This document shows, piece after piece, positions 1-64,000 of a stretch of 64,000 bases of DNA (position 1 is the first letter of the stretch; each line of letters begins with the position of its first letter). Below the pieces are notes generated by a model. That model made no database searches. It saw nothing but the letters and a program-made list of their open reading frames with translations, and was not told the origin of the DNA. A program made the position numbers and the translations under genes. The stretch spans positions 62,001-126,000 of the forward strand of contig NZ_JAKNHJ010000002.1 in NCBI RefSeq assembly GCF_022133705.1, given 5' to 3'. This DNA is from Varibaculum cambriense. GTDB taxonomy: Bacteria > Actinomycetota > Actinomycetes > Actinomycetales > Actinomycetaceae.

Positions 1-121
1 AGAGCTTTAACCGCGCTACGACCACTGCGCACCCGGAGTGTCAAGGAGGTTTGTCTGCTCCTCTTGTGTCTGGGACTTAAGTCGATTAGAGTAGGCTTTG
101 TAAGGACAATTAGGCCAGTCA

Positions 122-151
122 CGGTAATGCTAGTAGCGGTAATGCTAATAG
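122..151. repeat. Tandem 15-bp direct repeat upstream of mmsA
   Basis: Two adjacent 15-bp units, CGGTAATGCTAGTAG and CGGTAATGCTAATAG, differ at one base and lie about 50 bp before the mmsA start. They could be a regulator site or a slippage duplication. The rest of bases 1-202 holds no gene I can recognise; it may include the end of an upstream transcription unit. Confidence 0.6.
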
Positions 152-202
152 CTTAGGCATGGCCGGCGATAAGGTCAGCGGAAATCGAAGGAGATACTGA
201 CA

Positions 203-1705
203 ATGGTAAAACAGCTGCAACACTGGATTAACGGTGAATATGCGCAGGGTAAACCTGCCGGAGAAATTGAAATTGAAGATCCGGCGCTAGGTGAAGTAGT
301 AGCTACTGTTCCCTCCGCATCAAGTGAAGATCTGGATCACGCAGTAGAAATTGCTAAAAAAGCTCAAAAAGAGTGGGCAAAACTCTCACTAGCCAAACGC
401 GTGGACATTATGTTCAAGATGCGGCACCTGGTTTTGGAAAACCAGGACAAGATGGCACAACTAATCGTGCAGGAACACGGCAAGAACTACTCGGATGCGA
501 TCGGGGAAATCCAGCGCGGCCGGGAAACCCTAGATTACGCCTGTGGAATTAACGCCAATATGAAGGGAGAACATTCCTACCAGATTTCTACCGGCGTTGA
601 TATCTTCACCGTGCGGCAACCGGTGGGAGTAGTAGCGGGTATATGCCCGTTCAACTTCCCGGCAATGGTACCCATGTGGATGCACCCGCTAGCTATCGCT
701 ACTGGTAACGCTATTATTATTAAGCCTGCCTCCTCCACTCCTTCCGCTGCCCTCTTGACCGGCGAACTATACAAACAAGCGGGACTGCCGGACGGTATTT
801 ACCAGGTATTGACTGGAAACCGTAACCTAGTTACCTCGATTCTGGAGCACCCCGGAATTGACGCGATTTCGTTTGTGGGATCCACTCCAGTTGCCCATAT
901 CGTGCAGGACACCGGGGTTGCTCATGGCAAACGCGTTCAGGCGCTGGGCGGGGCAAATAACCACGCGATTGTGATGCCGGATGCAGATATTGATTTCGCC
1001 GCCAAACATATTTCGGCTGCTGCTTTCGGTGCGGCTGGTGAACGCTGCATGGCGCTACCGGTGGTAGTCGCAGTTGGCAGCGCTGGGGAAAAACTAGCCG
1101 AGAAAGTTAAAGCTCACGCAGATCAGATCCATGTGGATCAGGGCATGGTCGAAGGCTGTGAGATGGGGCCGGTGATTGACAAGAAGGCTCAGGAACGTAT
1201 TGAAGGGCTCATTACTGATGCTGAGGAACGCGGGGCAACCATTGTGCGTGATGGTCGCGGCTTCCGACCGGAGGGCTACCCGAACGGTTACTTCGTAGGG
1301 CCGACCATTATCGATAACTGCCCCAAGGATGCGCCCGCATATTACGAGGAAATCTTTGGTCCGGTGCTGGTGATTACCCGCGCCGATACCTATGAAGAAG
1401 CCATCGAAATCGTTAACTCTTCGCCCTTCGGTAATGGCTCTGCCATCTTCACCAATGACGGCGGGGTAGCACGCAAGTTTACTCTCGAGGCAGAGGCCGG
1501 AATGGTGGGCGTCAACGTCCCGATCCCGACCCCGGTTGCCTACTACTCCTTCGGTGGCTGGAAAGACTCCCTGCTTGGTGATACTCATATCCACGGTCCT
1601 GAGGGCGTGAAATTCTACACCAAGGCCAAGGCGATTACTACCCGTTGGCCGAGCGAGTCCGGACACTATGAAGCCACGATGAGCTTCCAGCGCGAAGAAG
1701 GCTAA
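203..1705 (+). CDS. mmsA: Methylmalonate-semialdehyde dehydrogenase (CoA-acylating)
   Basis: A cytosolic NAD- and CoA-dependent aldehyde dehydrogenase. It oxidises malonate or methylmalonate semialdehyde to acetyl-CoA or propionyl-CoA, the last step of myo-inositol (IolA) or valine breakdown. The 500-residue length is normal for the family. The nucleotide-binding part carries CPFNFPAMVP, and the catalytic cysteine is Cys282 in the motif GERCMA. The start is supported by an AGGAG ribosome site about 9 bases upstream. It converges on pdxT with only 14 bp between stops and no clear terminator. The IolH-like and LacI genes at 3.6-5.8 kb favour an inositol role (IolA) over valine; this is inference. 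Confidence 0.94.
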   Translation: MVKQLQHWINGEYAQGKPAGEIEIEDPALGEVVATVPSASSEDLDHAVEIAKKAQKEWAKLSLAKRVDIMFKMRHLVLENQDKMAQLIVQEHGKNYSDAIGEIQRGRETLDYACGINANMKGEHSYQISTGVDIFTVRQPVGVVAGICPFNFPAMVPMWMHPLAIATGNAIIIKPASSTPSAALLTGELYKQAGLPDGIYQVLTGNRNLVTSILEHPGIDAISFVGSTPVAHIVQDTGVAHGKRVQALGGANNHAIVMPDADIDFAAKHISAAAFGAAGERCMALPVVVAVGSAGEKLAEKVKAHADQIHVDQGMVEGCEMGPVIDKKAQERIEGLITDAEERGATIVRDGRGFRPEGYPNGYFVGPTIIDNCPKDAPAYYEEIFGPVLVITRADTYEEAIEIVNSSPFGNGSAIFTNDGGVARKFTLEAEAGMVGVNVPIPTPVAYYSFGGWKDSLLGDTHIHGPEGVKFYTKAKAITTRWPSESGHYEATMSFQREEG

Positions 1706-1719
1706 TAGTAGCTAAAAAA

Positions 1720-2289
1720 CTAAAGGTTCAAGAACATTTGATGTAGGCGCGGGTCGCCGGTCAGTTCGGGGTGAAAAGTGACCCCGATTTGGCCTCCGGC
1801 CCGCGCTCCTACAATTATCCCATCTACTCGTCCGAGTTCTTCTACGCCCGGGCCGAGCTTACTGATGCGAGGAGCGCGAATGAAGGTCATTGGCAGATCG
1901 TCCATCCCCGCAAAGGCAGCCCGGGTATTAAAGGAACCAAGCTGGCGTCCATAGGCATTACGTTCCACGGTCACGTCCAAGGTGCCGAGCGCCATGCGAT
2001 CGACATCGCGCTTACCCATAATCTGCTTGGCCAACAAGATTAATCCGGCACAGGTTCCGAGCACCGGCATCCCGGCTTTAATCATGTCTCGGAGTCGCTC
2101 CGCCATTCCCAGCTCAATTAGGAGTTTTGATTGCACCGTGGATTCCCCACCCGGCAATACCAGGCGGTTAAAACCGGTCTTTAGGTCTGCGGCCTCGCGT
2201 AGCTCAACTACCTGAGCCCCCAGTTTTTCCAGGCATTGTTCATGTTCAATGAAGGCACCTTGAACTGCCAGGACGCCAACTTTTTCCAT
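1720..2289 (-). CDS. pdxT: Pyridoxal 5'-phosphate synthase glutaminase subunit PdxT
   Basis: Class I glutamine amidotransferase that releases ammonia from glutamine and channels it to PdxS for vitamin B6 (PLP) synthesis. At 189 residues it has the usual family length. Visible motifs are LPGGEST (about 45-51), the nucleophile Cys80 in GTCAGL, and the His-Glu part of the triad in TFHPE near the C-terminus. It follows pdxS by 32 bp on the same strand, the standard two-gene operon of the DXP-independent PLP route. The 12-subunit PdxS core with 12 PdxT is known for the family, not seen here. Confidence 0.96.
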   Translation of the reverse strand: MEKVGVLAVQGAFIEHEQCLEKLGAQVVELREAADLKTGFNRLVLPGGESTVQSKLLIELGMAERLRDMIKAGMPVLGTCAGLILLAKQIMGKRDVDRMALGTLDVTVERNAYGRQLGSFNTRAAFAGMDDLPMTFIRAPRISKLGPGVEELGRVDGIIVGARAGGQIGVTFHPELTGDPRLHQMFLNL

Positions 2290-2321
2290 TGAGTTTTTCT
2301 TACCGTTTCTGTTGCCGGGAC

Positions 2322-3236
2322 TTACTTTCCGCGCTCTGCCATCAGCAGGTCAATTTCGTTTTCGTTGATCCCCACCATGGCTTCGCCCAAATTCTCGGAC
2401 AGCTGCGCAATTAGTTTCGCGTCCTTAAAGTTGGTGACCGCCTTGACGATAGCGTTAGCGCGTTTAGCGGGATTGCCGGACTTGAAAATGCCGGAGCCTA
2501 CGAACACGCCCTCGGCGCCCAGCTGCATCATCAAAGCCGCATCAGCTGGGGTGGCTACCCCACCCGCAGCGAAGTTTACTACCGGTAGACGCGAGGAATC
2601 GTGTACTTCTTTCAGTAGTGATAGCGGGACTTCTAGTTGTTTGGCAGCTTCGAAAAGTTCATCTTCACGCAGGCTGGAAATACGCCGAATTTCGGCGTTC
2701 ATTGCGCGCATATGGGTAACTGCCTGCACAACGTCACCAGTTCCCGGCTCACCCTTGGTGCGGATCATGGTCGCGCCCTCGCCAATACGGCGTAGCGCTT
2801 CACCCAGGTTACGTGCCCCACACACGAAAGGTACTTTGAACTGAGTTTTATCAATGTGGTAGATGTCATCGGCGGGGGAGAGCACTTCGGATTCATCGAT
2901 ATAGTCAATTTCGATAGCCTCCAGCAGTTGTGCTTCTACAAAATGCCCTATGCGGCACTTCGCCATTACCGGGATAGAAACTGCTTCTTGGATACCCTTG
3001 ATCATTGCCGGGTCGCTCATCCGGGAAACACCGCCGGCGGCACGGATATCGGCGGGGATGCGCTCAAGTGCCATAACGGCTGCCGCGCCCGCATCCTCTG
3101 CGATCCGCGCCTGCTCTGGGGTGGTAACGTCCATAATTACGCCGCCCTTTAGCATTTGCGCTAGTTGACGATTGAGTGCCACCCGGTCGTTTAAGTCGTC
3201 TGTATGCTGGACCTGGGGAGCATTTGCGGTTTCCAT
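2322..3236 (-). CDS. pdxS: Pyridoxal 5'-phosphate synthase lyase subunit PdxS
   Basis: TIM-barrel synthase that condenses ribose 5-phosphate, glyceraldehyde 3-phosphate and ammonia into PLP. It has 304 residues, within the usual range. The highly conserved stretches [28 protein letters not shown] (with a reactive lysine) and the phosphate-binding [10 protein letters not shown] and VGSGIF are all present. It is the first gene of the pdxST operon. The start follows GAAGGAAC about 5 bases upstream. No PdxR (MocR-type) regulator gene is visible nearby. Confidence 0.97.
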
Positions 3237-3517
3237 TTCCGTTCCTTCTTTCTGTGCCTAACGCTTAGGGTGCCTAATAACGCGGGAAATTACTCTCTAG
3301 TTTTATAGCTTACAAATTAACCCAGCAAAATAGTTATTTATTTTAAGAAACAGGGGCTGCCAGCGAAATACCTACCTCGGATATCTTCCTGCATTTCGGA
3401 ATATAACTAAGTTCGCATATCCTAGACAACCTCGCTTAACGCGCGTTAAATAGCGGTAGGTGATTATTTGTCGTAAAAGCTTGGCAAAAAGAAATACCTC
3501 GAGCACCCTAGATTAAG

Positions 3518-3529
3518 CGAAACGTTTCG
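3518..3529. promoter_or_regulatory. LacI-family operator upstream of the IolH-like gene
   Basis: CGAAACGTTTCG is a perfect 12-bp palindrome with the central CG typical of LacI/GalR-family operators. It lies 116 bp before the isomerase gene and just after a -10-like TAGATT (3509-3514), so a start site would fall inside it. The LacI-type gene at 4765 is the natural candidate regulator (inference). The remainder of the 409-bp gap 3237-3645 has AT-rich promoter-like sequence for the divergent pdxS but no other gene. Confidence 0.6.
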
Positions 3530-3645
3530 GGTAAACTGGGAGTGCCGCCAGATCGGGTGGAGCAATGAGGCTAGCGCTTCGACAGAAGAAGACTCAAGAC
3601 CGCCCTACGCAAGATTGCTACGTCTACAACAGAAGGAATGAATAA

Positions 3646-4512
3646 ATGGTCAAGATCGCCCTCGACCCCAATATGTATTACTGGTTTATGCCAGTTTCGC
3701 AAACCCTGCATAAAGCACGAGAACTTGGGTTTGAATACGTGGAGTTGTCGCCCACAGCAGATTTTCACTTTTGGCATCACTACCCCAAAGCCGATGACGC
3801 CTATATTGCAGAACTGAATAAAGCGCAAAAAGAATCTGGGGTCAAGATCGCTACCTTGAACCCGGTTTTCAACTGGTCGTGCGTAGATGAGGAAGAACGG
3901 CAAGCCCAAGTGCGCAATTGGCGCAGGCTGCTAGAAATTGCCGATCAGCTAGACGTACGCGAGATCGTTTCAGAGTTTTCGGGCGACCCTAACACTCCGC
4001 GGCGCTGCGAGCATCAATGGTACAAGTCCATTGAAGAGCTTACTCCTGATTTTGAAAAGTATGGTATCCAGCTGCATATGGAGGCGCATCCCTATGACTT
4101 CGTGGAGCTGCATGATCCCGCCATCAACCTGATCCGCGGAGTAAATAAGCCTTGGATCGGCTACGAATATTGCGCCCCGCACACCTTCCACCTTTCAGAC
4201 GGTAAAGGTGATGTGGAACGGATGCTGCGTTCTGCCGGTGACCTACTCAAAGAAGTACATGTCGCCGATGTATTCAACCACAAGGCATTCGATGGTAACC
4301 GCTACGTAATTAATCCTCCGGGAGTTGACGCCCGGGTACACCAGCACAACGAGATTGGCATGGGTGAGGTTCCGTGGGACGAGCTGTTTAGTACTCTGCG
4401 GGATATGAATTTTGATGGCGTGTTGTCCCTGTGCGTATTCGGGTGGCACGATCGCGCTGACGAAATCAACAAAAAGATGATCGCTCGGGTAAAGAGCGAG
4501 TTCGGACAGTAA
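3646..4512 (+). CDS. Sugar phosphate isomerase/epimerase, IolH/IolE-like
   Basis: TIM-barrel protein of the xylose-isomerase-like (AP endonuclease 2) superfamily, 288 residues and cytosolic. Likely metal ligands can be seen along the barrel: Glu in YVELSP, Glu in MEAHPYD, the His of EVHVADVF and the Asp/His of GVDARVHQHNEIG. The start ATG is preceded by GAAGGAATGA. Family members act on inositol derivatives (inosose dehydratase IolE, IolH) or other ketoses. The nearby mmsA, LacI gene and operator make inositol or a related polyol the best guess, but the substrate cannot be read from the sequence. Confidence 0.85.
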   Translation: MVKIALDPNMYYWFMPVSQTLHKARELGFEYVELSPTADFHFWHHYPKADDAYIAELNKAQKESGVKIATLNPVFNWSCVDEEERQAQVRNWRRLLEIADQLDVREIVSEFSGDPNTPRRCEHQWYKSIEELTPDFEKYGIQLHMEAHPYDFVELHDPAINLIRGVNKPWIGYEYCAPHTFHLSDGKGDVERMLRSAGDLLKEVHVADVFNHKAFDGNRYVINPPGVDARVHQHNEIGMGEVPWDELFSTLRDMNFDGVLSLCVFGWHDRADEINKKMIARVKSEFGQ

Positions 4513-4541
4513 CAGTTATTTGGTAAACGGAGAGGATTTGG

Positions 4542-4578
4542 TTTTTTCCGAGGGCGTAGCCGACGTCCTCGGAAAAAC
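4542..4578. terminator. Stem-loop after the IolH-like gene
   Basis: GTTTTTTCCGAGG and CCTCGGAAAAAC form an 11-12 bp stem around a 13-base loop, 30 bp after the stop codon. The T and A runs sit within the stem, so it may terminate in both directions. The rest of 4513-4764 shows no gene. Confidence 0.5.
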
Positions 4579-4764
4579 TATCCTTTAGGGTTGCTGTCCT
4601 TGGGAGATAGCAGTCAAAGAGATTAAGTTCTCCAGATTAACCTGTGGGTATTCGGATAAAAGCAATGTGTGTTCTAGGAAGCTATCCATCGATACCAAAA
4701 TCTGGTTTAGCGGTTACGATTCGCCGTTTCTAGGGTTATTTAGCGATAATCTAAGAACAACATT

Positions 4765-5799
4765 ATGAAACAAAAACTAACTATCTCCGATGTAGCCAAG
4801 GAAGTGGGAGCCTCCATTTCCACGGTGTCTGTTGCGTTGTCTGGACGACCCGGAGTCTCAGATAAGCGACGCGCGGAGATTCAGCGCGCCGCTTTTGAAA
4901 TGGGGTATCGACCCGATCGGCAGGCTGCGCTTATTCGCCTGGAACGTACCCATCTGTTAGGTGTGGTGTTCTATATGGAGCAAGAGTTCCAAATATCGCT
5001 GATGGATCCGCTCTTTCGTTACGCTGAAAAACAAGGATATCGCCTGGTGGCAGCCGGTTGTGTAGGGCAGCGCAGCGAAATGGATTGCATCGAGTCTTTG
5101 ATGCAAGATCGCTGTGAAGGGATTGTGCTAATAGGCACCAAGCTCTCTGCCGAGTATTTAGAAAAAATTGCGGCGGTGATTCCCCTAATTACCCTATGCC
5201 AAGAAGTTGGCTCCACCAGTGTGGATGCCGTGGTCTCCGATGATGCCTATGGGGTCATAAAGTCCTTTGAGCACTTGTGGCAACAGGGGTTTCGCGACAT
5301 TGTGCATATCCGGGGGGACAATCAAACCAATGCGCAGGTGCGGGAAGCTACCTTTCAACAATGCCTGGAAGAGTGGAGCCTCGCGTCAGATGAGAATCCT
5401 GCGTTGCGGATCTATCAAGGCGGGCAAAATACCGGTGATGGGGCACGGGTTGCCGATCAAATATTACGACAGGTCCGCGCCGGCGAACGGGAGATGCCGC
5501 GCGCAGTGATGTGCTTTAACGATCTGTGTGCGCAAGGATTCATGATTCGGATGTGGCAAGAAGGTGTAAATATTCCCCAGGAAATCGCAGTGATAGGTTT
5601 CGATGATACCCCGATCGCATCCGAACCTTATGTGGAGCTAACCACCGTGCGCCAAGACCGGGAAAAACTGGCCAATCTAGCTGTCGAACGCCTAGTAGAG
5701 CACGTGGAGTTCTTCTTCGATAAAGAAAACTATGGCAAACAATGGGATGCGGTTGAAAAACAGGTAGAAACCCGCCTAATTGTGCGCAAAACTGCCTAA
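4765..5799 (+). CDS. LacI-family transcriptional regulator
   Basis: DNA-binding repressor of 344 residues. The N-terminal helix-turn-helix covers about residues 4-28 (TISDVAKEVGASISTVSVAL), followed by the hinge helix and a periplasmic-binding-protein-like sensor domain with VIGFDD near residue 272, as in other LacI proteins. There is no good ribosome site before the ATG, and a TAATCT -10-like hexamer lies only 12-17 bp upstream, so the message may have a very short 5' end. Palindromic AACGTT-type operators at 3518 and 40245 are plausible targets. The effector is unknown; an inositol-related sugar is inferred from context. Confidence 0.9.
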   Translation: MKQKLTISDVAKEVGASISTVSVALSGRPGVSDKRRAEIQRAAFEMGYRPDRQAALIRLERTHLLGVVFYMEQEFQISLMDPLFRYAEKQGYRLVAAGCVGQRSEMDCIESLMQDRCEGIVLIGTKLSAEYLEKIAAVIPLITLCQEVGSTSVDAVVSDDAYGVIKSFEHLWQQGFRDIVHIRGDNQTNAQVREATFQQCLEEWSLASDENPALRIYQGGQNTGDGARVADQILRQVRAGEREMPRAVMCFNDLCAQGFMIRMWQEGVNIPQEIAVIGFDDTPIASEPYVELTTVRQDREKLANLAVERLVEHVEFFFDKENYGKQWDAVEKQVETRLIVRKTA

Positions 5800-5844
5800 G
5801 ACATGGTAGTTAGCGCTGCAAGTAAGTTGCGTTGCTTTTTGCGG

Positions 5845-6963
5845 TTAATTATCTAAAGCAGGACAGTTCTGCGTTATCAGTTTTAGATACTCTTTAATAT
5901 TTGCCGAATAGTTCGGATAGGCCACTTTTAGCTGTTCCGGATCATTGACGTGCACCAATACAATATTCTGATTAGGAGCTATCAAACCATTTTTATTGTT
6001 TTCAAACACTTCGTCTTCAAGCCTTGAATATTCGCTGAGGGATTCGTCCATTTGATTATTGGCATAAGAATGAACAATCAAGTTCTGTTCGTCTTTTAGG
6101 AACTGTAAAATAAACACGCAAGCATCTTCAGGGGCACAATGCTTCTCATCAAGTCTTAAGACATCGTCGTATACACGGGAAAGTCTGCTAATGATTTCAG
6201 AAGACAACGGCAAAGTTTCAATTTCTGAGACAAGATCATCTATGTTTTTAGGGGTACCTGGAACGGTAGGACTTTCTTCGATGCTTGCGATTAAAGAAGA
6301 GGTCAGCTGATTGTAATATAACCGAGTTCTGGTATCAGTATCACCCAATAAAACATCTGTATTGGTAGTTTTAATCTCTCTTCCTTCTATTTCATCTATA
6401 ATTTCTAATGCAGTTGCCCAATAATGTTGAAGTTGCGTTCTTAACTGGATTTCAACACGGTACTTACGCTCACAGCTACCCTGTTTAGTCAGTAGGTGAC
6501 AGGAGCGATAGCCACTACTTTTCGGAGAATCAATGTAATCTTTAGTTTTGGTGATTTCAGAAGAGGTTCCAGCAATCTTATCTTCTATTCTTTTCTGAAT
6601 TAGCCGTAGATCTTTAATGCTTTTAGTAATTACCCGGCATCCTCCAATATCATCCAAAGTGTTTAACAGGTGATTATGGTTAGGACGCTGTATTTTTTGG
6701 ACAATAGAAGAGACTCTCTTTAGACGATAAGTGATGATTGCCCCGTCCACTCCTTTGCAACACTCTAGGAGAGTCTGAAAGCATTGACGGGTAGCCGGAG
6801 CGTAGCGAGCTCTCCACCTTTGCACAAAGTCGATAGCCTCTTTGCTTTGTTCCGCGTCATCGGAAATAGTCTGCTTCAAGATTTTGCTATAGCGTTTTGC
6901 CTGGCTAGTTGAGAGAGGAATCTCACCAGAGTTCACAGGTCGCGTATTCGCAGGTACAATCAT
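5845..6963 (-). CDS. RelA/SpoT-domain alarmone synthetase, likely toxSAS-type toxin
   Basis: A 372-residue single-domain (p)ppGpp/pyrophosphokinase-fold protein without the hydrolase, TGS or ACT domains of a housekeeping Rel. Synthetase motifs are intact: YRLKRVSSIVQK (about 79-90), DDIGGCRVI, the G-loop-like YIDSPKSSGYRSCHL, VEIQLRT and HYWATALEI. About 150 further C-terminal residues are unrecognised. It is AT-richer than its neighbours and lacks a clear ribosome site before ATG, suggesting weak translation. It is divergent from a Panacea-domain gene 42 bp away. Panacea proteins are known antitoxins of toxic small alarmone synthetases, so toxin is the best call; a harmless accessory synthetase is the alternative. 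Confidence 0.82.
   Translation of the reverse strand: MIVPANTRPVNSGEIPLSTSQAKRYSKILKQTISDDAEQSKEAIDFVQRWRARYAPATRQCFQTLLECCKGVDGAIITYRLKRVSSIVQKIQRPNHNHLLNTLDDIGGCRVITKSIKDLRLIQKRIEDKIAGTSSEITKTKDYIDSPKSSGYRSCHLLTKQGSCERKYRVEIQLRTQLQHYWATALEIIDEIEGREIKTTNTDVLLGDTDTRTRLYYNQLTSSLIASIEESPTVPGTPKNIDDLVSEIETLPLSSEIISRLSRVYDDVLRLDEKHCAPEDACVFILQFLKDEQNLIVHSYANNQMDESLSEYSRLEDEVFENNKNGLIAPNQNIVLVHVNDPEQLKVAYPNYSANIKEYLKLITQNCPALDN
6932..6960 (+). promoter_or_regulatory. Promoter of the Panacea antitoxin gene
   Basis: TTCACA (6932-6937), 17 bp, TACAAT (6955-6960) is close to a sigma-70/SigA consensus and reads toward the Panacea gene. It lies inside the 5' coding end of the divergent synthetase gene, so the two transcripts would overlap antisense at the toxin start. 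Confidence 0.55.
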
Positions 6964-7005
6964 AGAGGTATTGGCTTTTCAACTATGGTAGAGGAGGCTT
7001 CAAAA

Positions 7006-7452
7006 ATGGCAACGGTTGTTGATGTTGCAGCATATATTCTAAATCGTTCTAAGCCTCTTTCCACGATGAAGTTGCAAAAGTTAACTTTCTACTCCCAGGC
7101 GCACGCTCTGGCAACTGCCGGCACCCCGCTGTTCCAAGAAGACTTTGAAGCTTGGCGAGGTGGTCCGGTATCTGCCGAACTATTCGAAAAGCATCAGGGG
7201 CTTTTTATCATCGAGTCTGGGCAGCTGCAGTCAGATAGCAATAATCTGAGTGATAAAGAGAAGCAGATTATAGATGTAGTTTTTGATCAGTTGGGAAATC
7301 TCACCGGAAATGAACTTAGCGAACGGACTCACGCAGAAGCTCCTTGGAGCAATGCGAGAAAAGGGCTAAACCCTAGCGATCCCAGTAACAATGTCATTTC
7401 CCAGGATTCAATTAGGGAATACTATATGAAAAATCCGGTTGTGAGCCGGTAG
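7006..7452 (+). CDS. Panacea-domain (DUF4065, SocA/GepA-like) protein, likely antitoxin
   Basis: A 148-residue cytosolic protein covering the whole Panacea fold. It opens with the family-typical VVDVAAYILN, then MKLQKLTFYSQA and EAWRGGPVSAELF. I chose ATG 7006 rather than the in-frame ATG at 6985, because GAGGAGG at 6991-6997 is correctly placed for 7006 and the first family motif begins there. Panacea proteins neutralise many unrelated toxins, including RelA/SpoT-domain toxins, which fits the adjacent gene. Divergent rather than same-strand order is unusual for toxin-antitoxin pairs. Confidence 0.85.
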   Translation: MATVVDVAAYILNRSKPLSTMKLQKLTFYSQAHALATAGTPLFQEDFEAWRGGPVSAELFEKHQGLFIIESGQLQSDSNNLSDKEKQIIDVVFDQLGNLTGNELSERTHAEAPWSNARKGLNPSDPSNNVISQDSIREYYMKNPVVSR

Positions 7453-7502
7453 TTTCATTAGTAGCCTATGTTCCCCGCGGGGAACATCTTCTGGCATACG
7501 TA

Positions 7503-7543
7503 AGGGGGGCGGGTTCGAAGATTTTCTTCGAACCCGCCCCCCT
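7503..7543. terminator. Long perfect hairpin between the Panacea gene and metQ
   Basis: A perfect 19-bp inverted repeat with a 3-base loop separates the convergent Panacea and metQ genes. It is preceded at 7470-7485 by a second small palindrome, GTTCCCCGCGGGGAAC. There is no long T-run on either side, so termination strength is uncertain. Confidence 0.7.
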
Positions 7544-7587
7544 AGATTTCAGGCGATCAGATTTTTAAAGCCACTAGGTGAGTGGGA

Positions 7588-8415
7588 TTAAAAACCAGGT
7601 AGCACTGCCTTGTTCGGCCAGGTTTTCTCAATGAAAGCCTTGACTTCCGGAGAGTGCAGTAAAGAATCCAGTTTCTTGATTGCCTCTACCTTTTCGGAAT
7701 CCTTCTTCCAAACCAGGATATTCAGGGAAGGATTATTCTCGGTGGATTCCAAGATCAAGGCGTCAGAGGGCTCCTTGCCTCCAAGCTGAGCAAAGTTACC
7801 GTTGATGACGGCGATATCTACGTCGGCTAGGGCGCGTACCAACTGCGGCCCTTCCACTTCAGGCAGCTCAAAGCCGCGCGGATTGTATTCTTTGGATTTG
7901 GCAATCACCGATACTTTCTGCTGTTTTTCATCTTTCGGTAGCTTAATCAAGCCATTGTCAGCCAGTAAGTTTAGGGCACGTGCCTGGTTAGTGGGGTCAT
8001 TGATGATCCCAATCTTGGCGCCGTCCTTCAGATCCTTAATATCCTTGAGCTTTTCAGAATAGATTCCTAGTGGCTCTAGGTGGATTCCCTTGCCGTGCTC
8101 GAACTGCCAGTTATTCTTGGCGGTCTGATCATCGAAGTAGGGAACCGTCTGATAATAGTTGGCATCCAGATCCCCAGAGTTCAGGGCTTCATTCGGCTGG
8201 ACGTAGTCGGTGTATTCTTTGACTTCCAACTCAATGCCCTGCTTTTCAGCCAAGTTATCGGCCACGTAACGCAAGATCTTCGCATGCGGATCAGGGGAAG
8301 CCCCAACGATCAGTTTGGTGTCGCCGCCAGCAGAATCGCCGCCACCGCAAGCCGCAAGTCCCAGTGCTAAGCCAGCAGCTCCCGCTGCGGCCACAAGTTT
8401 CTTCCAAGTTTTCAT
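7588..8415 (-). CDS. metQ: Methionine ABC transporter substrate-binding lipoprotein
   Basis: NlpA/MetQ-family solute-binding lipoprotein of 275 residues, tethered to the outer face of the membrane. It delivers D/L-methionine to MetI-MetN. A lipoprotein signal peptide is clear: basic MKTWKK, a hydrophobic stretch, and the lipobox LAAC with acylated Cys23 followed by a glycine-rich linker. Family segments include VGASPDPHAKIL and EGPQLVRALADVDIAVINGNFA. It is the last gene of metNIQ, 180 bp after metI. Confidence 0.93.
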   Translation of the reverse strand: MKTWKKLVAAAGAAGLALGLAACGGGDSAGGDTKLIVGASPDPHAKILRYVADNLAEKQGIELEVKEYTDYVQPNEALNSGDLDANYYQTVPYFDDQTAKNNWQFEHGKGIHLEPLGIYSEKLKDIKDLKDGAKIGIINDPTNQARALNLLADNGLIKLPKDEKQQKVSVIAKSKEYNPRGFELPEVEGPQLVRALADVDIAVINGNFAQLGGKEPSDALILESTENNPSLNILVWKKDSEKVEAIKKLDSLLHSPEVKAFIEKTWPNKAVLPGF

Positions 8416-8467
8416 TTTAAAATTCCTTATAAGTAGTTTTTTTAGGTAGTTTACAAAGTCTTATTGT

Positions 8468-8504
8468 CCGCCCTCGCCGGCGTCTACTAAACGGACGAGG
8501 GCGG
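8468..8504. terminator. Stem-loop between metI and metQ
   Basis: CCGCCCTCG and CGAGGGCGG form a 9-bp GC-rich stem around a 19-base loop, without a T-run. It could partly terminate, or protect the mRNA ends so that the binding protein is expressed at a different level from the permease (inference). Confidence 0.45.
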
Positions 8505-8595
8505 GGCGTTTCCCCGGATACCTAGAGCAGAGCCAGGGCACAAAAGTTTTACCGAAAACCGCTAAGAGCGGTGAAAATCTCCGACTGGTTTTCCC

Positions 8596-9336
8596 TTAGC
8601 GGTGATCTACCAGCCGGCTAAGCATATCGCCTAGCCACTGCACGATAACTACAATCAACAGGATGTCGATCACCACGATTAGCATCACGTCACCCATAAA
8701 CTGGTTGTAACCATAGTTTATGGCGAGAGCGCCCAGTCCGCCGGTACCCAAAGTACCGGCCATCGCGCCGTAACCAATCAGCGAAATCAAAGTAACGGTA
8801 ACTGACTGGATGAGGGCGGGTAGCGCCTCGCGCACCTGCACCCCCATCATGATCTGCCAGTTAGAGGCGCCGGCCATTTTCGCGGCCTCTAGTTTGCCGC
8901 TTTCTACCCCTTGCACATTGGATTCCACCAGGCGGGCAAAGAACGGCGCCGCCGCCAGGGTTAACGGCACTACCGCCGCTTTCCACCCCAAAGTGGTGCC
9001 TACCAGTAGGCGAGTAAAAGGAAGAATCGAAATCATCAAAATGACGAAGGGTAGGGAACGCCCCACATTCACGATAAATCCCAGCACCGCGTAGAGTACG
9101 CGCGTGACTTTGGTACCTGAAAGTAGCCCCGCGGGAGCAGTCGCCACCAGCAGCAGGCCGATTGGCAATCCCAGCAGGATTGAGAATAATCCCGACCAAA
9201 GCGACATATAAATGGTTTCTAAAGTGGCCTCCAGCAGATTATTAGTAATCACCGGATTGGAAAACCAGCGTCCCGAGGCATCCGCAGCTAAGGGCATCAT
9301 AGTCACAACCTGTGAGGTAGTAGCGATAAGACTCAT
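8596..9336 (-). CDS. metI: Methionine ABC transporter permease
   Basis: Inner-membrane permease of 246 residues with the BPD_transp_1 (MetI-type) fold and about five membrane helices. The EAA loop that contacts the ATPase is in EAAKMAGASNWQIMMGVQVREALP. Its start overlaps the metN stop by 4 bp, so the two are translationally coupled. Confidence 0.94.
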   Translation of the reverse strand: MSLIATTSQVVTMMPLAADASGRWFSNPVITNNLLEATLETIYMSLWSGLFSILLGLPIGLLLVATAPAGLLSGTKVTRVLYAVLGFIVNVGRSLPFVILMISILPFTRLLVGTTLGWKAAVVPLTLAAAPFFARLVESNVQGVESGKLEAAKMAGASNWQIMMGVQVREALPALIQSVTVTLISLIGYGAMAGTLGTGGLGALAINYGYNQFMGDVMLIVVIDILLIVVIVQWLGDMLSRLVDHR

Positions 9337-10355
9337 GCTCGCACCTCCGTATAGATGTGATGATTTTCCATTTCGCGGATAAAAGCGTCCAGTCCTGTAG
9401 ATTTCACCCCTACAGCTAAGCGGCCAACTTGCGTGGTTCCCACAGTCTCAAAGGTTCCGGCCACAATATCGCCACCCAATTGCGCCACCAGATCCATAAC
9501 TTTCGACCCGGTGGGCACGCCCGGCGAGGAAGTAAAAGCAATATCCACTACCGCGGCGGGTTGACCATCTAAAGTTACTTCGTCATCAACATTGGGTGGC
9601 GGTACCAGGTCTTTTGCTAACCGTGAGGAGTGCGCCTTGACTACGTCCTCCACCGAACCGGTCTGCACAATTTTTCCGCCTTCTAGCAAAGTAACGTGAG
9701 TGCAAATCTCGCGGACTACACTCATCTCGTGGGTAATAATCACCACGGTTACACCCAGACGGTCATGTACATCCTTAATTAAATGCAGAATCTGCTGGGT
9801 GGATTCGGTATCCAAAGCGCTGGTGGGCTCATCGCACAGTAGCACTTGCGGTTCATCTGCAAGCGCGCGGGCGACCCCTACTCGTTGCTGCTGTCCCCCG
9901 GAAAGCTGGGAGGGATAAGAAGATCCCCGGTCATGCAGCCCCACCAAATCCAGAAGCTTTTGTACCCGATCATGGCGATCCCCGCGTTTTTGTCCCGCTA
10001 AATACAGGGGGTAGGCGATATTGCCGGCGGCAGTACGTGAATCCAGCAGGTTAGCCGCCTGGAACACCATGCCAATAGAGCGGCGCGCCTGACGCAAATG
10101 CTTTTCCGAAAGGGTGGAAAGATTCTGCCCCGCCACCAGGATTTCCCCCGAAGTAGGATGCTCCAGGGCAGTTAGGCAACGAATCAGCGTAGATTTTCCG
10201 GCCCCTGATTGCCCCACGATGCCGTGGATTTCTCCAGCACCAATTTTTAGGGAGATACCGTCGAGGGCGTGCAGCTTGTCCTGCTTCTTGCGGGGATAAA
10301 TTTTATAGACATCCCGCAGCTCAATCAGCGGATTATCCGCTTTAGCGTTGCTCAT
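9333..10355 (-). CDS. metN: Methionine ABC transporter ATP-binding protein
   Basis: ATPase of the methionine importer, 340 residues. Walker A is GQSGAGKST, the ABC signature is [15 protein letters not shown], and Walker B is [12 protein letters not shown]. After about residue 260 comes the C-terminal NIL domain, which in family members binds methionine and mediates trans-inhibition. It is the first gene of metNIQ and starts just downstream of a SAM riboswitch; the ribosome site GGAAGG touches the 3' end of the aptamer. Confidence 0.96.
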
Positions 10356-10362
10356 AAGTTCC

Positions 10363-10445
10363 TTCCCATCGGTCCTGGCATTAGCACCGTCTTATCGGTT
10401 GCTGCAGTGCGCGAGCCAGGTCTCTGCACTGCTCTTGATGGCTAC
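10363..10445 (-). promoter_or_regulatory. SAM riboswitch (S-box, SAM-I/IV type) controlling metNIQ
   Basis: On the minus strand the segment reads with S-box landmarks in order: a 5' P1 arm CCATC, AAGAG, GCAGCAACC (compare CGGCAACC), then GGTGCTAATGCC (compare GGTGCTAATTCC) and a 3' P1 arm GATGG. The P1 3' arm runs directly into the metN ribosome site, so SAM binding probably blocks translation rather than transcription. No downstream terminator hairpin is seen. Assignment to SAM-I versus SAM-IV needs a covariance model. Confidence 0.83.
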
Positions 10446-10449
10446 GTTC

Positions 10450-10479
10450 AGATTAAAGCCCCGAAAAGCAAAACACCAA
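10450..10479 (-). promoter_or_regulatory. Promoter of metNIQ
   Basis: On the minus strand, TTGGTG, 18 bp, TAATCT. Transcription would begin near 10443, exactly where the riboswitch P1 stem begins, which supports both calls. Confidence 0.55.
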
Positions 10480-10492
10480 TTATTGAGACGGC

Positions 10493-10522
10493 TTGTAGTT
10501 GCTTTCACGTTTTCGTTAGCAT
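10493..10522 (+). promoter_or_regulatory. Promoter of the Trp leader
   Basis: TTGTAG (10493-10498), 18 bp, TAGCAT (10517-10522). The expected start, about 7 bases after the -10, is the A of the leader peptide ATG at 10529, implying a leaderless leader-peptide transcript. Confidence 0.45.
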
Positions 10523-10528
10523 GGAGCT

Positions 10529-10576
10529 ATGAAAGAAACAGCGATCAAATCGATTCAGTGGTGGTGGCTCGCCTAG
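10529..10576 (+). CDS. trpL: Trp leader peptide (attenuator peptide)
   Basis: A 15-residue ORF, MKETAIKSIQWWWLA, ending in TAG. Three consecutive TGG codons lie just before a hairpin set, the signature of transcription attenuation by tryptophanyl-tRNA supply. There is no properly spaced ribosome site; the ATG probably coincides with the transcription start, so translation would be leaderless. The peptide has no function beyond its translation in known cases. Confidence 0.8.
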   Translation: MKETAIKSIQWWWLA

Positions 10577-10605
10577 GCGGGTCCTTTCTTTCAGGCATTT
10601 ATAGA

Positions 10606-10631
10606 ACCCGCCAAGTGGCGGGTATTTTTTT
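10606..10631 (+). terminator. Trp-responsive attenuator terminator
   Basis: ACCCGCC and GGCGGGT form a tight GC-rich hairpin followed by seven T. The upstream GGCGGGT at 10576-10582, directly after the leader stop codon, can pair with the same ACCCGCC to form an antiterminator. The WWW segment can in turn pair with that antiterminator strand. This is the classic 1:2 / 2:3 / 3:4 arrangement. Confidence 0.82.
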
Positions 10632-10692
10632 GTCTCCCGCCAGCGGAAACTATTTAATAGAAGTGATATTTCATTGAGGAGCAAGAGAAGAG

Positions 10693-11997
10693 ATGACTGA
10701 TAACTCTAGAATCCAACCTTTAGGATTTCCGATCGATAGCCACATCCCTGCTCGCTGGTACAACCTGGCTGCGGACTTCCCGGAGCCGATGCCTCCCTAT
10801 CTAAATCCGCAGACCCGGGAGCCCATCACCGCGAAAGATTTAGAGCCGTTATTTGCGCCCGGGCTCATCGAACTAGAGATGAGCAAGGAACGCTATATTG
10901 ATATTCCCCAGCGAATCCGGGAACTGTACACCAATTTCCGTCCCGCACCCCTTTATCGCGCGCATAATCTGGAGCAAAAACTAGGCACTAAATGCCGCAT
11001 CTACTACAAATATGAAGGCAATTCTCCGGCCGGGTCCCATAAACCGAACTCGGCATTAGCACAGGCCTACTACAATGCGGTGGCCGGGATTAAACGGCTC
11101 ACCACGGAAACTGGTGCCGGGCAGTGGGGTGCTTCCCTGGCGATGGCCTGCTCCATGCTGGGAATGGACTGTGAAGTATGGCAGGTACGTTCCTCCTATG
11201 ATCAAAAGCCCTATCGGCGGATGCAAATGGAAACCTACGGCGCGAAATGTTGGAGTTCGCCCTCCGATCGCACCGAGGCCGGGCGCCGTATCCAAGCCGA
11301 AAACCCCGATACTTCCGGTTCTCTAGGGATGGCGATTTCGGAGGCAGTCGAATCTGCGGTTTCGGACCCGCAAGCTCACTACGCTTTGGGCTCGGTAATG
11401 AATCAAGTGATTATCCACCAGACGGTGATTGGTCTGGAATCACAAGCCCAACTGGCGAAAGCCGGGGAATCCGGCGCAGACTTCATTTTCGGTTGCGCTG
11501 GCGGTGGCTCTAACCTGGGCGGTCTGGCTACTCCCTTTATCGGCGAGAATCTGCGCGAAGGCAAGAACGCCCGGGTAGTGGCTTGTGAACCGGCTGCCTG
11601 TCCTTCGCTCACACAAGGCGAATATCGTTATGACTTTGGGGATATGTCGGGGCTGACGCCGCTAATGAAGATGTATACCCTGGGGCATGAGTTCGTACCG
11701 GATCCTATTCACGCTGGTGGTTTGCGTTATCACGGGATGGCACCGATGGTGTCTCACGCCTATCACTTGGGATTGATGGAGGCACGTGCCTATCCGCAAG
11801 AAGAAACCTTTGCAGCTGGCCTAGAGTTCGCGCGTGCCGAGGGGATTATTCCGGCTCCCGAATCTACCCACGCGATTGCCGGCGCGCTGGACTTTATCCG
11901 TTCGGGGGAGGCTCGTGACGGCCAGGTACTCTTGATCGGACTTTCCGGTAACGGGGTGCTCGATTTGGCTGCCTATCACCAGGTGCTAAAGAAGTAA
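10693..11997 (+). CDS. trpB2: TrpB2-type tryptophan synthase beta-like enzyme
   Basis: PLP-dependent fold-type II enzyme of 434 residues, longer than TrpB1 and matching the TrpB2 branch. The PLP lysine lies in GSHKPNSA (about residues 115-122) and the phosphate loop is GGGSNLGG. TrpB2 enzymes make tryptophan from indole and serine without a TrpA partner, often as indole salvage. No trpA is adjacent. The upstream Trp attenuator shows the gene answers to tryptophan supply, which supports a true tryptophan synthase role. A GAGGAG site precedes the start. Confidence 0.88.
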   Translation: MTDNSRIQPLGFPIDSHIPARWYNLAADFPEPMPPYLNPQTREPITAKDLEPLFAPGLIELEMSKERYIDIPQRIRELYTNFRPAPLYRAHNLEQKLGTKCRIYYKYEGNSPAGSHKPNSALAQAYYNAVAGIKRLTTETGAGQWGASLAMACSMLGMDCEVWQVRSSYDQKPYRRMQMETYGAKCWSSPSDRTEAGRRIQAENPDTSGSLGMAISEAVESAVSDPQAHYALGSVMNQVIIHQTVIGLESQAQLAKAGESGADFIFGCAGGGSNLGGLATPFIGENLREGKNARVVACEPAACPSLTQGEYRYDFGDMSGLTPLMKMYTLGHEFVPDPIHAGGLRYHGMAPMVSHAYHLGLMEARAYPQEETFAAGLEFARAEGIIPAPESTHAIAGALDFIRSGEARDGQVLLIGLSGNGVLDLAAYHQVLKK

Positions 11998-12010
11998 CTG
12001 AACTTACGGC

Positions 12011-12040
12011 AGCGGCGGCGGGGTTTTCCTCGCCGCCGCT
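12011..12040. terminator. Bidirectional terminator between trpB2 and menE
   Basis: AGCGGCGGCG and CGCCGCCGCT form a perfect 10-bp stem with a 10-base loop between the two converging genes. Confidence 0.7.
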
Positions 12041-12042
12041 AG

Positions 12043-13602
12043 CTATTTGCGCCAGGTGCGATTTTGTTTATCGAGGACGCGAACGGCTGCTTCTAGGGCG
12101 AGACGATCTAGTTTTCCGCTGGGCAGCAGAGGAAAGTGAGGGAGCAGCACCGCCGCGCGGGGCAGATGTGAGGACGGCAAGTACTCTCTAAGGGATTCCC
12201 GCAGGTTGCCGCCTAACTGGGCAAGGTTGGGGGCAGCGGTGGGTTCTGCGGCAGGCAAAGCGGCAGAAGAAAAAACAGCGCAAAGTATCTGTCCCCATTC
12301 CTCATCCTTAAGGGCACAAAACTCGATCCCGGGAAAACCTACTTGTTCGGCAGCGCGGGTCACCAGCGGTAAAGAGATATTTTCCCCACCAGAAATAATG
12401 GTGTCATCCAGGCGGCCGAGCACCTCTAAATGAGCAGGGCTGGACATGTCGATAATGACAGCCCCCTCCCCGAGCGATTCTTGGGGATGTTTCCTTCGTT
12501 CGTTCCCAAAAACTATCTTGCCCGTATCATTGGTGGCCAGCCAGGATGTACCGGAAAACTCGCGGATTTCTGGATCCGATTCTGCCTCCAAATAACCGTT
12601 CATCAAAGTGGGGGTAGCCAGCCAAATCCTGCCCGCGTTGACCGCCACTTTAACTCCGGGCAGGGGAACGCCGTCATAGACGCAGCCCCCGCAAGTTTCG
12701 GTCATCCCGTAGGTGGTGACCAGGTTTAACCCCGCCTCGCGCCCAGCGGAAAGTAGTGAGGAGGAAATATGGGCACCCCCAACCAGGATTGCAGAACATA
12801 TCCGCAAAGCTGCAGTTGTTTCTGTATCGGCGAGGGCGCGGCGCAGCTGAGTGGGAACCAGCGATAGATAGATGGGAAGGTTACCCGAGGGAATGATTTC
12901 CAGTGCTTCCCGGAGTCGCGAGAGCTTAAAACCGCCGGTCATATCGATAGTTACCGGTTCAGTTCCGCCCGCGTAAGCGCGGGCAATCACCTGGAAACCG
13001 GCGATATGGTCACGCGGGAGCGCCGACACCCAGATACCGTTACCCCCCAACCGCTGGGCGGTCGCCTGATGGGATGCCCGCAAAGCCTCCAGGGATATCC
13101 CCACCAAGCGTCCTCCGGGTTTCGTAGACCCCGAGGTGGAAAGTATAAAACTGACCTGGCTAGGCAGGCGGCGTAGACGCTGTGCTTGCTGGAGCGCCCA
13201 AGAGCGGGACAGGCGCTCGGTGCGCGCCGGGAAAAATACTGGGTTGTAATCAGCCAGTATCCTTAACGCGAAAAAAGGTTTCGCAGGTTCGGCAACCGCT
13301 GATAAATCAATAGTGGGTAGGGAAGTGAAACTATCCGGCCAGAGGGCGGCGCGCAGCGCGGTAAAGAACAATTTATCCCGATCGGGGTTATCGGATACCG
13401 GTAAGAAAACCAGCGGCCGCGCGGCAGAATCCTCAGCGTTTTCTCCCAGTTCCTTCCCTGCACTCAGTTCGCTTTGCAACCAGACAATCTGCGGAACAGC
13501 TTCTTCGCTAATCTGGATAGCTTTATCGCTATTGTCGCCCTGAGGAGCTAATACTTCACAAGCTGCCCGAGCCTTAATGCTCGGTGGGGGAACAATGCGC
13601 AA
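12043..13602 (-). CDS. menE: o-Succinylbenzoate-CoA ligase (MenE-type acyl-CoA synthetase)
   Basis: Adenylate-forming enzyme that activates o-succinylbenzoate with ATP and CoA for menaquinone synthesis. Core motifs: the P-loop STSGSTKPGGR, TYGMTETCGGCVYDGVP (adenine loop), DDTIISGGENIS (hinge), and a C-terminal lysine in PSGKLDRLAL. Two TTG starts are possible; the one at 13602 lies six bases after GGAGG, while the one at 13608 abuts it, so I chose 13602. About 519 residues, somewhat long because the N-terminal 100 residues are extended and poorly conserved. It is divergent from menBCD. Confidence 0.88.
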   Translation of the reverse strand: MRIVPPPSIKARAACEVLAPQGDNSDKAIQISEEAVPQIVWLQSELSAGKELGENAEDSAARPLVFLPVSDNPDRDKLFFTALRAALWPDSFTSLPTIDLSAVAEPAKPFFALRILADYNPVFFPARTERLSRSWALQQAQRLRRLPSQVSFILSTSGSTKPGGRLVGISLEALRASHQATAQRLGGNGIWVSALPRDHIAGFQVIARAYAGGTEPVTIDMTGGFKLSRLREALEIIPSGNLPIYLSLVPTQLRRALADTETTAALRICSAILVGGAHISSSLLSAGREAGLNLVTTYGMTETCGGCVYDGVPLPGVKVAVNAGRIWLATPTLMNGYLEAESDPEIREFSGTSWLATNDTGKIVFGNERRKHPQESLGEGAVIIDMSSPAHLEVLGRLDDTIISGGENISLPLVTRAAEQVGFPGIEFCALKDEEWGQILCAVFSSAALPAAEPTAAPNLAQLGGNLRESLREYLPSSHLPRAAVLLPHFPLLPSGKLDRLALEAAVRVLDKQNRTWRK

Positions 13603-13695
13603 AGTCAACCTCCGAAAATAACCGTTACCGCTCAGTCTATCGCCACTCCCGGCTATCCGAATTCAAGTGCAGGGGCTAGGTTTGCCTTCCGCAAC

Positions 13696-13784
13696 GGGTC
13701 GGGCCGTAAAAGCGCTCGGGGGACCCCGGTGAGCCTTGCTTCGCTCAGCTCAAGCCCCCTCTCGCATCTTTTACAGCTCGACCC
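13696..13784 (+). repeat. Dispersed repeat module B, copy 1 (forward)
   Basis: An 89-bp element bounded by inverted arms GGGTCGGGCCGTAAAAG and CTTTTACAGCTCGACCC. The core contains CGCTCGGGGGACCCC, a GAGC..GCTC inner palindrome and CCCCCTCTCGCAT. It matches the elements at 24865, 49018, 56562 and 58292, and is followed by module A. Confidence 0.85.
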
Positions 13785-13811
13785 TTACGTAGGTCATACC
13801 AGCCAGCGTGG

Positions 13812-13907
13812 AGCCTAGGTTTTATCCGAGTGGGCGCGGTGGGCATAAGGATTCGGAAAACGCCGCTACGTTTTCCGAATTCTTGGGCGGGAGGAAAAAC
13901 CTAGGCT
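13812..13907 (+). repeat. Dispersed repeat module A, copy 1 (forward)
   Basis: Outer arms AGCCTAGG and CCTAGGCT enclose GTTTTATCCGAGTGGGCGCG, then GTGGGCATAAG, then an inner palindrome (GATTCGGAAAACG / CGTTTTCCGAATTC), then TTGGGCGGGAGGAAAAA. It lies 27 bp after module B in the menE-menB divergent gap. Confidence 0.85.
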
Positions 13908-13990
13908 TTGCGCGGAAAATGTGGGAGGAAAAACTTCTCTTCCCGCGCACAGAGCGCGAGGCAAAACCTAGGCTCTGCGCAGAAATGACA
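13908..13990 (+). repeat. Tail half-units after module A, copy 1
   Basis: Degenerate half-units of the GGGAGGAAAAAC part of module A with their own arms (for example TGGGAGGAAAAACTTCTC and GCAAAACCTAGGCTC). Comparable tails flank the A modules at 48893 and 56451 on the same side relative to element orientation. Confidence 0.6.
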
Positions 13991-14033
13991 ATACAAGGAA
14001 ATCGGGTAGCAGATTGCGCGATAGGGTGGGGGT

Positions 14034-15125
14034 ATGAGCCAGCTTGCACATGTTTCTGATACTTTCGACGCGCAGCGTTGGGTTCCAGTTCCGGGCTTTG
14101 AAAAGCTAACTGACCTGACTTTTCACCGGGCGGTCGTGAAAGCGGGAGGGGCGGATAATCCTGCTTTAGCGTCCTCGTGCGACTTGAAAGAGCATCAAAA
14201 GCCCTATAAGCCGGGGCGGGATCGCTATCAGCTAACTGACTTAGCCGCCACCGAATTGGCTGATCGCGGAGAAAATGGGGGTAAACTTCCAGTTTTGCGA
14301 ATTGCGTTCGATCGCCCGCAGGTGCGTAATGCTTTCCGTCCGCATACGGTAGATGAACTGCTGGCTTGTCTGGAATATGCGCGCAGCGCCGCCGATGTGG
14401 CAGCGATAATCCTCACCGGGAATGGGCCAAGCGACTCCGATGGTGGCTACAGCTTTTGTTCCGGTGGTGACCAGCGGATTCGCGACCGAGGCGGATATCG
14501 CTACGAGCAGGAGGGCGCCGATCCGGATGTGGAAGTTTCCCAGCGGCGCCAGAATTTAGATTTGGCACGGACTGGACGCTTGCACATTCTGGAGGTGCAG
14601 CGCCTGATTCGAGCGATGCCGAAACCGGTGATTGCAGCGGTTCCCGGGTGGGCTGCCGGGGGCGGACACTCCCTGGTGGTGGTATGTGACCTGGCGCTGG
14701 CCAGCGTAGAACATGCCCGTTTCAAACAAACTGACGCGAATGTAGGATCCTTTGATGCCGGATATGGTTCAGCATTACTGGCGCGGCAGGTCGGGGACAA
14801 ACGCGCGCGGCAAATCTTTTATCTGGCGAACACCTATGATGCCCGGCAAGCCGAAGAATGGGGAGTTATCAACGCGGCAGTGCCGCATCTCCAACTAGAG
14901 ACCGTGGCGCTCGAGTGGGCGCTGACTGTAGCCCGCAAATCCCCGCAGGCTATCCGGATGTTGAAATATGCATTTAACCTGGCAGATGATGGTTTGCTGG
15001 GGCAGCAACTATTCGCCGGGGAGGCAACTCGTTTGGCTTATAGCACCGATGAAGCCGAGGAGGGGCGGCGTGCCTTTTTGGAGCATCGGGAACCGGATTG
15101 GACATCTTTCCCTTATTACTATTAG
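14034..15125 (+). CDS. menB: 1,4-Dihydroxy-2-naphthoyl-CoA synthase
   Basis: Crotonase-fold enzyme closing the second ring of the menaquinone head group from o-succinylbenzoyl-CoA. Motifs: RPQVRNAFRP, oxyanion-hole FCSGGDQRIRD, AVPGWAAGGGHSLVVVCDLA, and GSFDAGYGSALLARQVG. With 363 residues it is about 50-60 longer than common MenB proteins; the extra length lies at the N-terminus and between residues 35 and 80. It precedes menC and menD on the same strand. Confidence 0.93.
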   Translation: MSQLAHVSDTFDAQRWVPVPGFEKLTDLTFHRAVVKAGGADNPALASSCDLKEHQKPYKPGRDRYQLTDLAATELADRGENGGKLPVLRIAFDRPQVRNAFRPHTVDELLACLEYARSAADVAAIILTGNGPSDSDGGYSFCSGGDQRIRDRGGYRYEQEGADPDVEVSQRRQNLDLARTGRLHILEVQRLIRAMPKPVIAAVPGWAAGGGHSLVVVCDLALASVEHARFKQTDANVGSFDAGYGSALLARQVGDKRARQIFYLANTYDARQAEEWGVINAAVPHLQLETVALEWALTVARKSPQAIRMLKYAFNLADDGLLGQQLFAGEATRLAYSTDEAEEGRRAFLEHREPDWTSFPYYY

Positions 15126-15235
15126 GTTTTTTGACGCAGATAGGTCGACAATAGGAAACGTTAGAGTTAACCGGTCAGTGCCAGGTCAAGTGCTATTTGT
15201 GTAAATAGAAGGATTCGAAAGACAACAAGGAAAAC

Positions 15236-16321
15236 GTGATGGCAGGAAACATAAGCGACCCGATGCTAGTGGAGGTACCGCAGGTACAAGTCAGTGACCT
15301 GGGTAAACTATTTGAAAACTCTGAGTTTCCCGCGATCGACATTGACCAGGCGTTGGTATATTCCTTGCCGCTGGTCAACCGCTTCCGCCGAATAATTGTG
15401 CGCGAGGGCGTGCTGTTGCGTTCCGGCAACCGGTGGGGAGAGTTCGCGCCTTTTTGGGATTATGGGCCGCACGAATCAAAACGATGGCTATGGTCAACCG
15501 TCAACGCCCTCACCGAGCCTGAGCCGCAGATAGTGCGAGACAGTGTTCCCGTGAATGTGACCGTGCCGGTGGTATCCCCTAAACGCGCCACGGAAATTGT
15601 GGAGCAAAGCGGAGGCTGCCGGACTGCGAAAGTTAAAGTAGCAGATCGGGGCACGGAACTTGCCGATGATGTAGAACGGATAAAAGCCGTGCGCGCCGCC
15701 CTCGAAAACCAATTCGGCGGAAACTATCGGATTCGGGTAGATGCTAATGGCGCGTGGAACCTGGCGGAAGCAAAGGAAGCGATAGCGGCCTTAGACGAGG
15801 CAGCTGGAGAATTGGAATATGTAGAGCAGCCCTGCAAGAGCGCCCGGGAACTACTGGAATTGCGGGGCGCAACTTCGGTGCCCATCGCGGTTGATGAGCT
15901 GATTCGCCGCTCCCCAGATCCACTCGCCGATTTGCCGGCAGGCTGTGCGGATGTGATGGTGGTGAAAATCCAGCCCCTGGGGGGAGTCTCGGCGGTTATT
16001 GATTTGGCGAAGAAAGCCAATGAACGCGGCCTGGAAGTGGTGGTTTCTTCCGCAGTTGATAGTGCGGTAGGTATCGGATTAGGGGTGCGCGCCGGAGCAG
16101 CAATGACCCGGCTTCCCCATGCCTGTGGCCTGGCCACCAGCCAGCTACTAAAATCCGATGTTTCCCGCCAGCCCTGGCAGGTACGGGACGGTCAACTAGA
16201 GGTACGGGAAGTAGAAATAAACACCGACTTAATTAGTGCTCCTGACAACGATAATCGCCGAGATCTGGTTAACCGTTGGAGTCAGCGGATGCGGGACGTA
16301 GCGGAGGTAGCTAGTCGGTGA
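15236..16321 (+). CDS. menC: o-Succinylbenzoate synthase
   Basis: Enolase-superfamily dehydratase making o-succinylbenzoate. The catalytic lysine pair and metal ligands are visible: KVKVADRG, VDANGAW (Asp), EYVEQPC (Glu), IAVDELIRR (Asp) and VVKIQPLGG (Lys). 361 residues. The start is either GTG 15236 or the next codon ATG 15239; AAGGA at 15228-15232 fits both. Its stop overlaps the menD start (GTGA), showing translational coupling. Confidence 0.92.
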   Translation: MMAGNISDPMLVEVPQVQVSDLGKLFENSEFPAIDIDQALVYSLPLVNRFRRIIVREGVLLRSGNRWGEFAPFWDYGPHESKRWLWSTVNALTEPEPQIVRDSVPVNVTVPVVSPKRATEIVEQSGGCRTAKVKVADRGTELADDVERIKAVRAALENQFGGNYRIRVDANGAWNLAEAKEAIAALDEAAGELEYVEQPCKSARELLELRGATSVPIAVDELIRRSPDPLADLPAGCADVMVVKIQPLGGVSAVIDLAKKANERGLEVVVSSAVDSAVGIGLGVRAGAAMTRLPHACGLATSQLLKSDVSRQPWQVRDGQLEVREVEINTDLISAPDNDNRRDLVNRWSQRMRDVAEVASR

Positions 16322-18495
16322 GCGACGTTTCTTTTCCCTCCACCTCCTCGTGTAGCTCCCAAAATAATCAATCCCCAGACCTGGCGGGAGGGCACCTAGA
16401 ATCAGCCACCTCCTTGGCGCGCCTAGTGCTCAGCGAGTTGGTGCGCGCGGGGGTGCGTGATTTCGTGATTTGTCCGGGTTCTCGTTCTGCGCCCCTAACC
16501 TATGCTTTGGCAGCGTTAGAACAGGCAGGGGTGGTGCGTACCCATGTGCGCCTGGATGAGCGTTCTGCGGCTTTCTTCGCGCTGGGACTGGCCAAATCCG
16601 GTATCTATAAGGACGAGGACGCAGCTTACAATCCGGTAGCCCTAGTGGTCACTTCGGGGACTGCAGTGGCGGAGTTGCATGCCGGATTGCTGGAGGCTTT
16701 CCACTGCGGTATCCCGCTGATTGTCTTGAGCGCCGATCGTCCCCGTACCGCTCGCGGTACCGGAGCGAACCAAACTACCTGGCAGGAAAGGATTTTTGGG
16801 ACTGCCTGCCCGGCGGCTCTAGATATCGACGCTAGCGAGGACGCCCTGCCAGTAGTAAAAGACCGTTTGAATGCAGCTCTCGCTCAGGCCGGGGGACCCG
16901 GGGAGGGCGGACACGGGCAGCGCTGCCCGCTACATATCAATTTGTGTTTTGCGCCGCCCTTGGTGACTTCAAATACTTGGCAGATTCCCCCCGAGCTGCA
17001 AGCTCTTACCTTAGAGCAAGGGCAAAGCGCGCCCTCCTCGCAGTCATCTTGGAAAAATCAGATAGTTGCGGATGGTGAGGGTGAACCTCCCCGAAAAAAC
17101 GCAAAAACCGTGGTGGTTTTGGCCGATCAATGTCCTCCGCAGGTGACGCGGACAGCGCAAAGTTGGGGGCTCCCGGTGTTGGCGGAACCAACAGTTACCC
17201 TGAAACCGGGCAACGCGGTGCAGATCGCGCATGCTCCGCAGGTGCTTCCTGCCCTCGCTGATGAAATAGAGCAGGTGATTATAGCTGGTCATGCCACTTT
17301 GTCGCGTCCGATAAGTGCGTTGCTTTCCCGGGACGATATTCCTATCTATTGCCTGCCTAGTTTAGGAGCGAAAACTAATCTCACCGGAGAATATGTTTCT
17401 ACCACCACCGCGCAGGTAGATTCCGTTTTTCCCGCGGCCGCTAGCCCTGCCTGGTTGGCACGATGGCGCCAGGCAGCGCAAGCGGTCGAACGTGCCTACC
17501 GCACAGGTGTTGATCGTCGGGCAGTAACCGTGTGGCAAAACGCCAACTACGCGGCGATCGATCCCCGAGAATTGCCGCAGGTAGCGAAGGATATACCGGT
17601 TACGCCCTCGGAAAAAATACCTAATCTCGGTTTTGCTACCGCCGGTGAAGAGAAACACGGCGAGAATGAAGCTGCCCACCGCCTCCGTATGTCCCTTCCC
17701 GAAAGCGCTCCGGAACTAGAAGGTAGCCTGCGGGAACTGGAAATGGGGATCGATCCCTACGCTTTCGCCCGTATTTATGAGGATGTGTATGACGCGTGGG
17801 TTAACCGTGACCCTGATTCAGCTCGGGACAGTGGAACGAAGGCTAAAAAAGCTCTAAACGGCGCGGATAATCTCCTGGATAGCGGCGCCGTAGGCAGCGG
17901 TGAGAGCATACCTGCCCAGCTAGACGATAAGCAGGTGAGTGCTGCCGGTGCTCCTCCGCTGACTATGCTCGGTGCCTCTAATACGATTCGTGCTTTCGAT
18001 TTGGCAGCGCGGGGAGATCGGGGGATTACCTATTGCGCGAATCGCGGCTTGGCAGGGATCGATGGAAATATCGCGACTGCCTTGGGACTAGCCTCCGGAA
18101 CCGGGCAGGCGGTGCGGCTGATCGCCGGAGATTTAACTTGCCTGCATGATTTAACCGGGTTGCTCACCGGGGCATTGGAGGCCGCGCCGGTCTTACAGGT
18201 GTTGGTACTCAGCGATGGGGGAGGACGCATTTTCTCTACCCTTGAACACGGTGAACAGGAGAACCAGAAAGTCTTTGACCGCTATTTTTTGACGCCGCAA
18301 GATTTCGACCTTTCCTTGCTCGCGGCTGGTTTGGGTTGGGATTACCGCTGCGCAAACGACATAGAGGAACTGAAAAGGATTCTGTGCGAGAATCCGCGCC
18401 GGGAAATCGTGGAGATTAATGCTTATTTGCCGGATTTGCGGGCTCGCCGTGCCGCTTTAGAATCTGAAATCCGCCGGGAACTAGCTGCCCTTTGA
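16318..18495 (+). CDS. menD: SEPHCHC synthase MenD
   Basis: Thiamine-diphosphate enzyme that joins isochorismate and 2-oxoglutarate. The N-terminal part carries CPGSRSAPL and RLDERSAAFFALG (with the catalytic glutamate region), then LSADRP and GANQT. The ThDP-binding part near the C-terminus shows RGLAGIDGN and IAGDLTCLHD. At 725 residues it is about 130-150 longer than typical MenD. The excess is a hydrophilic, poorly conserved stretch at about residues 420-545 between the middle and ThDP domains. The start is GTG overlapping menC. Confidence 0.92.
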   Translation: MSDVSFPSTSSCSSQNNQSPDLAGGHLESATSLARLVLSELVRAGVRDFVICPGSRSAPLTYALAALEQAGVVRTHVRLDERSAAFFALGLAKSGIYKDEDAAYNPVALVVTSGTAVAELHAGLLEAFHCGIPLIVLSADRPRTARGTGANQTTWQERIFGTACPAALDIDASEDALPVVKDRLNAALAQAGGPGEGGHGQRCPLHINLCFAPPLVTSNTWQIPPELQALTLEQGQSAPSSQSSWKNQIVADGEGEPPRKNAKTVVVLADQCPPQVTRTAQSWGLPVLAEPTVTLKPGNAVQIAHAPQVLPALADEIEQVIIAGHATLSRPISALLSRDDIPIYCLPSLGAKTNLTGEYVSTTTAQVDSVFPAAASPAWLARWRQAAQAVERAYRTGVDRRAVTVWQNANYAAIDPRELPQVAKDIPVTPSEKIPNLGFATAGEEKHGENEAAHRLRMSLPESAPELEGSLRELEMGIDPYAFARIYEDVYDAWVNRDPDSARDSGTKAKKALNGADNLLDSGAVGSGESIPAQLDDKQVSAAGAPPLTMLGASNTIRAFDLAARGDRGITYCANRGLAGIDGNIATALGLASGTGQAVRLIAGDLTCLHDLTGLLTGALEAAPVLQVLVLSDGGGRIFSTLEHGEQENQKVFDRYFLTPQDFDLSLLAAGLGWDYRCANDIEELKRILCENPRREIVEINAYLPDLRARRAALESEIRRELAAL

Positions 18496-18503
18496 CCCAA
18501 GTT

Positions 18504-19886
18504 TTACGCCTGGAGGGCGCGGTAGAGAGGTGACATTTTGGTTTCGGTTTCGGCCAGTTCGCGCTGGGGATCAGAATCTGCCATGATTCCCGCCCCAGCT
18601 ATCAGTCGGTAAGTGTCAGCGCGAGCAGGGTTGCGCTGCGCGCACCGCAGGGCAATCGCCCACTCGCCCTCGCCACCAGCATCCATCCAACCGATTGGGG
18701 CGGCGTAACGGCGCCGATCCATAGCTTCGAGGGCGGACAGACGTTCGGCAGCAACTTCGCGGGGTTTGCCACAAACTGCTGCCGTGGGATGGAGCGCCGC
18801 TGCCGCACGCAGAGAAGTAACTGCCTGTTCTGCAAGGTTCTCGGCGGTAATATCGGTTGCCAAATGGGTAACATACCCCAGGTGCAGCAGGCGCGGGGCA
18901 GGTACCTGTAAATCTAAGTTCAGTTCGGTCAGCGATTCCTGGGCGCTTTGTACCGCTAAGCGATGCTCTAACTGCTCTTTGGGGTCGTTTAACAGACGTT
19001 GTTCCTGGGAAGGAACGGCGGAGCCTGCGAGGACGCGACATAGCAGCTTCCCTTCATTTACACTAGCTAGCATTTCGGGGCTGGCTCCCACCAGGTCACC
19101 AATCGCATAAGTCCAGCAAGTAGGGTATTTGTCGGCCAAGTATTTGGTGACCCTGGTCAAGGAAACATCGCGGTCAAAGGCTAGTTCTTTATCCCGGGCA
19201 AGCACGATTTTTTCCGCGCTTCCGGCGCGGATTTCTGCTACCGCGCGCCCGACTGCCGCCTTCCAGGCTTCTGGTTTTAAATGGGGGTACGTTTCGCGAA
19301 GTACCTGCGCCGGGCTGGAAGGCGATAGCGGGGATGATTGAGCAGTATGCGCTGCTGTAGGCTTCTCCGCTTCCTGTGCATTCGCCCGGCGTCCTTGGAA
19401 ATCTGCTTGCCTTGCCTGCCAGCGAGCTTGCCACAGCCAGGTGTGAGAGCCGCTGGAAACTACCGCTAAAGTCGGCACTAGTAGCAGTGAGGGGGTAGTG
19501 GCAGTAAATCCGAAACTGCCCAAAACTAGCGGCCAGTTTAGCTTTCCTGCTTCCGTATGCTTGACCCCCGTACTTCCCTCTGAAATGTCGCTCGAGTTAC
19601 CAGCAGTATTCTGAGCGTGCTTGCACAAATCCCGCCACGCGTCCTCGGCTTTAGAAAAAGCATTATCGCCGCTAAAACTGGCCTGCCAAGCGATTCCTAA
19701 ACCTGCTAACTTGAGCCTCGACCCGCTCCAAACGGTAAAGGTATCCGGGGAAGTGCTTTCCGTTGAAACTAGCCGATGGTTTTGCTCTAAAAGCCCTATT
19801 ACCTGCTCTAAGTGGCATTCATAATCGCTTAGCCGGGAGACACGGTATTGCAAAACTCCGTTTACAGGCAGGCTAGATGGACGCAC
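18504..19886 (-). CDS. menF: Isochorismate synthase
   Basis: Chorismate-binding enzyme (MenF/EntC/DhbC type), 460 residues, converting chorismate to isochorismate for MenD. The C-terminal chorismatase fold shows SAEKIVLARDKEL, HPTAAVCGKPR, the RRRYAAPIGWMDAGGEGEW block and AGAGIMADSDPQRELAETE. It converges on menD with an 8-bp gap. Menaquinone is favoured over siderophore because of the men neighbours. menA, menG and menH are not in the window. Confidence 0.92.
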   Translation of the reverse strand: MRPSSLPVNGVLQYRVSRLSDYECHLEQVIGLLEQNHRLVSTESTSPDTFTVWSGSRLKLAGLGIAWQASFSGDNAFSKAEDAWRDLCKHAQNTAGNSSDISEGSTGVKHTEAGKLNWPLVLGSFGFTATTPSLLLVPTLAVVSSGSHTWLWQARWQARQADFQGRRANAQEAEKPTAAHTAQSSPLSPSSPAQVLRETYPHLKPEAWKAAVGRAVAEIRAGSAEKIVLARDKELAFDRDVSLTRVTKYLADKYPTCWTYAIGDLVGASPEMLASVNEGKLLCRVLAGSAVPSQEQRLLNDPKEQLEHRLAVQSAQESLTELNLDLQVPAPRLLHLGYVTHLATDITAENLAEQAVTSLRAAAALHPTAAVCGKPREVAAERLSALEAMDRRRYAAPIGWMDAGGEGEWAIALRCAQRNPARADTYRLIAGAGIMADSDPQRELAETETKMSPLYRALQA

Positions 19887-20011
19887 GATTCCCCATAATA
19901 TGCCAGGAAGCTAGCCGACACGAACCTACCGGTAATATCGGCAAACGATCCCGGAACTCTAGCTTTGCACATGTAATCAGTCACAAAAGAGCGGTTATTG
20001 TTTAATCCGGT

Positions 20012-20041
20012 TTGACCAGCAATAGGGGGGCTGACTAACTT
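20012..20041 (+). promoter_or_regulatory. Promoter of the str operon
   Basis: TTGACC, 18 bp, TAACTT, giving a start near 20048 and a leader of about 235 bases before rpsL. Confidence 0.45.
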
Positions 20042-20051
20042 TAAACATGGT

Positions 20052-20104
20052 GCCCGCGATACCGGGCTCCGAACTAGCCGGATTTTCTGGCGCGGGCTCT
20101 TTTC
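20052..20104 (+). promoter_or_regulatory. Terminator-like hairpin in the rpsL leader
   Basis: GCCCGCG (20052-20058) pairs with CGCGGGC (20091-20097), enclosing a smaller CCGG/CCGG hairpin and followed by TCTTTT. It lies immediately after the predicted transcription start and about 180 bases before rpsL, so an attenuator or decay-control element is likely. Positions 20105-20283 show no gene. Confidence 0.45.
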
Positions 20105-20283
20105 CGTTGAGCTCCGGACGTTAAGGGTAAGTCAGTTAGGCGCGATCCGCTGACCACCTAGGCAAGCATCCTGTGCAGCCTTAACCTGGCGGGCCGGCCC
20201 CGGCGGTGCAGCATGCCCGTTTTCGGGGCTGATATCTTGGTACCGCGTGGCAAGTGTTTCGACATTAAGTAACAGGAGAAGTA

Positions 20284-20658
20284 GTGCCTACCATCCAACA
20301 GTTGGTCCGCAAAGGACGCTCAACTAAGAAGGCGAAGAGTAAAACTCGTGCGCTAAAGGGCTCGCCCCAGCGTCGCGGCGTTTGCACTCGTGTTTACACC
20401 ACCACCCCGAAGAAGCCGAACTCGGCATTGCGGAAAGTGGCGCGTGTTCGCCTGTCTAGCGGCATTGAAGTGACCGCTTACATCCCCGGCGAGGGACACA
20501 ATCTGCAAGAACACTCCATTGTGCTGGTGCGCGGTGGACGTGTAAAGGATCTGCCCGGTGTGCGTTTCCACATCGTGCGCGGCGCGCTGGACACCCAGGG
20601 TGTGCGTGACCGTGGCCAGGGTCGGTCCAAGTACGGCGCGAAGAAGGAGAAGAAGTAG
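20284..20658 (+). CDS. rpsL: 30S ribosomal protein S12
   Basis: Decoding-centre protein of 124 residues, standard length. The conserved loop [12 protein letters not shown] contains Lys43, and [11 protein letters not shown] contains Lys88, both the streptomycin-sensitive residues. GTG start after AGGAGAAGTA. First gene of the str operon. Confidence 0.98.
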
Positions 20659-20659
20659 T

Positions 20660-21130
20660 ATGCCTCGTAAAGGTCCAGCTCCCAAGCGCCCTTTGGCAGT
20701 TGATCCGGTTTATAACTCGACCATTGTTACCCAGTTGGTCAATCGGGTGCTGCTAGACGGCAAGAAATCTTTGGCGGAACGTATCGTTTACGGTGCGCTC
20801 GAGGGCGTACGTGAACGTACCGAGCAGGAACCGGTAAGCGTGCTCAAACGAGCTCTAGAAAATGTTCGTCCTGCTCTAGAGGTTCGTTCTCGCCGTGTCG
20901 GTGGCGCCACCTATCAGGTACCGGTGGAAGTGCGCCCGGCGCGCGCGACCACTTTGGCGCTGCGTTGGCTGGTTGATTTTTCGCGGCAGCGCCGCGAAAA
21001 AACCATGACCGAACGCCTCATGAACGAAATTTTGGATGCTTCTAACGGCTTGGGTGCTGCGGTGAAGCGTCGTGAAGATATGCACAAGATGGCGGAGTCC
21101 AACAAGGCTTTCGCTCATTACCGCTGGTAA
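20660..21130 (+). CDS. rpsG: 30S ribosomal protein S7
   Basis: Primary 16S rRNA 3'-domain binder, 156 residues, the standard bacterial length. I start at the ATG two bases after the rpsL stop, giving [10 protein letters not shown]; a longer in-frame reading upstream overlaps rpsL and is not real. GGAGAAG inside the rpsL end acts as ribosome site. Conserved ends: [17 protein letters not shown] and HRR-type tail [15 protein letters not shown]. Confidence 0.98.
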
Positions 21131-21151
21131 ACCTAACCGGAAGGAACGATT

Positions 21152-23305
21152 GTGGCATTAGAAGTGCTTGCTGACCTATCTCAGGTTCGCAACATCGGCA
21201 TCATGGCACACATTGATGCTGGTAAAACCACTGTAACTGAACGCATCCTGTACTACACGGGCATCAACTACAAGATTGGGGAAACCCATGATGGTGCCGG
21301 CACCATGGACTGGATGGAACAGGAAAAAGAACGCGGAATCACCATTACCTCCGCGGCAACTACCTGCTTTTGGAACGGTAAGCAGATTAACATCATTGAT
21401 ACCCCTGGTCACGTTGACTTTACTGTTGAGGTAGAGCGCTCCCTGCGCGTCCTCGACGGTGCAGTTGCCGTTTTCGACGGCAAAGAGGGCGTAGAGCCCC
21501 AGTCGGAAACCGTTTGGCGTCAGGCGGATAAGTATGACGTTCCCCGTATTTGCTTCGTCAATAAGATGGACAAACTGGGTGCGGACTTCTACTACTCGGT
21601 TAAGACTATTGAAGACCGTCTGCACGCCAAGCCGGTAGTGATGGTACTGCCGATTGGTGCTGAGGCCGAGTTTAAAGGGGTTGTTGATTTGCTGGAAATG
21701 AAAGCAATCTACTTCCCCGAGACTTTCAGCGCCGAGCAGGCTGAGAAAGCCGGCGGTAAGGTTAAAGAAGGCGACCCCACATTGGGGGCAATCTTAGAAT
21801 ACGGCGAGATTCCTGCTGATCTGCAGGCTCGCGCGGAAGAGTACCGCGAGAAACTGATTGACGCGGCCGCGGAAGCTAACGATGAATTGATGGAGGCTTA
21901 CCTGGAAAACGGGGAGCTTACCAACGAACAGATCATCGCGGGTATTCGCGAACTCACTTTGAAGAGCGAAATTTACCCGGTGTTCGCGGGTAGCGCTTTC
22001 AAGAACAAGGGTGTACAGCCGGTTCTCGATGGCGTTTTACGTTACCTGCCTTCGCCGTTGGATGTTCCCGCTCTTGAGGGACATCTACCCAGCGATGAAG
22101 AAAAGACGGTGCTTTGTCCTCCGGATAATGAGGCTCCTTTCGCTGCTTTAGCGTTTAAGATTGCCGCGCATCCTTTCTACGGCAAACTGACATACGTGCG
22201 AATTTATTCTGGGCAGATTAAGGCCGGGTCTAACCTGGCCAACGCCACCAAGGATAAGAAAGAGCGCGTTGGCAAGATTTTCCAGATGCACTCCAATAAG
22301 GAAAATCCGATTGAGGTCGCACATGCCGGTAACATTTACGCCTTCGTGGGTTTGAAAGACACCACCACTGGCGATACCTTGTGCGACAGTGACCATCCGG
22401 TAGTTTTGGAATCTATGAACTTCCCGGATCCGGTTATTCACGTGGCTATCGAGCCTAAGACCAAGGCTGACCAGGAGAAGCTAGGCATTGCGATTCAGCG
22501 CCTGGCGGAAGAAGACCCGACCTTCACCGTCCGCCTAGATGACGAGACCGGCCAGACCGTGATTGGCGGTATGGGCGAGCTCCACCTGGACGTACTGGTA
22601 GACCGGATGAAACGCGAGTTTCACGTGGAAGCAAATGTGGGCGCACCGATGGTTGCCTACCGCGAAACCATCCGTAAGACGGTCGAGGATGTAGAGTACA
22701 CTCACAAGAAGCAGACCGGTGGTTCCGGCCAGTTCGCAAAGGTACTGGTCACTTTCGAACCGCTCCCTACGGATGCGGAAGAACCATACGAGTTTGTAAA
22801 CAAGATTACCGGTGGACGTATTCCTCGCGAATACATTCCTTCGGTAGACCAGGGCATTCGCGAATCCATGGAGGGAGGCGTCTTGGCTGGTTACCCGCTA
22901 ACCGGTATTAAGGCGACCTTGACGGATGGTGCTTACCATGACGTCGACTCTTCGGAAATGGCATTCAAGATTGCCGGTAACATGGTTTTGAGGGAGGGTG
23001 CACGTCGCGCTAAGCCCGTATTGCTCGAACCGATTATGGCCGTTGAGGTCAGAACTCCGGAAGAGTACATGGGTGACGTGATGGGCGATCTTTCCTCTCG
23101 CCGCGGATTTATTCAGTCCATGGACGATGTCAATGGAGTGAAAGAAGTCCGGGCAAAGGTTCCGCTGTCGGAAATGTTTGGGTATGTGGGCGACTTGCGT
23201 TCAAAGACGCAGGGTCGCGCCGTTTACACGATGCAGTTTGACAGCTACGATGAGGTCCCCCGCTCAGTTGCTGAGGAAATCATTGCTAAGACCCGAGGCG
23301 AATAG
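21152..23305 (+). CDS. fusA: Elongation factor G
   Basis: Translocation GTPase of 717 residues. G motifs: AHIDAGKTT (G1), [11 protein letters not shown] (G2), DTPGH (G3) and NKMDK (G4). Domains II-V follow with [18 protein letters not shown] and the domain IV segment [15 protein letters not shown] start after GGAAGGAACGATT. 21 bp after rpsG. Confidence 0.98.
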
Positions 23306-23433
23306 CCCTCGCGGGTGCCTTTTATTTTGTTAAAAATCACAGATAAACCCGTAGGAGATCATTCGCGTTGGGTGTTAACCTTTACTTTGACAACCAAGCG
23401 ATAGATAACTACCCGAGTCCAGGAGGACATTAA

Positions 23434-24624
23434 GTGGCTAAGGCTAAGTACGAGCGGACTAAACCGCACGTTAACATTGGTACTATTGGGCACGTTGACC
23501 ACGGCAAGACCACCTTGACCGCGGCTATCACCAAAGTGCTGCATGACACCTATCCGGAACTGAATGCATTTACTCCTTTCGAGGACGTAGACAACGCTCC
23601 GGAAGAACGTGAACGCGGGATTACCATTAACGTTTCCCACGTTGAATACCAGACTGAGAAGCGTCACTACGCACACGTAGACGCCCCCGGTCACGCCGAC
23701 TACATCAAGAACATGATTACCGGCGCAGCCCAGATGGATGGAGCCATCTTGGTGGTTGCCGCAACTGACGGCCCCATGGCTCAGACTCGTGAGCACGTAC
23801 TGCTCGCTCGTCAGGTGGGCGTTCCCGCCATCCTGGTCGCTCTGAACAAGTGCGACATGGTTGACGACGAAGAAATGCTGGAACTGGTTGAGGAAGAATG
23901 CCGCGACCTGCTGTCCAGCCAGGACTTCGATGGCGATAACGCTCCGATCATCCAGGTGTCTGCTTTGAAGGCGCTCGAGGGCGACGAAAAGTGGGTTGGC
24001 CAGGTTCAGAAGCTGATGGAAGCGGTTGACGAATACATTCCGGAACCGGTTCGCGATCTGGACAAGCCCTTCTTGATGCCGGTTGAGGACGTATTCACCA
24101 TTACCGGTCGTGGCACTGTGGTTACCGGTCGTGTTGAGCGCGGTACCCTTCCGCTGAACTCCGAAGTGGAAATCCTGGGTATTCGCGATCCTCAGAAGAC
24201 CACCGTTACCGGTATCGAGACCTTCCACAAGTCTATGGATACTGCTGAAGCTGGTGACAACACCGGTCTGTTGCTGCGTGGTATCAAGCGTGAAGACGTT
24301 GAGCGCGGCCAGGTTGTGGTTGCTCCCGGTTCTATCACCACCCACACCAAGTTTGAAGGTCAGGTCTACATTCTGAAGAAGGACGAAGGTGGCCGCCACA
24401 AGAGCTTCTACTCTGGCTACCGTCCCCAGTTCTACTTCCGTACCACCGACGTTACCGGCGTTATCACCCTGCCCGAGGGCAAGGAAATGGTTATGCCCGG
24501 TGACACCACCGAAATCTCGGTAGAGCTCATTCAGCCTATCGCTATGGAGGTTGGCCTCGGCTTCGCTATTCGTGAAGGTGGCCGCACCGTTGGTTCTGGT
24601 CGTGTAACCAAGATCGATCTGTAA
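23434..24624 (+). CDS. tuf: Elongation factor Tu
   Basis: GTPase delivering aminoacyl-tRNA, 396 residues. Motifs: [37 protein letters not shown] and SALKALEGD. Start GTG after AGGAGGACATTAA. A 128-bp gap after fusA with a TTGACA at 23387 suggests its own promoter as well as read-through. Codon use is strongly biased, as expected for a very highly expressed gene. Confidence 0.98.
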
Positions 24625-24655
24625 ACTAATCAACGATTAGTTTCTAATCTTTTCA

Positions 24656-24693
24656 GTTGTGCCTGGGAGTTAACTCCCAGGCACAACTTTTTT
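24656..24693 (+). terminator. Strong intrinsic terminator after tuf
   Basis: A perfect 16+16 base palindrome (GTTGTGCCTGGGAGTT and its complement) followed by six T, 31 bp after the tuf stop. Confidence 0.93.
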
Positions 24694-24718
24694 AATTGTC
24701 CTTCAGTTGGGGCAAGCG

Positions 24719-24820
24719 GCGGGGGATAGTTTTTCCTCCCACCCAAGAATTTGAGAAACGTAGCGACGTTTCCCAAATTCTTATGCCCACCGCACCTACT
24801 CGGATAAAACCTCCCCCCGC
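24719..24820 (-). repeat. Dispersed repeat module A, copy 2 (reverse)
   Basis: Reverse-oriented copy with arms GCGGGGGATAG and CCTCCCCCCGC. The inner palindrome is TTTGAGAAACG / CGTTTCCCAAATTC and the ACTCGGATAAAACC end is preserved. It follows the tuf terminator. Confidence 0.8.
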
Positions 24821-24864
24821 ATGCGGTACGGTGTTCTGCACCCGTAAGTGCTGCGGCTGTAAAT

Positions 24865-24955
24865 GGGCTGACCAGGTAAAAATGCGAGAGGGGGCTAGAT
24901 CCGAGCGAAGCAAGGCTCACTGGGGTCCCCCGAGCGCTTTTACAGCGGCAGCCCC
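24865..24955 (-). repeat. Dispersed repeat module B, copy 2 (reverse, divergent)
   Basis: Reverse copy with the conserved core ATGCGAGAGGGGGC .. GAGCGAAGCAAGGCTC .. GGGGTCCCCCGAGCGCTTTTAC. The outer arms differ from other copies (GGGCTGACCAGG against CAGCGGCAGCCC) but still pair in part. 25 bp further sequence to 25117 holds the promoter of the RelBE-like pair and nothing else recognised. Confidence 0.75.
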
Positions 24956-25117
24956 AATGTCAGGTGGGGATTATCTCCACTTTTGCGCGAGATAATACCC
25001 CTACCGCCACGATGTCAACCCGGTTACGGCACTATGTCATTGGAAAAAAGCCGACACCCTTGATGTGTTTGCCCATAACCGGAATACTATGAAGTTAAGG
25101 AAAGGGGAGATTGTATT

Positions 25118-25339
25118 ATGCCGATATCTATTAGTTTGACTGACGAAGAACAACGTCTAGCCTCCAGCTATGCGCGCATTCATTCAATCTCTCTTGGCGA
25201 TGCCTTTAAACAGGCGTTCTTTGAGCGGCTTGAAGATGAATACGACTTACAAATAGCGCGCGAAGCTCTTGAAGAATACGAGCGCGATGGCCGCAAATCA
25301 CGTCCCATTGAAGAACTATGGGAAGAGTGCGGTCTATGA
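25118..25339 (+). CDS. RelB/DUF6290-type antitoxin
   Basis: A 73-residue protein with a ribbon-helix-helix-like N-terminus (ISISLTDEEQRLASSYARIH) followed by helical ISLGDAFKQAFFERLEDEYD and an acidic C-terminal toxin-binding segment. It overlaps the downstream toxin by ATGA, a standard toxin-antitoxin layout. AAAGGGGAG precedes the start. In known systems such proteins bind their own promoter and neutralise the RelE partner. Confidence 0.85.
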   Translation: MPISISLTDEEQRLASSYARIHSISLGDAFKQAFFERLEDEYDLQIAREALEEYERDGRKSRPIEELWEECGL

Positions 25340-25602
25340 GATGGACCCTGCAAACATCGAAACGCTTTGATAAAGACTTTAAAAAGCTTGACCGTAACAC
25401 ACAACGCATCATAAAGGGATGGATCACTAAGCATATTTCCGGTACCGAAAACCCACGCGCCCTCGGAAAAGCTTTAACGGGAAATCTAGCTGGATTATGG
25501 CGCTATCGGATTGGGGATTATCGGCTTATAGTCGAAATCAAAGATGACCGCTTTGTTATTCTTGCACTCTTCATAAGACATCGGCGCGAAATCTATCGCT
25601 AA
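25336..25602 (+). CDS. RelE/ParE-family mRNA-interferase-type toxin
   Basis: An 88-residue protein starting at ATG 25336, which overlaps the antitoxin stop. RelE-fold features: RFDKDFKKLDRNTQRII helix pair, NPRALGKALTGNLAGLWRYRIGDYRLIVEI, and a C-terminal RHRREIYR with basic residues typical of ribosome-dependent RelE nucleases. It sits between tuf and rpsJ, where many bacteria have no gene, suggesting insertion of the pair between the str and S10 operons. Confidence 0.88.
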   Translation: MRWTLQTSKRFDKDFKKLDRNTQRIIKGWITKHISGTENPRALGKALTGNLAGLWRYRIGDYRLIVEIKDDRFVILALFIRHRREIYR

Positions 25603-25742
25603 CCCCCACAGCAGGAGTTGATGCCCAGCATCTGTTAATTCCTGTTACTTCAAAGCGGCGTTTATGCGCGGAAATTTTCGCCAAGGGAAACGCGGGGGAG
25701 GGGAAAATGGCGATATTTATTCCGAGGACGAGTTGGAGGTGG

Positions 25743-25775
25743 CGGCGACCTGTCGGAAATTCCGACAGGTCGCCG
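25743..25775. repeat. Perfect 16-bp inverted repeat
   Basis: CGGCGACCTGTCGGAA and its complement flank a single base, forming a very stable hairpin without a T-run. It lies 140 bp after the RelE-type gene. A half-unit of repeat module A (ending ACTCGGATAAA) lies at 25831-25860. Confidence 0.75.
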
Positions 25776-25901
25776 TTAATGAGAGCAAGAAAGGTCGAGC
25801 GCGGCGCTCCCTGATTGCGGCAGACAGTTTCACCGCGCCCACTCGGATAAATTTTTCCCGCTCAAGTATGGTGCCTGCGTAAGGGTATTTCTTGGCAGGC
25901 T

Positions 25902-26009
25902 GCGCGGGAACTAGGTTTTATCCGATTAGGCTAGGCGGGCGTATAACTCTGAAAATGCGTAGAGCATTTTTAGAGTTTTTGGGCGGGAGGAAAAACCTAG
26001 TTTCCGCGC
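25902..26009 (+). repeat. Dispersed repeat module A, copy 3 (forward, diverged core)
   Basis: Arms GCGCGGGAACTAGG and CCTAGTTTCCGCGC pair with one G-U. The GGTTTTATCCG start and GGGCGGGAGGAAAAACC end are retained. The inner palindrome sequence has changed to ACTCTGAAAATGC / GCATTTTTAGAGT yet still pairs. No B module accompanies it. Confidence 0.8.
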
Positions 26010-26102
26010 AGGATATTACTAAAAGCAACCCTTGCGCGGCAGAAAATAAGTGCTGCGACACGCCCGGATGCGGGGACGTGGGGTCATTCACATGAGTGCA
26101 GC

Positions 26103-26132
26103 TTGAAAGGGTTCGAGGCGGCGCGTTAGAGT
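26103..26132 (+). promoter_or_regulatory. Promoter of the S10 operon
   Basis: TTGAAA, 18 bp, TAGAGT, predicting a start near 26139 and a 260-base leader before rpsJ. Confidence 0.45.
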
Positions 26133-26255
26133 TGTTTACTGGCTCTAGTTGAAAGGTGCGCAGCGCGTACCCGCTCTCCTAGCGCCCGGTAGCAAGAACG
26201 CAGGAATCGATTCGTGCCTGGTGAAACAGTTCGCCGGGGAGCACGCAGATCACCT

Positions 26256-26279
26256 CCCTAATATGTTTTAGGGCTTTTT
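26256..26279 (+). promoter_or_regulatory. Attenuator-like terminator in the S10 leader
   Basis: CCCTAA, a 6-base loop, TTAGGG and then CTTTTT form a short intrinsic-terminator-like hairpin about 120 bases before rpsJ. Together with the rest of the 260-base leader it may mediate feedback control by a ribosomal protein (L4 in E. coli); the controlling protein here is unknown. Confidence 0.45.
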
Positions 26280-26398
26280 GCGCTTGTCACCGGCTAAGTT
26301 CGCCCCTGCGGGCTTGGCGCAAGCAAGGGAGGAAATCCCCTGGCAGGCCCGGGATAATCACCGGGGAAACATCTACGGAAGAAGAAGAGGTAGACGGA

Positions 26399-26707
26399 AT
26401 GGCGGGACAGAAAATCCGCATCCGGCTGAAGTCATATGACCATCAGGTCATTGACTCGTCCGCGAAAAAGATCGTGGAAACGGTCCAGCGCGCGGGCGCC
26501 ACAGTGGTAGGCCCAGTACCTTTGCCGACCGAAAAGAACACGTTCACCGTGATTCGGTCGCCACACAAGTACAAGGACAGTCGTGAGCAGTTTGAAATGC
26601 GTACGCACAAACGACTCATCGATATTGTCGACCCGACGCCTAAGGCAGTCGATTCGCTAATGCGTCTCGATTTGCCCGCTGACGTAAACATCGAGATCAA
26701 ACTCTAA
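26399..26707 (+). CDS. rpsJ: 30S ribosomal protein S10
   Basis: 102-residue 16S rRNA binder (also NusE in antitermination). Diagnostic [20 protein letters not shown] start, [20 protein letters not shown] and the [15 protein letters not shown] loop are present. First gene of the S10 operon; AAGAAGAGGTAGACGGA precedes the ATG. Confidence 0.98.
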
Positions 26708-26718
26708 GGATAATAATT

Positions 26719-27387
26719 ATGACCACGCAGACCCAGCCGGCTGCCGCAGTACCCACCAGGGCACTTCTCGGCCGCAAGCTAGGCATGACGCAGGTTTGGG
26801 ACGAAGACGGAAAAGTCGTTCCCATCACCGTCGTGCAGGTCGACAAGAACGTGGTGACGCAGGTCCGTGACCAAGAAACCGATGGCTACACAGCCATTCA
26901 AATCGGTTTTGGCCAGATTGACCAGCGCAAAGTCACCAAGCCCCTTGCCGGCCATTTCAATAAAGCAGGCGTCAGCCCCCGTCGCCACCTGGTAGAGGTG
27001 CGCACTGGCGGAGATGACGAATTCACTCTTGGCCAGGAACTGGCTGCCGACATTTTTGAAGTCGGCCAGAAAGTGGATGTTACCGGAAAGACCAAAGGTA
27101 AAGGCTTCGCCGGGGTTATGAAACGCCACGGCTTTGCCGGTGTTTCTGCCTCCCATGGTGCTCACCGTAACCACCGTAAACCTGGTTCTATCGGCGCTTG
27201 CGCCACCCCCGGACGCGTATTCAAAGGCCTACGCATGGCCGGACGCATGGGTGGGGATCGCCGTACCATCCAAAATCTTAAAGTTCAGGCAGTCGATGCC
27301 GAAAAAGGCATTGTCTTGGTTACCGGGGCTATTCCCGGCCCCAAGGGCGGCATTGTCCTGATTCGTAGTGCAGTGAAAGGTGCGTAA
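26719..27387 (+). CDS. rplC: 50S ribosomal protein L3
   Basis: 222-residue early assembly protein of the large subunit. [16 protein letters not shown], the central extension [13 protein letters not shown] and [21 protein letters not shown] (near the modified Gln/peptidyl-transferase loop) are conserved. 11 bp after rpsJ. Confidence 0.97.
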
Positions 27388-27389
27388 CT

Positions 27390-28034
27390 ATGACTAATCT
27401 TTCGCTAAACGTAACTGATCCCGCTGGTAAGCAAGTTGGCAGCGTTGATCTGCCCGCCAGCATTTTTGATCGGGATCCCAATATCGCTTTAATGCACCAG
27501 GTAGTTAACGCCCAGCTGGCAGCGGCTCGTCAGGGTACTCACTCCACGAAGACCCGTGGTCGGGTGCGTGGTGGCGGCAAGAAGCCGTGGCGTCAGAAAG
27601 GCACCGGCCGGGCTCGTCAAGGCTCCATTCGCGCACCGCAGTGGCGTGGTGGCGGAGTAGCCCATGGCCCACAACCGCGCGACTACTCCCAGCGTACCCC
27701 CAAGAAGATGAAGGCGGCGGCTCTAGCTTGCGCTTTGTCTGATCGGGTACGCAAGGATCGTATGCATCTCGTATCTCAGTTGGTGGCCGGGGATACCCCT
27801 TCCACCAAAGCGGGTCGCGAACATATCGAATCCCTGGTAGATCAGCGTTACGTTCTGGTAGTGCTGAGCCGCTCGGAAGAAGAACAGGTATTGTCAGTGC
27901 GTAACCTGCCGCAGGTACATCTGCTCATGGTTGACCAGCTCAACACCTATGACGTACTCAACAATGAGGACGTTATCTTCACTGAGGCCGCGATTCGCCA
28001 GTTCATCTCCGACAAGACCGGACAGGAGGCGTAA
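27390..28034 (+). CDS. rplD: 50S ribosomal protein L4
   Basis: 214-residue tunnel-wall protein. The tunnel loop is [24 protein letters not shown]-like with the [14 protein letters not shown] stretch after it. In E. coli L4 represses its own operon. Two bases after rplC. Confidence 0.97.
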
Positions 28035-28038
28035 AGCA

Positions 28039-28344
28039 ATGGCACTCGAGGTTACTAAGAACCCGCGGGATATTATTTACCGCCCGATCGTCTCGGAAAA
28101 AGCCTATGGCCTAATGGATCAGGGTAAATACACTTTCGAGGTAGACCCCAAAGCCAATAAGACCGAGATTCGGATTGCCATCGAAAAAATCTTCGATGTG
28201 AAAGTAAAGACCGTAAATACGATTGCGCGCAAAGGTAAGCGGGTACGTACTCGCACCGGATATGGCAAGCGGAAAGATGGCAAACGCGCCATTATTACCC
28301 TCGCTGAAGGCACAATCGATATCTTCAACGAAGCGTCTGCGTAA
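28039..28344 (+). CDS. rplW: 50S ribosomal protein L23
   Basis: 101-residue exit-tunnel protein and docking site of trigger factor and SRP. I start at ATG 28039 after GGAGG at 28023, giving [13 protein letters not shown]; longer in-frame readings overlap rpl[20 protein letters not shown] and the basic [20 protein letters not shown] loop are typical. Confidence 0.97.
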
Positions 28345-28358
28345 GGGGTGAACAAGTA

Positions 28359-29195
28359 ATGGGTATTCGTAAATACAAGCCGACTACTCCCGGGCGTCGC
28401 TTCGCGTCGGTTTCCGATTTCGCGGAAATCACCCGCGACCATCCGGAGAAGTCTCTGCTGCGTCCTATCCACAAAACCGGTGGACGTAACAATGACGGCC
28501 GTATCACTTCCCGCCGGCGTGGCGGGGGACATAAGCGCCGTTACCGCGTGATCGATTTCCGTCGTCACGACAAAGATGGGGTGCCCGCAAAGGTTGCCCA
28601 CATCGAATATGATCCGAACCGCAGCGCCAATATCGCCCTTCTGCACTATGCAGATGGCGACAAGCGTTACATCATTGCCCCCAATAAGTTGCATCAGGGC
28701 GACCGGATAGAACAGGGGCCGGCTGCTGATATTAAGCCTGGCAATTGTTTGCCCCTAACCAACATTCCGTTGGGTACCGTGATTCACGCAGTGGAAATGC
28801 GTCCTGGCGGGGGAGCGAAGATTGCTCGCAGCGCGGGAGTTTCCGTGCAGCTGGTGGCGAAAGAAGGCAAATATGCCCAGCTGCGGATGCCTTCCGGGGA
28901 AATCCGTAACGTGGAGGCTGCTTGCCGCGCCACCATCGGCGAGGTTGGTAACTCTGACCACGGCAATATCAACTGGGGTAAAGCCGGACGGATGCGCTGG
29001 AAGGGCAATCGTCCCAAGGTACGTGGTGTGGTAATGAACCCGGTTGATCACCCGCACGGTGGCGGCGAAGGCCGTACTTCCGGTGGTCGTCACCCGGTTA
29101 GCCCCTGGGGTAAGCCCGAGGGTCGTACCCGCCGTCCGAATAAAGCCAGCGATCGCCTGATTGTGCGTCGTCGGCGGACCGGCAAGAAGCGTTAG
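28359..29195 (+). CDS. rplB: 50S ribosomal protein L2
   Basis: 278-residue large-subunit protein near the peptidyl-transferase centre. [13 protein letters not shown] start, [15 protein letters not shown], and the C-terminal [21 protein letters not shown] with the conserved histidine. Confidence 0.98.
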
Positions 29196-29209
29196 GTAGG
29201 AGATAAATC

Positions 29210-29491
29210 ATGGCACGTAGCCTAAAGAAGGGTCCTTTCGTCGACGACCATTTGATGAAAAAAGTCGACGCTCTGAATGACGCCAATAAAAAGTCGGTTA
29301 TCAAGACCTGGTCACGCCGCTCTATGATTACCCCCGATTTTATTGGGCACACTATCGCGGTACACGACGGACGCAAACACGTTCCGGTGTACATCACCGA
29401 AAACATGGTTGGTCACAAGTTGGGCGAATTTGCTCCTACTCGTACCTTCCGCGGACATGACAAGGACGACCGAAAGGCACGCCGCCGCTAG
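29210..29491 (+). CDS. rpsS: 30S ribosomal protein S19
   Basis: 93-residue head protein; [16 protein letters not shown] and [16 protein letters not shown] ends conserved. TAGGAGATAAATC precedes the start. Confidence 0.97.
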
Positions 29492-29518
29492 GCGCGCCGG
29501 AAGAGAAAGAAGGCAAAG

Positions 29519-29887
29519 ATGGAAGGCATGGCGAAAGCGCGTTTCGTGCGCTCTACGCCGCAGAAGTCGCGTCGCGTCGTGAACATGATTCGCGGCAAGA
29601 ACGCCCTCGAGGCCTACGACATCCTGCGTTTCGCTCCGCAAGCGGTCGCAACTGATGTTCGCAAGGTGCTTCGCAGCGCAATGTACAACGCCGCCGCTAA
29701 AGCAGATCGGTCTGGCGACAAAGAAACGTTTGCGGAACTGAAGGTTTCGCGGGCATACGTAGATGAAGGCCCCACGATGAAGCGATTCCGTCCGCGCGCG
29801 CAAGGGCGTGCTGGGCGAATCCTTAAACGGACCAGCCACATTACGATCGAAGTTTCTGACGGCAAACAGGAAGAGGAGAACGACTAA
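29519..29887 (+). CDS. rplV: 50S ribosomal protein L22
   Basis: 122-residue tunnel protein. [23 protein letters not shown] and the beta-hairpin [22 protein letters not shown] are conserved. Two nearby ATG codons (29519, 29528) are possible; AAGAAGG fits the first. Its stop overlaps the rpsC start. Confidence 0.97.
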
Positions 29888-30783
29888 TGGGACAAAAGGT
29901 TAGCCCTACCGGTTTTCGGCTAGGTATTACCACCGATCACCGTTCCCGCTGGTTCTCGGACTCCACTAAGCCGGGACAGCGTTACAGTGATTTCGTAGAT
30001 GAAGATGTGCGCATTCGTAAGGTCATGGAAAGGAGCCTGGAGCGCGCCGGGATTTCGCAGATCGATATTGAACGCACCCGCGATCGGGTACGGGTTGATT
30101 TGCATACCGCTCGCCCCGGTATCGTTATTGGCCGGCGTGGCGCTGAGGCAGATCGCCTGCGTGGCGATTTGGAGAAGCTCACCGGTAAGCAGGTGCAGCT
30201 GAACATCCTCGAGGTTAAGAATCCCGAGATCGATGCGCAGCTAGTGGCGCAAGGGATCGCGGAACAGCTTGCGGCACGCGTATCGTTTAGGCGCGCAATG
30301 CGTAAAGGTATGCAGTCGGCGCTACGCGGGGGAGCCCTCGGGATCCGGGTGCAGTGCTCTGGCCGTCTGGGCGGGGCAGAAATGTCACGTTCAGAGTTTT
30401 ACCGCGAAGGTCGGGTGCCGTTGCATACGCTGCGCGCCCTGATCGATTACGGCTTCTATGAAGCTCACACCACTTTCGGACGCATCGGCGTGAAAGTGTG
30501 GATTTATAAAGGCGATCTCACAGAAACCGAATTCGCCCGGAAACAGGCGGAATCCGGTGGACGCGGCGGACGCGGAAGCGGACGTCGTGGCCGCGCAGGT
30601 CGGGATGGCGGACGCGGCGGCCGGCGCGGACGGGGCGAGGGCCGGCAAGAGGCCGCTGCCCAGGCACCGGCGGGAAACGCCGAGGCTACGTCCTCGGAAA
30701 AAGAGGCACCCGCGGCTGAGGCTCCTGCTGAAAAGCCGGTAGCCGACGCCGAGAAGCCGCAAGAAAACGGAACGGAGGAGTAA
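29887..30783 (+). CDS. rpsC: 30S ribosomal protein S3 with long RGG/acidic tail
   Basis: Head protein with an N-terminal KH domain ([17 protein letters not shown]) and a C-terminal S3 domain ending near residue 215. The 298-residue protein then carries about 80 extra residues: an RG/RGG-rich stretch (about 222-257) and an Ala/Pro/Glu-rich acidic end. Such tails occur in actinobacterial S3; the function is unknown. Confidence 0.97.
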
Positions 30784-30784
30784 C

Positions 30785-31204
30785 GTGTTAATTCCTCGTA
30801 GGACTAAATGGCGCAAACAGCATCGCCCCAACCGTAAGGGCATGGCTAAGCGCGGTACCGAACTGGCGTTCGGCGAATACGGCATTCAGGCTCTCGATCA
30901 CGCCTATATCACCAACCGGCAGATCGAAGCCGCTCGTATCGCGATGACACGCTACATTAAGCGCGGCGGTAAAGTGTGGATCAACATTTTCCCCGACCGT
31001 CCGCTGACCAAGAAGCCGGCTGAAACTCGTATGGGTTCTGGTAAAGGCTCTCCTGAATGGTGGGTGGCTCCGGTCAAACCTGGTCGCGTACTGTTCGAAT
31101 TGGCGGGCGTGTCTGAAGACATCGCTCGGGAAGCTATGAGCCGCGCGCAGCACAAGCTGCCGATTAAGACCCGGTTCATTAGTCGTGAAGGCGGTGATCA
31201 GTAA
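30785..31204 (+). CDS. rplP: 50S ribosomal protein L16
   Basis: 139-residue protein near the A site. [19 protein letters not shown] start and [24 protein letters not shown] are diagnostic. GTG start one base after the rpsC stop; the end overlaps rpmC by one base. Confidence 0.97.
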
Positions 31205-31434
31205 TGGCTAAGGGCCTTAAAATGTCTGATTTGGATTTGCTGGACGAAGAACAGCTTTCCCAGAAACTAGACGAAGCTAAGACCGAGCTGTTCAATCTGC
31301 GTTTCCAGCTGGCCACCGGTGCTGGTGAGGATCGCGGTCAGATCGGGCAGTTGCGTCGCGATATTGCCCGCATTTACACCATCGCTAGAGAGCGGGAGCT
31401 CGGTATTCGTACCGCTCCGCAGGCTGAGGAGTAG
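31204..31434 (+). CDS. rpmC: 50S ribosomal protein L29
   Basis: 76-residue two-helix protein; [25 protein letters not shown] then the conserved [12 protein letters not shown]. Located between rplP and rpsQ as usual. Confidence 0.95.
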
Positions 31435-31439
31435 GATTC

Positions 31440-31724
31440 ATGAGCGAAGAAACAGAGAAAACCGCTACGGTAGAGCGTAATCACCGCAAGGTGCTGCAGG
31501 GCTACGTCGTATCTGACAAGATGGATAAGACGGTAGTTGTGCAGGTCGAAGATCGCGTTAAGCATCGCTTGTACGGCAAGGTGATTAACCGCCGCAAGCG
31601 CTACAAGGTGCATGACGAGAATAATGAATGCGGCACCGGCGACTTGGTACGGATTATGGAGACTCGTCCCCTGTCCAAGACCAAGCGTTGGCGGGTTAGC
31701 GAAATTATCGAGAAAGCCAAGTAG
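31440..31724 (+). CDS. rpsQ: 30S ribosomal protein S17
   Basis: 94-residue OB-fold protein with [19 protein letters not shown] and [16 protein letters not shown]. It is the last gene of this S10 cluster; rplN, rplX and the spc genes do not follow. Confidence 0.96.
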
Positions 31725-31802
31725 GTTTTCGATAGCTTTTTAAAGGGATCGCTAAGGCCTAAGATCTGGCAAGATTTTTCGTCGGGTTCCTGATAGCTGT
31801 AA

Positions 31803-31854
31803 GGCGCGGGGAGAGTTTAATCGGGTAAGTGCCCGGGTAAACTCTCCCCGCGCC
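31803..31854 (+). terminator. Hairpin terminator of the S10 operon, duplicated element copy 1
   Basis: GGCGCGGGGAGAGTTTA and TAAACTCTCCCCGCGCC form a 17-bp stem enclosing a second CGGG/CCCG hairpin, followed by TTTGG. An almost identical element lies at 33805, so this sequence flanks the first MFS gene on both sides. Confidence 0.85.
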
Positions 31855-31965
31855 TTTGGTATTTTCTTGCCAGTAGGGCAAACCTGATGAGGAAATACCT
31901 TTATGTTAGTTCCGTAGCAAGATAAAATAGATAGCTTCCTTTTTCGATCACAGAAGGTTTCAGCA

Positions 31966-33618
31966 GTGGCAAATTACCGTGGGAAAACTCCGCTGGCGCA
32001 GTTAAGTGAAGAAACACTGCGCCAGATGGTGCAGGAAACTCCGCCTGCAGGCAAAAAGCGCGGAGTTATTAGCTTAACCGTTTTGGCCGCTCTGGAATCT
32101 TTGGTTTTCGGCTACGATATCGGGGTTATTTCCGGAGCCTTGCCCTATATGTGTATGCCGTATGGAGCTGGCGGGATGAGGATTACCCCTGCACAAGAGG
32201 GCGCTATCGGCGGTATTCTTCCCTTGGGCGCTGCATTTGGGGCGCTATTGGGAGGACGGCTGTCGGATCGTTACGGGCGTAAGCACGCCATGATCCCACT
32301 AACGGTGCTGTTCGTGGTAGGCACCCTCGGGAATGCCTTTGCCCCCCATATTTGGGTGATGTATCCATTTCTCCTAATCCTAGGGTTTGCAATTGGAGCT
32401 ACTTCGGCTATTGTGCCGGTGTTCTTGGCAGAATCTGCACCCCAGCGCATCCGGGGTACCATTTTAGCGGTTAATCAGCTGATGATTGTAACGGGACTGC
32501 TATTGGCTTTCTCGATGAATGCGATTATTAATTTCTGCTACGGCGGGCCTCGGATCATCGTGAAATCGGATCCGGCGGGAGTAGTAAAGACCGGTGAATA
32601 TTCCTGGGATACGTTGAACCGGTTGGTGGCTAACCACCTGGGCAGTGATGACGTGCAAAAAGTGCACGATTTTCTTTCCAATATGGTGATTGCCGGCGGT
32701 AATGGGACTGCCTGGCGCTGGATGGTTGTCGCCTGTTCTGCGCCGGCAATCGCCATGTGGCTAGGAATGCAGCTGATTCCAGAATCTTCACGCTGGTACC
32801 TATTACAGCAAGAGGTTTATGCTGCTATCGGCTCCCTTAAACGGGTCCGTGACCCGAAGAAAGATGGGGATCTCGCTATTGAGCTCCTGGAAATGGTACA
32901 GGCTCGTCAACGCCAAGGTCTTGGGAAAGAAGCTACTTTCCGGGAGGTGATCGGCACTCCCTGGCTGCGGAAACTGATGTTCGTGGGGATTTTTCTGGCA
33001 ATTGCCAACCAAACCACCGGGGTAAATACGGTTTTGTATTACGCGCCGAAAGTTCTCAACGTTGCGGGCATGGGAAGTTCTGCTGCGATTTTCGCGCAGG
33101 TTGCGAACGGCTTAATGAGCGTCGTGGGATCGGCAATCGGTTTGATCCTGATTACCAAGTTCCGCCGGCGCACTATTTTGATCTGGGATGTGGCCTTAGT
33201 TGGCATTAGCTTGCTTGGAATCGCCTTGGTCTTCCAGTTTGCGATTACTCCGCATATTTCCGACTCAGCGGTGCCTGCTTGGGCAGGTTACCTAGTCTTG
33301 GCGTTGATGTCGATTTTTTTGCTGGCGGTGCAGTCTTCGAACGGCACCGTGGTGTGGACGATGCTAGGTGAAATGTTCCCCGCGGATGTACGGGGGATTA
33401 TGAATGGTACTGCCATTTTCTGTATGTGGATCGTCAGCGCCTTTATTACCTGGACCTTTCCCCCGATGGTAGCTGCTTTGGGGCCAGGACCAACCTATGC
33501 CTTATACGGGGTATTGAACCTGATCATTGCGGTGGTGCTGTTCAAGATAATGCCGGAAACATCTGGGCGTTCCTTGGAGGAAATCGAATCCTATATGCAG
33601 CACATTTATAGTAAGTAA
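31966..33618 (+). CDS. MFS sugar (inositol-type) transporter 1
   Basis: Sugar-porter-family proton symporter, 550 residues with 12 predicted membrane helices. Family marks: GYDIGVISGALPY, GGRLSDRYGRK, PESSRWYLLQQ, TGVNTVLYYAPKV and PETSGRSLEEIE. Compared with ordinary sugar porters there is a polar insertion of about 55 residues (189-246) in the external loop between helices 5 and 6. GTG start after AGAAGG. It is about 80% alike in visible motifs to the transporter at 35257, with the same insertion. Substrate is inferred from the iol-like context only. Confidence 0.9.
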   Translation: MANYRGKTPLAQLSEETLRQMVQETPPAGKKRGVISLTVLAALESLVFGYDIGVISGALPYMCMPYGAGGMRITPAQEGAIGGILPLGAAFGALLGGRLSDRYGRKHAMIPLTVLFVVGTLGNAFAPHIWVMYPFLLILGFAIGATSAIVPVFLAESAPQRIRGTILAVNQLMIVTGLLLAFSMNAIINFCYGGPRIIVKSDPAGVVKTGEYSWDTLNRLVANHLGSDDVQKVHDFLSNMVIAGGNGTAWRWMVVACSAPAIAMWLGMQLIPESSRWYLLQQEVYAAIGSLKRVRDPKKDGDLAIELLEMVQARQRQGLGKEATFREVIGTPWLRKLMFVGIFLAIANQTTGVNTVLYYAPKVLNVAGMGSSAAIFAQVANGLMSVVGSAIGLILITKFRRRTILIWDVALVGISLLGIALVFQFAITPHISDSAVPAWAGYLVLALMSIFLLAVQSSNGTVVWTMLGEMFPADVRGIMNGTAIFCMWIVSAFITWTFPPMVAALGPGPTYALYGVLNLIIAVVLFKIMPETSGRSLEEIESYMQHIYSK

Positions 33619-33661
33619 CTGCTAAATCTCCAGGTGAAAATCTGTAGGTCAGTTACCTGAT

Positions 33662-33692
33662 ACGTGGGGGCGAGCTGAGCTCGTCCCTACGT
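33662..33692 (+). terminator. Hairpin after MFS transporter 1
   Basis: ACGTGGGGGCGAGCT and AGCTCGTCCCTACGT pair with two G-U pairs. The surrounding roughly 90 bp (about 33619-33711) is homologous to the sequence after MFS transporter 2 (36909-37001). Confidence 0.7.
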
Positions 33693-33804
33693 TTGCGTGT
33701 GCTGGTAATCCCGAAGAAACCGCTTATGGGACTAATCCCTAGTTCATCTGCGAATAGCGATGAAATGCAGGGAAATGGAGCGCGAGGGCATTAACTGCCA
33801 ATGC

Positions 33805-33854
33805 GCGCGGGGAGAGTTTAATCGGGTAAGTGCCCGGGTAAACTCTCCCCGCGC
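33805..33854 (+). terminator. Duplicated hairpin element, copy 2
   Basis: Same sequence as 31803-31854 over about 48 bases, with stem GCGCGGGGAGAGTTTA and its complement, followed by TCTTTG and a T-rich stretch. Confidence 0.8.
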
Positions 33855-33893
33855 CTCTTTGTTTTTCTTCTTATATACTCGTCTCACCATTAA

Positions 33894-33945
33894 ATGTAAC
33901 AATGTTAAGTCAAATGCTGGACAAAGCGAAATAATTCGGTTACAT
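33894..33945. promoter_or_regulatory. Candidate regulator sites upstream of the MocA oxidoreductase
   Basis: ATGTAAC (33894) and GTTACAT (33939) are inverted with 38 bases between them. CGAAATAATTCG at 33927 keeps the CGAA/TTCG ends of the LacI-type operator at 3518. Both are weak on their own. Confidence 0.35.
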
Positions 33946-34026
33946 TGAATGGCGTGCGTAATAGAGCAGGGAGGCTCCGACGCGCTGAATGCATGACGGC
34001 CGATGGTGGCTGGGTAAGGAGTTTAG

Positions 34027-35226
34027 ATGTCCGATAAGAAAAAAATTGGCGTAGGGGTAATATCCCTGGGCTGGATGGGGCGTTTGCATACGCGTTCCTA
34101 TAAGGCGATGGCTGAGCGTTTCCCGGAGTTGGGAGCTGAGGTGCGTTTGGTGGTTGCTTGTGATCCGATCGCTGAGACCCAAGAGCTGGCAACTAAAGCT
34201 TTGGGCTTTGAGAAAGCGGTTGCTGATTACCGGGAGGTGCTCTCAGATCCGGAAGTGGATGTGGTCTCTATTTGTTCGCCCAACTTTTTGCATCGTGAGA
34301 TCGCGGTTGCGGCGGCGGAGGCTGGTAAGCCTTTCTGGATTGAAAAACCAATGGGGGTAAGTGCTACTGAGTCTCGGCAGATAGCTGAGGCTGCGGCTAA
34401 GGCGGGGGTTAATACGGCGGTTGGTTTTAACTATCGCCATACCCCGGCGGTTGAGCAGGCGCGAGAACTGATTGCGCAGGGGAAGCTGGGGCGGATTACC
34501 AACGTTCGTTGTTGGTTAATCGCTGATTATGCTGCTAGTCCTGATGGGCCTTATACCTGGCGTTATGACCGGGATAAGGCAGGTGCTGGTGTGGTTGGTG
34601 ACCTCATGAGTCATGGGGCTGACCTGGTGCAGTATGTGTTGCGTGATCGGATTAGTCAGGTGTCGGCGCTTACTGACACGTTTATTAAAGAGCGTCCTAT
34701 TCCTACTAAGACTGGTGTGGGTCATACTGGTTGGGAAGTTTCTGATGAAAAGAAGGAAGTCGGGAACGAGGACTATGTGGCCATGATGGTGCGTTTTGAT
34801 TCCGGCGTGGTGGGGACTATGGAGTCTTCTCGCGTCAGCGTGGGGCCGCGCGCTGAGTATATTGTGGAAGTTTATGGTACCGAGGGTTCGGTGCGTTGGA
34901 ACTTTGAATACCTCAATGATCTGCAGGCTTGTATTGGTCAGGATAATGGGGTTATTCACGGGTATGTGCGTTCGATGGCTAATCCTCACTATCCGCATTT
35001 CTCGCGTTTCCAGCCGGGAGCGGGTACTTCGATGGGCTTTGACGATATGAAAGCGGTCGAGTGTTTCCAATTCTTGTCGGGTGTTTTAACCGGTGAGCAG
35101 GTGGCGCCGTCAGTGGCTGATGGTTGGTCTGCAGCCGAGATCGACCAGGCAACCGTGGCCTCCGCCGCAGACGGTAAATGGCACGATGTCCCTAAAGTAA
35201 GCGGCATCACCACTTACGACAAATAA
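34027..35226 (+). CDS. Gfo/Idh/MocA-family oxidoreductase (inositol dehydrogenase-like)
   Basis: NAD(P)-dependent sugar or polyol dehydrogenase, 399 residues, cytosolic. The Rossmann start is IGVGVISLGWMGRLH, the family motif WIEKPMG lies at about residues 101-107, and NTAVGFNYRHTPAV plus GDLMSHGADLVQYV supply the catalytic lysine/histidine region. It is 31 bp upstream of MFS transporter 2 and likely co-transcribed. Family members include IolG and scyllo-inositol dehydrogenases; the exact substrate is not determined. Confidence 0.9.
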   Translation: MSDKKKIGVGVISLGWMGRLHTRSYKAMAERFPELGAEVRLVVACDPIAETQELATKALGFEKAVADYREVLSDPEVDVVSICSPNFLHREIAVAAAEAGKPFWIEKPMGVSATESRQIAEAAAKAGVNTAVGFNYRHTPAVEQARELIAQGKLGRITNVRCWLIADYAASPDGPYTWRYDRDKAGAGVVGDLMSHGADLVQYVLRDRISQVSALTDTFIKERPIPTKTGVGHTGWEVSDEKKEVGNEDYVAMMVRFDSGVVGTMESSRVSVGPRAEYIVEVYGTEGSVRWNFEYLNDLQACIGQDNGVIHGYVRSMANPHYPHFSRFQPGAGTSMGFDDMKAVECFQFLSGVLTGEQVAPSVADGWSAAEIDQATVASAADGKWHDVPKVSGITTYDK

Positions 35227-35256
35227 CCTATCTCTTCAATATAGAAAGTTCTAGCA

Positions 35257-36906
35257 ATGGAAATTAATAAGAAAAAAACTCCTCTTAATGAGTTGAGTAA
35301 AGATGAACTGCGCGAAATGGTGCAAGAAGCGCCAGCCTCCGGTAAACACCGGGGAGTTATCGCCGTGGCAGCAGTGGCTACGCTAGGCTCCCTGCTATTC
35401 GGGTATGACACCGGGGTTATCTCCGGAGCCTTGCCCTATATGTATATGCCACATGGTGCAGGCGGCATGGGGATTACCCCGGCTCAAGAGGGTGCGATTG
35501 GCGGTATTCTTACCCTTGGCGCAGCCTTCGGAGCGCTATTTGGAGGGCGGCTCTCCGACCGTTATGGACGCCGGCACAACATCATCATGCTGGCGATTCT
35601 GTTCCTGATCGGCGCCCTCGGAAATACTTTCGCCCCCAATATTTGGGTAATGTATCCGTTCCGCCTGATCCTGGGGCTAGCCGTAGGTGGCGCCTCGGCA
35701 ACCGTGCCGGTATTCCTGGCGGAAACTGCGCCTAAGCGTATCCGCGGTACCATCGTGGCTGTTGACCAGCTGATGATTGTGGTCGGCCAGTTGTTAGCCT
35801 TCTCGATGAATGCCATCATTAACTCTGCTCACGGCGGCCCGCAGATTACCGTCAAATCGGATCCTGCTGGGGTAGTGAAGGCTGGAGAATACTCCTGGGA
35901 TGCCTTAAACCAGATCGTTTCTAAGCACCTGGGTAGCTCTGATGCCCAAGCAATCCACGAATTCATCTCGAATATGGCGGTTTCCGCCGGTAACGGCTCT
36001 GCCTGGCGTTGGATGATTGTGTTGTGTTCTGTGCCTGCCGTTGCTCTGTGGCTAGGGATGCACCTGATGCCGGAGTCTTCGCGTTGGCATGTACTGCAGC
36101 AGGAAGTCTACGCCGCTATTGGATCCTTGAAGCGGGTACGTGACCCCAAGAAAGATGGGGATCTTACCGAGGAACTATACGAGATGGTCGAGGCTCGCCA
36201 GAATGAAAAACATGGCAAGAAGGGTACTTTCCGCGACGTAATGAACACGCCGTGGCTGCGTAAACTAATGTTCGTTGGTATATTCCTGGCGATTGTCAAC
36301 CAGACTACCGGGGTAAATACCGTTATGTATTACGCCCCGAAAGTCTTGGGTATTGCCGGTATGGGAACTTCTGCCGCGATTACTGCGCAGGTAGCTAACG
36401 GCGTGATGAGCGTGGTGGGTTCGGCAATCGGCTTGATTCTGATTACCAAGTTCCGCCGGCGCACCATTTTGATCTGGGACGTCACCCTGGTAGGTATCCT
36501 GCTGCTGGGAATTGCTGTAATCTTCCAGTTTGTGATTGCTCCGCATGACGCAGCCGGCAGCGTGCCGGTGTGGGCAGGGTACTTGGTGCTGCTAATGATG
36601 TCGCTATTCATGCTGGTGGTGCAGTCTTCGAACGGTACCGTAGTCTGGACGATGCTGGGTGAGATGTTCCCCGCGAATGTACGCGGAATTATGAATGGTA
36701 CTGCCATCTTCTGTATGTGGATTATGAACGCCATCATTACCTGGACCTTCCCGCCGATGATTGCCGCTCTGGGCGGTGGACCCACCTACGCAATGTACGG
36801 GGTACTAAACCTGATCATTGCAGTGGTGCTATTCAAGATCATGCCGGAAACCTCCGGACGGTCTTTGGATGAAATCGAAACCTACATGGAGCACATGTAC
36901 AGCTAA
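35257..36906 (+). CDS. MFS sugar (inositol-type) transporter 2
   Basis: Sugar-porter-family carrier of 549 residues and 12 helices with GYDTGVISGALPY, GGRLSDRYGRR, PESSRWHVLQQ, TGVNTVMYYAPKV and PETSGRSLDEIE. It shares with transporter 1 the long insertion after NAIIN (about residues 188-245). Operon with the MocA-type dehydrogenase suggests uptake of that enzyme's substrate. Homology extends past the stop codon into the downstream terminator, showing that gene plus 3' region were duplicated together. Confidence 0.91.
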   Translation: MEINKKKTPLNELSKDELREMVQEAPASGKHRGVIAVAAVATLGSLLFGYDTGVISGALPYMYMPHGAGGMGITPAQEGAIGGILTLGAAFGALFGGRLSDRYGRRHNIIMLAILFLIGALGNTFAPNIWVMYPFRLILGLAVGGASATVPVFLAETAPKRIRGTIVAVDQLMIVVGQLLAFSMNAIINSAHGGPQITVKSDPAGVVKAGEYSWDALNQIVSKHLGSSDAQAIHEFISNMAVSAGNGSAWRWMIVLCSVPAVALWLGMHLMPESSRWHVLQQEVYAAIGSLKRVRDPKKDGDLTEELYEMVEARQNEKHGKKGTFRDVMNTPWLRKLMFVGIFLAIVNQTTGVNTVMYYAPKVLGIAGMGTSAAITAQVANGVMSVVGSAIGLILITKFRRRTILIWDVTLVGILLLGIAVIFQFVIAPHDAAGSVPVWAGYLVLLMMSLFMLVVQSSNGTVVWTMLGEMFPANVRGIMNGTAIFCMWIMNAIITWTFPPMIAALGGGPTYAMYGVLNLIIAVVLFKIMPETSGRSLDEIETYMEHMYS

Positions 36907-36952
36907 TAACTGCTAAATCTACAGCTGAAAATCTGTAGGTCAGTTACCTGAT

Positions 36953-36983
36953 ACGCGGGGGCGAGCTCAGCTCGCCCCCGCGT
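36953..36983 (+). terminator. Terminator after MFS transporter 2
   Basis: ACGCGGGGGCGAGCT and AGCTCGCCCCCGCGT, a perfect 15-bp stem around one base, followed by TTTGCG. Paralogous to 33662-33692. Confidence 0.82.
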
Positions 36984-37044
36984 TTGCGTGTGCTGGTAAT
37001 CGAAAGCCACCGAATTGTGTTTGCGCGGAGAGAAAATAGGTTTA

Positions 37045-37152
37045 GGCGCCGGGAAAGGTTTTATCCGAGTGGGCGCGGTGGGCATAAGAATTCGGAAAAT
37101 GCCTGAGGTGTTTTTCCGAATTCTTGGGCGGGAGGAAAACCTTTCCTGGCGC
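37045..37152 (+). repeat. Dispersed repeat module A, copy 4 (forward)
   Basis: Arms GGCGCCGGGAAAGG and CCTTTCCTGGCGC pair with one G-U. The conserved GTTTTATCCGAGTGGGCGCG, GTGGGCATAAGAATTCGG and TTCTTGGGCGGGAGGAAAAC blocks are present. It lies between converging genes, without a B module. Confidence 0.85.
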
Positions 37153-37178
37153 GATCGGATTACGCGGCGCACTCGCGG

Positions 37179-37934
37179 TTAGAGCAGCAGGAACACTGCG
37201 GAAACGATGGTTAGGACAGTGACAATGGGATCGAAGATTTTGTTGTCGATGCGCCCTATCCACCAGCGCCCCAGGAGGGCTGCCCCTAGAACTAGAGGAG
37301 CGAGGCATAGGGCGATCAGTAGCATTTGCCGATCAATCAAGCCAATACCGGCGGAAAAAGGTAGTTTTAGCAGGTTGACGATAAAGAAAAACCAGGCTTG
37401 AGTGCCCATGAAGCGGCGGACTTCAAAACGGGAGGCCAGGAAGTAAAGGGAGACCACCGGGCCTCCTGAGTTCGCGGCCATAGTGGTAAAGCCCGATAGA
37501 GAACCGTAAAAAAGCCGCGCGGGTAGGGAAGTGCCCATAGAGGTCGCCAGGTCACGTCCGGTGCGGCGCGCATACCAGATTAGTCCCAGGGTGAGGGCAG
37601 TCAACGCCAAAATAATAATCCCGATAGAAACTTTCATCACCTGGTTAGAGACTTTTGCCAGAAAAACTGCGCCGATAGCTACCCCCACGGCTACCGGTGG
37701 AAACAGGCCGCGCAGAACTTTCCAATCAGCATCTTTACGGTAAGTCCAGATGGCCAGCAGGTCTCCGGTCAGCAGCATCAGCAGCATTAGGGCAGTGGAG
37801 GGGCGGGTAGGCATTACTGCTGCCAGGATGGCGACCGGGATGCAGGCTAGTCCCGGAAGGGCGGTTTTTGCCAGTCCGCACATTAAAGCACAGGCGACCA
37901 AGATAGCGATTAGCCCAGGAGTGAGGTCAAGCAT
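37179..37934 (-). CDS. TSUP (TauE/SafE)-family membrane exporter
   Basis: Integral membrane protein of 251 residues with about eight helices and the TSUP layout, which in relatives exports sulfite, sulfoacetate or similar anions. I start at ATG 37934, preceded by AAAGGAAACC. A longer in-frame reading to 38120 adds 62 polar residues without a ribosome site and is unlikely. Family-like segments: CGLAKTALPGLACIPVAIL near the N-terminus and GFTTMAANSGGPVVSLYFLA in the middle. The substrate is unknown. Confidence 0.85.
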   Translation of the reverse strand: MLDLTPGLIAILVACALMCGLAKTALPGLACIPVAILAAVMPTRPSTALMLLMLLTGDLLAIWTYRKDADWKVLRGLFPPVAVGVAIGAVFLAKVSNQVMKVSIGIIILALTALTLGLIWYARRTGRDLATSMGTSLPARLFYGSLSGFTTMAANSGGPVVSLYFLASRFEVRRFMGTQAWFFFIVNLLKLPFSAGIGLIDRQMLLIALCLAPLVLGAALLGRWWIGRIDNKIFDPIVTVLTIVSAVFLLL

Positions 37935-38090
37935 GGTTTCCTTTCTAGGATCCGATAGATGCTGGAGGTGTTCGTGGCACCATCGCGACGGCTCGGGAGT
38001 TAGAGTCAGTATCTGTAGTTTGTTGCCTCTAAGGGGTACGGTTAAGGAACCCAGGAAGCTTCGGTAAGCGCAAACCAATAGAGCTATTGT

Positions 38091-38111
38091 TATTACATTT
38101 ATATAGTAATA
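38091..38111. promoter_or_regulatory. AT-rich inverted repeat in the TSUP-adh divergent gap
   Basis: TATTAC, 9 bases, GTAATA inside an AT-rich stretch, a possible operator. The 414-bp gap 37935-38348 shows no gene. A TATAAA hexamer at 38323-38328 is a possible -10 for the dehydrogenase gene. Confidence 0.35.
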
Positions 38112-38348
38112 CCAACGCATGCCGGAACTGGGTTAAATCTTCTTATGCAGCGTTTTTACTTGTGTCTATAGTCCCGTCCGTGTCGTCTTTAATATAGTCT
38201 TTAGGTAAAAAAATCACTTTTTGTCAAAATGTATGGACAAAGATGTGGATCTGTACGATACTGGAAGTGAGTGACAGGAGCAGCTTCTAGGGCGCACCTG
38301 TCAAGGCTGTAACAAATTCGGATATAAAAGCTAGCAAAGGAGCAGGAT

Positions 38349-39476
38349 ATGACGATTCCCGAGACAATGAAGGCCGCAGTTCTTCGTGATGTTGAGAAGG
38401 GACTGGAAGTAAATGAGATTCGTACCCCCCACCCCAAGGCGGGCGAGGTGCTCATTAAAGTCGCTGCCTGCGGTCTTTGCCATTCTGACCTGCATGTAAT
38501 CGGGGGAGCCATCGACTTCCCTAAGCCCTGCGTCCTCGGGCATGAAGTTGCCGGACAAATCGTGGAGCTGGGCGAAGGCAATGAACATACCGGGCTGGAA
38601 GTTGGACAGTATGTTTCCGGAGCCTTCCTGATGCCGTGCGGTCAATGTGAAGCCTGTGCTTCTGGACGCGACGATTTGTGCGCGCCTTTCTTTGACCTCA
38701 ACCGTTTGCAGGGCAAGCTCTATGATGGCACCACCCGGCTGGCTGATCTAGATGGCAGCGAAATCGCCATGTACTCCATGGGTGGACTCGCCGAATACGC
38801 AGTAGTGCCCTCCACCTCGGTAGCAGTGGTGCCTTCTAGTATGGATTTGGTTTCCTCGGCGATTATTGGTTGTGCCGCGATGACCGCCTATGGAGCGGTA
38901 CGTCGCGGTGCTGACCTGCACTTTGGTGAATCCGTGGCGGTAGTTGCCACCGGAGGCGTGGGGTCTAACATTATTCAGATCGCTAAAGCCTTTGGTGCCA
39001 GCCAGATTGTGGCAATCGATATTTCCGATGACAAACTCGCCAGCGCTAAAGAACTGGGTGCCACCGACGTAATTAACTCGGTCACTCAGGATGCGCGCGG
39101 CGAAATCCTCAAGATTACCGGTGGCAAGGGCGTAGATGTAGCATTTGAGGCGCTCGGGCGTCCGGAAACCTGGACCACTGCCTTGGATGTACTTAAAGAT
39201 GGAGGCCGCATGGTGCCGATCGGCCTGGGGGCTGGAGTGCAAACTGCGCAGGTAGAGATTAATCGCCTAGTCCGTCGCTCTCAGCACATTTTAGGATCGT
39301 ACGGTGCCCGTACCCGTCAGGATTTGCCGGAGGTAATCCGGATGGCTGATCTGGGAATGATTGATTACCAGAAGATTGTTACCAAGCGGATTCCGCTAGA
39401 AGAAGCCGGCGCCACCTATAAGCTGCTTTCCCAGGGCAAGGTGCAAGGTCGCGCAGTGGTTGATATGTCGCTATAA
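38349..39476 (+). CDS. Zinc-dependent alcohol dehydrogenase
   Basis: Medium-chain dehydrogenase of 375 residues. The catalytic zinc site is CGLCHSDLHV plus GHEVAGQIVELGEG; the structural zinc site is CGQCEACASGRDDLC (four cysteines). The cofactor-binding GGVGSNIIQIAKAFG and the following VAIDISDDK (acidic residue) point to NAD. AAAGGAGCAGGAT precedes the start. Substrate could be a simple alcohol or polyol; context does not settle it. Confidence 0.92.
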   Translation: MTIPETMKAAVLRDVEKGLEVNEIRTPHPKAGEVLIKVAACGLCHSDLHVIGGAIDFPKPCVLGHEVAGQIVELGEGNEHTGLEVGQYVSGAFLMPCGQCEACASGRDDLCAPFFDLNRLQGKLYDGTTRLADLDGSEIAMYSMGGLAEYAVVPSTSVAVVPSSMDLVSSAIIGCAAMTAYGAVRRGADLHFGESVAVVATGGVGSNIIQIAKAFGASQIVAIDISDDKLASAKELGATDVINSVTQDARGEILKITGGKGVDVAFEALGRPETWTTALDVLKDGGRMVPIGLGAGVQTAQVEINRLVRRSQHILGSYGARTRQDLPEVIRMADLGMIDYQKIVTKRIPLEEAGATYKLLSQGKVQGRAVVDMSL

Positions 39477-39530
39477 AGCAAGTTACTACTGTTGAGGCGA
39501 TTAAGTATCTGCTAGTTGCCGCAACTGGGT

Positions 39531-39569
39531 GGGCAGGTTCTTTTGAAAAGAAGAACCTGCCCATTTTTT
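39531..39569 (+). terminator. Intrinsic terminator after the alcohol dehydrogenase
   Basis: GGGCAGGTTCTT, 8-base loop, AAGAACCTGCCC, then ATTTTTTATTT. Confidence 0.9.
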
Positions 39570-39723
39570 ATTTAGCTGTTTAATTTGTCTTTGCTCCCTG
39601 GGGTAGGGAGGATCTGAGATGGTTGGCTGCAGTAGTTGTAAAATCCGCGGCTGGAGATGTTGCCTGAAAATATCTGCTTAAGGGAAAAGTGAGGGCATCG
39701 AAACTCGGCGTGAAAATAGAAAA

Positions 39724-39753
39724 GCGGGGCGGATGGAAATCCATCCGCCCCGC
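39724..39753 (-). terminator. Hairpin downstream of the small membrane protein gene
   Basis: GCGGGGCGGATGG, AAAT loop, CCATCCGCCCCGC is a perfect 13-bp stem; on the minus strand it is followed by TTT. It is 200 bp after the 39954 gene. Between them (39754-39953) there is no ORF, but there are further palindromes, for example GACGCCTAGCGTC..GACGCTAGCGTA-like, GTCGC/GCGAC and GCATAT/GTATGC. Confidence 0.6.
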
Positions 39754-39953
39754 AAAGGTAACAGTCTTGAGAGAGCCTGCCGAGACAAGAACTATTAGGA
39801 GGCTGTCCAGACCATCTTGACGCCTAGCGTCTTAAGTACGCTAGCGTCTAGACTTTCCGAGATTCTATTCAGCTGTTATATCTAGCTCAGCGAGACTTTA
39901 GGCGTCGCTGGCGGCGACGCGCATATGGTTTTTAGGCGTATGCCAGGTAAAAC

Positions 39954-40184
39954 CTATTCTCCCTTGAGCTGGAAATAAACATTAGACCAGGCGAAACCAA
40001 ATCCGCTAACCGCAGTTAGGAGTCCGCCCAGGATTGCGGTGACCGCGTAAGCGGAAAATGCACCGATCAGAGTAATCGCTACACCAGCTACCATCAGGGA
40101 GATGAAAGCGATGTAGGCAACCATCTTCGGCTCTTCAAGCCGAGTAGAAGACAATGAAATCGAAGGAGCAACCAAAGTAGCCAT
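39954..40184 (-). CDS. Small two-helix membrane protein of unknown function
   Basis: 76 residues: a short polar start, then two hydrophobic helices (about 22-43 and 46-66) and a short charged C-terminus. I do not recognise the family. It is likely real because it has a well-formed promoter and LacI-type operator upstream and the ribosome site AGAAAGAGAGAAAA. It may be a small subunit or regulator of a transporter, or a sugar-induced membrane peptide; no partner gene is adjacent. Confidence 0.65.
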   Translation of the reverse strand: MATLVAPSISLSSTRLEEPKMVAYIAFISLMVAGVAITLIGAFSAYAVTAILGGLLTAVSGFGFAWSNVYFQLKGE

Positions 40185-40244
40185 TTTTATTTTCTCTCTT
40201 TCTGTTCTAGCGATTCGAAAAGTTCGATTTGAACTTTCTCCCTC

Positions 40245-40259
40245 GTGGAAACGTTTACA
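40245..40259. promoter_or_regulatory. LacI-family operator
   Basis: TGGAAACGTTTACA is a near-perfect palindrome centred on CG, of the LacI/CcpA type. It covers the transcription start predicted from the promoter at 40265-40294, so repression by steric block is expected. A second, weaker site, GTGAAAACGATTACAC, lies at 40394-40409. Confidence 0.65.
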
Positions 40260-40264
40260 TGTTT

Positions 40265-40294
40265 ACTATACGAGGTTTTTTTGAAGAGCGTCAA
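40265..40294 (-). promoter_or_regulatory. Promoter of the small membrane protein gene
   Basis: On the minus strand TTGACG, 18 bp, TATAGT, near-consensus. The start would lie near 40258 inside the operator. Confidence 0.6.
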
Positions 40295-40623
40295 TGTCAG
40301 GACAAAAAATATGAGAAATTTTGGTGGTGTGCGGCTTTTGTTGTCAATAAAATACCTGGTAGAACCGGTAATTATTAGATTAGAATCGCTATTGTGAAAA
40401 CGATTACACGCTGTCGATGGGAGGCTTAAATTCTCAAGATACGCTATTTTTAGATCTTTTTGGCTCTGCTGCCGTAGCAATACCTGACAAGCGATCCTGG
40501 GCTCCGATTGGCCGGGGGTAAATTACTAAACTAAGTTGCCTCAGGTAAATGCAGTTCCGACTCGTTTTTAGCTCTACAATGGCTTTTTGGTTAACTTATG
40601 GAACCGCGCAAGAAAGGCAACGA

Positions 40624-41382
40624 GTGGGCGTGATTAAGGCGATGATATTTGACCTGGATGGCACTTTGGCACCCTCGAAACAGGTGATGCTGCCCGAAAT
40701 GGCGAGCGTCTTCGCGCGTCTTACCCGCGTTTTACCTACCGGGGTGATCAGCGGGGGTTCCTTCCAGCAGTTTTCCCGCCAGCTCTTAGATCCTTTAGCG
40801 GAGCATGATTTCTATCCCCAGCAGCTACATCTGCTGCCCACTTGCGGTACTCGTTATTATCTATTTGCAGACGGGGACTGGAGGGCGCAGTATGTGCTGA
40901 AAATGGCGCCAGAACAGGTGCACAAGGCGCGGAGGGTAATCGAGGAAGTTGCTCGCTCCCTCGGGTATTGGTGCGAGAATCCGGCGGGGGAGATAATTGA
41001 AAACCGAGGTTCGCAGCTAACCTATTCCGCCCTCGGGCAACAGGCAGCCAGGGAAGCAAAAGATGCTTGGGATCCCAGTGGGGCTAAGCGGGCGGAGCTT
41101 GCTGCCCGTGCCGGTAAGCTTCTGCCAGAGCTGACGGTGCTTTCGGGAGGATCTACGTCTGTGGATATTACGATGCGCGGGATTGATAAAGCCTATGGGG
41201 TGGAGAAGTTCCTAGCGCAAACAGCGCTGGAGCCGACCGAAGTGCTATTTGTGGGGGACCGTCTCGACCCGGATGGAAATGATTATCCGGCGGTGCGAAC
41301 TGGGGTACAAACCCGCTCGACTTCCGGGCCGCAGGAGACCCAAGAAATAGTCGCGCAGGTTTTGGCCTCCGTTAGCAGTTGA
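40624..41382 (+). CDS. HAD-superfamily (IIB, Cof/SPP/PMM-like) phosphatase
   Basis: Cytosolic HAD hydrolase of 252 residues. Motif I MIFDLDGTLA with nucleophile and acid Asp, motif II ISGGS, motif III lysine around GIDKAYGVEKF, and motif IV FVGDRLDPDGNDYP. I chose GTG 40624 because AAAGG is six bases upstream and the protein then begins just before motif I; an ATG at 40549 would add 25 non-conserved residues. Probably a sugar-phosphate or phosphomannomutase-like phosphatase. The 3' end overlaps the convergent surface protein gene by 11 bp. Confidence 0.85.
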   Translation: MGVIKAMIFDLDGTLAPSKQVMLPEMASVFARLTRVLPTGVISGGSFQQFSRQLLDPLAEHDFYPQQLHLLPTCGTRYYLFADGDWRAQYVLKMAPEQVHKARRVIEEVARSLGYWCENPAGEIIENRGSQLTYSALGQQAAREAKDAWDPSGAKRAELAARAGKLLPELTVLSGGSTSVDITMRGIDKAYGVEKFLAQTALEPTEVLFVGDRLDPDGNDYPAVRTGVQTRSTSGPQETQEIVAQVLASVSS

Positions 41383-42790
41383 CGCGGATCGGACGGTTGT
41401 CAATCACGTTCTTGCGAATCCTCCAGCCTGCTATCACTAAAACTAGCGACAGGATTGTTACTGTGCCTCCAAGGGTACCGGTACTAGCCAAAGCCGGATC
41501 GTTGTTGGAGTTTGCTGGCTTAGTAGTCGCCTTCGCTGGCTTTGTTTTGTTTGGGGTGGCGCCAGTAGATTGTGGCCTGGTCACAGTATCGTTTTGAGAC
41601 TTTGCTGCTGGGGACTTTGAGTTAGGTTGGGTTGGTTTTTCTTTTTGGGTAGCGGCTGCCGCTTTCTTTGCCTCTGCCGCCGTTGCCTCCTGCTGAGCTT
41701 TTTCATGCTCTGTGGCCTTTATAGCAGCGTTTTGAGCGGCCGCATCCTTCGTAGCCTGGGAACTATTTTCAGGCTTGGAATTGCTAGCCAACTGGGGGCT
41801 GGTAGTGGCTTGAGGATTAGCAGTTGTAGCAGTGCTGGAGGATCTAAAGCTCGCCAAGCCTACCTTTTGGGTGGCGTTAGCGTTGCTGCCAGTAGCCGGG
41901 GTGCTAGTCACCTGTTCCTTGGCGGCTTGGGCTTTGGTGTTATTGGAAGTGCCGGTGTATCCGCCCTCAGGAACCACGACTTTCTTATTGGGTGTGGCTG
42001 CAGGAGCTGAGCCTCTTGGGTCTCCGAACCAGCGTTGATAAATGTTGAAGAAATTGTAGTTACCGTCAGAAGAACACCGGTCAGGCTTGCCGGATAGCAA
42101 AGCTTGATTCGGCTGGTAAGGGGTGTAATTGTAGAGCGATGCTGTGGCCTGGTTTTCTAATCTGACTGTTGAAGCCCCGCATCCGTTTTGGTAAGAAAGC
42201 TTGATATTGGCGGTTTTGCCGCCCCGGTAACTGTAGTATCCCGGCTTGAGACGGTATCGCTGCAACTGGTGCGCCGCCTGATAGATTTGATTTTGAACCC
42301 CATAGTATTGCTCATTGCAGGGCTTGCCGTCTGGGCATCCGTAGCCGGTAAGTTTATTTTGGCTAACAGTTGACAGGTTGCGAGTAATTCCGGATTGTTC
42401 TTTTTGAATGGTCACCAGTAAAACCTTCGGGCTGATTTGGCAAGCCTGGGAAATCTTGAAGATAACCTGTGAAACTGGCTCATTGTTTGCTCCCCGGTAA
42501 CTGCCCTTGCAGTAGTTGTCGGCGTTAAAAGACCGGGTATTTAGGCGCATATTTTTCAAGCATCCATTGCCGCGACAATCTGCGCCTTGGGTCTCCAGGA
42601 ATTTTTGAATTTCTGCCGCTGACATGGAGGGGATCTTCTGATACATGTTGGCATCAGAAATAATGTTTCCCGCCCGGAAACCAGTTTTGCCAAACGCCGA
42701 TGAGAGGGGAACTGAAAGTATTGCTAACGAGAGGGCGAGGATGCCAGCTGCTATTTTAAAAATATTTTTCTTACTAACCATTGGGACCAT
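41372..42790 (-). CDS. Secreted, sortase-anchored protein with actinobacterial N-terminal domain
   Basis: About 472 residues from ATG 42790 (ATG 42781 is also possible). A signal peptide (KKNIFKIAAGILALSLAILS) is followed by a roughly 230-residue domain with paired cysteines and segments MSAAEIQKFLETQGADC, NADNYCKGSYRG and KVLLVTIQKEQSGIT, seen in many secreted actinobacterial proteins and perhaps lysozyme-like. Then come about 150 low-complexity residues rich in A, T, K, Q and S, and a C-terminal LASTG sorting motif, hydrophobic helix and basic tail. LAxTG is typical of class E sortases. Function unknown; cell-surface location is well supported. Confidence 0.8.
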   Translation of the reverse strand: MVPMVSKKNIFKIAAGILALSLAILSVPLSSAFGKTGFRAGNIISDANMYQKIPSMSAAEIQKFLETQGADCRGNGCLKNMRLNTRSFNADNYCKGSYRGANNEPVSQVIFKISQACQISPKVLLVTIQKEQSGITRNLSTVSQNKLTGYGCPDGKPCNEQYYGVQNQIYQAAHQLQRYRLKPGYYSYRGGKTANIKLSYQNGCGASTVRLENQATASLYNYTPYQPNQALLSGKPDRCSSDGNYNFFNIYQRWFGDPRGSAPAATPNKKVVVPEGGYTGTSNNTKAQAAKEQVTSTPATGSNANATQKVGLASFRSSSTATTANPQATTSPQLASNSKPENSSQATKDAAAQNAAIKATEHEKAQQEATAAEAKKAAAATQKEKPTQPNSKSPAAKSQNDTVTRPQSTGATPNKTKPAKATTKPANSNNDPALASTGTLGGTVTILSLVLVIAGWRIRKNVIDNRPIRVNC

Positions 42791-43011
42791 CTTGTTATGT
42801 AAGTTACGAATGTTGTAAATGTTTCTATTGTGATTAAAGTATATTATGGGTGATTTGTCCAGCTGTTTTACAAAAAGTAAGTAACACTCTCGGGAAGATA
42901 GTACTTTCGCTTCCGCGAGTAGCTGCGGGATTGTCCCCAAGGCGATTTGGTTTCCCGATACCCTGAAAATGTTTTTTGGATCTGGCTTACCTCCTTCCCA
43001 AAGCGGAATCT

Positions 43012-45027
43012 ATGGGTATGGAAACAGTAAAAAATAGCGGTAATACTCCCGCCAGAAATAGTCAGATACCCGATCCTTCCTCGAGAATCAGTCCTCGCCG
43101 TCGACGACGAGCCCAAAGACGAAAACATCTCGGTATCCTCGGGCTCGCCGCCGCCATCGCCATGATCAGTTCCGCTATGGTAGTTACCGATCAGGGTACT
43201 TCCCAAGCCGCCGGACCTGGGGCAGCCTGGAAGAGTTATGGGGACTCAAAAATGGAGTTGAACGCCCGAAAGTCTGCAGACGATAGTAAAATCGCAGTCT
43301 GTGCCACAGATCGGCAGATCAACTCGCCGCGAAACAAATGGATTACGTATGAAGGGCGCAGAGTAATCGGTGCGGGAAAAGAGTATCGCTCCAACAAAGC
43401 TACTTTCGAAGTTAAAGATAAGGTCAAGGGGACTGCCGTAATCTTTCCGGCATCGGCACAATATCGGGTGGCATATCTGGCTGGCCAGCTGCGAAGCGCT
43501 ATCGCTAAAGGAAACCCGGAACTGGGAGCCACAGTCTATGCAATTCACTCTCTGTCCGGACGTCTAACCACAAAGCAAAATGGCTCCGCCCCAATCAAGC
43601 AGAGAGCAGCCCAGCTATTGCAGCAAGCCGCTGCCTATGCCGGTCCCTACCGGATGGGAAAACCAGAAATACAAGTAAAGCCGGGATCCAAGCAAGGAAC
43701 CGTGCGCTTGCCAGTGCCCCAAAGCGCAGCCGGCCGCCCTCTCAATGGCTTCAAAGAAAGCATCACCTTATCGGGGGCGGCACATTTTTCCAGTAAAGGC
43801 CAGCCTAAAACCCTAATTACTTCCTCCGAAGCTACGGTCAAAGAGATCCCGATTGAGATAACCGGCCCGGGAAAAGTCAGTGCCCAGGTTGAGGTGGCAG
43901 GACTGCCGCCAGTTACTTACGAGGTATGGGAACACCAGCGTTGGCAGGATTTGCTGATCGCCGGCCCGAATTCGCAGCTAAGCGCCATCGCCACCACCAA
44001 TGCTGATCCTCGACAATTCTTTGCGGTAAAAACACAGACTAAATCGAAAATGAATCCGCTAGAAGGAGGATCCGAGTTAACGGACACTATTTTGGTGACA
44101 GCCGAAGAAAAATGGGGGAAGAACACCGGAAAAGATAGCTGGCAAACAGTAATGATCGACTTGTCGCTTTACGGCCCTTTTAGCTCTGCGCGTGGCCCGG
44201 GACAGATTCCAGCTCAGGCTCAGCCATTAAAAACCTGGAAGTTACCCGCGACTCCCCAAAATGAGCAAGAGGCAGAAAAGGGCGTTACTATCTCAAATGA
44301 AACTGATCCCTTCAAGATAGACAAATCCGGTTTCTATACTTTTGTCGCCGCCGCTCACCGGGATCTGCAGCCGGAGAATACCTATTTGAAAGCTGACTAT
44401 GTCCCCAATTTTTTCGAGGAAGACGAAACGCAAGTACTGCCGTTTTTCCCCGGGGTAAAAACTCAGGCAAAAGTAGTAACTGATAAAGAGGACAAAATAT
44501 TGACCGATCAGGTAGAACTGAGCGGATTCCCCGACGACCACTTGGAATTTACCGGCAGCGGCAAATGGAAGGGCGATGAACGGGTAGTCCGCAATGACCT
44601 TTACTGTTTGCCCCAGCCCATTAAAGACCAAGATGCCCAAGGGAAAGAACCCCTAGCGAGAATTGAGTTACCGGCTAAGAACGGAACCTATATTGTCGAC
44701 AAAGATAAAGAGGGAACCCCGCTCAGCCTGGAACGCTTCGAATGCAAAGATACCTATGTGTTTGTCACTAGCTATGAGGGCGACTCTCGGACACAGGCTT
44801 TTAGAAGTTCGGAAACCGAAACGGATGAACAATATACCCTACCCCAGGCTCCACCTCCCACTACTCCGCCGCCATCTACTCCACCACCGTCTACCCTGCC
44901 TCCTACTTCAGTGGAACCGACTGTGCTTTCTGAAACCGGTGCCAGTCCCTCTGCTCCGCTGTCGGTGGCTCTAATAGCGCTCGGATGTGGGGGACTGCTA
45001 GTTTCCTATCGTGCCCGCCGCAAGTGA
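43012..45027 (+). CDS. Sortase-anchored surface protein (LSETG), function unknown
   Basis: 671 residues from ATG 43012; the TTG at 42976 is less likely. An arginine-rich N-terminus precedes a signal helix (HLGILGLAAAIAMISSAMVV). The large extracellular part has no domain I recognise; it looks like repeated beta-sandwich modules (three segments with LTDTILV / LTDQVEL-type strands). A Pro-rich wall-spanning linker (PPPTTPPPSTPPPSTLPP-like, about 620-640) leads to LSETG, a hydrophobic helix and RARRK. Divergent from the other anchored protein, with about 220 bp between starts. Confidence 0.8.
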   Translation: MGMETVKNSGNTPARNSQIPDPSSRISPRRRRRAQRRKHLGILGLAAAIAMISSAMVVTDQGTSQAAGPGAAWKSYGDSKMELNARKSADDSKIAVCATDRQINSPRNKWITYEGRRVIGAGKEYRSNKATFEVKDKVKGTAVIFPASAQYRVAYLAGQLRSAIAKGNPELGATVYAIHSLSGRLTTKQNGSAPIKQRAAQLLQQAAAYAGPYRMGKPEIQVKPGSKQGTVRLPVPQSAAGRPLNGFKESITLSGAAHFSSKGQPKTLITSSEATVKEIPIEITGPGKVSAQVEVAGLPPVTYEVWEHQRWQDLLIAGPNSQLSAIATTNADPRQFFAVKTQTKSKMNPLEGGSELTDTILVTAEEKWGKNTGKDSWQTVMIDLSLYGPFSSARGPGQIPAQAQPLKTWKLPATPQNEQEAEKGVTISNETDPFKIDKSGFYTFVAAAHRDLQPENTYLKADYVPNFFEEDETQVLPFFPGVKTQAKVVTDKEDKILTDQVELSGFPDDHLEFTGSGKWKGDERVVRNDLYCLPQPIKDQDAQGKEPLARIELPAKNGTYIVDKDKEGTPLSLERFECKDTYVFVTSYEGDSRTQAFRSSETETDEQYTLPQAPPPTTPPPSTPPPSTLPPTSVEPTVLSETGASPSAPLSVALIALGCGGLLVSYRARRK

Positions 45028-45064
45028 GCAGGCCGGCTGAAATAAACAGGTTATTCGCGCCCAA

Positions 45065-45103
45065 CCCCTGGCTATTACGCCCACCACGCGTTCTAGCCAG
45101 GGG
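45065..45103 (+). terminator. Stem-loop after the surface protein gene
   Basis: CCCCTGGCTA and TAGCCAGGGG form a 10-bp stem with a 19-base loop, no T-run. Confidence 0.55.
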
Positions 45104-45144
45104 AATCTCGCTTATCTGGTAGTAGGTGCATTAAAGTTGAAAGG

Positions 45145-46332
45145 GTGGCTGAAGCGCGTGATAAAAATCCAGAACGCACCGATCAAGCACATAACTTGAT
45201 TCGGCGCGGCGGACAAGCCCCCCTCGCCATCATGGCAGATCGGGCAAGCGGCGTCCTCGTAGGGCAAGCATGCGGTAACGCTTTAGGAGTTGGCTACGAA
45301 TTTAAAACTCCCACTCTAGAAGGAATTCCCCGAATGCAGGGAGCCAACGGACGGTTAAGTCCGGGAGAATGGTCGGAAGCCACCCAGCTGGGGATCTGTA
45401 TAGCAGAAGTTGCGGTCACCGGAATCGATTTGACCACAGAAGAAGGCTTAGATGCAGTCGCTACTCGTTTTTTAGCCTGGTACCACGGGGGAACCCGTAA
45501 AATAGATGCGCCCACCAGAGTGGTGTTAGAAACTACCAGCAATGACATTTCCAATATGAATCCCGCCCGAAAAATGCGTTCGGCCGCTGCATATTTTCAC
45601 TTGCGTACCCGGCGTACTTCCGGAGCCGGTACGCTCAGCCGTTGCGCTATTTTGGGGCTTACCCGAATAAAAGATCCCCAATGGACAGCAGAGTCAGTAC
45701 GGGCAGTATCCGAACTAACCCATGTAGATCCCTTAGCCAGTGAAGCAGCGGTTATCTATGCGGAAGCGATCCGCCGAGCCGTTACCGATCCGCTCCCCGG
45801 CGAGGAAACCTGGGTAAACCGGATCAACCTGGGGGCGGGAATAGCGCTACTACCCACAGCTCGCCGCGAACAGTGGCACGAATGGTTACAACAAGCCGAG
45901 GAAACCTACTTCAAACCTCCGCGTGACAACACCTATGCAGTTACCGCTTTACAAGCAGTGGCAGGGATTTTACAGGCCGTGAAAATCGAGCATGCCGGGA
46001 TGCCGCTCAGCGGACAAGATGCCTTCCGGCGCGCTACCTCACTCGCGGTACAACTAGGAGGAGCAACTGACACTATTGCCGGTTTAGTGGGGGCATTATT
46101 TGCATCCGGAATTGGGCTCGCGCAAATACCTGCCGATCTGCAAACGAGGTTGCACGGCTGGCCGGGACTAAAAGCTGACGCTCTTTCCGAAATGGGGTTA
46201 GGAACTGCGCTAGCGGGGGTAGTGGGCACCCACGGAATGGCACGTATGATTGCCTCCGCCTCCTCACTTAACGATCTGATCGCCGCCCATCCTGATGCGG
46301 AACTAGATACTGTGACCACCCCGGAGCCTTAA
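45145..46332 (+). CDS. ADP-ribosylglycohydrolase-fold protein lacking metal-binding residues
   Basis: 395 residues with the all-helical ADP-ribosylglycohydrolase (DraG/ARH) layout. Usual catalytic marks are altered: GDALG is GNALG (44-48), the WTDDT metal motif is GEWSEAT (74-80), and GGDTDT is GGATDT (305-310). Three of the usual magnesium ligands are therefore gone, so it may bind ADP-ribose or another ligand without hydrolysis. GTG 45145 is the earliest start, but ATG 45232, nearer the conserved domain, is possible. No clear operon partner. Confidence 0.8.
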   Translation: MAEARDKNPERTDQAHNLIRRGGQAPLAIMADRASGVLVGQACGNALGVGYEFKTPTLEGIPRMQGANGRLSPGEWSEATQLGICIAEVAVTGIDLTTEEGLDAVATRFLAWYHGGTRKIDAPTRVVLETTSNDISNMNPARKMRSAAAYFHLRTRRTSGAGTLSRCAILGLTRIKDPQWTAESVRAVSELTHVDPLASEAAVIYAEAIRRAVTDPLPGEETWVNRINLGAGIALLPTARREQWHEWLQQAEETYFKPPRDNTYAVTALQAVAGILQAVKIEHAGMPLSGQDAFRRATSLAVQLGGATDTIAGLVGALFASGIGLAQIPADLQTRLHGWPGLKADALSEMGLGTALAGVVGTHGMARMIASASSLNDLIAAHPDAELDTVTTPEP

Positions 46333-46414
46333 AGCTTAAACAAATTAGTAATTAATCCCGGGGATAGATAAAGAATCTCTGAGTAAGCCTGCAAGAAAAA
46401 TCCCGCGGCGGCGA

Positions 46415-47293
46415 CTAACCGCGAACCATATTTTGATCAAGATAAATCTTGCCGGGAGTAAGCGATCCCCCGAATAATTCGGGAACCGTCACCATCGTGA
46501 ATCCTTGCGAGCGTAGATATTTAATAATCTCAGGTACTGCTTGAATGCTGGTGGGGTGAATATCATGCATCAAAATAATTGACCCTGGTTTAGTTTGCTG
46601 TTTTACCTGAGTTAGTACCGCATTCGGGTCACGATGCTTCCAATCTAAGGTGTCAACATCCCAGATCACAGCAGCATGATTCAAGGATTTCAAGACAGAA
46701 ATTACCCGGGGGTTAAAAGCTCCATAGGGTGGGCGGGTAAAGGTAATCTGCGCATTCGGGGCAGCTTTCTTGATCGCATCTGCCGTGCTGGTTATTTCGT
46801 TGACTATTTTGTCGTCAGGAAGCTTCGTTAACTGCGGATGGTTCCAGGTGTGAACACCCAGGGAGTGCCCCTCTTTGAACTCTCGTGCCACCGTATCCGG
46901 GTAAGTGGCAACCGACTTGCCCACCAGCAGGAAAGTAGCGGGAACATTTTCCGCCTTTAAAGTATCCAAGAGTTTCGGAGTGTCGGGGCCTGGTCCATCA
47001 TCAAAAGTTAGAGCCACACATTTTTCTTTAGTGCAATCTACCGGAGGACGAGTGAGAGTGGGGGTGGAAGTCGGGCTGGAAGTAGTAGTGGGGGGAGTAG
47101 TGGTGGTGGGAGCGGTTTTGGAAGGCTTAGTTTTAGTAGGGGTCGTTTTCGAAGTTGAGGTGGAGGCTGTTGCTTTCGGGGTTCCCGAATCCCTGGTTGC
47201 CGCGTAAGCGACCACCATAGCCGAACACAATAACGCCACCCCTACGATTACCCCGAGCATTACTTTGAAGTTACGAGGACGCGACAAGCCCAT
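46415..47293 (-). CDS. Membrane-anchored polysaccharide deacetylase (CE4)
   Basis: 292 residues: an N-terminal membrane anchor (about 10-30), a Thr/Pro/Lys-rich wall linker (about 35-80), then a NodB-type deacetylase. All five CE4 motifs are present: TFDDGP, HTWNHP, RPPYGAF, DVDTLDW and LMHDIH. It likely removes acetyl groups from peptidoglycan N-acetylglucosamine or another wall glycan, outside the membrane, with a divalent metal. Confidence 0.93.
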   Translation of the reverse strand: MGLSRPRNFKVMLGVIVGVALLCSAMVVAYAATRDSGTPKATASTSTSKTTPTKTKPSKTAPTTTTPPTTTSSPTSTPTLTRPPVDCTKEKCVALTFDDGPGPDTPKLLDTLKAENVPATFLLVGKSVATYPDTVAREFKEGHSLGVHTWNHPQLTKLPDDKIVNEITSTADAIKKAAPNAQITFTRPPYGAFNPRVISVLKSLNHAAVIWDVDTLDWKHRDPNAVLTQVKQQTKPGSIILMHDIHPTSIQAVPEIIKYLRSQGFTMVTVPELFGGSLTPGKIYLDQNMVRG

Positions 47294-47422
47294 CTCAATT
47301 CTCCCACTGCAATAAGACTACATGGATATCCTAACCTGCTGATTTTTGAACAGCCCTAATAAGGGAGAAAAAGCGGTAAAAATCTCGGTAAAACTACGAT
47401 TTTATTGGCGCTTTGTATGGAA

Positions 47423-48280
47423 TTAGCAGGCGCTAAGTAGGCAAATGGTGGCCGCAGCCGCAATCGCCCCGCAGACAGCGGCATTGCCATGGTAGACGTC
47501 TTGCCCTTCCGGGGAGCACAGATCAGAAATGCAGCGCACCGCCAAGAAGGGAACCTGGGATAAAAATGCCACTTGGGCTGCGGCGGCTGACTCCATTTCT
47601 GCGGCTAGAGCGGTAGGAAAGGCCGATCGTACTGCATTTACATTGGAGTCAGTAATAAAAGAATCTCCCGTAGCTATAGTGCCGCAACGTGCCGGGATCT
47701 CTTCTAAAGCGCCTGCAAGTTCCGTCTCTGCAGTAAAAATCGGATTTTTAAATGTAACAGCACCGGTTGCAGTACTTGAATCCTTTTTATCGCTAGCAGT
47801 CAATAGGCTACGGGCACTAGCTAGTAATCTTTCGTTACCTGCGTAGGAGGGAGGCATCCCCGGCAGCTGCCCGCGCTGATAACCAAAAGCGGTAGCGTCT
47901 GCGCTGTGGAACACATAGTTGTCGCCGAAAACAACTTCCCCCACCTGGCTGTCTTTGGCTAAACCACCAGCGGTGCCTGAATATAGCACTTGGCGTGCCC
48001 CTAATACCTCAATCGCGATCGCAGTGGTGCGGGCGGCATTAACCATTCCCACCCCGCTTTGCACGCCCAGAGTTTTCCCGGGGATTTCCGGCAGATCTAG
48101 GGAATAAAACCGCAGTCCCGAGAGCTCTTTACCAGGAGTGGGGAATACTTTTTCGGGATCTGGTGGCTGGCAAGAGTCCTCAAAACGGTGAGCCAGGCAC
48201 TCCTGTAGCCACGTTCGGTTGACGAAGGGCGCCAGTTCGGTCAGTTCCGCGCAAATAATAACAGTGTCACAGCTGTTCAT
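47423..48280 (-). CDS. mtnN: 5'-Methylthioadenosine/S-adenosylhomocysteine nucleosidase
   Basis: PNP-fold nucleosidase, 285 residues, cleaving adenine from SAH and MTA. Marks: GVQSGVGMVNAARTTA, YSGTAGGLA, ATGDSFITD, the AAEMESAAAAQVA active-site glutamate and RCISDLC aspartate. An insert of about 50 residues near the start (about 15-60) makes it longer than E. coli Pfs. The 12-bp gap to upstream luxS supports SAH-to-homocysteine recycling; futalosine hydrolase is an alternative that the luxS link and the classical men genes make unlikely. Confidence 0.85.
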   Translation of the reverse strand: MNSCDTVIICAELTELAPFVNRTWLQECLAHRFEDSCQPPDPEKVFPTPGKELSGLRFYSLDLPEIPGKTLGVQSGVGMVNAARTTAIAIEVLGARQVLYSGTAGGLAKDSQVGEVVFGDNYVFHSADATAFGYQRGQLPGMPPSYAGNERLLASARSLLTASDKKDSSTATGAVTFKNPIFTAETELAGALEEIPARCGTIATGDSFITDSNVNAVRSAFPTALAAEMESAAAAQVAFLSQVPFLAVRCISDLCSPEGQDVYHGNAAVCGAIAAAATICLLSAC

Positions 48281-48292
48281 AGCGGTTTTCTC

Positions 48293-48754
48293 CTAACGAT
48301 AAACCTGATTCCAGCTTTCTCGTGCTGCCAAGAAGTGAGCGGTAGCTTCTTGCGCACCTTTCAAACTATGGTGAGCGCCCCACCCGCATTGGCGTTCGTT
48401 CGCCGCGGGAACCTGGTCGGCACTTTGAATATCTTCAAAAGTTGTGGCCAGTAGCTGGATGAACTCGTCAGGTTCTACCCCCAGCATCAGGGCATAAAAC
48501 CCGGTTTGGCAACCCATAGGCGAAAAATCAATCAACTTATCGGTGTGGTTGCGCATCAGTTCCGCGCTTAGATGCTCAATCGAGTGCACGGTGTCCATTT
48601 CCAAGTGTTCCTGGTTTGGTTGACAAAAACGCACATCGTATTTGACCAGTTCATCTCCGCCAGGTAGTTGTTTGCGGTCGGCTACCCGCACAAAGGGAGC
48701 CGCCACTTTCGTGTGGTCTAGGTTGAAAGATTCCACGTTCATGCGCTCGCTCAT
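48293..48754 (-). CDS. luxS: S-ribosylhomocysteine lyase
   Basis: 153-residue iron/zinc enzyme that splits S-ribosylhomocysteine into homocysteine and DPD, the AI-2 precursor. The metal-binding HTVHSIEHL (HxxxEH) and the catalytic/ligand cysteine region [10 protein letters not shown] are present, as is a second Cys near QCGWGAHHS. First gene of luxS-mtnN. Confidence 0.96.
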
Positions 48755-48853
48755 CGCCTACTCCTTAATTCTCAGCTGTTCTGGATACCACCTTATCTAC
48801 AATCATTCGCGTGTGGGGGCTAGCTTGCCGTCGTTGCGGGTCTGGCTCGGGTT

Positions 48854-48892
48854 GCGCGGGGGATAAGTTTTTCCTCCTGCCGTTTTCCGCGC
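48854..48892 (-). repeat. Tail half-unit beside module A, copy 5
   Basis: GCGCGGGGGATAAGTTTTTCCTCC-type half-unit ending GTTTTCCGCGC, on the same side of module A (relative to its orientation) as at 13908 and 56384. Confidence 0.6.
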
Positions 48893-48992
48893 GGAGCCTG
48901 GGTTTTTCCTCCTGCCCAAGAATTCGGAAAACGTAGCGGCGTTTCCCGAATTCTTATGCCCACCGCACCCACTCGGATAAAACCTAGGCTCC
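48893..48992 (-). repeat. Dispersed repeat module A, copy 5 (reverse)
   Basis: Arms GGAGCCTGGG and CCTAGGCTCC with one G-U. Conserved core in reverse, with inner palindrome AATTCGGAAAACG / CGTTTCCCGAATT and CACTCGGATAAAACC end. Confidence 0.85.
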
Positions 48993-49017
48993 CCGCTCGC
49001 TGGTACCGCCTACGTAC

Positions 49018-49106
49018 GGGTCGGGTGGTAAAAGATGCGAGAGGGGGCTTGAGCCGAGCGAAGCAAGGCTCACCGGGGTCCCCCGAGCGCTTTTACGGCC
49101 CGACCC
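49018..49106 (-). repeat. Dispersed repeat module B, copy 5 (reverse)
   Basis: Arms GGGTCGGGTGGTAAAAG and CTTTTACGGCCCGACCC around ATGCGAGAGGGGGCTT, GAGCCGAGCGAAGCAAGGCTC and GGGGTCCCCCGAGCG. It lies 25 bp after module A in the luxS-nrdH divergent gap. Confidence 0.85.
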
Positions 49107-49347
49107 GCTACAGGAGGTAAAGTCCGGCCGGGTGCGCGGACGACTGCGACACGCCGAAGGAAGTTTTTATCCACAATTTTGGTGGAACTGCTCACCAATC
49201 ATCTCGAACTAGATTTCACCCTAAAAGGCAGGCAGGTGCCGGGTGTCCAGCTAGTAGATTGTTCGGGGTCGCGGGGTATCCCCAGAAATTCGCCCTCTTT
49301 CCACCGGTTATCCCCAAACACATTATCTTGGGGTGCTGGTGTTGAGT

Positions 49348-49364
49348 CACTACTAGGTGTAGTG
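49348..49364. promoter_or_regulatory. Candidate NrdR-box-like palindrome upstream of nrdH
   Basis: CACTAC, TAGGT, GTAGTG is a perfect inverted repeat similar in size to NrdR boxes (ACACTATATATAGTGT type), 98 bp before nrdH. A partial second site (ACTACACTGATGTTATT) lies at 49399. NrdR control of nrd operons is common; this assignment is tentative. Confidence 0.4.
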
Positions 49365-49461
49365 TTTACTTCATCGCCTAAATGTGGCGGCATAAAAACT
49401 ACACTGATGTTATTCTTTGAATAGCGCAGACGAACAAAGCCAAATTAAGGAGCGCAGAAAC

Positions 49462-49710
49462 ATGTCGGTCACCGTTTACTCTAAGCCCCGTTGCGTACAG
49501 TGTGATGCGACCAAGCGCGCCCTCAAAAAGCAAGGAATTGCCTACGCGGAAGTTGATATGAGCCAGGATCTGGATGCGCTCGAGCATGTAAAGTCTTTAG
49601 GTTTCGTACAGGCTCCGGTAGTGGTCACTGATACCGATTCTTGGAGCGGATTCCGTCCCGATAAAATCAAGGGGATAGCGGTTGCTGCGCGTGCGGCAGC
49701 TACCGCCTAA
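49462..49710 (+). CDS. nrdH: Glutaredoxin-like protein NrdH
   Basis: 82-residue thioredoxin-fold electron donor to class Ib ribonucleotide reductase. Active site CVQC (in KPRCVQCDATKRAL) and the C-terminal WSGFRPDKI typical of NrdH. Start ATG 49462 follows AAGGAGCG; upstream in-frame codons are not conserved. Confidence 0.96.
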   Translation: MSVTVYSKPRCVQCDATKRALKKQGIAYAEVDMSQDLDALEHVKSLGFVQAPVVVTDTDSWSGFRPDKIKGIAVAARAAATA

Positions 49711-49853
49711 GGCAGGTGCGTCCTCTAAAACTTGTAATCTAGTTCCGAATACTTCCTGCTCTCCAAGAGGGGCGCGGTATTGCGGAGCAGATAATAATGG
49801 TTCATCCCAAAGCAGGTATTAACGAGAATAGAAAACAGTAAGGCAGGTCAAAG

Positions 49854-50267
49854 GTGAGTAATGCAGAACCCCTGCTAGTCTATTTTTCTTCCGCAACGGG
49901 TAACACTAAACGCTTCGTAGAAAAACTTGGCTTTCGCAATAAAAGGATTCCGCTGCGTCCTCGTGACGAATTCCTTTATGTAAACGAGCCCTACGTGATT
50001 GTGGTTCCTACCTATGGGGGTGGAAACATCAAAGGGGCTGTACCTAAGCAGGTAATCAAGTTCTTAAACGAAAAGAGCAACCGAGATCACTGTGTAGGGG
50101 TTATAGCCAGCGGAAACACAAACTTTGGCAAAGCATATTGCCTTGCCGGCGATATCCTCGCCCAAAAACTGAAAATCCCGTTTATGTACAAGTATGAACT
50201 CCTGGGAACCCCTCAGGACGTTGAGATATGCCGTAAAGGACTGAGTGAGTTTTGGCAGAAAATCTAA
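49854..50267 (+). CDS. nrdI: Flavodoxin-like NrdI
   Basis: 137-residue FMN protein that supplies the oxidant to assemble the dimanganese-tyrosyl cofactor of NrdF. The FMN phosphate loop is [10 protein letters not shown], and PTYGGGN plus [11 protein letters not shown] complete the flavin site. GTG start; the end overlaps nrdE by 16 bp. Confidence 0.96.
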
Positions 50268-52408
50268 CTGACACCGGAGTAGAAACCGCGCCCGCTCCCG
50301 AGCTGGACTATCACGCTTTAAACGCGGAACTGAACCTGTATGACAAAGAGGGCAAGATCCAATTTTGGGCAGATAAAGAGGCAGCCCGCCAGTACTTTCT
50401 GCAGCACGTAAACCAGAACACTGTCTTCTTCCACGACCTGGAAGAAAAAATGAAATACCTGGTAGAGCAGGGGTATTACGAACAGGAAGTGGTAGACCAA
50501 TACCAATTCCAGTTTATTAAAGACCTGTTCAAACGAGCCTATGCCTATAAATTCCGTTTCCCCACCTTCCTGGGGGCGTTCAAATATTACACTTCCTACA
50601 CCTTGAAAACGTTCGACGGTAAACGCTACCTGGAACGCTTCGAGGATCGGGTATGCATGGTGGCACTTTACCTGGCACGCGGGGATGAAGAACTGGCAAT
50701 AAAGCTAGTAGACGAGATCATGACTGGTCGTTTCCAGCCGGCTACCCCCACTTTCCTAAATGCGGGCAAGAAAGCCCGCGGAGAACTGGTTTCCTGCTTC
50801 CTGCTGCGTATCGAGGACAATATGGAGTCGATCGCGCGGGGTATCAACTCTGCCCTGCAGCTTTCTAAGCGCGGAGGAGGGGTGGCCCTCTCGCTTACTA
50901 ACCTGCGGGAAGCGGGGGCTCCTATTAAGAAAATCGAAAATCAGTCCTCCGGGGTAGTGCCGGTAATGAAACTGCTCGAGGATTCGTTTTCTTACGCCAA
51001 CCAGTTGGGGGCGCGGCAAGGTGCCGGGGCAGTCTATCTAAATGCCCACCACCCCGACATTATGGAATTCTTGGACACGAAACGGGAAAATGCGGACGAG
51101 AAAATCCGGATTAAATCGCTGTCCCTGGGGGTGGTAATCCCGGATATTACCTTCCACCTGGCACGCAATAAAGAACCCATGTACCTGTTTAGCCCTTACG
51201 ATATAGAGCGGGTCTATGGGAAACCGATGAGCGATATTTCCATCACCGAGCATTATCGGGAAATGGTAGAGGACGGGCGGATCCGCAAAAAGAAGATTGA
51301 CGCGCGCCGTTTCTTCCAGACCCTGGCAGAGATCCAGTTCGAGTCGGGCTATCCCTATATCGTTTACGAGGACACCGTTAACCGCGCTAACCCGATTAAG
51401 GGTCGGATCTCTATGTCCAATCTGTGTTCCGAGATTCTGCAGGTATCCGAAAAGAGCGAGTTCAACGAGGACCTCACCTATGAGCAGGTGGGTAAAGATA
51501 TTTCCTGTAACCTAGCTTCGCTAAACATTGCGAAGACTATGGATTCTCCAGACTTTTCCGCCACCATTGAAACCGCGATACGTGGCCTGACCAGTGTGTC
51601 TGATTTGTCAAATATCCGGGCAGTGCCTTCGATTGAACGCGGAAATGCGATGAGCCACGCCATCGGCCTCGGGCAAATGAACCTGCACGGCTACCTGGCA
51701 CGGGAAAAGGTATTCTATGGCAGTGAAGAAGCCCTGGATTTCACCAATATGTATTTCATGACCGTGGCATTTGAAGCCATTAAAGCTTCGTGCAAGATTG
51801 CTAAGGAGCGCGGGGAACGCTTCGAAGGGTTCGAGGATTCGCAGTATTATTCCGGGCAGTATTTCGAGAAATATATTAACGGGGATTGGACTCCCAAGAC
51901 CGAGAAATGCCGTCAACTGCTAGAAAAATCTTCCATCAACGTACCTACCAGCGAAGATTGGAAAAAACTGGCGGAAAAAGTCCGGGAATACGGAATGTAC
52001 CACCAGAATCTGCAAGCGGTACCCCCAACCGGATCGATTTCCTATATCAATAACTCCACTTCCTCGATTCACCCGATTGTGGCCAAGATTGAAATTCGTA
52101 AAGAAGGTAAAATCGGGCGGGTTTACTATCCGGCTCCCTATATGGATAACGATAACCTGGAGTATTACCAGGATGCTTACGAGATTGGTCCCCAAAAGAT
52201 TATCGACACCTATGCGGTGGCCACCCAGCACGTAGACCAAGGGCTCAGCTTAACCCTGTTCTACCCGGATACGGTCACTACCCGCGAGGTAAACAAGAAC
52301 TATATTTATGCTTGGCGTAAAGGCATTAAGACCCTCTACTATATGCGTCTGCGTCAGCACGCCCTACAGGGAACCGAGGTCGAAGGCTGCGTATCCTGTA
52401 TGCTCTAA
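50252..52408 (+). CDS. nrdE: Class Ib ribonucleotide reductase alpha subunit
   Basis: 718-residue catalytic subunit. TTG start overlapping nrdI. Visible: substrate cysteine in [18 protein letters not shown] with the active-site Asn-x-Cys-x-Glu set, [28 protein letters not shown], and the C-terminal redox tail [10 protein letters not shown] whose cysteine pair is recharged by NrdH. It lacks the N-terminal ATP cone, as expected for class Ib. Confidence 0.98.
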
Positions 52409-52531
52409 GGCGCTGGAGGGCGTCGTAGCAGAGTCGGGAGACCATTTGTGAGCTTGCTCCGGTGCGGGGTTAGCGGCCGGGACAGTCAATCCTAAAGGCT
52501 GCCGGCAGGACTGAGACTTGCACCCAGCGCC
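52409..52531. other. Structured convergent intergenic region between nrdE and the SDR gene
   Basis: GGCGCTGG directly after the nrdE stop (52409-52416) pairs with CCAGCGCC at 52524-52531, closing a 107-base region that contains GAGC/GCTC and CAGTC/GACTG hairpins. It has no T-run. It could be a complex terminator or an unrecognised RNA; I could not match it to a known family. Confidence 0.4.
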
Positions 52532-52540
52532 ACCTGCAGT

Positions 52541-53317
52541 CTAATCCTGAGAGCGAGCTATCAGAGTGTTGGTTGCCTGGGCAACCGGACGGATAATAAC
52601 CCGGTCGATATTCACGTGTGGCGGACGCGATAGGCACCAGCTGATTAAATCCGCAATATCCGCGGCGACTAAAGGTTTTTCCACCCCGCGATAGACCTGC
52701 TCCGCGGCCTCTCTCGAGCCCAGGCGATTCAGAGAAAACTCGGGGGTTTTCACCATGCCCGGCGCGATTTCGATCAAGCGTACCGGCTCGCCCACCAGTT
52801 CTTGACGCAAAGTCAAGGGAATCATCTGTTCGGCGTGCTTAGCGGCCACGTACCCGCCGCCACCGGGATAGGTGTCGAGGGCGGCAGTAGAAGTAACATA
52901 CAGCAAGTCGCCACCATTTTCGCGCAGAGCAGGCAGAGTAGCTTGGGTGACATTCAATGCCGTAACCACGTTGCGCTGGTACATTTCTTCCCAGTCCGCT
53001 ACTTTGCCATCCGCTACCGAATCGGTGCCGATAGCGCCACCCGCGTTATTAACCACCGCGGTGAGCGAACCTTTTGATAACAGTTCAGCGACCATTTCCT
53101 CAACCGCCGCGCGGTCAGTTAAATCGCAGGCAAAGAACTCACAACCGGTTTCCGCCGCTAGTTTTTCCAGGCGTTCACGCCGGCGCGCTACCGCGATTAC
53201 TGCCCAACCGCTAGCACGTAGTTGCCGAACCGTTGCCTCGCCAATACCGGTAGAAGCACCAGTAACTAATACGCGGGAAGCGGGACGAGGCTGCGGGTAA
53301 GTAGGAATATCACTCAT
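52541..53317 (-). CDS. Short-chain dehydrogenase/reductase (YdfG-like)
   Basis: Classical SDR of 258 residues: cofactor motif TGASTGIG, basic RRRERLEKL suggesting NADP, VNNAGGA, catalytic Ser in VTSTAAL and YVAAK (Tyr-x-x-x-Lys). Similar proteins act on 3-hydroxy acids or serine, but substrate is not clear. It sits between nrdHIE and nrdF with no functional link seen. Confidence 0.9.
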   Translation of the reverse strand: MSDIPTYPQPRPASRVLVTGASTGIGEATVRQLRASGWAVIAVARRRERLEKLAAETGCEFFACDLTDRAAVEEMVAELLSKGSLTAVVNNAGGAIGTDSVADGKVADWEEMYQRNVVTALNVTQATLPALRENGGDLLYVTSTAALDTYPGGGGYVAAKHAEQMIPLTLRQELVGEPVRLIEIAPGMVKTPEFSLNRLGSREAAEQVYRGVEKPLVAADIADLISWCLSRPPHVNIDRVIIRPVAQATNTLIARSQD

Positions 53318-53381
53318 ACCTTTACGATAACCCGATTAAGGCAGTTGTGGGCAAAGGGGTTAAGAGATAAACCGGTAAATG

Positions 53382-53418
53382 TTTTGACCCGCCTGCTTAT
53401 AAGACAGGCGGGTCAAAA
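53382..53418. terminator. Terminator after nrdF
   Basis: TTTTGACCCGCCTG and CAGGCGGGTCAAAA form a perfect 14-bp stem with a 9-base loop, followed by A-rich/T-rich sequence; likely works for nrdF transcripts and insulates the SDR promoter. Confidence 0.75.
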
Positions 53419-53498
53419 AGCATTGTTTAGATCTGGCGCCGGGACACGAGGTCATGATCCATAAGAATCAGCCAGCGTCCTCGCCAAACGAAATAAAC

Positions 53499-54485
<987 letters not shown>

Positions 54486-54594
54486 TCATCCTCTGAGTTA
54501 ATTCGCGCAGCCGCCTCGTAAAGTTTGGGAGTTGCCCCGGGGCTACCATGCCAGTCTACAAGGCAAAGTAAAGTGCGGCATAGAATAGGAAACT

Positions 54595-56325
54595 ATGCGG
54601 GATGCAGATGAGCTAATTCGAAAAACAAAATCACTAGACGGTCGCTCCTATGGGGGCTATAAACAACTGCTTGGGCAATGGAGTTTCGGGGACTTTAGTT
54701 TCTCTATCGACCGGGTACAGTCTGATCCCTTCGCCCCGCCTTCAGCCTGCCGGATATTGGTGCCATTGGATACTGCCCAGATCCCCTCCGAGATCGCTCT
54801 AGATAAGTTAGCGCGGATAGCTGCCGGTGATTTCTTGGCACGGCGCGCCCGGAAGATTTTTGGGGCGAGGCGTTCGGGTGGGAAATCTGAAGCACAACTG
54901 CGGATCGCGCCGGTAGGGCAAGAAATCCTCCCGCGCTCCTCGGTAACCTTGAATGAAGAAGGGATGGAACTGCGCGTCCAGGTACCGTTTCCGGCGGCAG
55001 GCCGGCGGATTCTAGGACGTAATTTTGCGCGTTTCTTGGACTATGACCTGTGCGAATTGGTTTATAAAACCGTATGTTTTGGCGAGGACGACGGCCCAGA
55101 TTTAGCTGACCTTACTCGCCATATTCACACGCTCAAAGATCATGCGGCACTGCAAAAGATTCTTCATGAGCGTGGCTGGGTGGCTTTCGTGGCGGATGGG
55201 GCGCTGCTGGCTCGAGCCTCCGGGATCAGTGATTTACCGATGACAGACGCGGTGCCCTTCCAGCTACCTAAGGTATTAGGGGAGGATACGCCCTCGTCCC
55301 TGGTGCAAACTATAGAGCTGCCCTATAGCGGGAAAATATCCGGAATGGCGATCCCCAAAGGAATCACTGTGATTGTAGGGGGTGGCTATCACGGTAAATC
55401 TACCCTGCTAGAAGCCTTAGAGCGGGCGGTTTATCCCCATATTCCTGGGGATGGGCGCGAACTGGTAGCCACTTTACCCGATGCGATAAAAGTGCGCGCC
55501 GAGGATGGAAGGGCTATAACTGCCACTGATATTTCCCTATTTATCGGCGCGTTGCCCGGCGGGGCTGATACGCGACAGTTCTTTACTGAAAATGCCTCGG
55601 GTTCAACTTCACAGGCCGCAGCGATTACTGAAGCCATAGAATGCGGTTCGCGTGCGCTACTGATTGACGAAGATACCTCGGCTACCAACCTGTTGTTGCG
55701 CGATAGTCGGATGCGGCAGCTGGTGCGCAGCGAGCCGATTATTCCCCTAATCGACCGGGTAGGAGGCATTCGGGAGGAACTAGGGGTGTCCACCATTATG
55801 GTGATGGGAGGATCGGGAGATTTCCTGGATTTAGCCGACCAGGTGTTATTACTGGAAAACTATATTCCTTACGATGCCACCGCCAGGGCGCGGGAAGTAA
55901 GTAGGGGAGAGGCCGCGGCAAGTAGTACGGATAGCGCAGCCCCTGACTGGCCGCAAGAGGCAGTGCGCAAACGGCTCCTGCTATCTTGCCCGCCTCCACC
56001 TGCGGGGCGACGCGAAAAAACTCGCGCGGAAGGCACCGCCACTTTGCGTTTGAATCGGGAAGAAATCGATATTTCCGCCCTTGCTCAAGTAGTGGATCCC
56101 GGTCAAGCAGAAGCGATTGCTTACGCGATTCGAGCTTTGGTTACTGATGCTAACGGCAAAGAAACGATTGCGGATGCCTGCTCCCGCTTCGCTGCCGAGT
56201 TTACTTCCTCTAGCTGGCAGGCGTTCGCCGCTGGGCGTCACCCGGCGTTCCTGGCCGCGCCCCGACTCCAAGATATTTTCGCGGCGCTTTGCCGTTACCG
56301 GTACCTAAAAGCCCGCTCTGCCTAA
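54595..56325 (+). CDS. ABC-class P-loop ATPase (COG3044-type)
   Basis: Soluble protein of 576 residues. The Walker A is VGGGYHGKSTLLEALE (about residues 261-276), followed by HIPGDGRE, SGSTSQAAAITEAIE as the signature-like region, ALLIDEDTSATNLL as Walker B and a DQVLLLENY segment. No membrane helices and no permease partner. The family is widespread but its role is not established, so I give no function. ATG start without a strong ribosome site, divergent from nrdF. Confidence 0.87.
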   Translation: MRDADELIRKTKSLDGRSYGGYKQLLGQWSFGDFSFSIDRVQSDPFAPPSACRILVPLDTAQIPSEIALDKLARIAAGDFLARRARKIFGARRSGGKSEAQLRIAPVGQEILPRSSVTLNEEGMELRVQVPFPAAGRRILGRNFARFLDYDLCELVYKTVCFGEDDGPDLADLTRHIHTLKDHAALQKILHERGWVAFVADGALLARASGISDLPMTDAVPFQLPKVLGEDTPSSLVQTIELPYSGKISGMAIPKGITVIVGGGYHGKSTLLEALERAVYPHIPGDGRELVATLPDAIKVRAEDGRAITATDISLFIGALPGGADTRQFFTENASGSTSQAAAITEAIECGSRALLIDEDTSATNLLLRDSRMRQLVRSEPIIPLIDRVGGIREELGVSTIMVMGGSGDFLDLADQVLLLENYIPYDATARAREVSRGEAAASSTDSAAPDWPQEAVRKRLLLSCPPPPAGRREKTRAEGTATLRLNREEIDISALAQVVDPGQAEAIAYAIRALVTDANGKETIADACSRFAAEFTSSSWQAFAAGRHPAFLAAPRLQDIFAALCRYRYLKARSA

Positions 56326-56350
56326 GTCTCTCGTTAATTCCCCCGCGAAT

Positions 56351-56450
56351 GTCGGGTCGCGGCCGGTAAAAGCGCTCGGTTGAGCGCGGAGGTGAAGTTT
56401 TTCCTCCTGCCGTTTTCCGCGTGGAGCCTGGGTTTTTCCTCCCGCCGTGT
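56351..56450 (-). repeat. Truncated module B plus tail half-units beside module A, copy 6
   Basis: GTCGGGTCGCGGCCGGTAAAAGCGCTCGG (56351 onward) is a broken end of a B module in forward orientation. It is followed by two half-units of the GTTTTTCCTCC type (56384-56420 and 56421-56450). Confidence 0.6.
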
Positions 56451-56557
56451 GCGCGGGGGAGAAGTTTTTCCTCCTGCCCAAAAATTTGGAAAACGTAGCG
56501 ACGTTTTCCAAATCTTGCGCCCACCTAGCCTGCTCGGATAAAACTTCTCCCCCACGC
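56451..56557 (-). repeat. Dispersed repeat module A, copy 6 (reverse)
   Basis: Arms GCGCGGGGGAGAAG and CTTCTCCCCCACGC; inner palindrome ATTTGGAAAACG / CGTTTTCCAAAT, which differs from GAATTC in other copies but still pairs. Confidence 0.85.
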
Positions 56558-56561
56558 ATAA

Positions 56562-56649
56562 GGGTCGGGCGGTAAAAGATGCGAGAGGGGGCTTGATCTG
56601 AGCGCAGCGAGGATCACCGGGGTCCCCCGAGCGCTTTTACCACCCGACC
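56562..56649 (-). repeat. Dispersed repeat module B, copy 6 (reverse)
   Basis: Arms GGGTCGGGCGGTAAAAG and CTTTTACCACCCGACC. The inner GATCTGAGCGCAGCGAGGATC has changed at both ends relative to GAGCC..GGCTC copies and still pairs. Four bases separate it from module A. Confidence 0.85.
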
Positions 56650-56696
56650 TGAAGTAAGGTGTTAGATGAATTTCAGATGACTAAGGCGGGGGCAGG

Positions 56697-58184
56697 TTAG
56701 TTGGCTTGGTATTGCTGGGCGGCGGCTAGTTCTCGGCGGCGACGGTCAGCGAACTCGGCGCGAACTTTGGCATTATGCGGAGTGCGGCGTACCAGGAACG
56801 ACACTGCAGCAATAACCCCAATCCACAGGAGGCTCGCCAACATGGCATACAGGGTTGCTGGATCGAGGGCGAGGACGAACACCATCGCCACGATAAACAC
56901 ACTGATTACCGCGATAGAAAAATATCCACCGGGCATGGCAAATATTGATGCTTCATGTTTTTGGGGCAGACGGCGACGAAACTCTACGTAGGCGGCCACT
57001 ATCATCACCCATACGAACATAAATAGCACCGAAGCCACCGACGTTACCAGGGTAAATGCTTCCATTACCGTGCCGCCTACTGCCATCAGGGCAATGGAGG
57101 TAAGCAAGAACAGACAAGTGACTATCAGTGCATTTAAAGGTACGGAGCGACGGGAAAGCTTTCGGAAAAGCTTCGGGGCGTCACTGCGCAGCGCCATGGC
57201 GTACATCATCCGGGAGGTGGAATAAACTCCCGAGTTACACGAAGAGGCGGCCGAAGTCATTACCACCAGGTTCACTAGCGACGCCGCAAATACTAGCCCT
57301 ACTAGGGAGAATAGTCCTACGAAGGGAGAGGATTCCGGGTCGAGAGAATCCCAAGGAGTAACCGACATGATCGCTGCTAACGCCAAAACATAGAACAACA
57401 ACACCCGCAACGGAATCGAGTTAATCGCTTTGGGGAGAGATTTTTCTGGGTCTTTGGTTTCGGCGGCGGTAGTGCCGACCAGTTCGATTCCTACGAAACT
57501 AAAGATTGCTAGCTGGAATCCGCCCAAGAATCCGGATAAGCCATTCGGGAAGAATCCGGAACCAGTAACTCCCGGGTGTGACCAAAGATTAGTGATGGTG
57601 GCGCGCTGGCCATCGGGAGCAGTAAACCCGATAATCACCATTACGGTTCCGCAGCAGATCAGGGCAATAATCGCGATAATTTTTATCATCGAAAACCAGA
57701 ACTCGGTTTCTCCGAAGGCTTTCACCGTTAGGGCGTTAAGGAAAAACAACAGCGCCACGGTAGCAATCGCGGGAATCCATCGCGGCAGGTCTGGCCACCA
57801 AAAATTGAAATAACCGGCAATCGCGATCACTTCGGCGGTTCCGGTAACTATCCAACACAGCCAATACGTCCATCCCACAACGAAACCGGCACCTGGCCCT
57901 AAAAGGTCGGTGATGAAATCGGCGAAAGTGCCATAGCGGTGATTGGAAACTAACAATTCCCCCATGCATCGCATCACCAGGAATAGCACGGCTCCGATAA
58001 TGGCGTAAACCAACAGCACTGAAGGACCCGCCAAGTGAATCGTGCGTCCGGATCCCATAAACAGACCGGTGCCGATGGCTCCACCGATCGCGATTAACTG
58101 GATATGCCGATTCGAGAGGTTGCGTTGCAATCCCCCCGAATGACTATTAATAATGTCCTCAACCTCGACTGGTTTATTCGGCAT
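56697..58184 (-). CDS. cycA: Amino-acid permease, CycA-type D-serine/D-alanine/glycine transporter
   Basis: APC-family proton symporter of 495 residues with 12 membrane helices. The N-terminus LQRNLSNRHIQLIAIGGAIG and the GLSGFLGGFQLAIFSFVGIELVG block match E. coli CycA closely from memory; substrate assignment rests on that likeness. Confidence 0.88.
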   Translation of the reverse strand: MPNKPVEVEDIINSHSGGLQRNLSNRHIQLIAIGGAIGTGLFMGSGRTIHLAGPSVLLVYAIIGAVLFLVMRCMGELLVSNHRYGTFADFITDLLGPGAGFVVGWTYWLCWIVTGTAEVIAIAGYFNFWWPDLPRWIPAIATVALLFFLNALTVKAFGETEFWFSMIKIIAIIALICCGTVMVIIGFTAPDGQRATITNLWSHPGVTGSGFFPNGLSGFLGGFQLAIFSFVGIELVGTTAAETKDPEKSLPKAINSIPLRVLLFYVLALAAIMSVTPWDSLDPESSPFVGLFSLVGLVFAASLVNLVVMTSAASSCNSGVYSTSRMMYAMALRSDAPKLFRKLSRRSVPLNALIVTCLFLLTSIALMAVGGTVMEAFTLVTSVASVLFMFVWVMIVAAYVEFRRRLPQKHEASIFAMPGGYFSIAVISVFIVAMVFVLALDPATLYAMLASLLWIGVIAAVSFLVRRTPHNAKVRAEFADRRRRELAAAQQYQAN

Positions 58185-58291
58185 TGGTGTTCCCTTATCG
58201 ATCGCTTTTCGTTTCCTCGATTTTAAGCGCTAAAACCCAAAACTAAGCAAACTGATGCCCATGTGCGCGTGATTGGCTTTCCTCTGGTATC

Positions 58292-58380
58292 GGGTCGGGC
58301 CGTAAAAGCGCTCGGGGGACCCCGGTGATCCTCGCTTCGCTCGGCTCAAGCCCCCTCTCACATCTTTTACGGCTCGACCC
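58292..58380 (+). repeat. Dispersed repeat module B, copy 7 (forward)
   Basis: Arms GGGTCGGGCCGTAAAAG and CTTTTACGGCTCGACCC around CGCTCGGGGGACCCCGGTGA and CCCCCTCTCACAT. Upstream of cycA, 4 bases before module A. Confidence 0.87.
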
Positions 58381-58384
58381 TAGT

Positions 58385-58492
58385 GCGCGGGGGTTAGGTT
58401 TTATCCGAGTGGGTGCGGTGGGCATAAGAATTCGGAAAACGTCGTTACGTTTTCCGAATTCTTGGGCGGGAGGAAAAACCTAGCCCCCGCGC
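58385..58492 (+). repeat. Dispersed repeat module A, copy 7 (forward)
   Basis: Arms GCGCGGGGGTTAGG and CCTAGCCCCCGCGC with one U-G. Full conserved core and inner palindrome GAATTCGGAAAACG / CGTTTTCCGAATTC. Confidence 0.87.
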
Positions 58493-58551
58493 CTGCCACC
58501 TCTAGCTACGTAAAAGAAAATATCGAGGTTGAGGACATTCAGAGAGAAGGG

Positions 58552-59031
58552 TCAGGAGATCTCGGAGAGGACTTCTAGGAGAACCGGAGTTACCCTCTCG
58601 ATTACTTCGAGGGTATCGGCAAACTCGCGTTCCCCGCCATACCAGGGATCGGGTACCTCCATATCGGCGGGGTTAGCCTCAGGATCAAATTCGCGGTAGA
58701 GGCGAATTTTGTTCTCATCTGCCCCCCAGCGCTGCGCCAGGCGGGTGAGGGCGCGTTTGTGTCCGCTAGTCATAGCTAGCAAGAGATCAAAATCGTTAAA
58801 ATCACTGCGACTAATCTGACGGGCATGATGGTCTGGCGTCAGCCAGCCATGATCTTCCAAGATATGTACGGCACGGTAATCTGGGGGATTGCCGTGTTCT
58901 TCGTCAGAGACTCCCACTGAATCAAAAACTAGGTTATCGAGAGCTTCTTCTTCGGCCTTTTGAGCGGCAACTGCCTGCGCCATTACTGAGCGACAGATGT
59001 TACCGGTACATACGAACAGTACCCGGGTCAA
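58552..59031 (-). CDS. Low-molecular-weight protein tyrosine phosphatase
   Basis: 159 residues, standard length. The N-terminal P-loop is VCTGNICRS (CX5R) and the general-acid loop is VPDPWYGG. In actinobacteria such enzymes dephosphorylate proteins of wall or capsule synthesis or stress control; the target here is unknown. Confidence 0.93.
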   Translation of the reverse strand: MTRVLFVCTGNICRSVMAQAVAAQKAEEEALDNLVFDSVGVSDEEHGNPPDYRAVHILEDHGWLTPDHHARQISRSDFNDFDLLLAMTSGHKRALTRLAQRWGADENKIRLYREFDPEANPADMEVPDPWYGGEREFADTLEVIERVTPVLLEVLSEIS

Positions 59032-59087
59032 GGTGATTCCTTTCGCTAGTTATCCGGTTCGGTGTCTGCTTGCCTTATTTAACAGGT

Positions 59088-60527
59088 TTACCAGGAGCTT
59101 TCGACGGGAGCGCCCTCTTTATATCCGGCGGCGCTTTGAATTCCCACGATTGCTTTTTCCCGGAATTCTGCCTGGTTAGTGGCGCCCGCATAGGTGAAGG
59201 AGGAACGCACTCCCGCCAAGATCTGGTCGATCAAGTTTTCCACCCCGGGACGGGCGGGATCCAGGTACATCCGCGAGGTAGAAATCCCCTCTTCGAATAG
59301 TTCTTTACGGGCACGTTCAAAGCCGCGGGAGGTGGCATTACGGTTACGAACTGCCCGGCGGGAAGCCATCCCAAAGTTTTCCTTATAGGGGCGCCCATTC
59401 CCATCGCGCACAATGTCGCCAGGTGATTCGTGAGTACCGGCGAACCAGGAACCCACCATCACGTTAGAAGCTCCGGCGGCCAAGGCTAAGGCCACGTCCC
59501 GTGGGTGACGCACGCCGCCGTCAGCCCAAACATGTTTTCCTAGTTCGTGAGCGCGGCGGGAACATTCGAGTACCGCCGAGAATTGGGGGCGGCCTACACC
59601 GGTCGCCATCCGAGTGGTACACATTGCGCCGGGACCAATGCCGACTTTCAAAATATCGGCGCCGGCAGCAGCCAATTCGGTTACGGCGTCTGCGGTGACC
59701 ACGTTTCCCGCCACAATTGGCACCTCAACTGAGGTGGCTCGCACTGCCTTTAAAGCCTGGATGGTTTTATCTTGATAACCGTGGGCAGTGTCGACCACTA
59801 GGACATCTACCCCTGCTTCTACCAGTTGGCAGGCACGTCCCGTCACGTCACCGTTAATGCCGATTGCTGCGGCTACCCGCAGCTTGCCGTCTTTATCAGT
59901 GTTCGGGGTGTAGATGGAAGAACGCACCGCCCCTGGCGCGGTCATTACCCCGACTAGGCGTCCGTCAGTGTCTACTACTGCGCCGAGACCTAGGTGTTCT
60001 TCCGCTAATTGGCGGTAAGCGTCCTCGGGGCCGATCCCCTCCGGTAATAGCAAAGTGTGGGTATCCATTACCGTATGGAGCTGCGCAAAATGATCCACTC
60101 CGGTCAGTGCCGATTCGGGAACTACCCCTATCGGGTGGTTTTCTTGATCTACCACCAATACTGCGCGGTGGGAGCGCTTTGAAATCAAGGACAGAGCTGC
60201 CGCTACGGTGTCGTGCGGGCCGAGCACTACCGGGGTGTCATAGACCGTGTGACAGGCTTTAACCTCAGCAACGGTTTTCGCGATGATGTCACCGGGAACA
60301 TCTTGAGGCAGAGTTACTAGACCGCCGCGGCGAGAAACTGTTTCCGCCATCCGTTTTCCGGCGACCGCTGTCATATTCGCGACGATAATCGGCACGGTGG
60401 TGCCAGTGCCATCATCGGAAGATAAATCCACGTCGAAGCGGGAAGCTATCCCCGAACGTGAAGGAACCATAAAAACATCGTCATAGGTCAGCTCATAAGG
60501 TGCCGACATTCCATTTAAAAAGTGCAC
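59088..60527 (-). CDS. guaB1: GuaB1-family IMP dehydrogenase-like protein (probable GMP reductase)
   Basis: 479 residues: a TIM barrel split by a CBS pair (about residues 95-210). Catalytic-loop [17 protein letters not shown] contains the Cys, and the start [17 protein letters not shown] matches actinobacterial GuaB1. GuaB1 of mycobacteria is reported to be a GMP reductase rather than an IMP dehydrogenase, so purine interconversion is the likely role. Divergent from a purine-type phosphoribosyltransferase. Confidence 0.87.
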
Positions 60528-60701
60528 GGCTACTCAGCTTAGTGCAAAGAAAGCAAAAGGGGGAGACCTTAATCAACCTAGAGAGTATTTCGAGGCATAC
60601 CAGGGAGCGTTTTCCCTGATAAATAACTTGGGGAAGGTAAATCAGGAAAAATATTCGCTCGCAGTTTAAAAAAGTTTGCTAAAGGTAGCTAGGCTAGTTT
60701 T

Positions 60702-61232
60702 ATGGCAGATATACACGATCGGGAAGTCCTTACCTGGCAAGGATTCGGAGATGCTACCCGAAAAATTGCGCAAAATATTGTAGATTCCGGGTGGATGCCC
60801 GAGTTAGTAGTGGCGGTGGCTCGGGGCGGATTGTTACCGGCGGGTGCGTTGTCTTACGCGCTAGGGCTCAAAGCAATCGGCACCATGAATGTAGAGTTTT
60901 ATACCGATATCGAGGAAACTCTGCCCGAGCCGGTGCTAATTCCGCCGTTAATGGATGTTTCCGCCCTGTCCGGTAAGCGAGTATTGGTAGTCGATGATGT
61001 TGCCGACTCGGGGAAAACTCTAGAATTGGTGATGCGCTTGATTCGCGAACGCGGGATTCCTTCTGGGCAAGAAGGCGAGCGGGTAGCGGTTTCAGAAGCC
61101 AAATGTGCTTGTATCTATGTGAAGTCGCGGTCGATTATTACTCCCGACTATGTACTAAAGCATACCGATAAATGGATTAATTTCCCCTGGTCGACTCTGC
61201 CTCCGGTTACAGCGGAAGGGTTGGGACATTAG
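60702..61232 (+). CDS. Purine-type phosphoribosyltransferase
   Basis: 176 residues, PRTase fold. PRPP-binding loop VLVVDDVADSGKTLELV and the upstream VAVARGGLLPAGALSYALG (basic/aromatic loop) are clear, close to xanthine/hypoxanthine-guanine PRTases. The adjacent guaB1 gene supports purine salvage, but the base specificity is not fixed by sequence. Confidence 0.87.
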   Translation: MADIHDREVLTWQGFGDATRKIAQNIVDSGWMPELVVAVARGGLLPAGALSYALGLKAIGTMNVEFYTDIEETLPEPVLIPPLMDVSALSGKRVLVVDDVADSGKTLELVMRLIRERGIPSGQEGERVAVSEAKCACIYVKSRSIITPDYVLKHTDKWINFPWSTLPPVTAEGLGH

Positions 61233-61269
61233 GGGCAATCGCTAGTTACCATCCTCGTTTTCCAGCGGG

Positions 61270-61797
61270 GTGAGGCTACTTTTGAAAGTAGACAGTTTGG
61301 AAGAGGTATTAGCATTAGCGCGCCGCACCTTGGATGCCTGCGGCCTACAGGACTGGGAAGTTGATCTAGATCATGCACGCCGCCGGGCTGGCGCCTGCCA
61401 TTTTGGAGATAAACGGATTAGTTTTTCTCGCTATCTGCTCCCGCTCTACGATTCGGCTGCCGCGCGCGAAGTTGTTTTACACGAGGTCGCTCACGCGCAA
61501 GTAGGACCTAAGGTGGGGCATGGTAAGCGCTGGCAGCAGGCGGTTAAAGCCCTAGGAGGCAACGCTGAACGGACGGTATCCCCAGATGCGCCCTCCCTCC
61601 CGGCTCCCTGGATCGGGGTATGTAAAGCCGGACACCGTATTGAACGTTTCCGCACTCCCACCCGGGTTTTAGCCTGCTCTAAGTGTTCTCGTTACTTTAA
61701 AGCAGAAAACATTTTCACTTGGACCTACCGGGGAGCCCCTCCCCGTCACCACCGGGCATACCTGCGCGAACTCCGCAAGATTTGCGCCAATCAGTAA
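61270..61797 (+). CDS. SprT-like zinc metalloprotease domain protein
   Basis: 175 residues from GTG 61270. Zinc-binding HEVAHAQVGPKVGHG (HExxH plus third His) in the middle and a C-terminal zinc ribbon CKAGHRIERF..CSKCSRYF. SprT/Spartan relatives act on proteins, some on DNA-crosslinked ones; bacterial role unknown. 37 bp after the PRTase gene. Confidence 0.85.
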   Translation: MRLLLKVDSLEEVLALARRTLDACGLQDWEVDLDHARRRAGACHFGDKRISFSRYLLPLYDSAAAREVVLHEVAHAQVGPKVGHGKRWQQAVKALGGNAERTVSPDAPSLPAPWIGVCKAGHRIERFRTPTRVLACSKCSRYFKAENIFTWTYRGAPPRHHRAYLRELRKICANQ

Positions 61798-61884
61798 AAT
61801 CAACATCGAGGTGACAGAAGGATTTTTCGTTCTGACCCCTTAAACTGGATGTTGAAAAGTTATCGACTAAGTTACAGGGAATGT

Positions 61885-63276
61885 ATGGATAGTTATCAGA
61901 CGGCACAACCCTCTGCCGGATCCCCCTTCCCTGTTGCCGGAAATTCAAAGAAGTCGGCGGTACAATCTTCCAACGTACAGACCGCGACGATCGCTGGTTA
62001 TCGCCTGTTAAAGGCCTTGGGCTCGGGCACTATGGGTGAAGTGTGGAAGGTCGCTGATCCTTGGGGGAACTTATACGCCGCTAAGATTTTGCGTTCCAAA
62101 TTGGCAATCAAGCCCGGGATTGTTCAACGCTTTCGAATGGAAAAAGATTTGGTCACCGGGGTGCGGCATCAAAATATTGTAGAGGTTTATGACCTGATCC
62201 AGACCCCGGAATATATGGCGATCATTATGGAATATACCGATGGCGGGGATTTGGGGGAGCTGCTGAAAAAGCAGGGTACGCTGCTGCCTTTAGATGCCGT
62301 CTACTATTGCATGGGTATTGCCGCTGGTCTGTCTCCGATTCATCATGCCGGAATTGTCCATCGTGACCTAAAGCCTTCGAATATTTTGTTGCAACTACAA
62401 GGGGGCTACCTGGTGCCCAAAATTGCGGATTTTGGGTTAGCCCGGTGGATTGATCCCCGTTACGAAATCCAGACTACGAAGCGTTCTGGAACCCCCTACT
62501 ATATGGCTCCCGAAATGATTGAAGGCAAAGGGGTGAGCTCCAAAACCGATATTTATTCCCTGGGAGTGATTCTTTACGAGTTGCTCTGCGGAATCACCCC
62601 TTTTAGAGGTTCGGTGGCGGAAGTGTTAAACCATCAGTTCTACGATATGCCGGGAATGCTACCGGGAATTCCCAGCTCTTTGTGGAATGTGATTACCCAA
62701 ATGCTGGCGAAAGAAACTTCGGTACGACCCAGTGCTGCCCAGACCCACGCCCTCTTGAAGTCGGTAGTTGACCAGGTTCGTTCCCTTGAAGCCCTGGAGG
62801 TGTTGAAGGAGCCCCCGCCTCCGCAACCTTTAGCCGATGTGGTGCGGGTTTCCCCGCCGGATGCTCAAACTTCCTTGGCCTCGGTCAAACCGATCATTCC
62901 CGCCCACGATGAGGCCGAAACCCAGTCGGGGCAGACGGCTCACGGGCGGGTGGAACCGGCGGCTCCCGTCTGGCAACCGGTGACTTTACCTCCGGCGATT
63001 ATGGTAAACACCGAGGATGCTATCGGGGCAGGAGCGGGATCTCCCGGGGACTTTTCGCCGCCGAGGGAGCAGGAGGATTCTGTAAATGAGCAAACCCTGG
63101 GAGCCTGGATGAACAGTTCAGATTTTTCTGAGAATGTAGCAATAGTTTCTCCCCGACAGGGTGCGCTAACTCCCCGCCGGAGTGCAGCCAAAGAAATCGC
63201 CGGCGGAGTCGCGATCGGCTTAGCTGTTGGTGCTCTAATCACCCTGGTAGCAGCGGTAGTTTTGCTACTGTTTTAA
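61885..63276 (+). CDS. Membrane-tethered Ser/Thr protein kinase
   Basis: 463 residues. Start ATG 61885 follows AGGGA; a TTG/ATG at 61849 would add a poor 12-residue extension. Kinase domain about 40-310: glycine loop GSGTMGEVWKV, AAKI lysine, HRDLKPSNI, DFGLAR and GTPYYMAPE. A roughly 130-residue Pro/Ala-rich acidic linker leads to a single C-terminal helix (GGVAIGLAVGALITLVAAVVLLLF) with nothing outside it, so there is no PASTA or other sensor. Probably a cytosolic-facing tail-anchored kinase. Confidence 0.92.
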   Translation: MDSYQTAQPSAGSPFPVAGNSKKSAVQSSNVQTATIAGYRLLKALGSGTMGEVWKVADPWGNLYAAKILRSKLAIKPGIVQRFRMEKDLVTGVRHQNIVEVYDLIQTPEYMAIIMEYTDGGDLGELLKKQGTLLPLDAVYYCMGIAAGLSPIHHAGIVHRDLKPSNILLQLQGGYLVPKIADFGLARWIDPRYEIQTTKRSGTPYYMAPEMIEGKGVSSKTDIYSLGVILYELLCGITPFRGSVAEVLNHQFYDMPGMLPGIPSSLWNVITQMLAKETSVRPSAAQTHALLKSVVDQVRSLEALEVLKEPPPPQPLADVVRVSPPDAQTSLASVKPIIPAHDEAETQSGQTAHGRVEPAAPVWQPVTLPPAIMVNTEDAIGAGAGSPGDFSPPREQEDSVNEQTLGAWMNSSDFSENVAIVSPRQGALTPRRSAAKEIAGGVAIGLAVGALITLVAAVVLLLF

Positions 63277-63286
63277 GGGATCCAGC

Positions 63287-64000
63287 TTAGTCTTGCGCCT
63301 CTTTTAGAAGTTTGCTTAGGCGCGGTAGTGAAACGCGTTCGCGAGTACCCAGGGGCTGGGCAAACAGCGAGACCCGTAACTCTTCTATTAGCCAGCGGCC
63401 GTGGATGAGGGCGGCTACGGCAGTAGGATCTGCGGCTAGGTTTTCCTGGTTTTCTAGCTTTCCGCTTGCACCCTCCCAAATAGCTAGAGCCTGTTCTTCC
63501 TGTTGGCTTCCCTTGCTGCGCCCCTGACTTGCTTTTTGTAGACGAGTAGCTATCGCCTGTAAATAGCGTCCTAAATCCTCAGCTCCCTCACACAAGTCCC
63601 ACAGGAACCCCGGGTAGATCAGCTGTGATAGTTGGGAGCGCACCTGGGTAACTTCCCCTAAGGCTGCGAGGGGGAAATGCGAGGATAGTGCGGCTGATAC
63701 CTCCCGGTAGCTGGCACCAACCTCCCCAAGTTCGCGGGCGAGGACGTACACTTCGTCCTCGAAACGGTCACGGAAATCTGCAGCGAACTGCCGCAGGGTG
63801 GAAGAGTCCCGAACTGTCCAGGTGTCGGCCTGGGCTTTTTTGAGGCAGCGCCAGGTGGCAACCAGTTGCAGATCGGAAAGTAATGCTACTTTTTCGTAGG
63901 GCAGTGCCGCCAGGTTTAGCGCTAAACGAGCTGGCCAGCGCGTAAAGATGCGGCTAGGTGGTAAGTAAAGCTGGGAGCAAAGCAGGCAGGTAACCCCAAA
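63287..64000 (-). CDS. hrpA: HrpA-type ATP-dependent RNA helicase, C-terminal part (runs off the window)
   Basis: Open on the minus strand to the window edge, so only the last 237 or so residues are seen. Translation from the edge includes RWPARLALNLAALPYEKVAL and FAADFRDRFEDEVYVLARELG. The end WLIEELRVSLFAQPLGTRERVS is diagnostic of the DUF3418 tail of HrpA-family DEAH helicases. The helicase core lies outside the window. It converges on the kinase gene with 10 bp between stops. Confidence 0.85.
   Translation of the reverse strand, partial: FGVTCLLCSQLYLPPSRIFTRWPARLALNLAALPYEKVALLSDLQLVATWRCLKKAQADTWTVRDSSTLRQFAADFRDRFEDEVYVLARELGEVGASYREVSAALSSHFPLAALGEVTQVRSQLSQLIYPGFLWDLCEGAEDLGRYLQAIATRLQKASQGRSKGSQQEEQALAIWEGASGKLENQENLAADPTAVAALIHGRWLIEELRVSLFAQPLGTRERVSLPRLSKLLKEAQD

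Follow-up and report, generated by a model that had tools for sequence, protein, structure and literature searches.

Covarying hairpin modules form a genus-wide, dispersed repeat family beside gene ends in Varibaculum

What are the palindromic sequences that recur between genes along one stretch of Varibaculum cambriense DNA (64,000 nt, hereafter the window), and how do they persist? Dense families of palindromic repeats in bacterial genomes are usually attributed to RAYT/TnpA-REP or to MITEs derived from insertion sequences (IS), and a preliminary description of the window proposed a REP/BIME- or MITE-like family built from two modules, A and B. Our profile models matched at 7 A and 5 B sites, where that description had placed the modules (Table 1). 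The modules are about 108 nt (A) and 90 nt (B) long, and the A model (R1) gives scores of 92-130 bits for the seven A modules. In addition, positions 13681-13949 and 48853-49121 form a 269-nt inverted pair that is 87% complementary; with this pair and these bit scores, the similarity among the window repeats is far beyond chance. A unit of about 270 nt, composed of B, linker, A, and tail, recurs as a whole; the model ends of B and A lie 2-39 nt apart, and, as had been noted before, tails of A half-units stand past A in three loci (near 13.9, 48.9, and 56.4 kb). A weak hairpin at 31801-31856, which was included in the A sets, is probably no member of the family.

Table 1. Modules, tails, and fragments in the 64-kb window
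Feature	Position	Strand	Basis	Remarks
Module B	13697..13786	+	R2, 110.2 bits	
Module A	13806..13913	+	R1, 119.7 bits	Orthologous gap: arms common to G001, G003, and G004; G001 core of another subtype
Tail of A half-units	13914..13985	+	Self-comparison of window	Probably remnants of deleted copies
Module A	24716..24823	-	R1, 106.5 bits	
Module B	24863..24953	-	R2, 88.2 bits	
Degenerate A fragment	25831..25864	-	Self-comparison of window	
Module A, second core subtype (A2-like)	25902..26009	+	R1, 92.3 bits	
Module A	37045..37153	+	R1, 98.7 bits	G001 and G002: core inverted, arms similar
Tail half-unit of A	48854..48888	-	Self-comparison of window	Complete extra A copy nearby in G004, at comparable tail position (gap 48755)
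Module A	48889..48996	-	R1, 120.4 bits	
Module B	49016..49105	-	R2, 108.3 bits	
B fragment	56360..56389	+	Self-comparison of window	
Tail half-units of A	56384..56446	-	Self-comparison of window	
Module A, A2 core	56451..56557	-	R1, 114.7 bits	G003, orthologous gap: A1 core in same arms
Module B	56560..56649	-	R2, 105.2 bits	
Module B	58293..58382	+	R2, 105.3 bits	G002: stub only
Module A	58385..58492	+	R1, 130 bits	G002: stub only

A and B are a genus-wide, genus-specific dispersed family. Profile searches of the whole genome and its relatives found matches far beyond the window: the A model gave 85 in the window's own genome (67 distinct places after removal of 18 opposite-strand matches) and 41-63 per genome in five congeners, while the B model gave 18-24 per genus genome. 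These counts come from at most 150 scored candidates per genome and include opposite-strand matches to one place. Copies are present in all six genus genomes, whereas outside the genus, the A model search found one match each in 2 of 194 genomes of the taxonomic family. A third module, X (known from a small profile of selected stretches), and long forms also exist. The supposedly fixed order of B before A, in the element's orientation, holds at 5/5 window loci but varies genome-wide. Among the 19 B copies of the window's genome, 9 are followed by A on the same strand and 2 more by A after an intervening X-type module; a single copy is followed by X, 2 lie tail to tail with A, and 5 stand alone.

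Both outside singletons (L182, in G158, and L183, in G198) probably came in with transferred DNA, as judged from their neighborhoods. For the gene beside L183 in G198, a search of 34 congeners gave no close relative (the best is 41% identical over most of the length, and another 55% identical over the last third). Beside L182, a methyltransferase gene is patchy (3/10 genomes), and homology between G158 and G169 stops near the end of the gene adjoining the element. A clean insertion site, that is, a filled gap against an empty one, was sought for both singletons, and none was found. In the 64-kb window, Rfam gave no match above the gathering score and four weak sub-threshold matches at 48840-49130. 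One 291-nt stretch used as query had no match in phage and plasmid DNA collections. One 16-mer is shared by four viral contigs, yet the four stretches taken from them had no A-model match (E up to 1), and two other sequence patterns had no match in viral contigs. The family seems, tentatively, to be undescribed in the literature.

Both modules are covarying hairpins, the stems of which differ between copies yet stay paired. Each comprises an outer stem that varies by locus or unit, strongly conserved internal loops (in A, G-rich and nearly invariant), and an inner hairpin; conserved internal loop and inner hairpin together make up the core. Within the window's genome, 30/35 pairs of A show one or more two-sided changes that keep the pairing, and the covariation score is 0.475, compared with 0.160 when shuffled and at most 0.110 when slid. 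For B, 14/26 pairs have a kept two-sided change, with a score of 0.338 against 0.110 when shuffled and at most 0.074 when slid. The A set had 82 rows, of which 13 were overlapping opposite-strand matches to one place and were dropped for the counts of G-U pairs. Quasipalindrome repair could generate part of this stem covariation without selection.

The G-U and A-C pairs of the stems bear on which strand folds. In the 12-pair outer stem of A, G-U exceeds A-C by 49:13 over 69 places of the window's genome (sign P = 1.9e-6) and by 54:20 over 64 copies from congener loci and the two outside singletons (P = 3.1e-4). When copies were collected from the loop pattern alone, with no structure model, the ratio was 41:12 (73/74 copies, P = 1.3e-5). 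Therefore, one strand is probably what folds. The outer stem of B leans the same way (10:1 in 19 own copies and 8:0 in 15 others). In the inner stem of A, the surplus of G-U is not significant (8:3 and 11:5), and the inner stem of B leans oppositely in the window's genome (3:8) but not elsewhere (5:2). Raw counts for A are 151:23 (inner) and 106:35 (outer), the former inflated by a fixed U-G pair. In tandem gaps, 12 modules are sense and 19 antisense, that is, with no sense-strand bias, and divergent gaps show the G-U excess too (10:1 in 8 copies, most of them from two loci that recur in several species). Together, these results argue against a simple read-through RNA of 3' untranslated regions (UTRs). 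Split by strand, the ratios are 5:0 (sense copies, n = 8) and 5:3 (antisense copies, n = 11), too few to decide. No neighboring gene reads into the element in divergent gaps. The selected form may be one strand, as RNA or single-stranded DNA, and some copies might be 3'-UTR RNA hairpins.

With respect to genes, which were called by a custom ORF script, islands of modules adjoin 3' ends, with a median of 59 nt from stop codon to element (126 gene ends facing one). Contrary to the early impression that divergent, convergent, and tandem gaps are occupied alike, the islands lie mostly in convergent gaps: for the 47 of 51 islands with both neighbors known, 25 gaps are convergent, 19 tandem, and 3 divergent, against a background of 107:344:131 for gaps of at least 30 nt in the compared regions. 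Replication strand shows no such preference in G003 (13 versus 12 among 25 of 59 A matches listed, taking dnaA at 1.1 kb as the origin and assuming the terminus opposite).

We then compared orthologous gaps across six species, using 43 A modules above 50 bits, 4 of which were dropped as their core pattern did not parse. Islands are often kept, and the gaps contain deletion scars as well as cores that were swapped or inverted with conserved arms around them. In 23 of 68 same-gap species pairs, the arms share 82% identity or more. Of these pairs, 10 have core identities of 85% or less and 3 carry cores of opposite orientation (two pairs show both); in the other 45/68, arms fall below 82% identity. 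The best match in another species lies at the same gap for 23/36 arms and 15/36 cores. Arms are not fully locus-bound, with some types recurring at several loci. Since the arms at window gap 56326 belong to a type frequent at other loci, the opposite orientation there may reflect replacement instead of a flip. A core of B is likewise inverted between the window's genome and G002 (contig C12, 29594), and G002 also carries deletion stubs and has lost several copies. As a test of mobility, these gaps gave a divided answer: some lack the element, but mostly through deletion scars, with one case ambiguous, and neither a clean insertion site nor a target duplication was seen in the gaps read. What the gaps document is turnover of copies, with insertion not cleanly evident.

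These observations bear on four other explanations. If the modules were REP/BIME proper, they would be palindromes mobilized on single-stranded DNA by RAYT (TnpA-REP, a Y1 HUH transposase). Copy number, paired inverted units, 3'-end placement, and G-T stem pairing fit, going by the sections of PMC3733652 that concern them. However, the RAYT-type partner suggested at the outset is missing: the Y1 transposase profile PF01797 has no match in 6/6 genus genomes, while the same search matches in 5/14 control genomes, so that we reject a Y1 transposase as the general partner. With units of 90-108 nt instead of 20-40 nt and the even replication-strand split of the listed G003 matches, we consider this explanation quite improbable. 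Accordingly, dispersed palindromes, genus-wide occurrence, paired-unit islands, and 3'-end bias survive from the REP/BIME- or MITE-like interpretation, and the RAYT partner does not. A structured RNA moved by a resident reverse transcriptase, as a bacterial SINE-like element, is compatible with the G-U excess, which suits an RNA form. Yet RVT_1 (PF00078) occurs in only 3/6 genomes, being absent from the window's own, G002, and G005, while copies are in all six; reverse transcriptase is therefore rejected as the general partner, and such an origin is highly improbable.

A MITE, meaning a non-autonomous derivative of a DDE-transposase IS with terminal inverted repeats, would suit small, palindromic, dispersed copies with several subfamilies and the repetition of the B-linker-A-tail stretch as a unit. 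It is nevertheless unlikely: the outer arms vary more than any other part and do so by compensating paired changes, contrary to the behavior of ends bound by a transposase, no target duplication was recognized in the gaps read, and no autonomous parent was seen (the genome-wide searches covered the Y1 and reverse transcriptase families). Host-selected terminators or stabilizers of mRNA 3' ends could explain the short distance to stop codons, the convergent gaps, the conserved structure, and the G-U bias. Genes facing an element also have a U-tailed hairpin of their own more rarely without length matching (10/73 versus 95/329; shuffled control 23/402), but this deficit vanishes after length matching (17/126, ~13%, versus 11%). 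Moreover, the elements have no U-tract (at least 5 T in 10 nt at 19/322 element ends versus 1182/13848 background windows), content and orientation differ between species, and several copies are lost in G002. We thus regard a terminator or stabilizer role as doubtful.

We instead favor, at a probability of about 0.6, a dispersed repeat family that is non-coding, specific to the genus, and composed of structured hairpin modules: A in its core subtypes, B, X, and long forms. It is best read as a slow and probably parasitic structured repeat. Under this model, the family would move slowly and be tolerated as a parasite at 3' ends, and gene conversion or template switching, both among copies and among arms, would account for the exchange of cores. 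A bolder and rather unlikely version is that A and B are hairpin-borne cassettes, with the outer arms as landing stem and the core exchanged and flipped via single-stranded RNA or DNA by machinery other than a Y1 HUH transposase or a reverse transcriptase. If true, it would represent a new mode of spreading for short repeats, with the G-rich loop as the recognized part.

Among the closest known systems are REP/BIME/REPIN repeats with RAYT (PMC3733652, PMC2817692, PMC3116915). They too are many dispersed intergenic palindromes lying 3' of genes; a REP unit spans 20-40 bp and carries a terminal GTAG or CGTC tag on one side (PMC3733652). The A and B units, in contrast, are two to five times longer, have conserved internal loops instead of a tagged hairpin, lack a Y1 transposase, covary in their stems between copies, and swap and invert their cores. 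No conserved end tag of the GTAG/CGTC type is seen in the inspected alignments of A (108 nt, 30 copies) or B (90 nt, 11 copies), where the ends are the variable part. The family shares high copy number, intergenic location, 3'-of-gene position, and inverted pairs with REP/BIME and does not belong to RAYT-REP.

Mobile hairpins of the IS200/IS605 type are marked by a lagging-strand orientation bias, which the listed A matches of G003 lack. The BOX, RUP, and SPRITE repeats of pneumococci are almost entirely restricted to a single species and those nearest to it (for BOX, related repeats also occur in Streptococcus suis), are enriched between convergent genes, are structured if transcribed, and have been argued to be slow parasites (PMC3049150, in the portions considered). 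Narrow host range, convergent-gap excess, structure, and the slow-parasite reading are thus common to both; compared by description alone, the module scheme differs, and those portions describe no pattern of arms plus exchangeable core. Palindromic GC clusters of yeast mitochondria, as presented in parts of PMC4478555, are likewise structurally constrained, with units merged and shuffled (GC42 is 42 nt long), but there stems are conserved and loops vary, whereas in A and B loops are conserved and stems vary in compensating pairs. Prokaryotic MITEs, as outlined in sections of PMC10969869, are also small, palindromic, and intergenic with no protein seen; the terminal repeats of A vary, and neither parent IS nor target duplication was found here. 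Altogether, this is a family with 41-85 model matches per genome and no RAYT, in which loops are kept, stems drift by compensating changes, and cores are swapped or flipped within conserved arms. It offers natural material for tracing the effects of template switching and gene conversion on short hairpin repeats and for testing if selection acts on hairpins close to gene ends in their RNA form.

The repeat family is real and genus-specific, and it is apparently undescribed so far. Covariance models of module A (R1, built from 30 sequences) and module B (R2, from 11 sequences) placed A (~108 nt) and B (~90 nt) at the same window loci as the preliminary description, and B indeed precedes A at all five loci that hold both. 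Beyond the window, where that description had proposed a profile search, copies were found in all six genus genomes. Specifically, R1 gave 85 matches in the own genome, which we count as 67 distinct places; the five congeners had 41 (G002), 63 (G004), 59 (G003), 62 (G005), and 56 (G001). For R2, the figures were 19 and 18–24, respectively. A 233-nt DNA query matched the own genome (2,228,794 bases in 73 contigs) 62 times and had hits in 6 of 59 genomes, all within the genus, and phage and plasmid collections held no match to a 291-nt query. Among 200 family genomes, R1 matched eight, namely the six of the genus and two from other genera (G158 and G198), with one match each. These single A copies adjoin patchily distributed genes and probably arrived by horizontal transfer.

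The arms of module A form an outer stem of ~16 pairs, with three further pairs adjoining an asymmetric internal loop. Both sides of this loop carry conserved G-runs, GAGTGGGTGCGGTGGGC-like on the 5′ side and GGGCRGGAG on the 3′ side; beyond the loop follows an inner hairpin. Reading the repeat islands revealed an additional core kind (A2, CAGGCTAGGYGGGCG), a long form of A whose 5′ loop is extended by ~60 nt, a long B of ~150 nt, and a third module, X (GGGGCGGATTTATGCCG-type, ~111 nt), for which a profile was built. Two units recur, B-linker-A-tail and X-linker-A2.

Repeat features, neighboring features, and compared gaps (contig coordinate = window + 62000)
Feature	Location	Observation
B + linker + A + tail	window 13681-13949	269-nt block
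Inverted second copy	window 48853-49121	87% complementary to the block
GC-rich hairpin	window 31801-31856	GCGCGGGGAGAGTTTA...TAAACTCTCCCCGCGC; similar to A outer stem, perhaps an ordinary terminator; weak R1 match (32.9 bits)
GC-rich hairpin	window 33805-33856	Near-identical to the preceding hairpin; likewise similar to A outer stem, perhaps an ordinary terminator
Two genes	window 31966-33618, 35257-36906	~550 aa each, ~3.3 kb apart; 74-81% alike over two 300-nt stretches
Hairpin ACGCGGGGGCGAGCTCAGCTCGCCCCCGCGT	window 36953-36983	Shortly before A at 37045; recognizable in orthologous gaps of 5/5 congeners; looks like a true terminator adjoining the repeat
Long B (example)	L049 4943-5093 (G003)	Long inner stretch, alike across species, seemingly with several small hairpins
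Single A	L182 1501-1610 (G158)	
Single A	L183 1501-1605 (G198)	
Two A, opposite orientation	L061 4494-7681 (G000:C13:28493-31680)	Located on either side of a DUF3800 gene and a type I restriction specificity gene, which are set apart by wide gaps
Gap	window 58185-58551	G002: stubs of B and A only
Gap	window 48755	G002: read as deletion scar from sequence; G004: complete A where other species carry a half-unit tail; G005: core swap in like arms (long A, by eye)
Gaps	contig 51120, 57870	G002: read as deletion scars from sequence
Gap	window 13603	Core swap in like arms: own, G003, G004 vs G001
Gap	window 56326	Core swap in like arms: own vs G003
Gap	contig 142749	One core in own and G003, another in G002 and G004; arms kept in all four
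Gap	window 36907	Core flip: own, G003, G004 +; G001, G002 -; G005 one of each
Gap	contig 29594	B core flip: own +, G002 -

In the own genome, 96.6% of cells in the A rows are paired, and for 30 of 35 pairs at least one row shows both partners changed; A scores 0.475 for covariation, against 0.160 for shuffles and at most 0.110 for slid versions. The corresponding values for B are 95.9%, 14 of 26 pairs, and 0.338; since both alignments were fitted to the model, all these values lean toward structure. By reading, the A pairs adjoining the loop covary too (TCC/GGA, GCC/GGC, GTC/GAC).

A double-stranded cruciform under strand-symmetric mutation would be expected to show G-U and A-C at 1:1. Instead, the 12 outer A pairs show G-U to A-C ratios of 49:13 in the own genome (69 places) and 54:20 in 64 copies from congener loci and the two outside singletons, and copies located by loop letters only give 41:12 (73 of 74 copies). 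The B outer stem gives 10:1 in the own genome and 8:0 in the others. The selected form is therefore probably one strand in the element's own orientation, as RNA or single-stranded DNA. The inner stems gave 8:3 and 11:5 for A, with no significant bias, and 3:8 and 5:2 for B (own and others, respectively). Strand-biased deamination is a possible alternative cause of the excess. By gap context, the ratio is 15:6 in convergent, 5:0 in tandem sense, 5:3 in tandem antisense, and 10:1 in divergent gaps, the last of which does not fit read-through RNA from neighboring genes.

Both neighbors are known for 47 of the 51 islands in the own genome (25 convergent, 19 tandem, 3 divergent). Across the compared regions of six species, gaps of at least 30 nt are occupied in 25/107 convergent, 23/344 tandem, and 10/131 divergent cases, counts into which orthologous gaps enter repeatedly. 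The median distance from an element to the facing stop codon is 59 nt (126 gene ends). The orientation of the repeats showed no bias relative to genes (12 sense and 19 antisense modules in tandem gaps) or to replication (13 versus 12 among the 25 G003 copies listed). A terminator role was not supported by hairpin and element-end tests at gene ends.

We compared the gaps of the 177.8-kb contig holding the window with stretches of the five congeners. Where one species carried an element and an orthologue was found, the gap was mostly filled elsewhere too, often by different modules. This comparison, proposed earlier as a way to map insertion sites, revealed turnover through stubs, swaps, and flips, and missing copies are mostly read as deletion scars. 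Judging by sequence, the G002 gap with stubs only is such a scar; this reading covers neither G002 nor G003 at contig 53892. Given the complete A at the tail position in G004, the half-unit tails are probably remnants. Arms were at least 82% identical in 23 of 68 same-gap species pairs; among these 23, cores were at most 85% identical in 10 and in opposite orientation in 3, with two pairs counted in both. With ties counted, the best match lay in the same gap of another species for 23 of 36 arms and 15 of 36 cores.

Altogether, we propose that the family is a structured repeat that spreads rarely and is tolerated at gene 3′ ends. It would change by deletion at stems and half-units, by conversion between copies, and by template switching between arms, which could mend stems as well; template switching has been described at quasipalindromes (PMC7202029). 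The G-U bias argues that more than stem mending is at work and that the folded single strand is of importance.

The suggested REP/BIME- or MITE-like nature holds for REP/BIME-like behavior; the results do not establish that the family is a MITE. According to PMC3733652, REP/BIME repeats lie downstream of genes and carry G-T pairs in their stems, as does the family here (G-U). It does not, however, fit the RAYT and tag criteria of REP: the suggested Y1 transposase partner (PF01797) was found in none of the six genus genomes. A reverse transcriptase (RVT_1, PF00078) was found in only three of the six. The unusual feature of the family is its arms-and-core behavior. It also behaves similarly to the pneumococcal BOX, RUP, and SPRITE repeats, which are argued to be slow parasites (PMC3049150).
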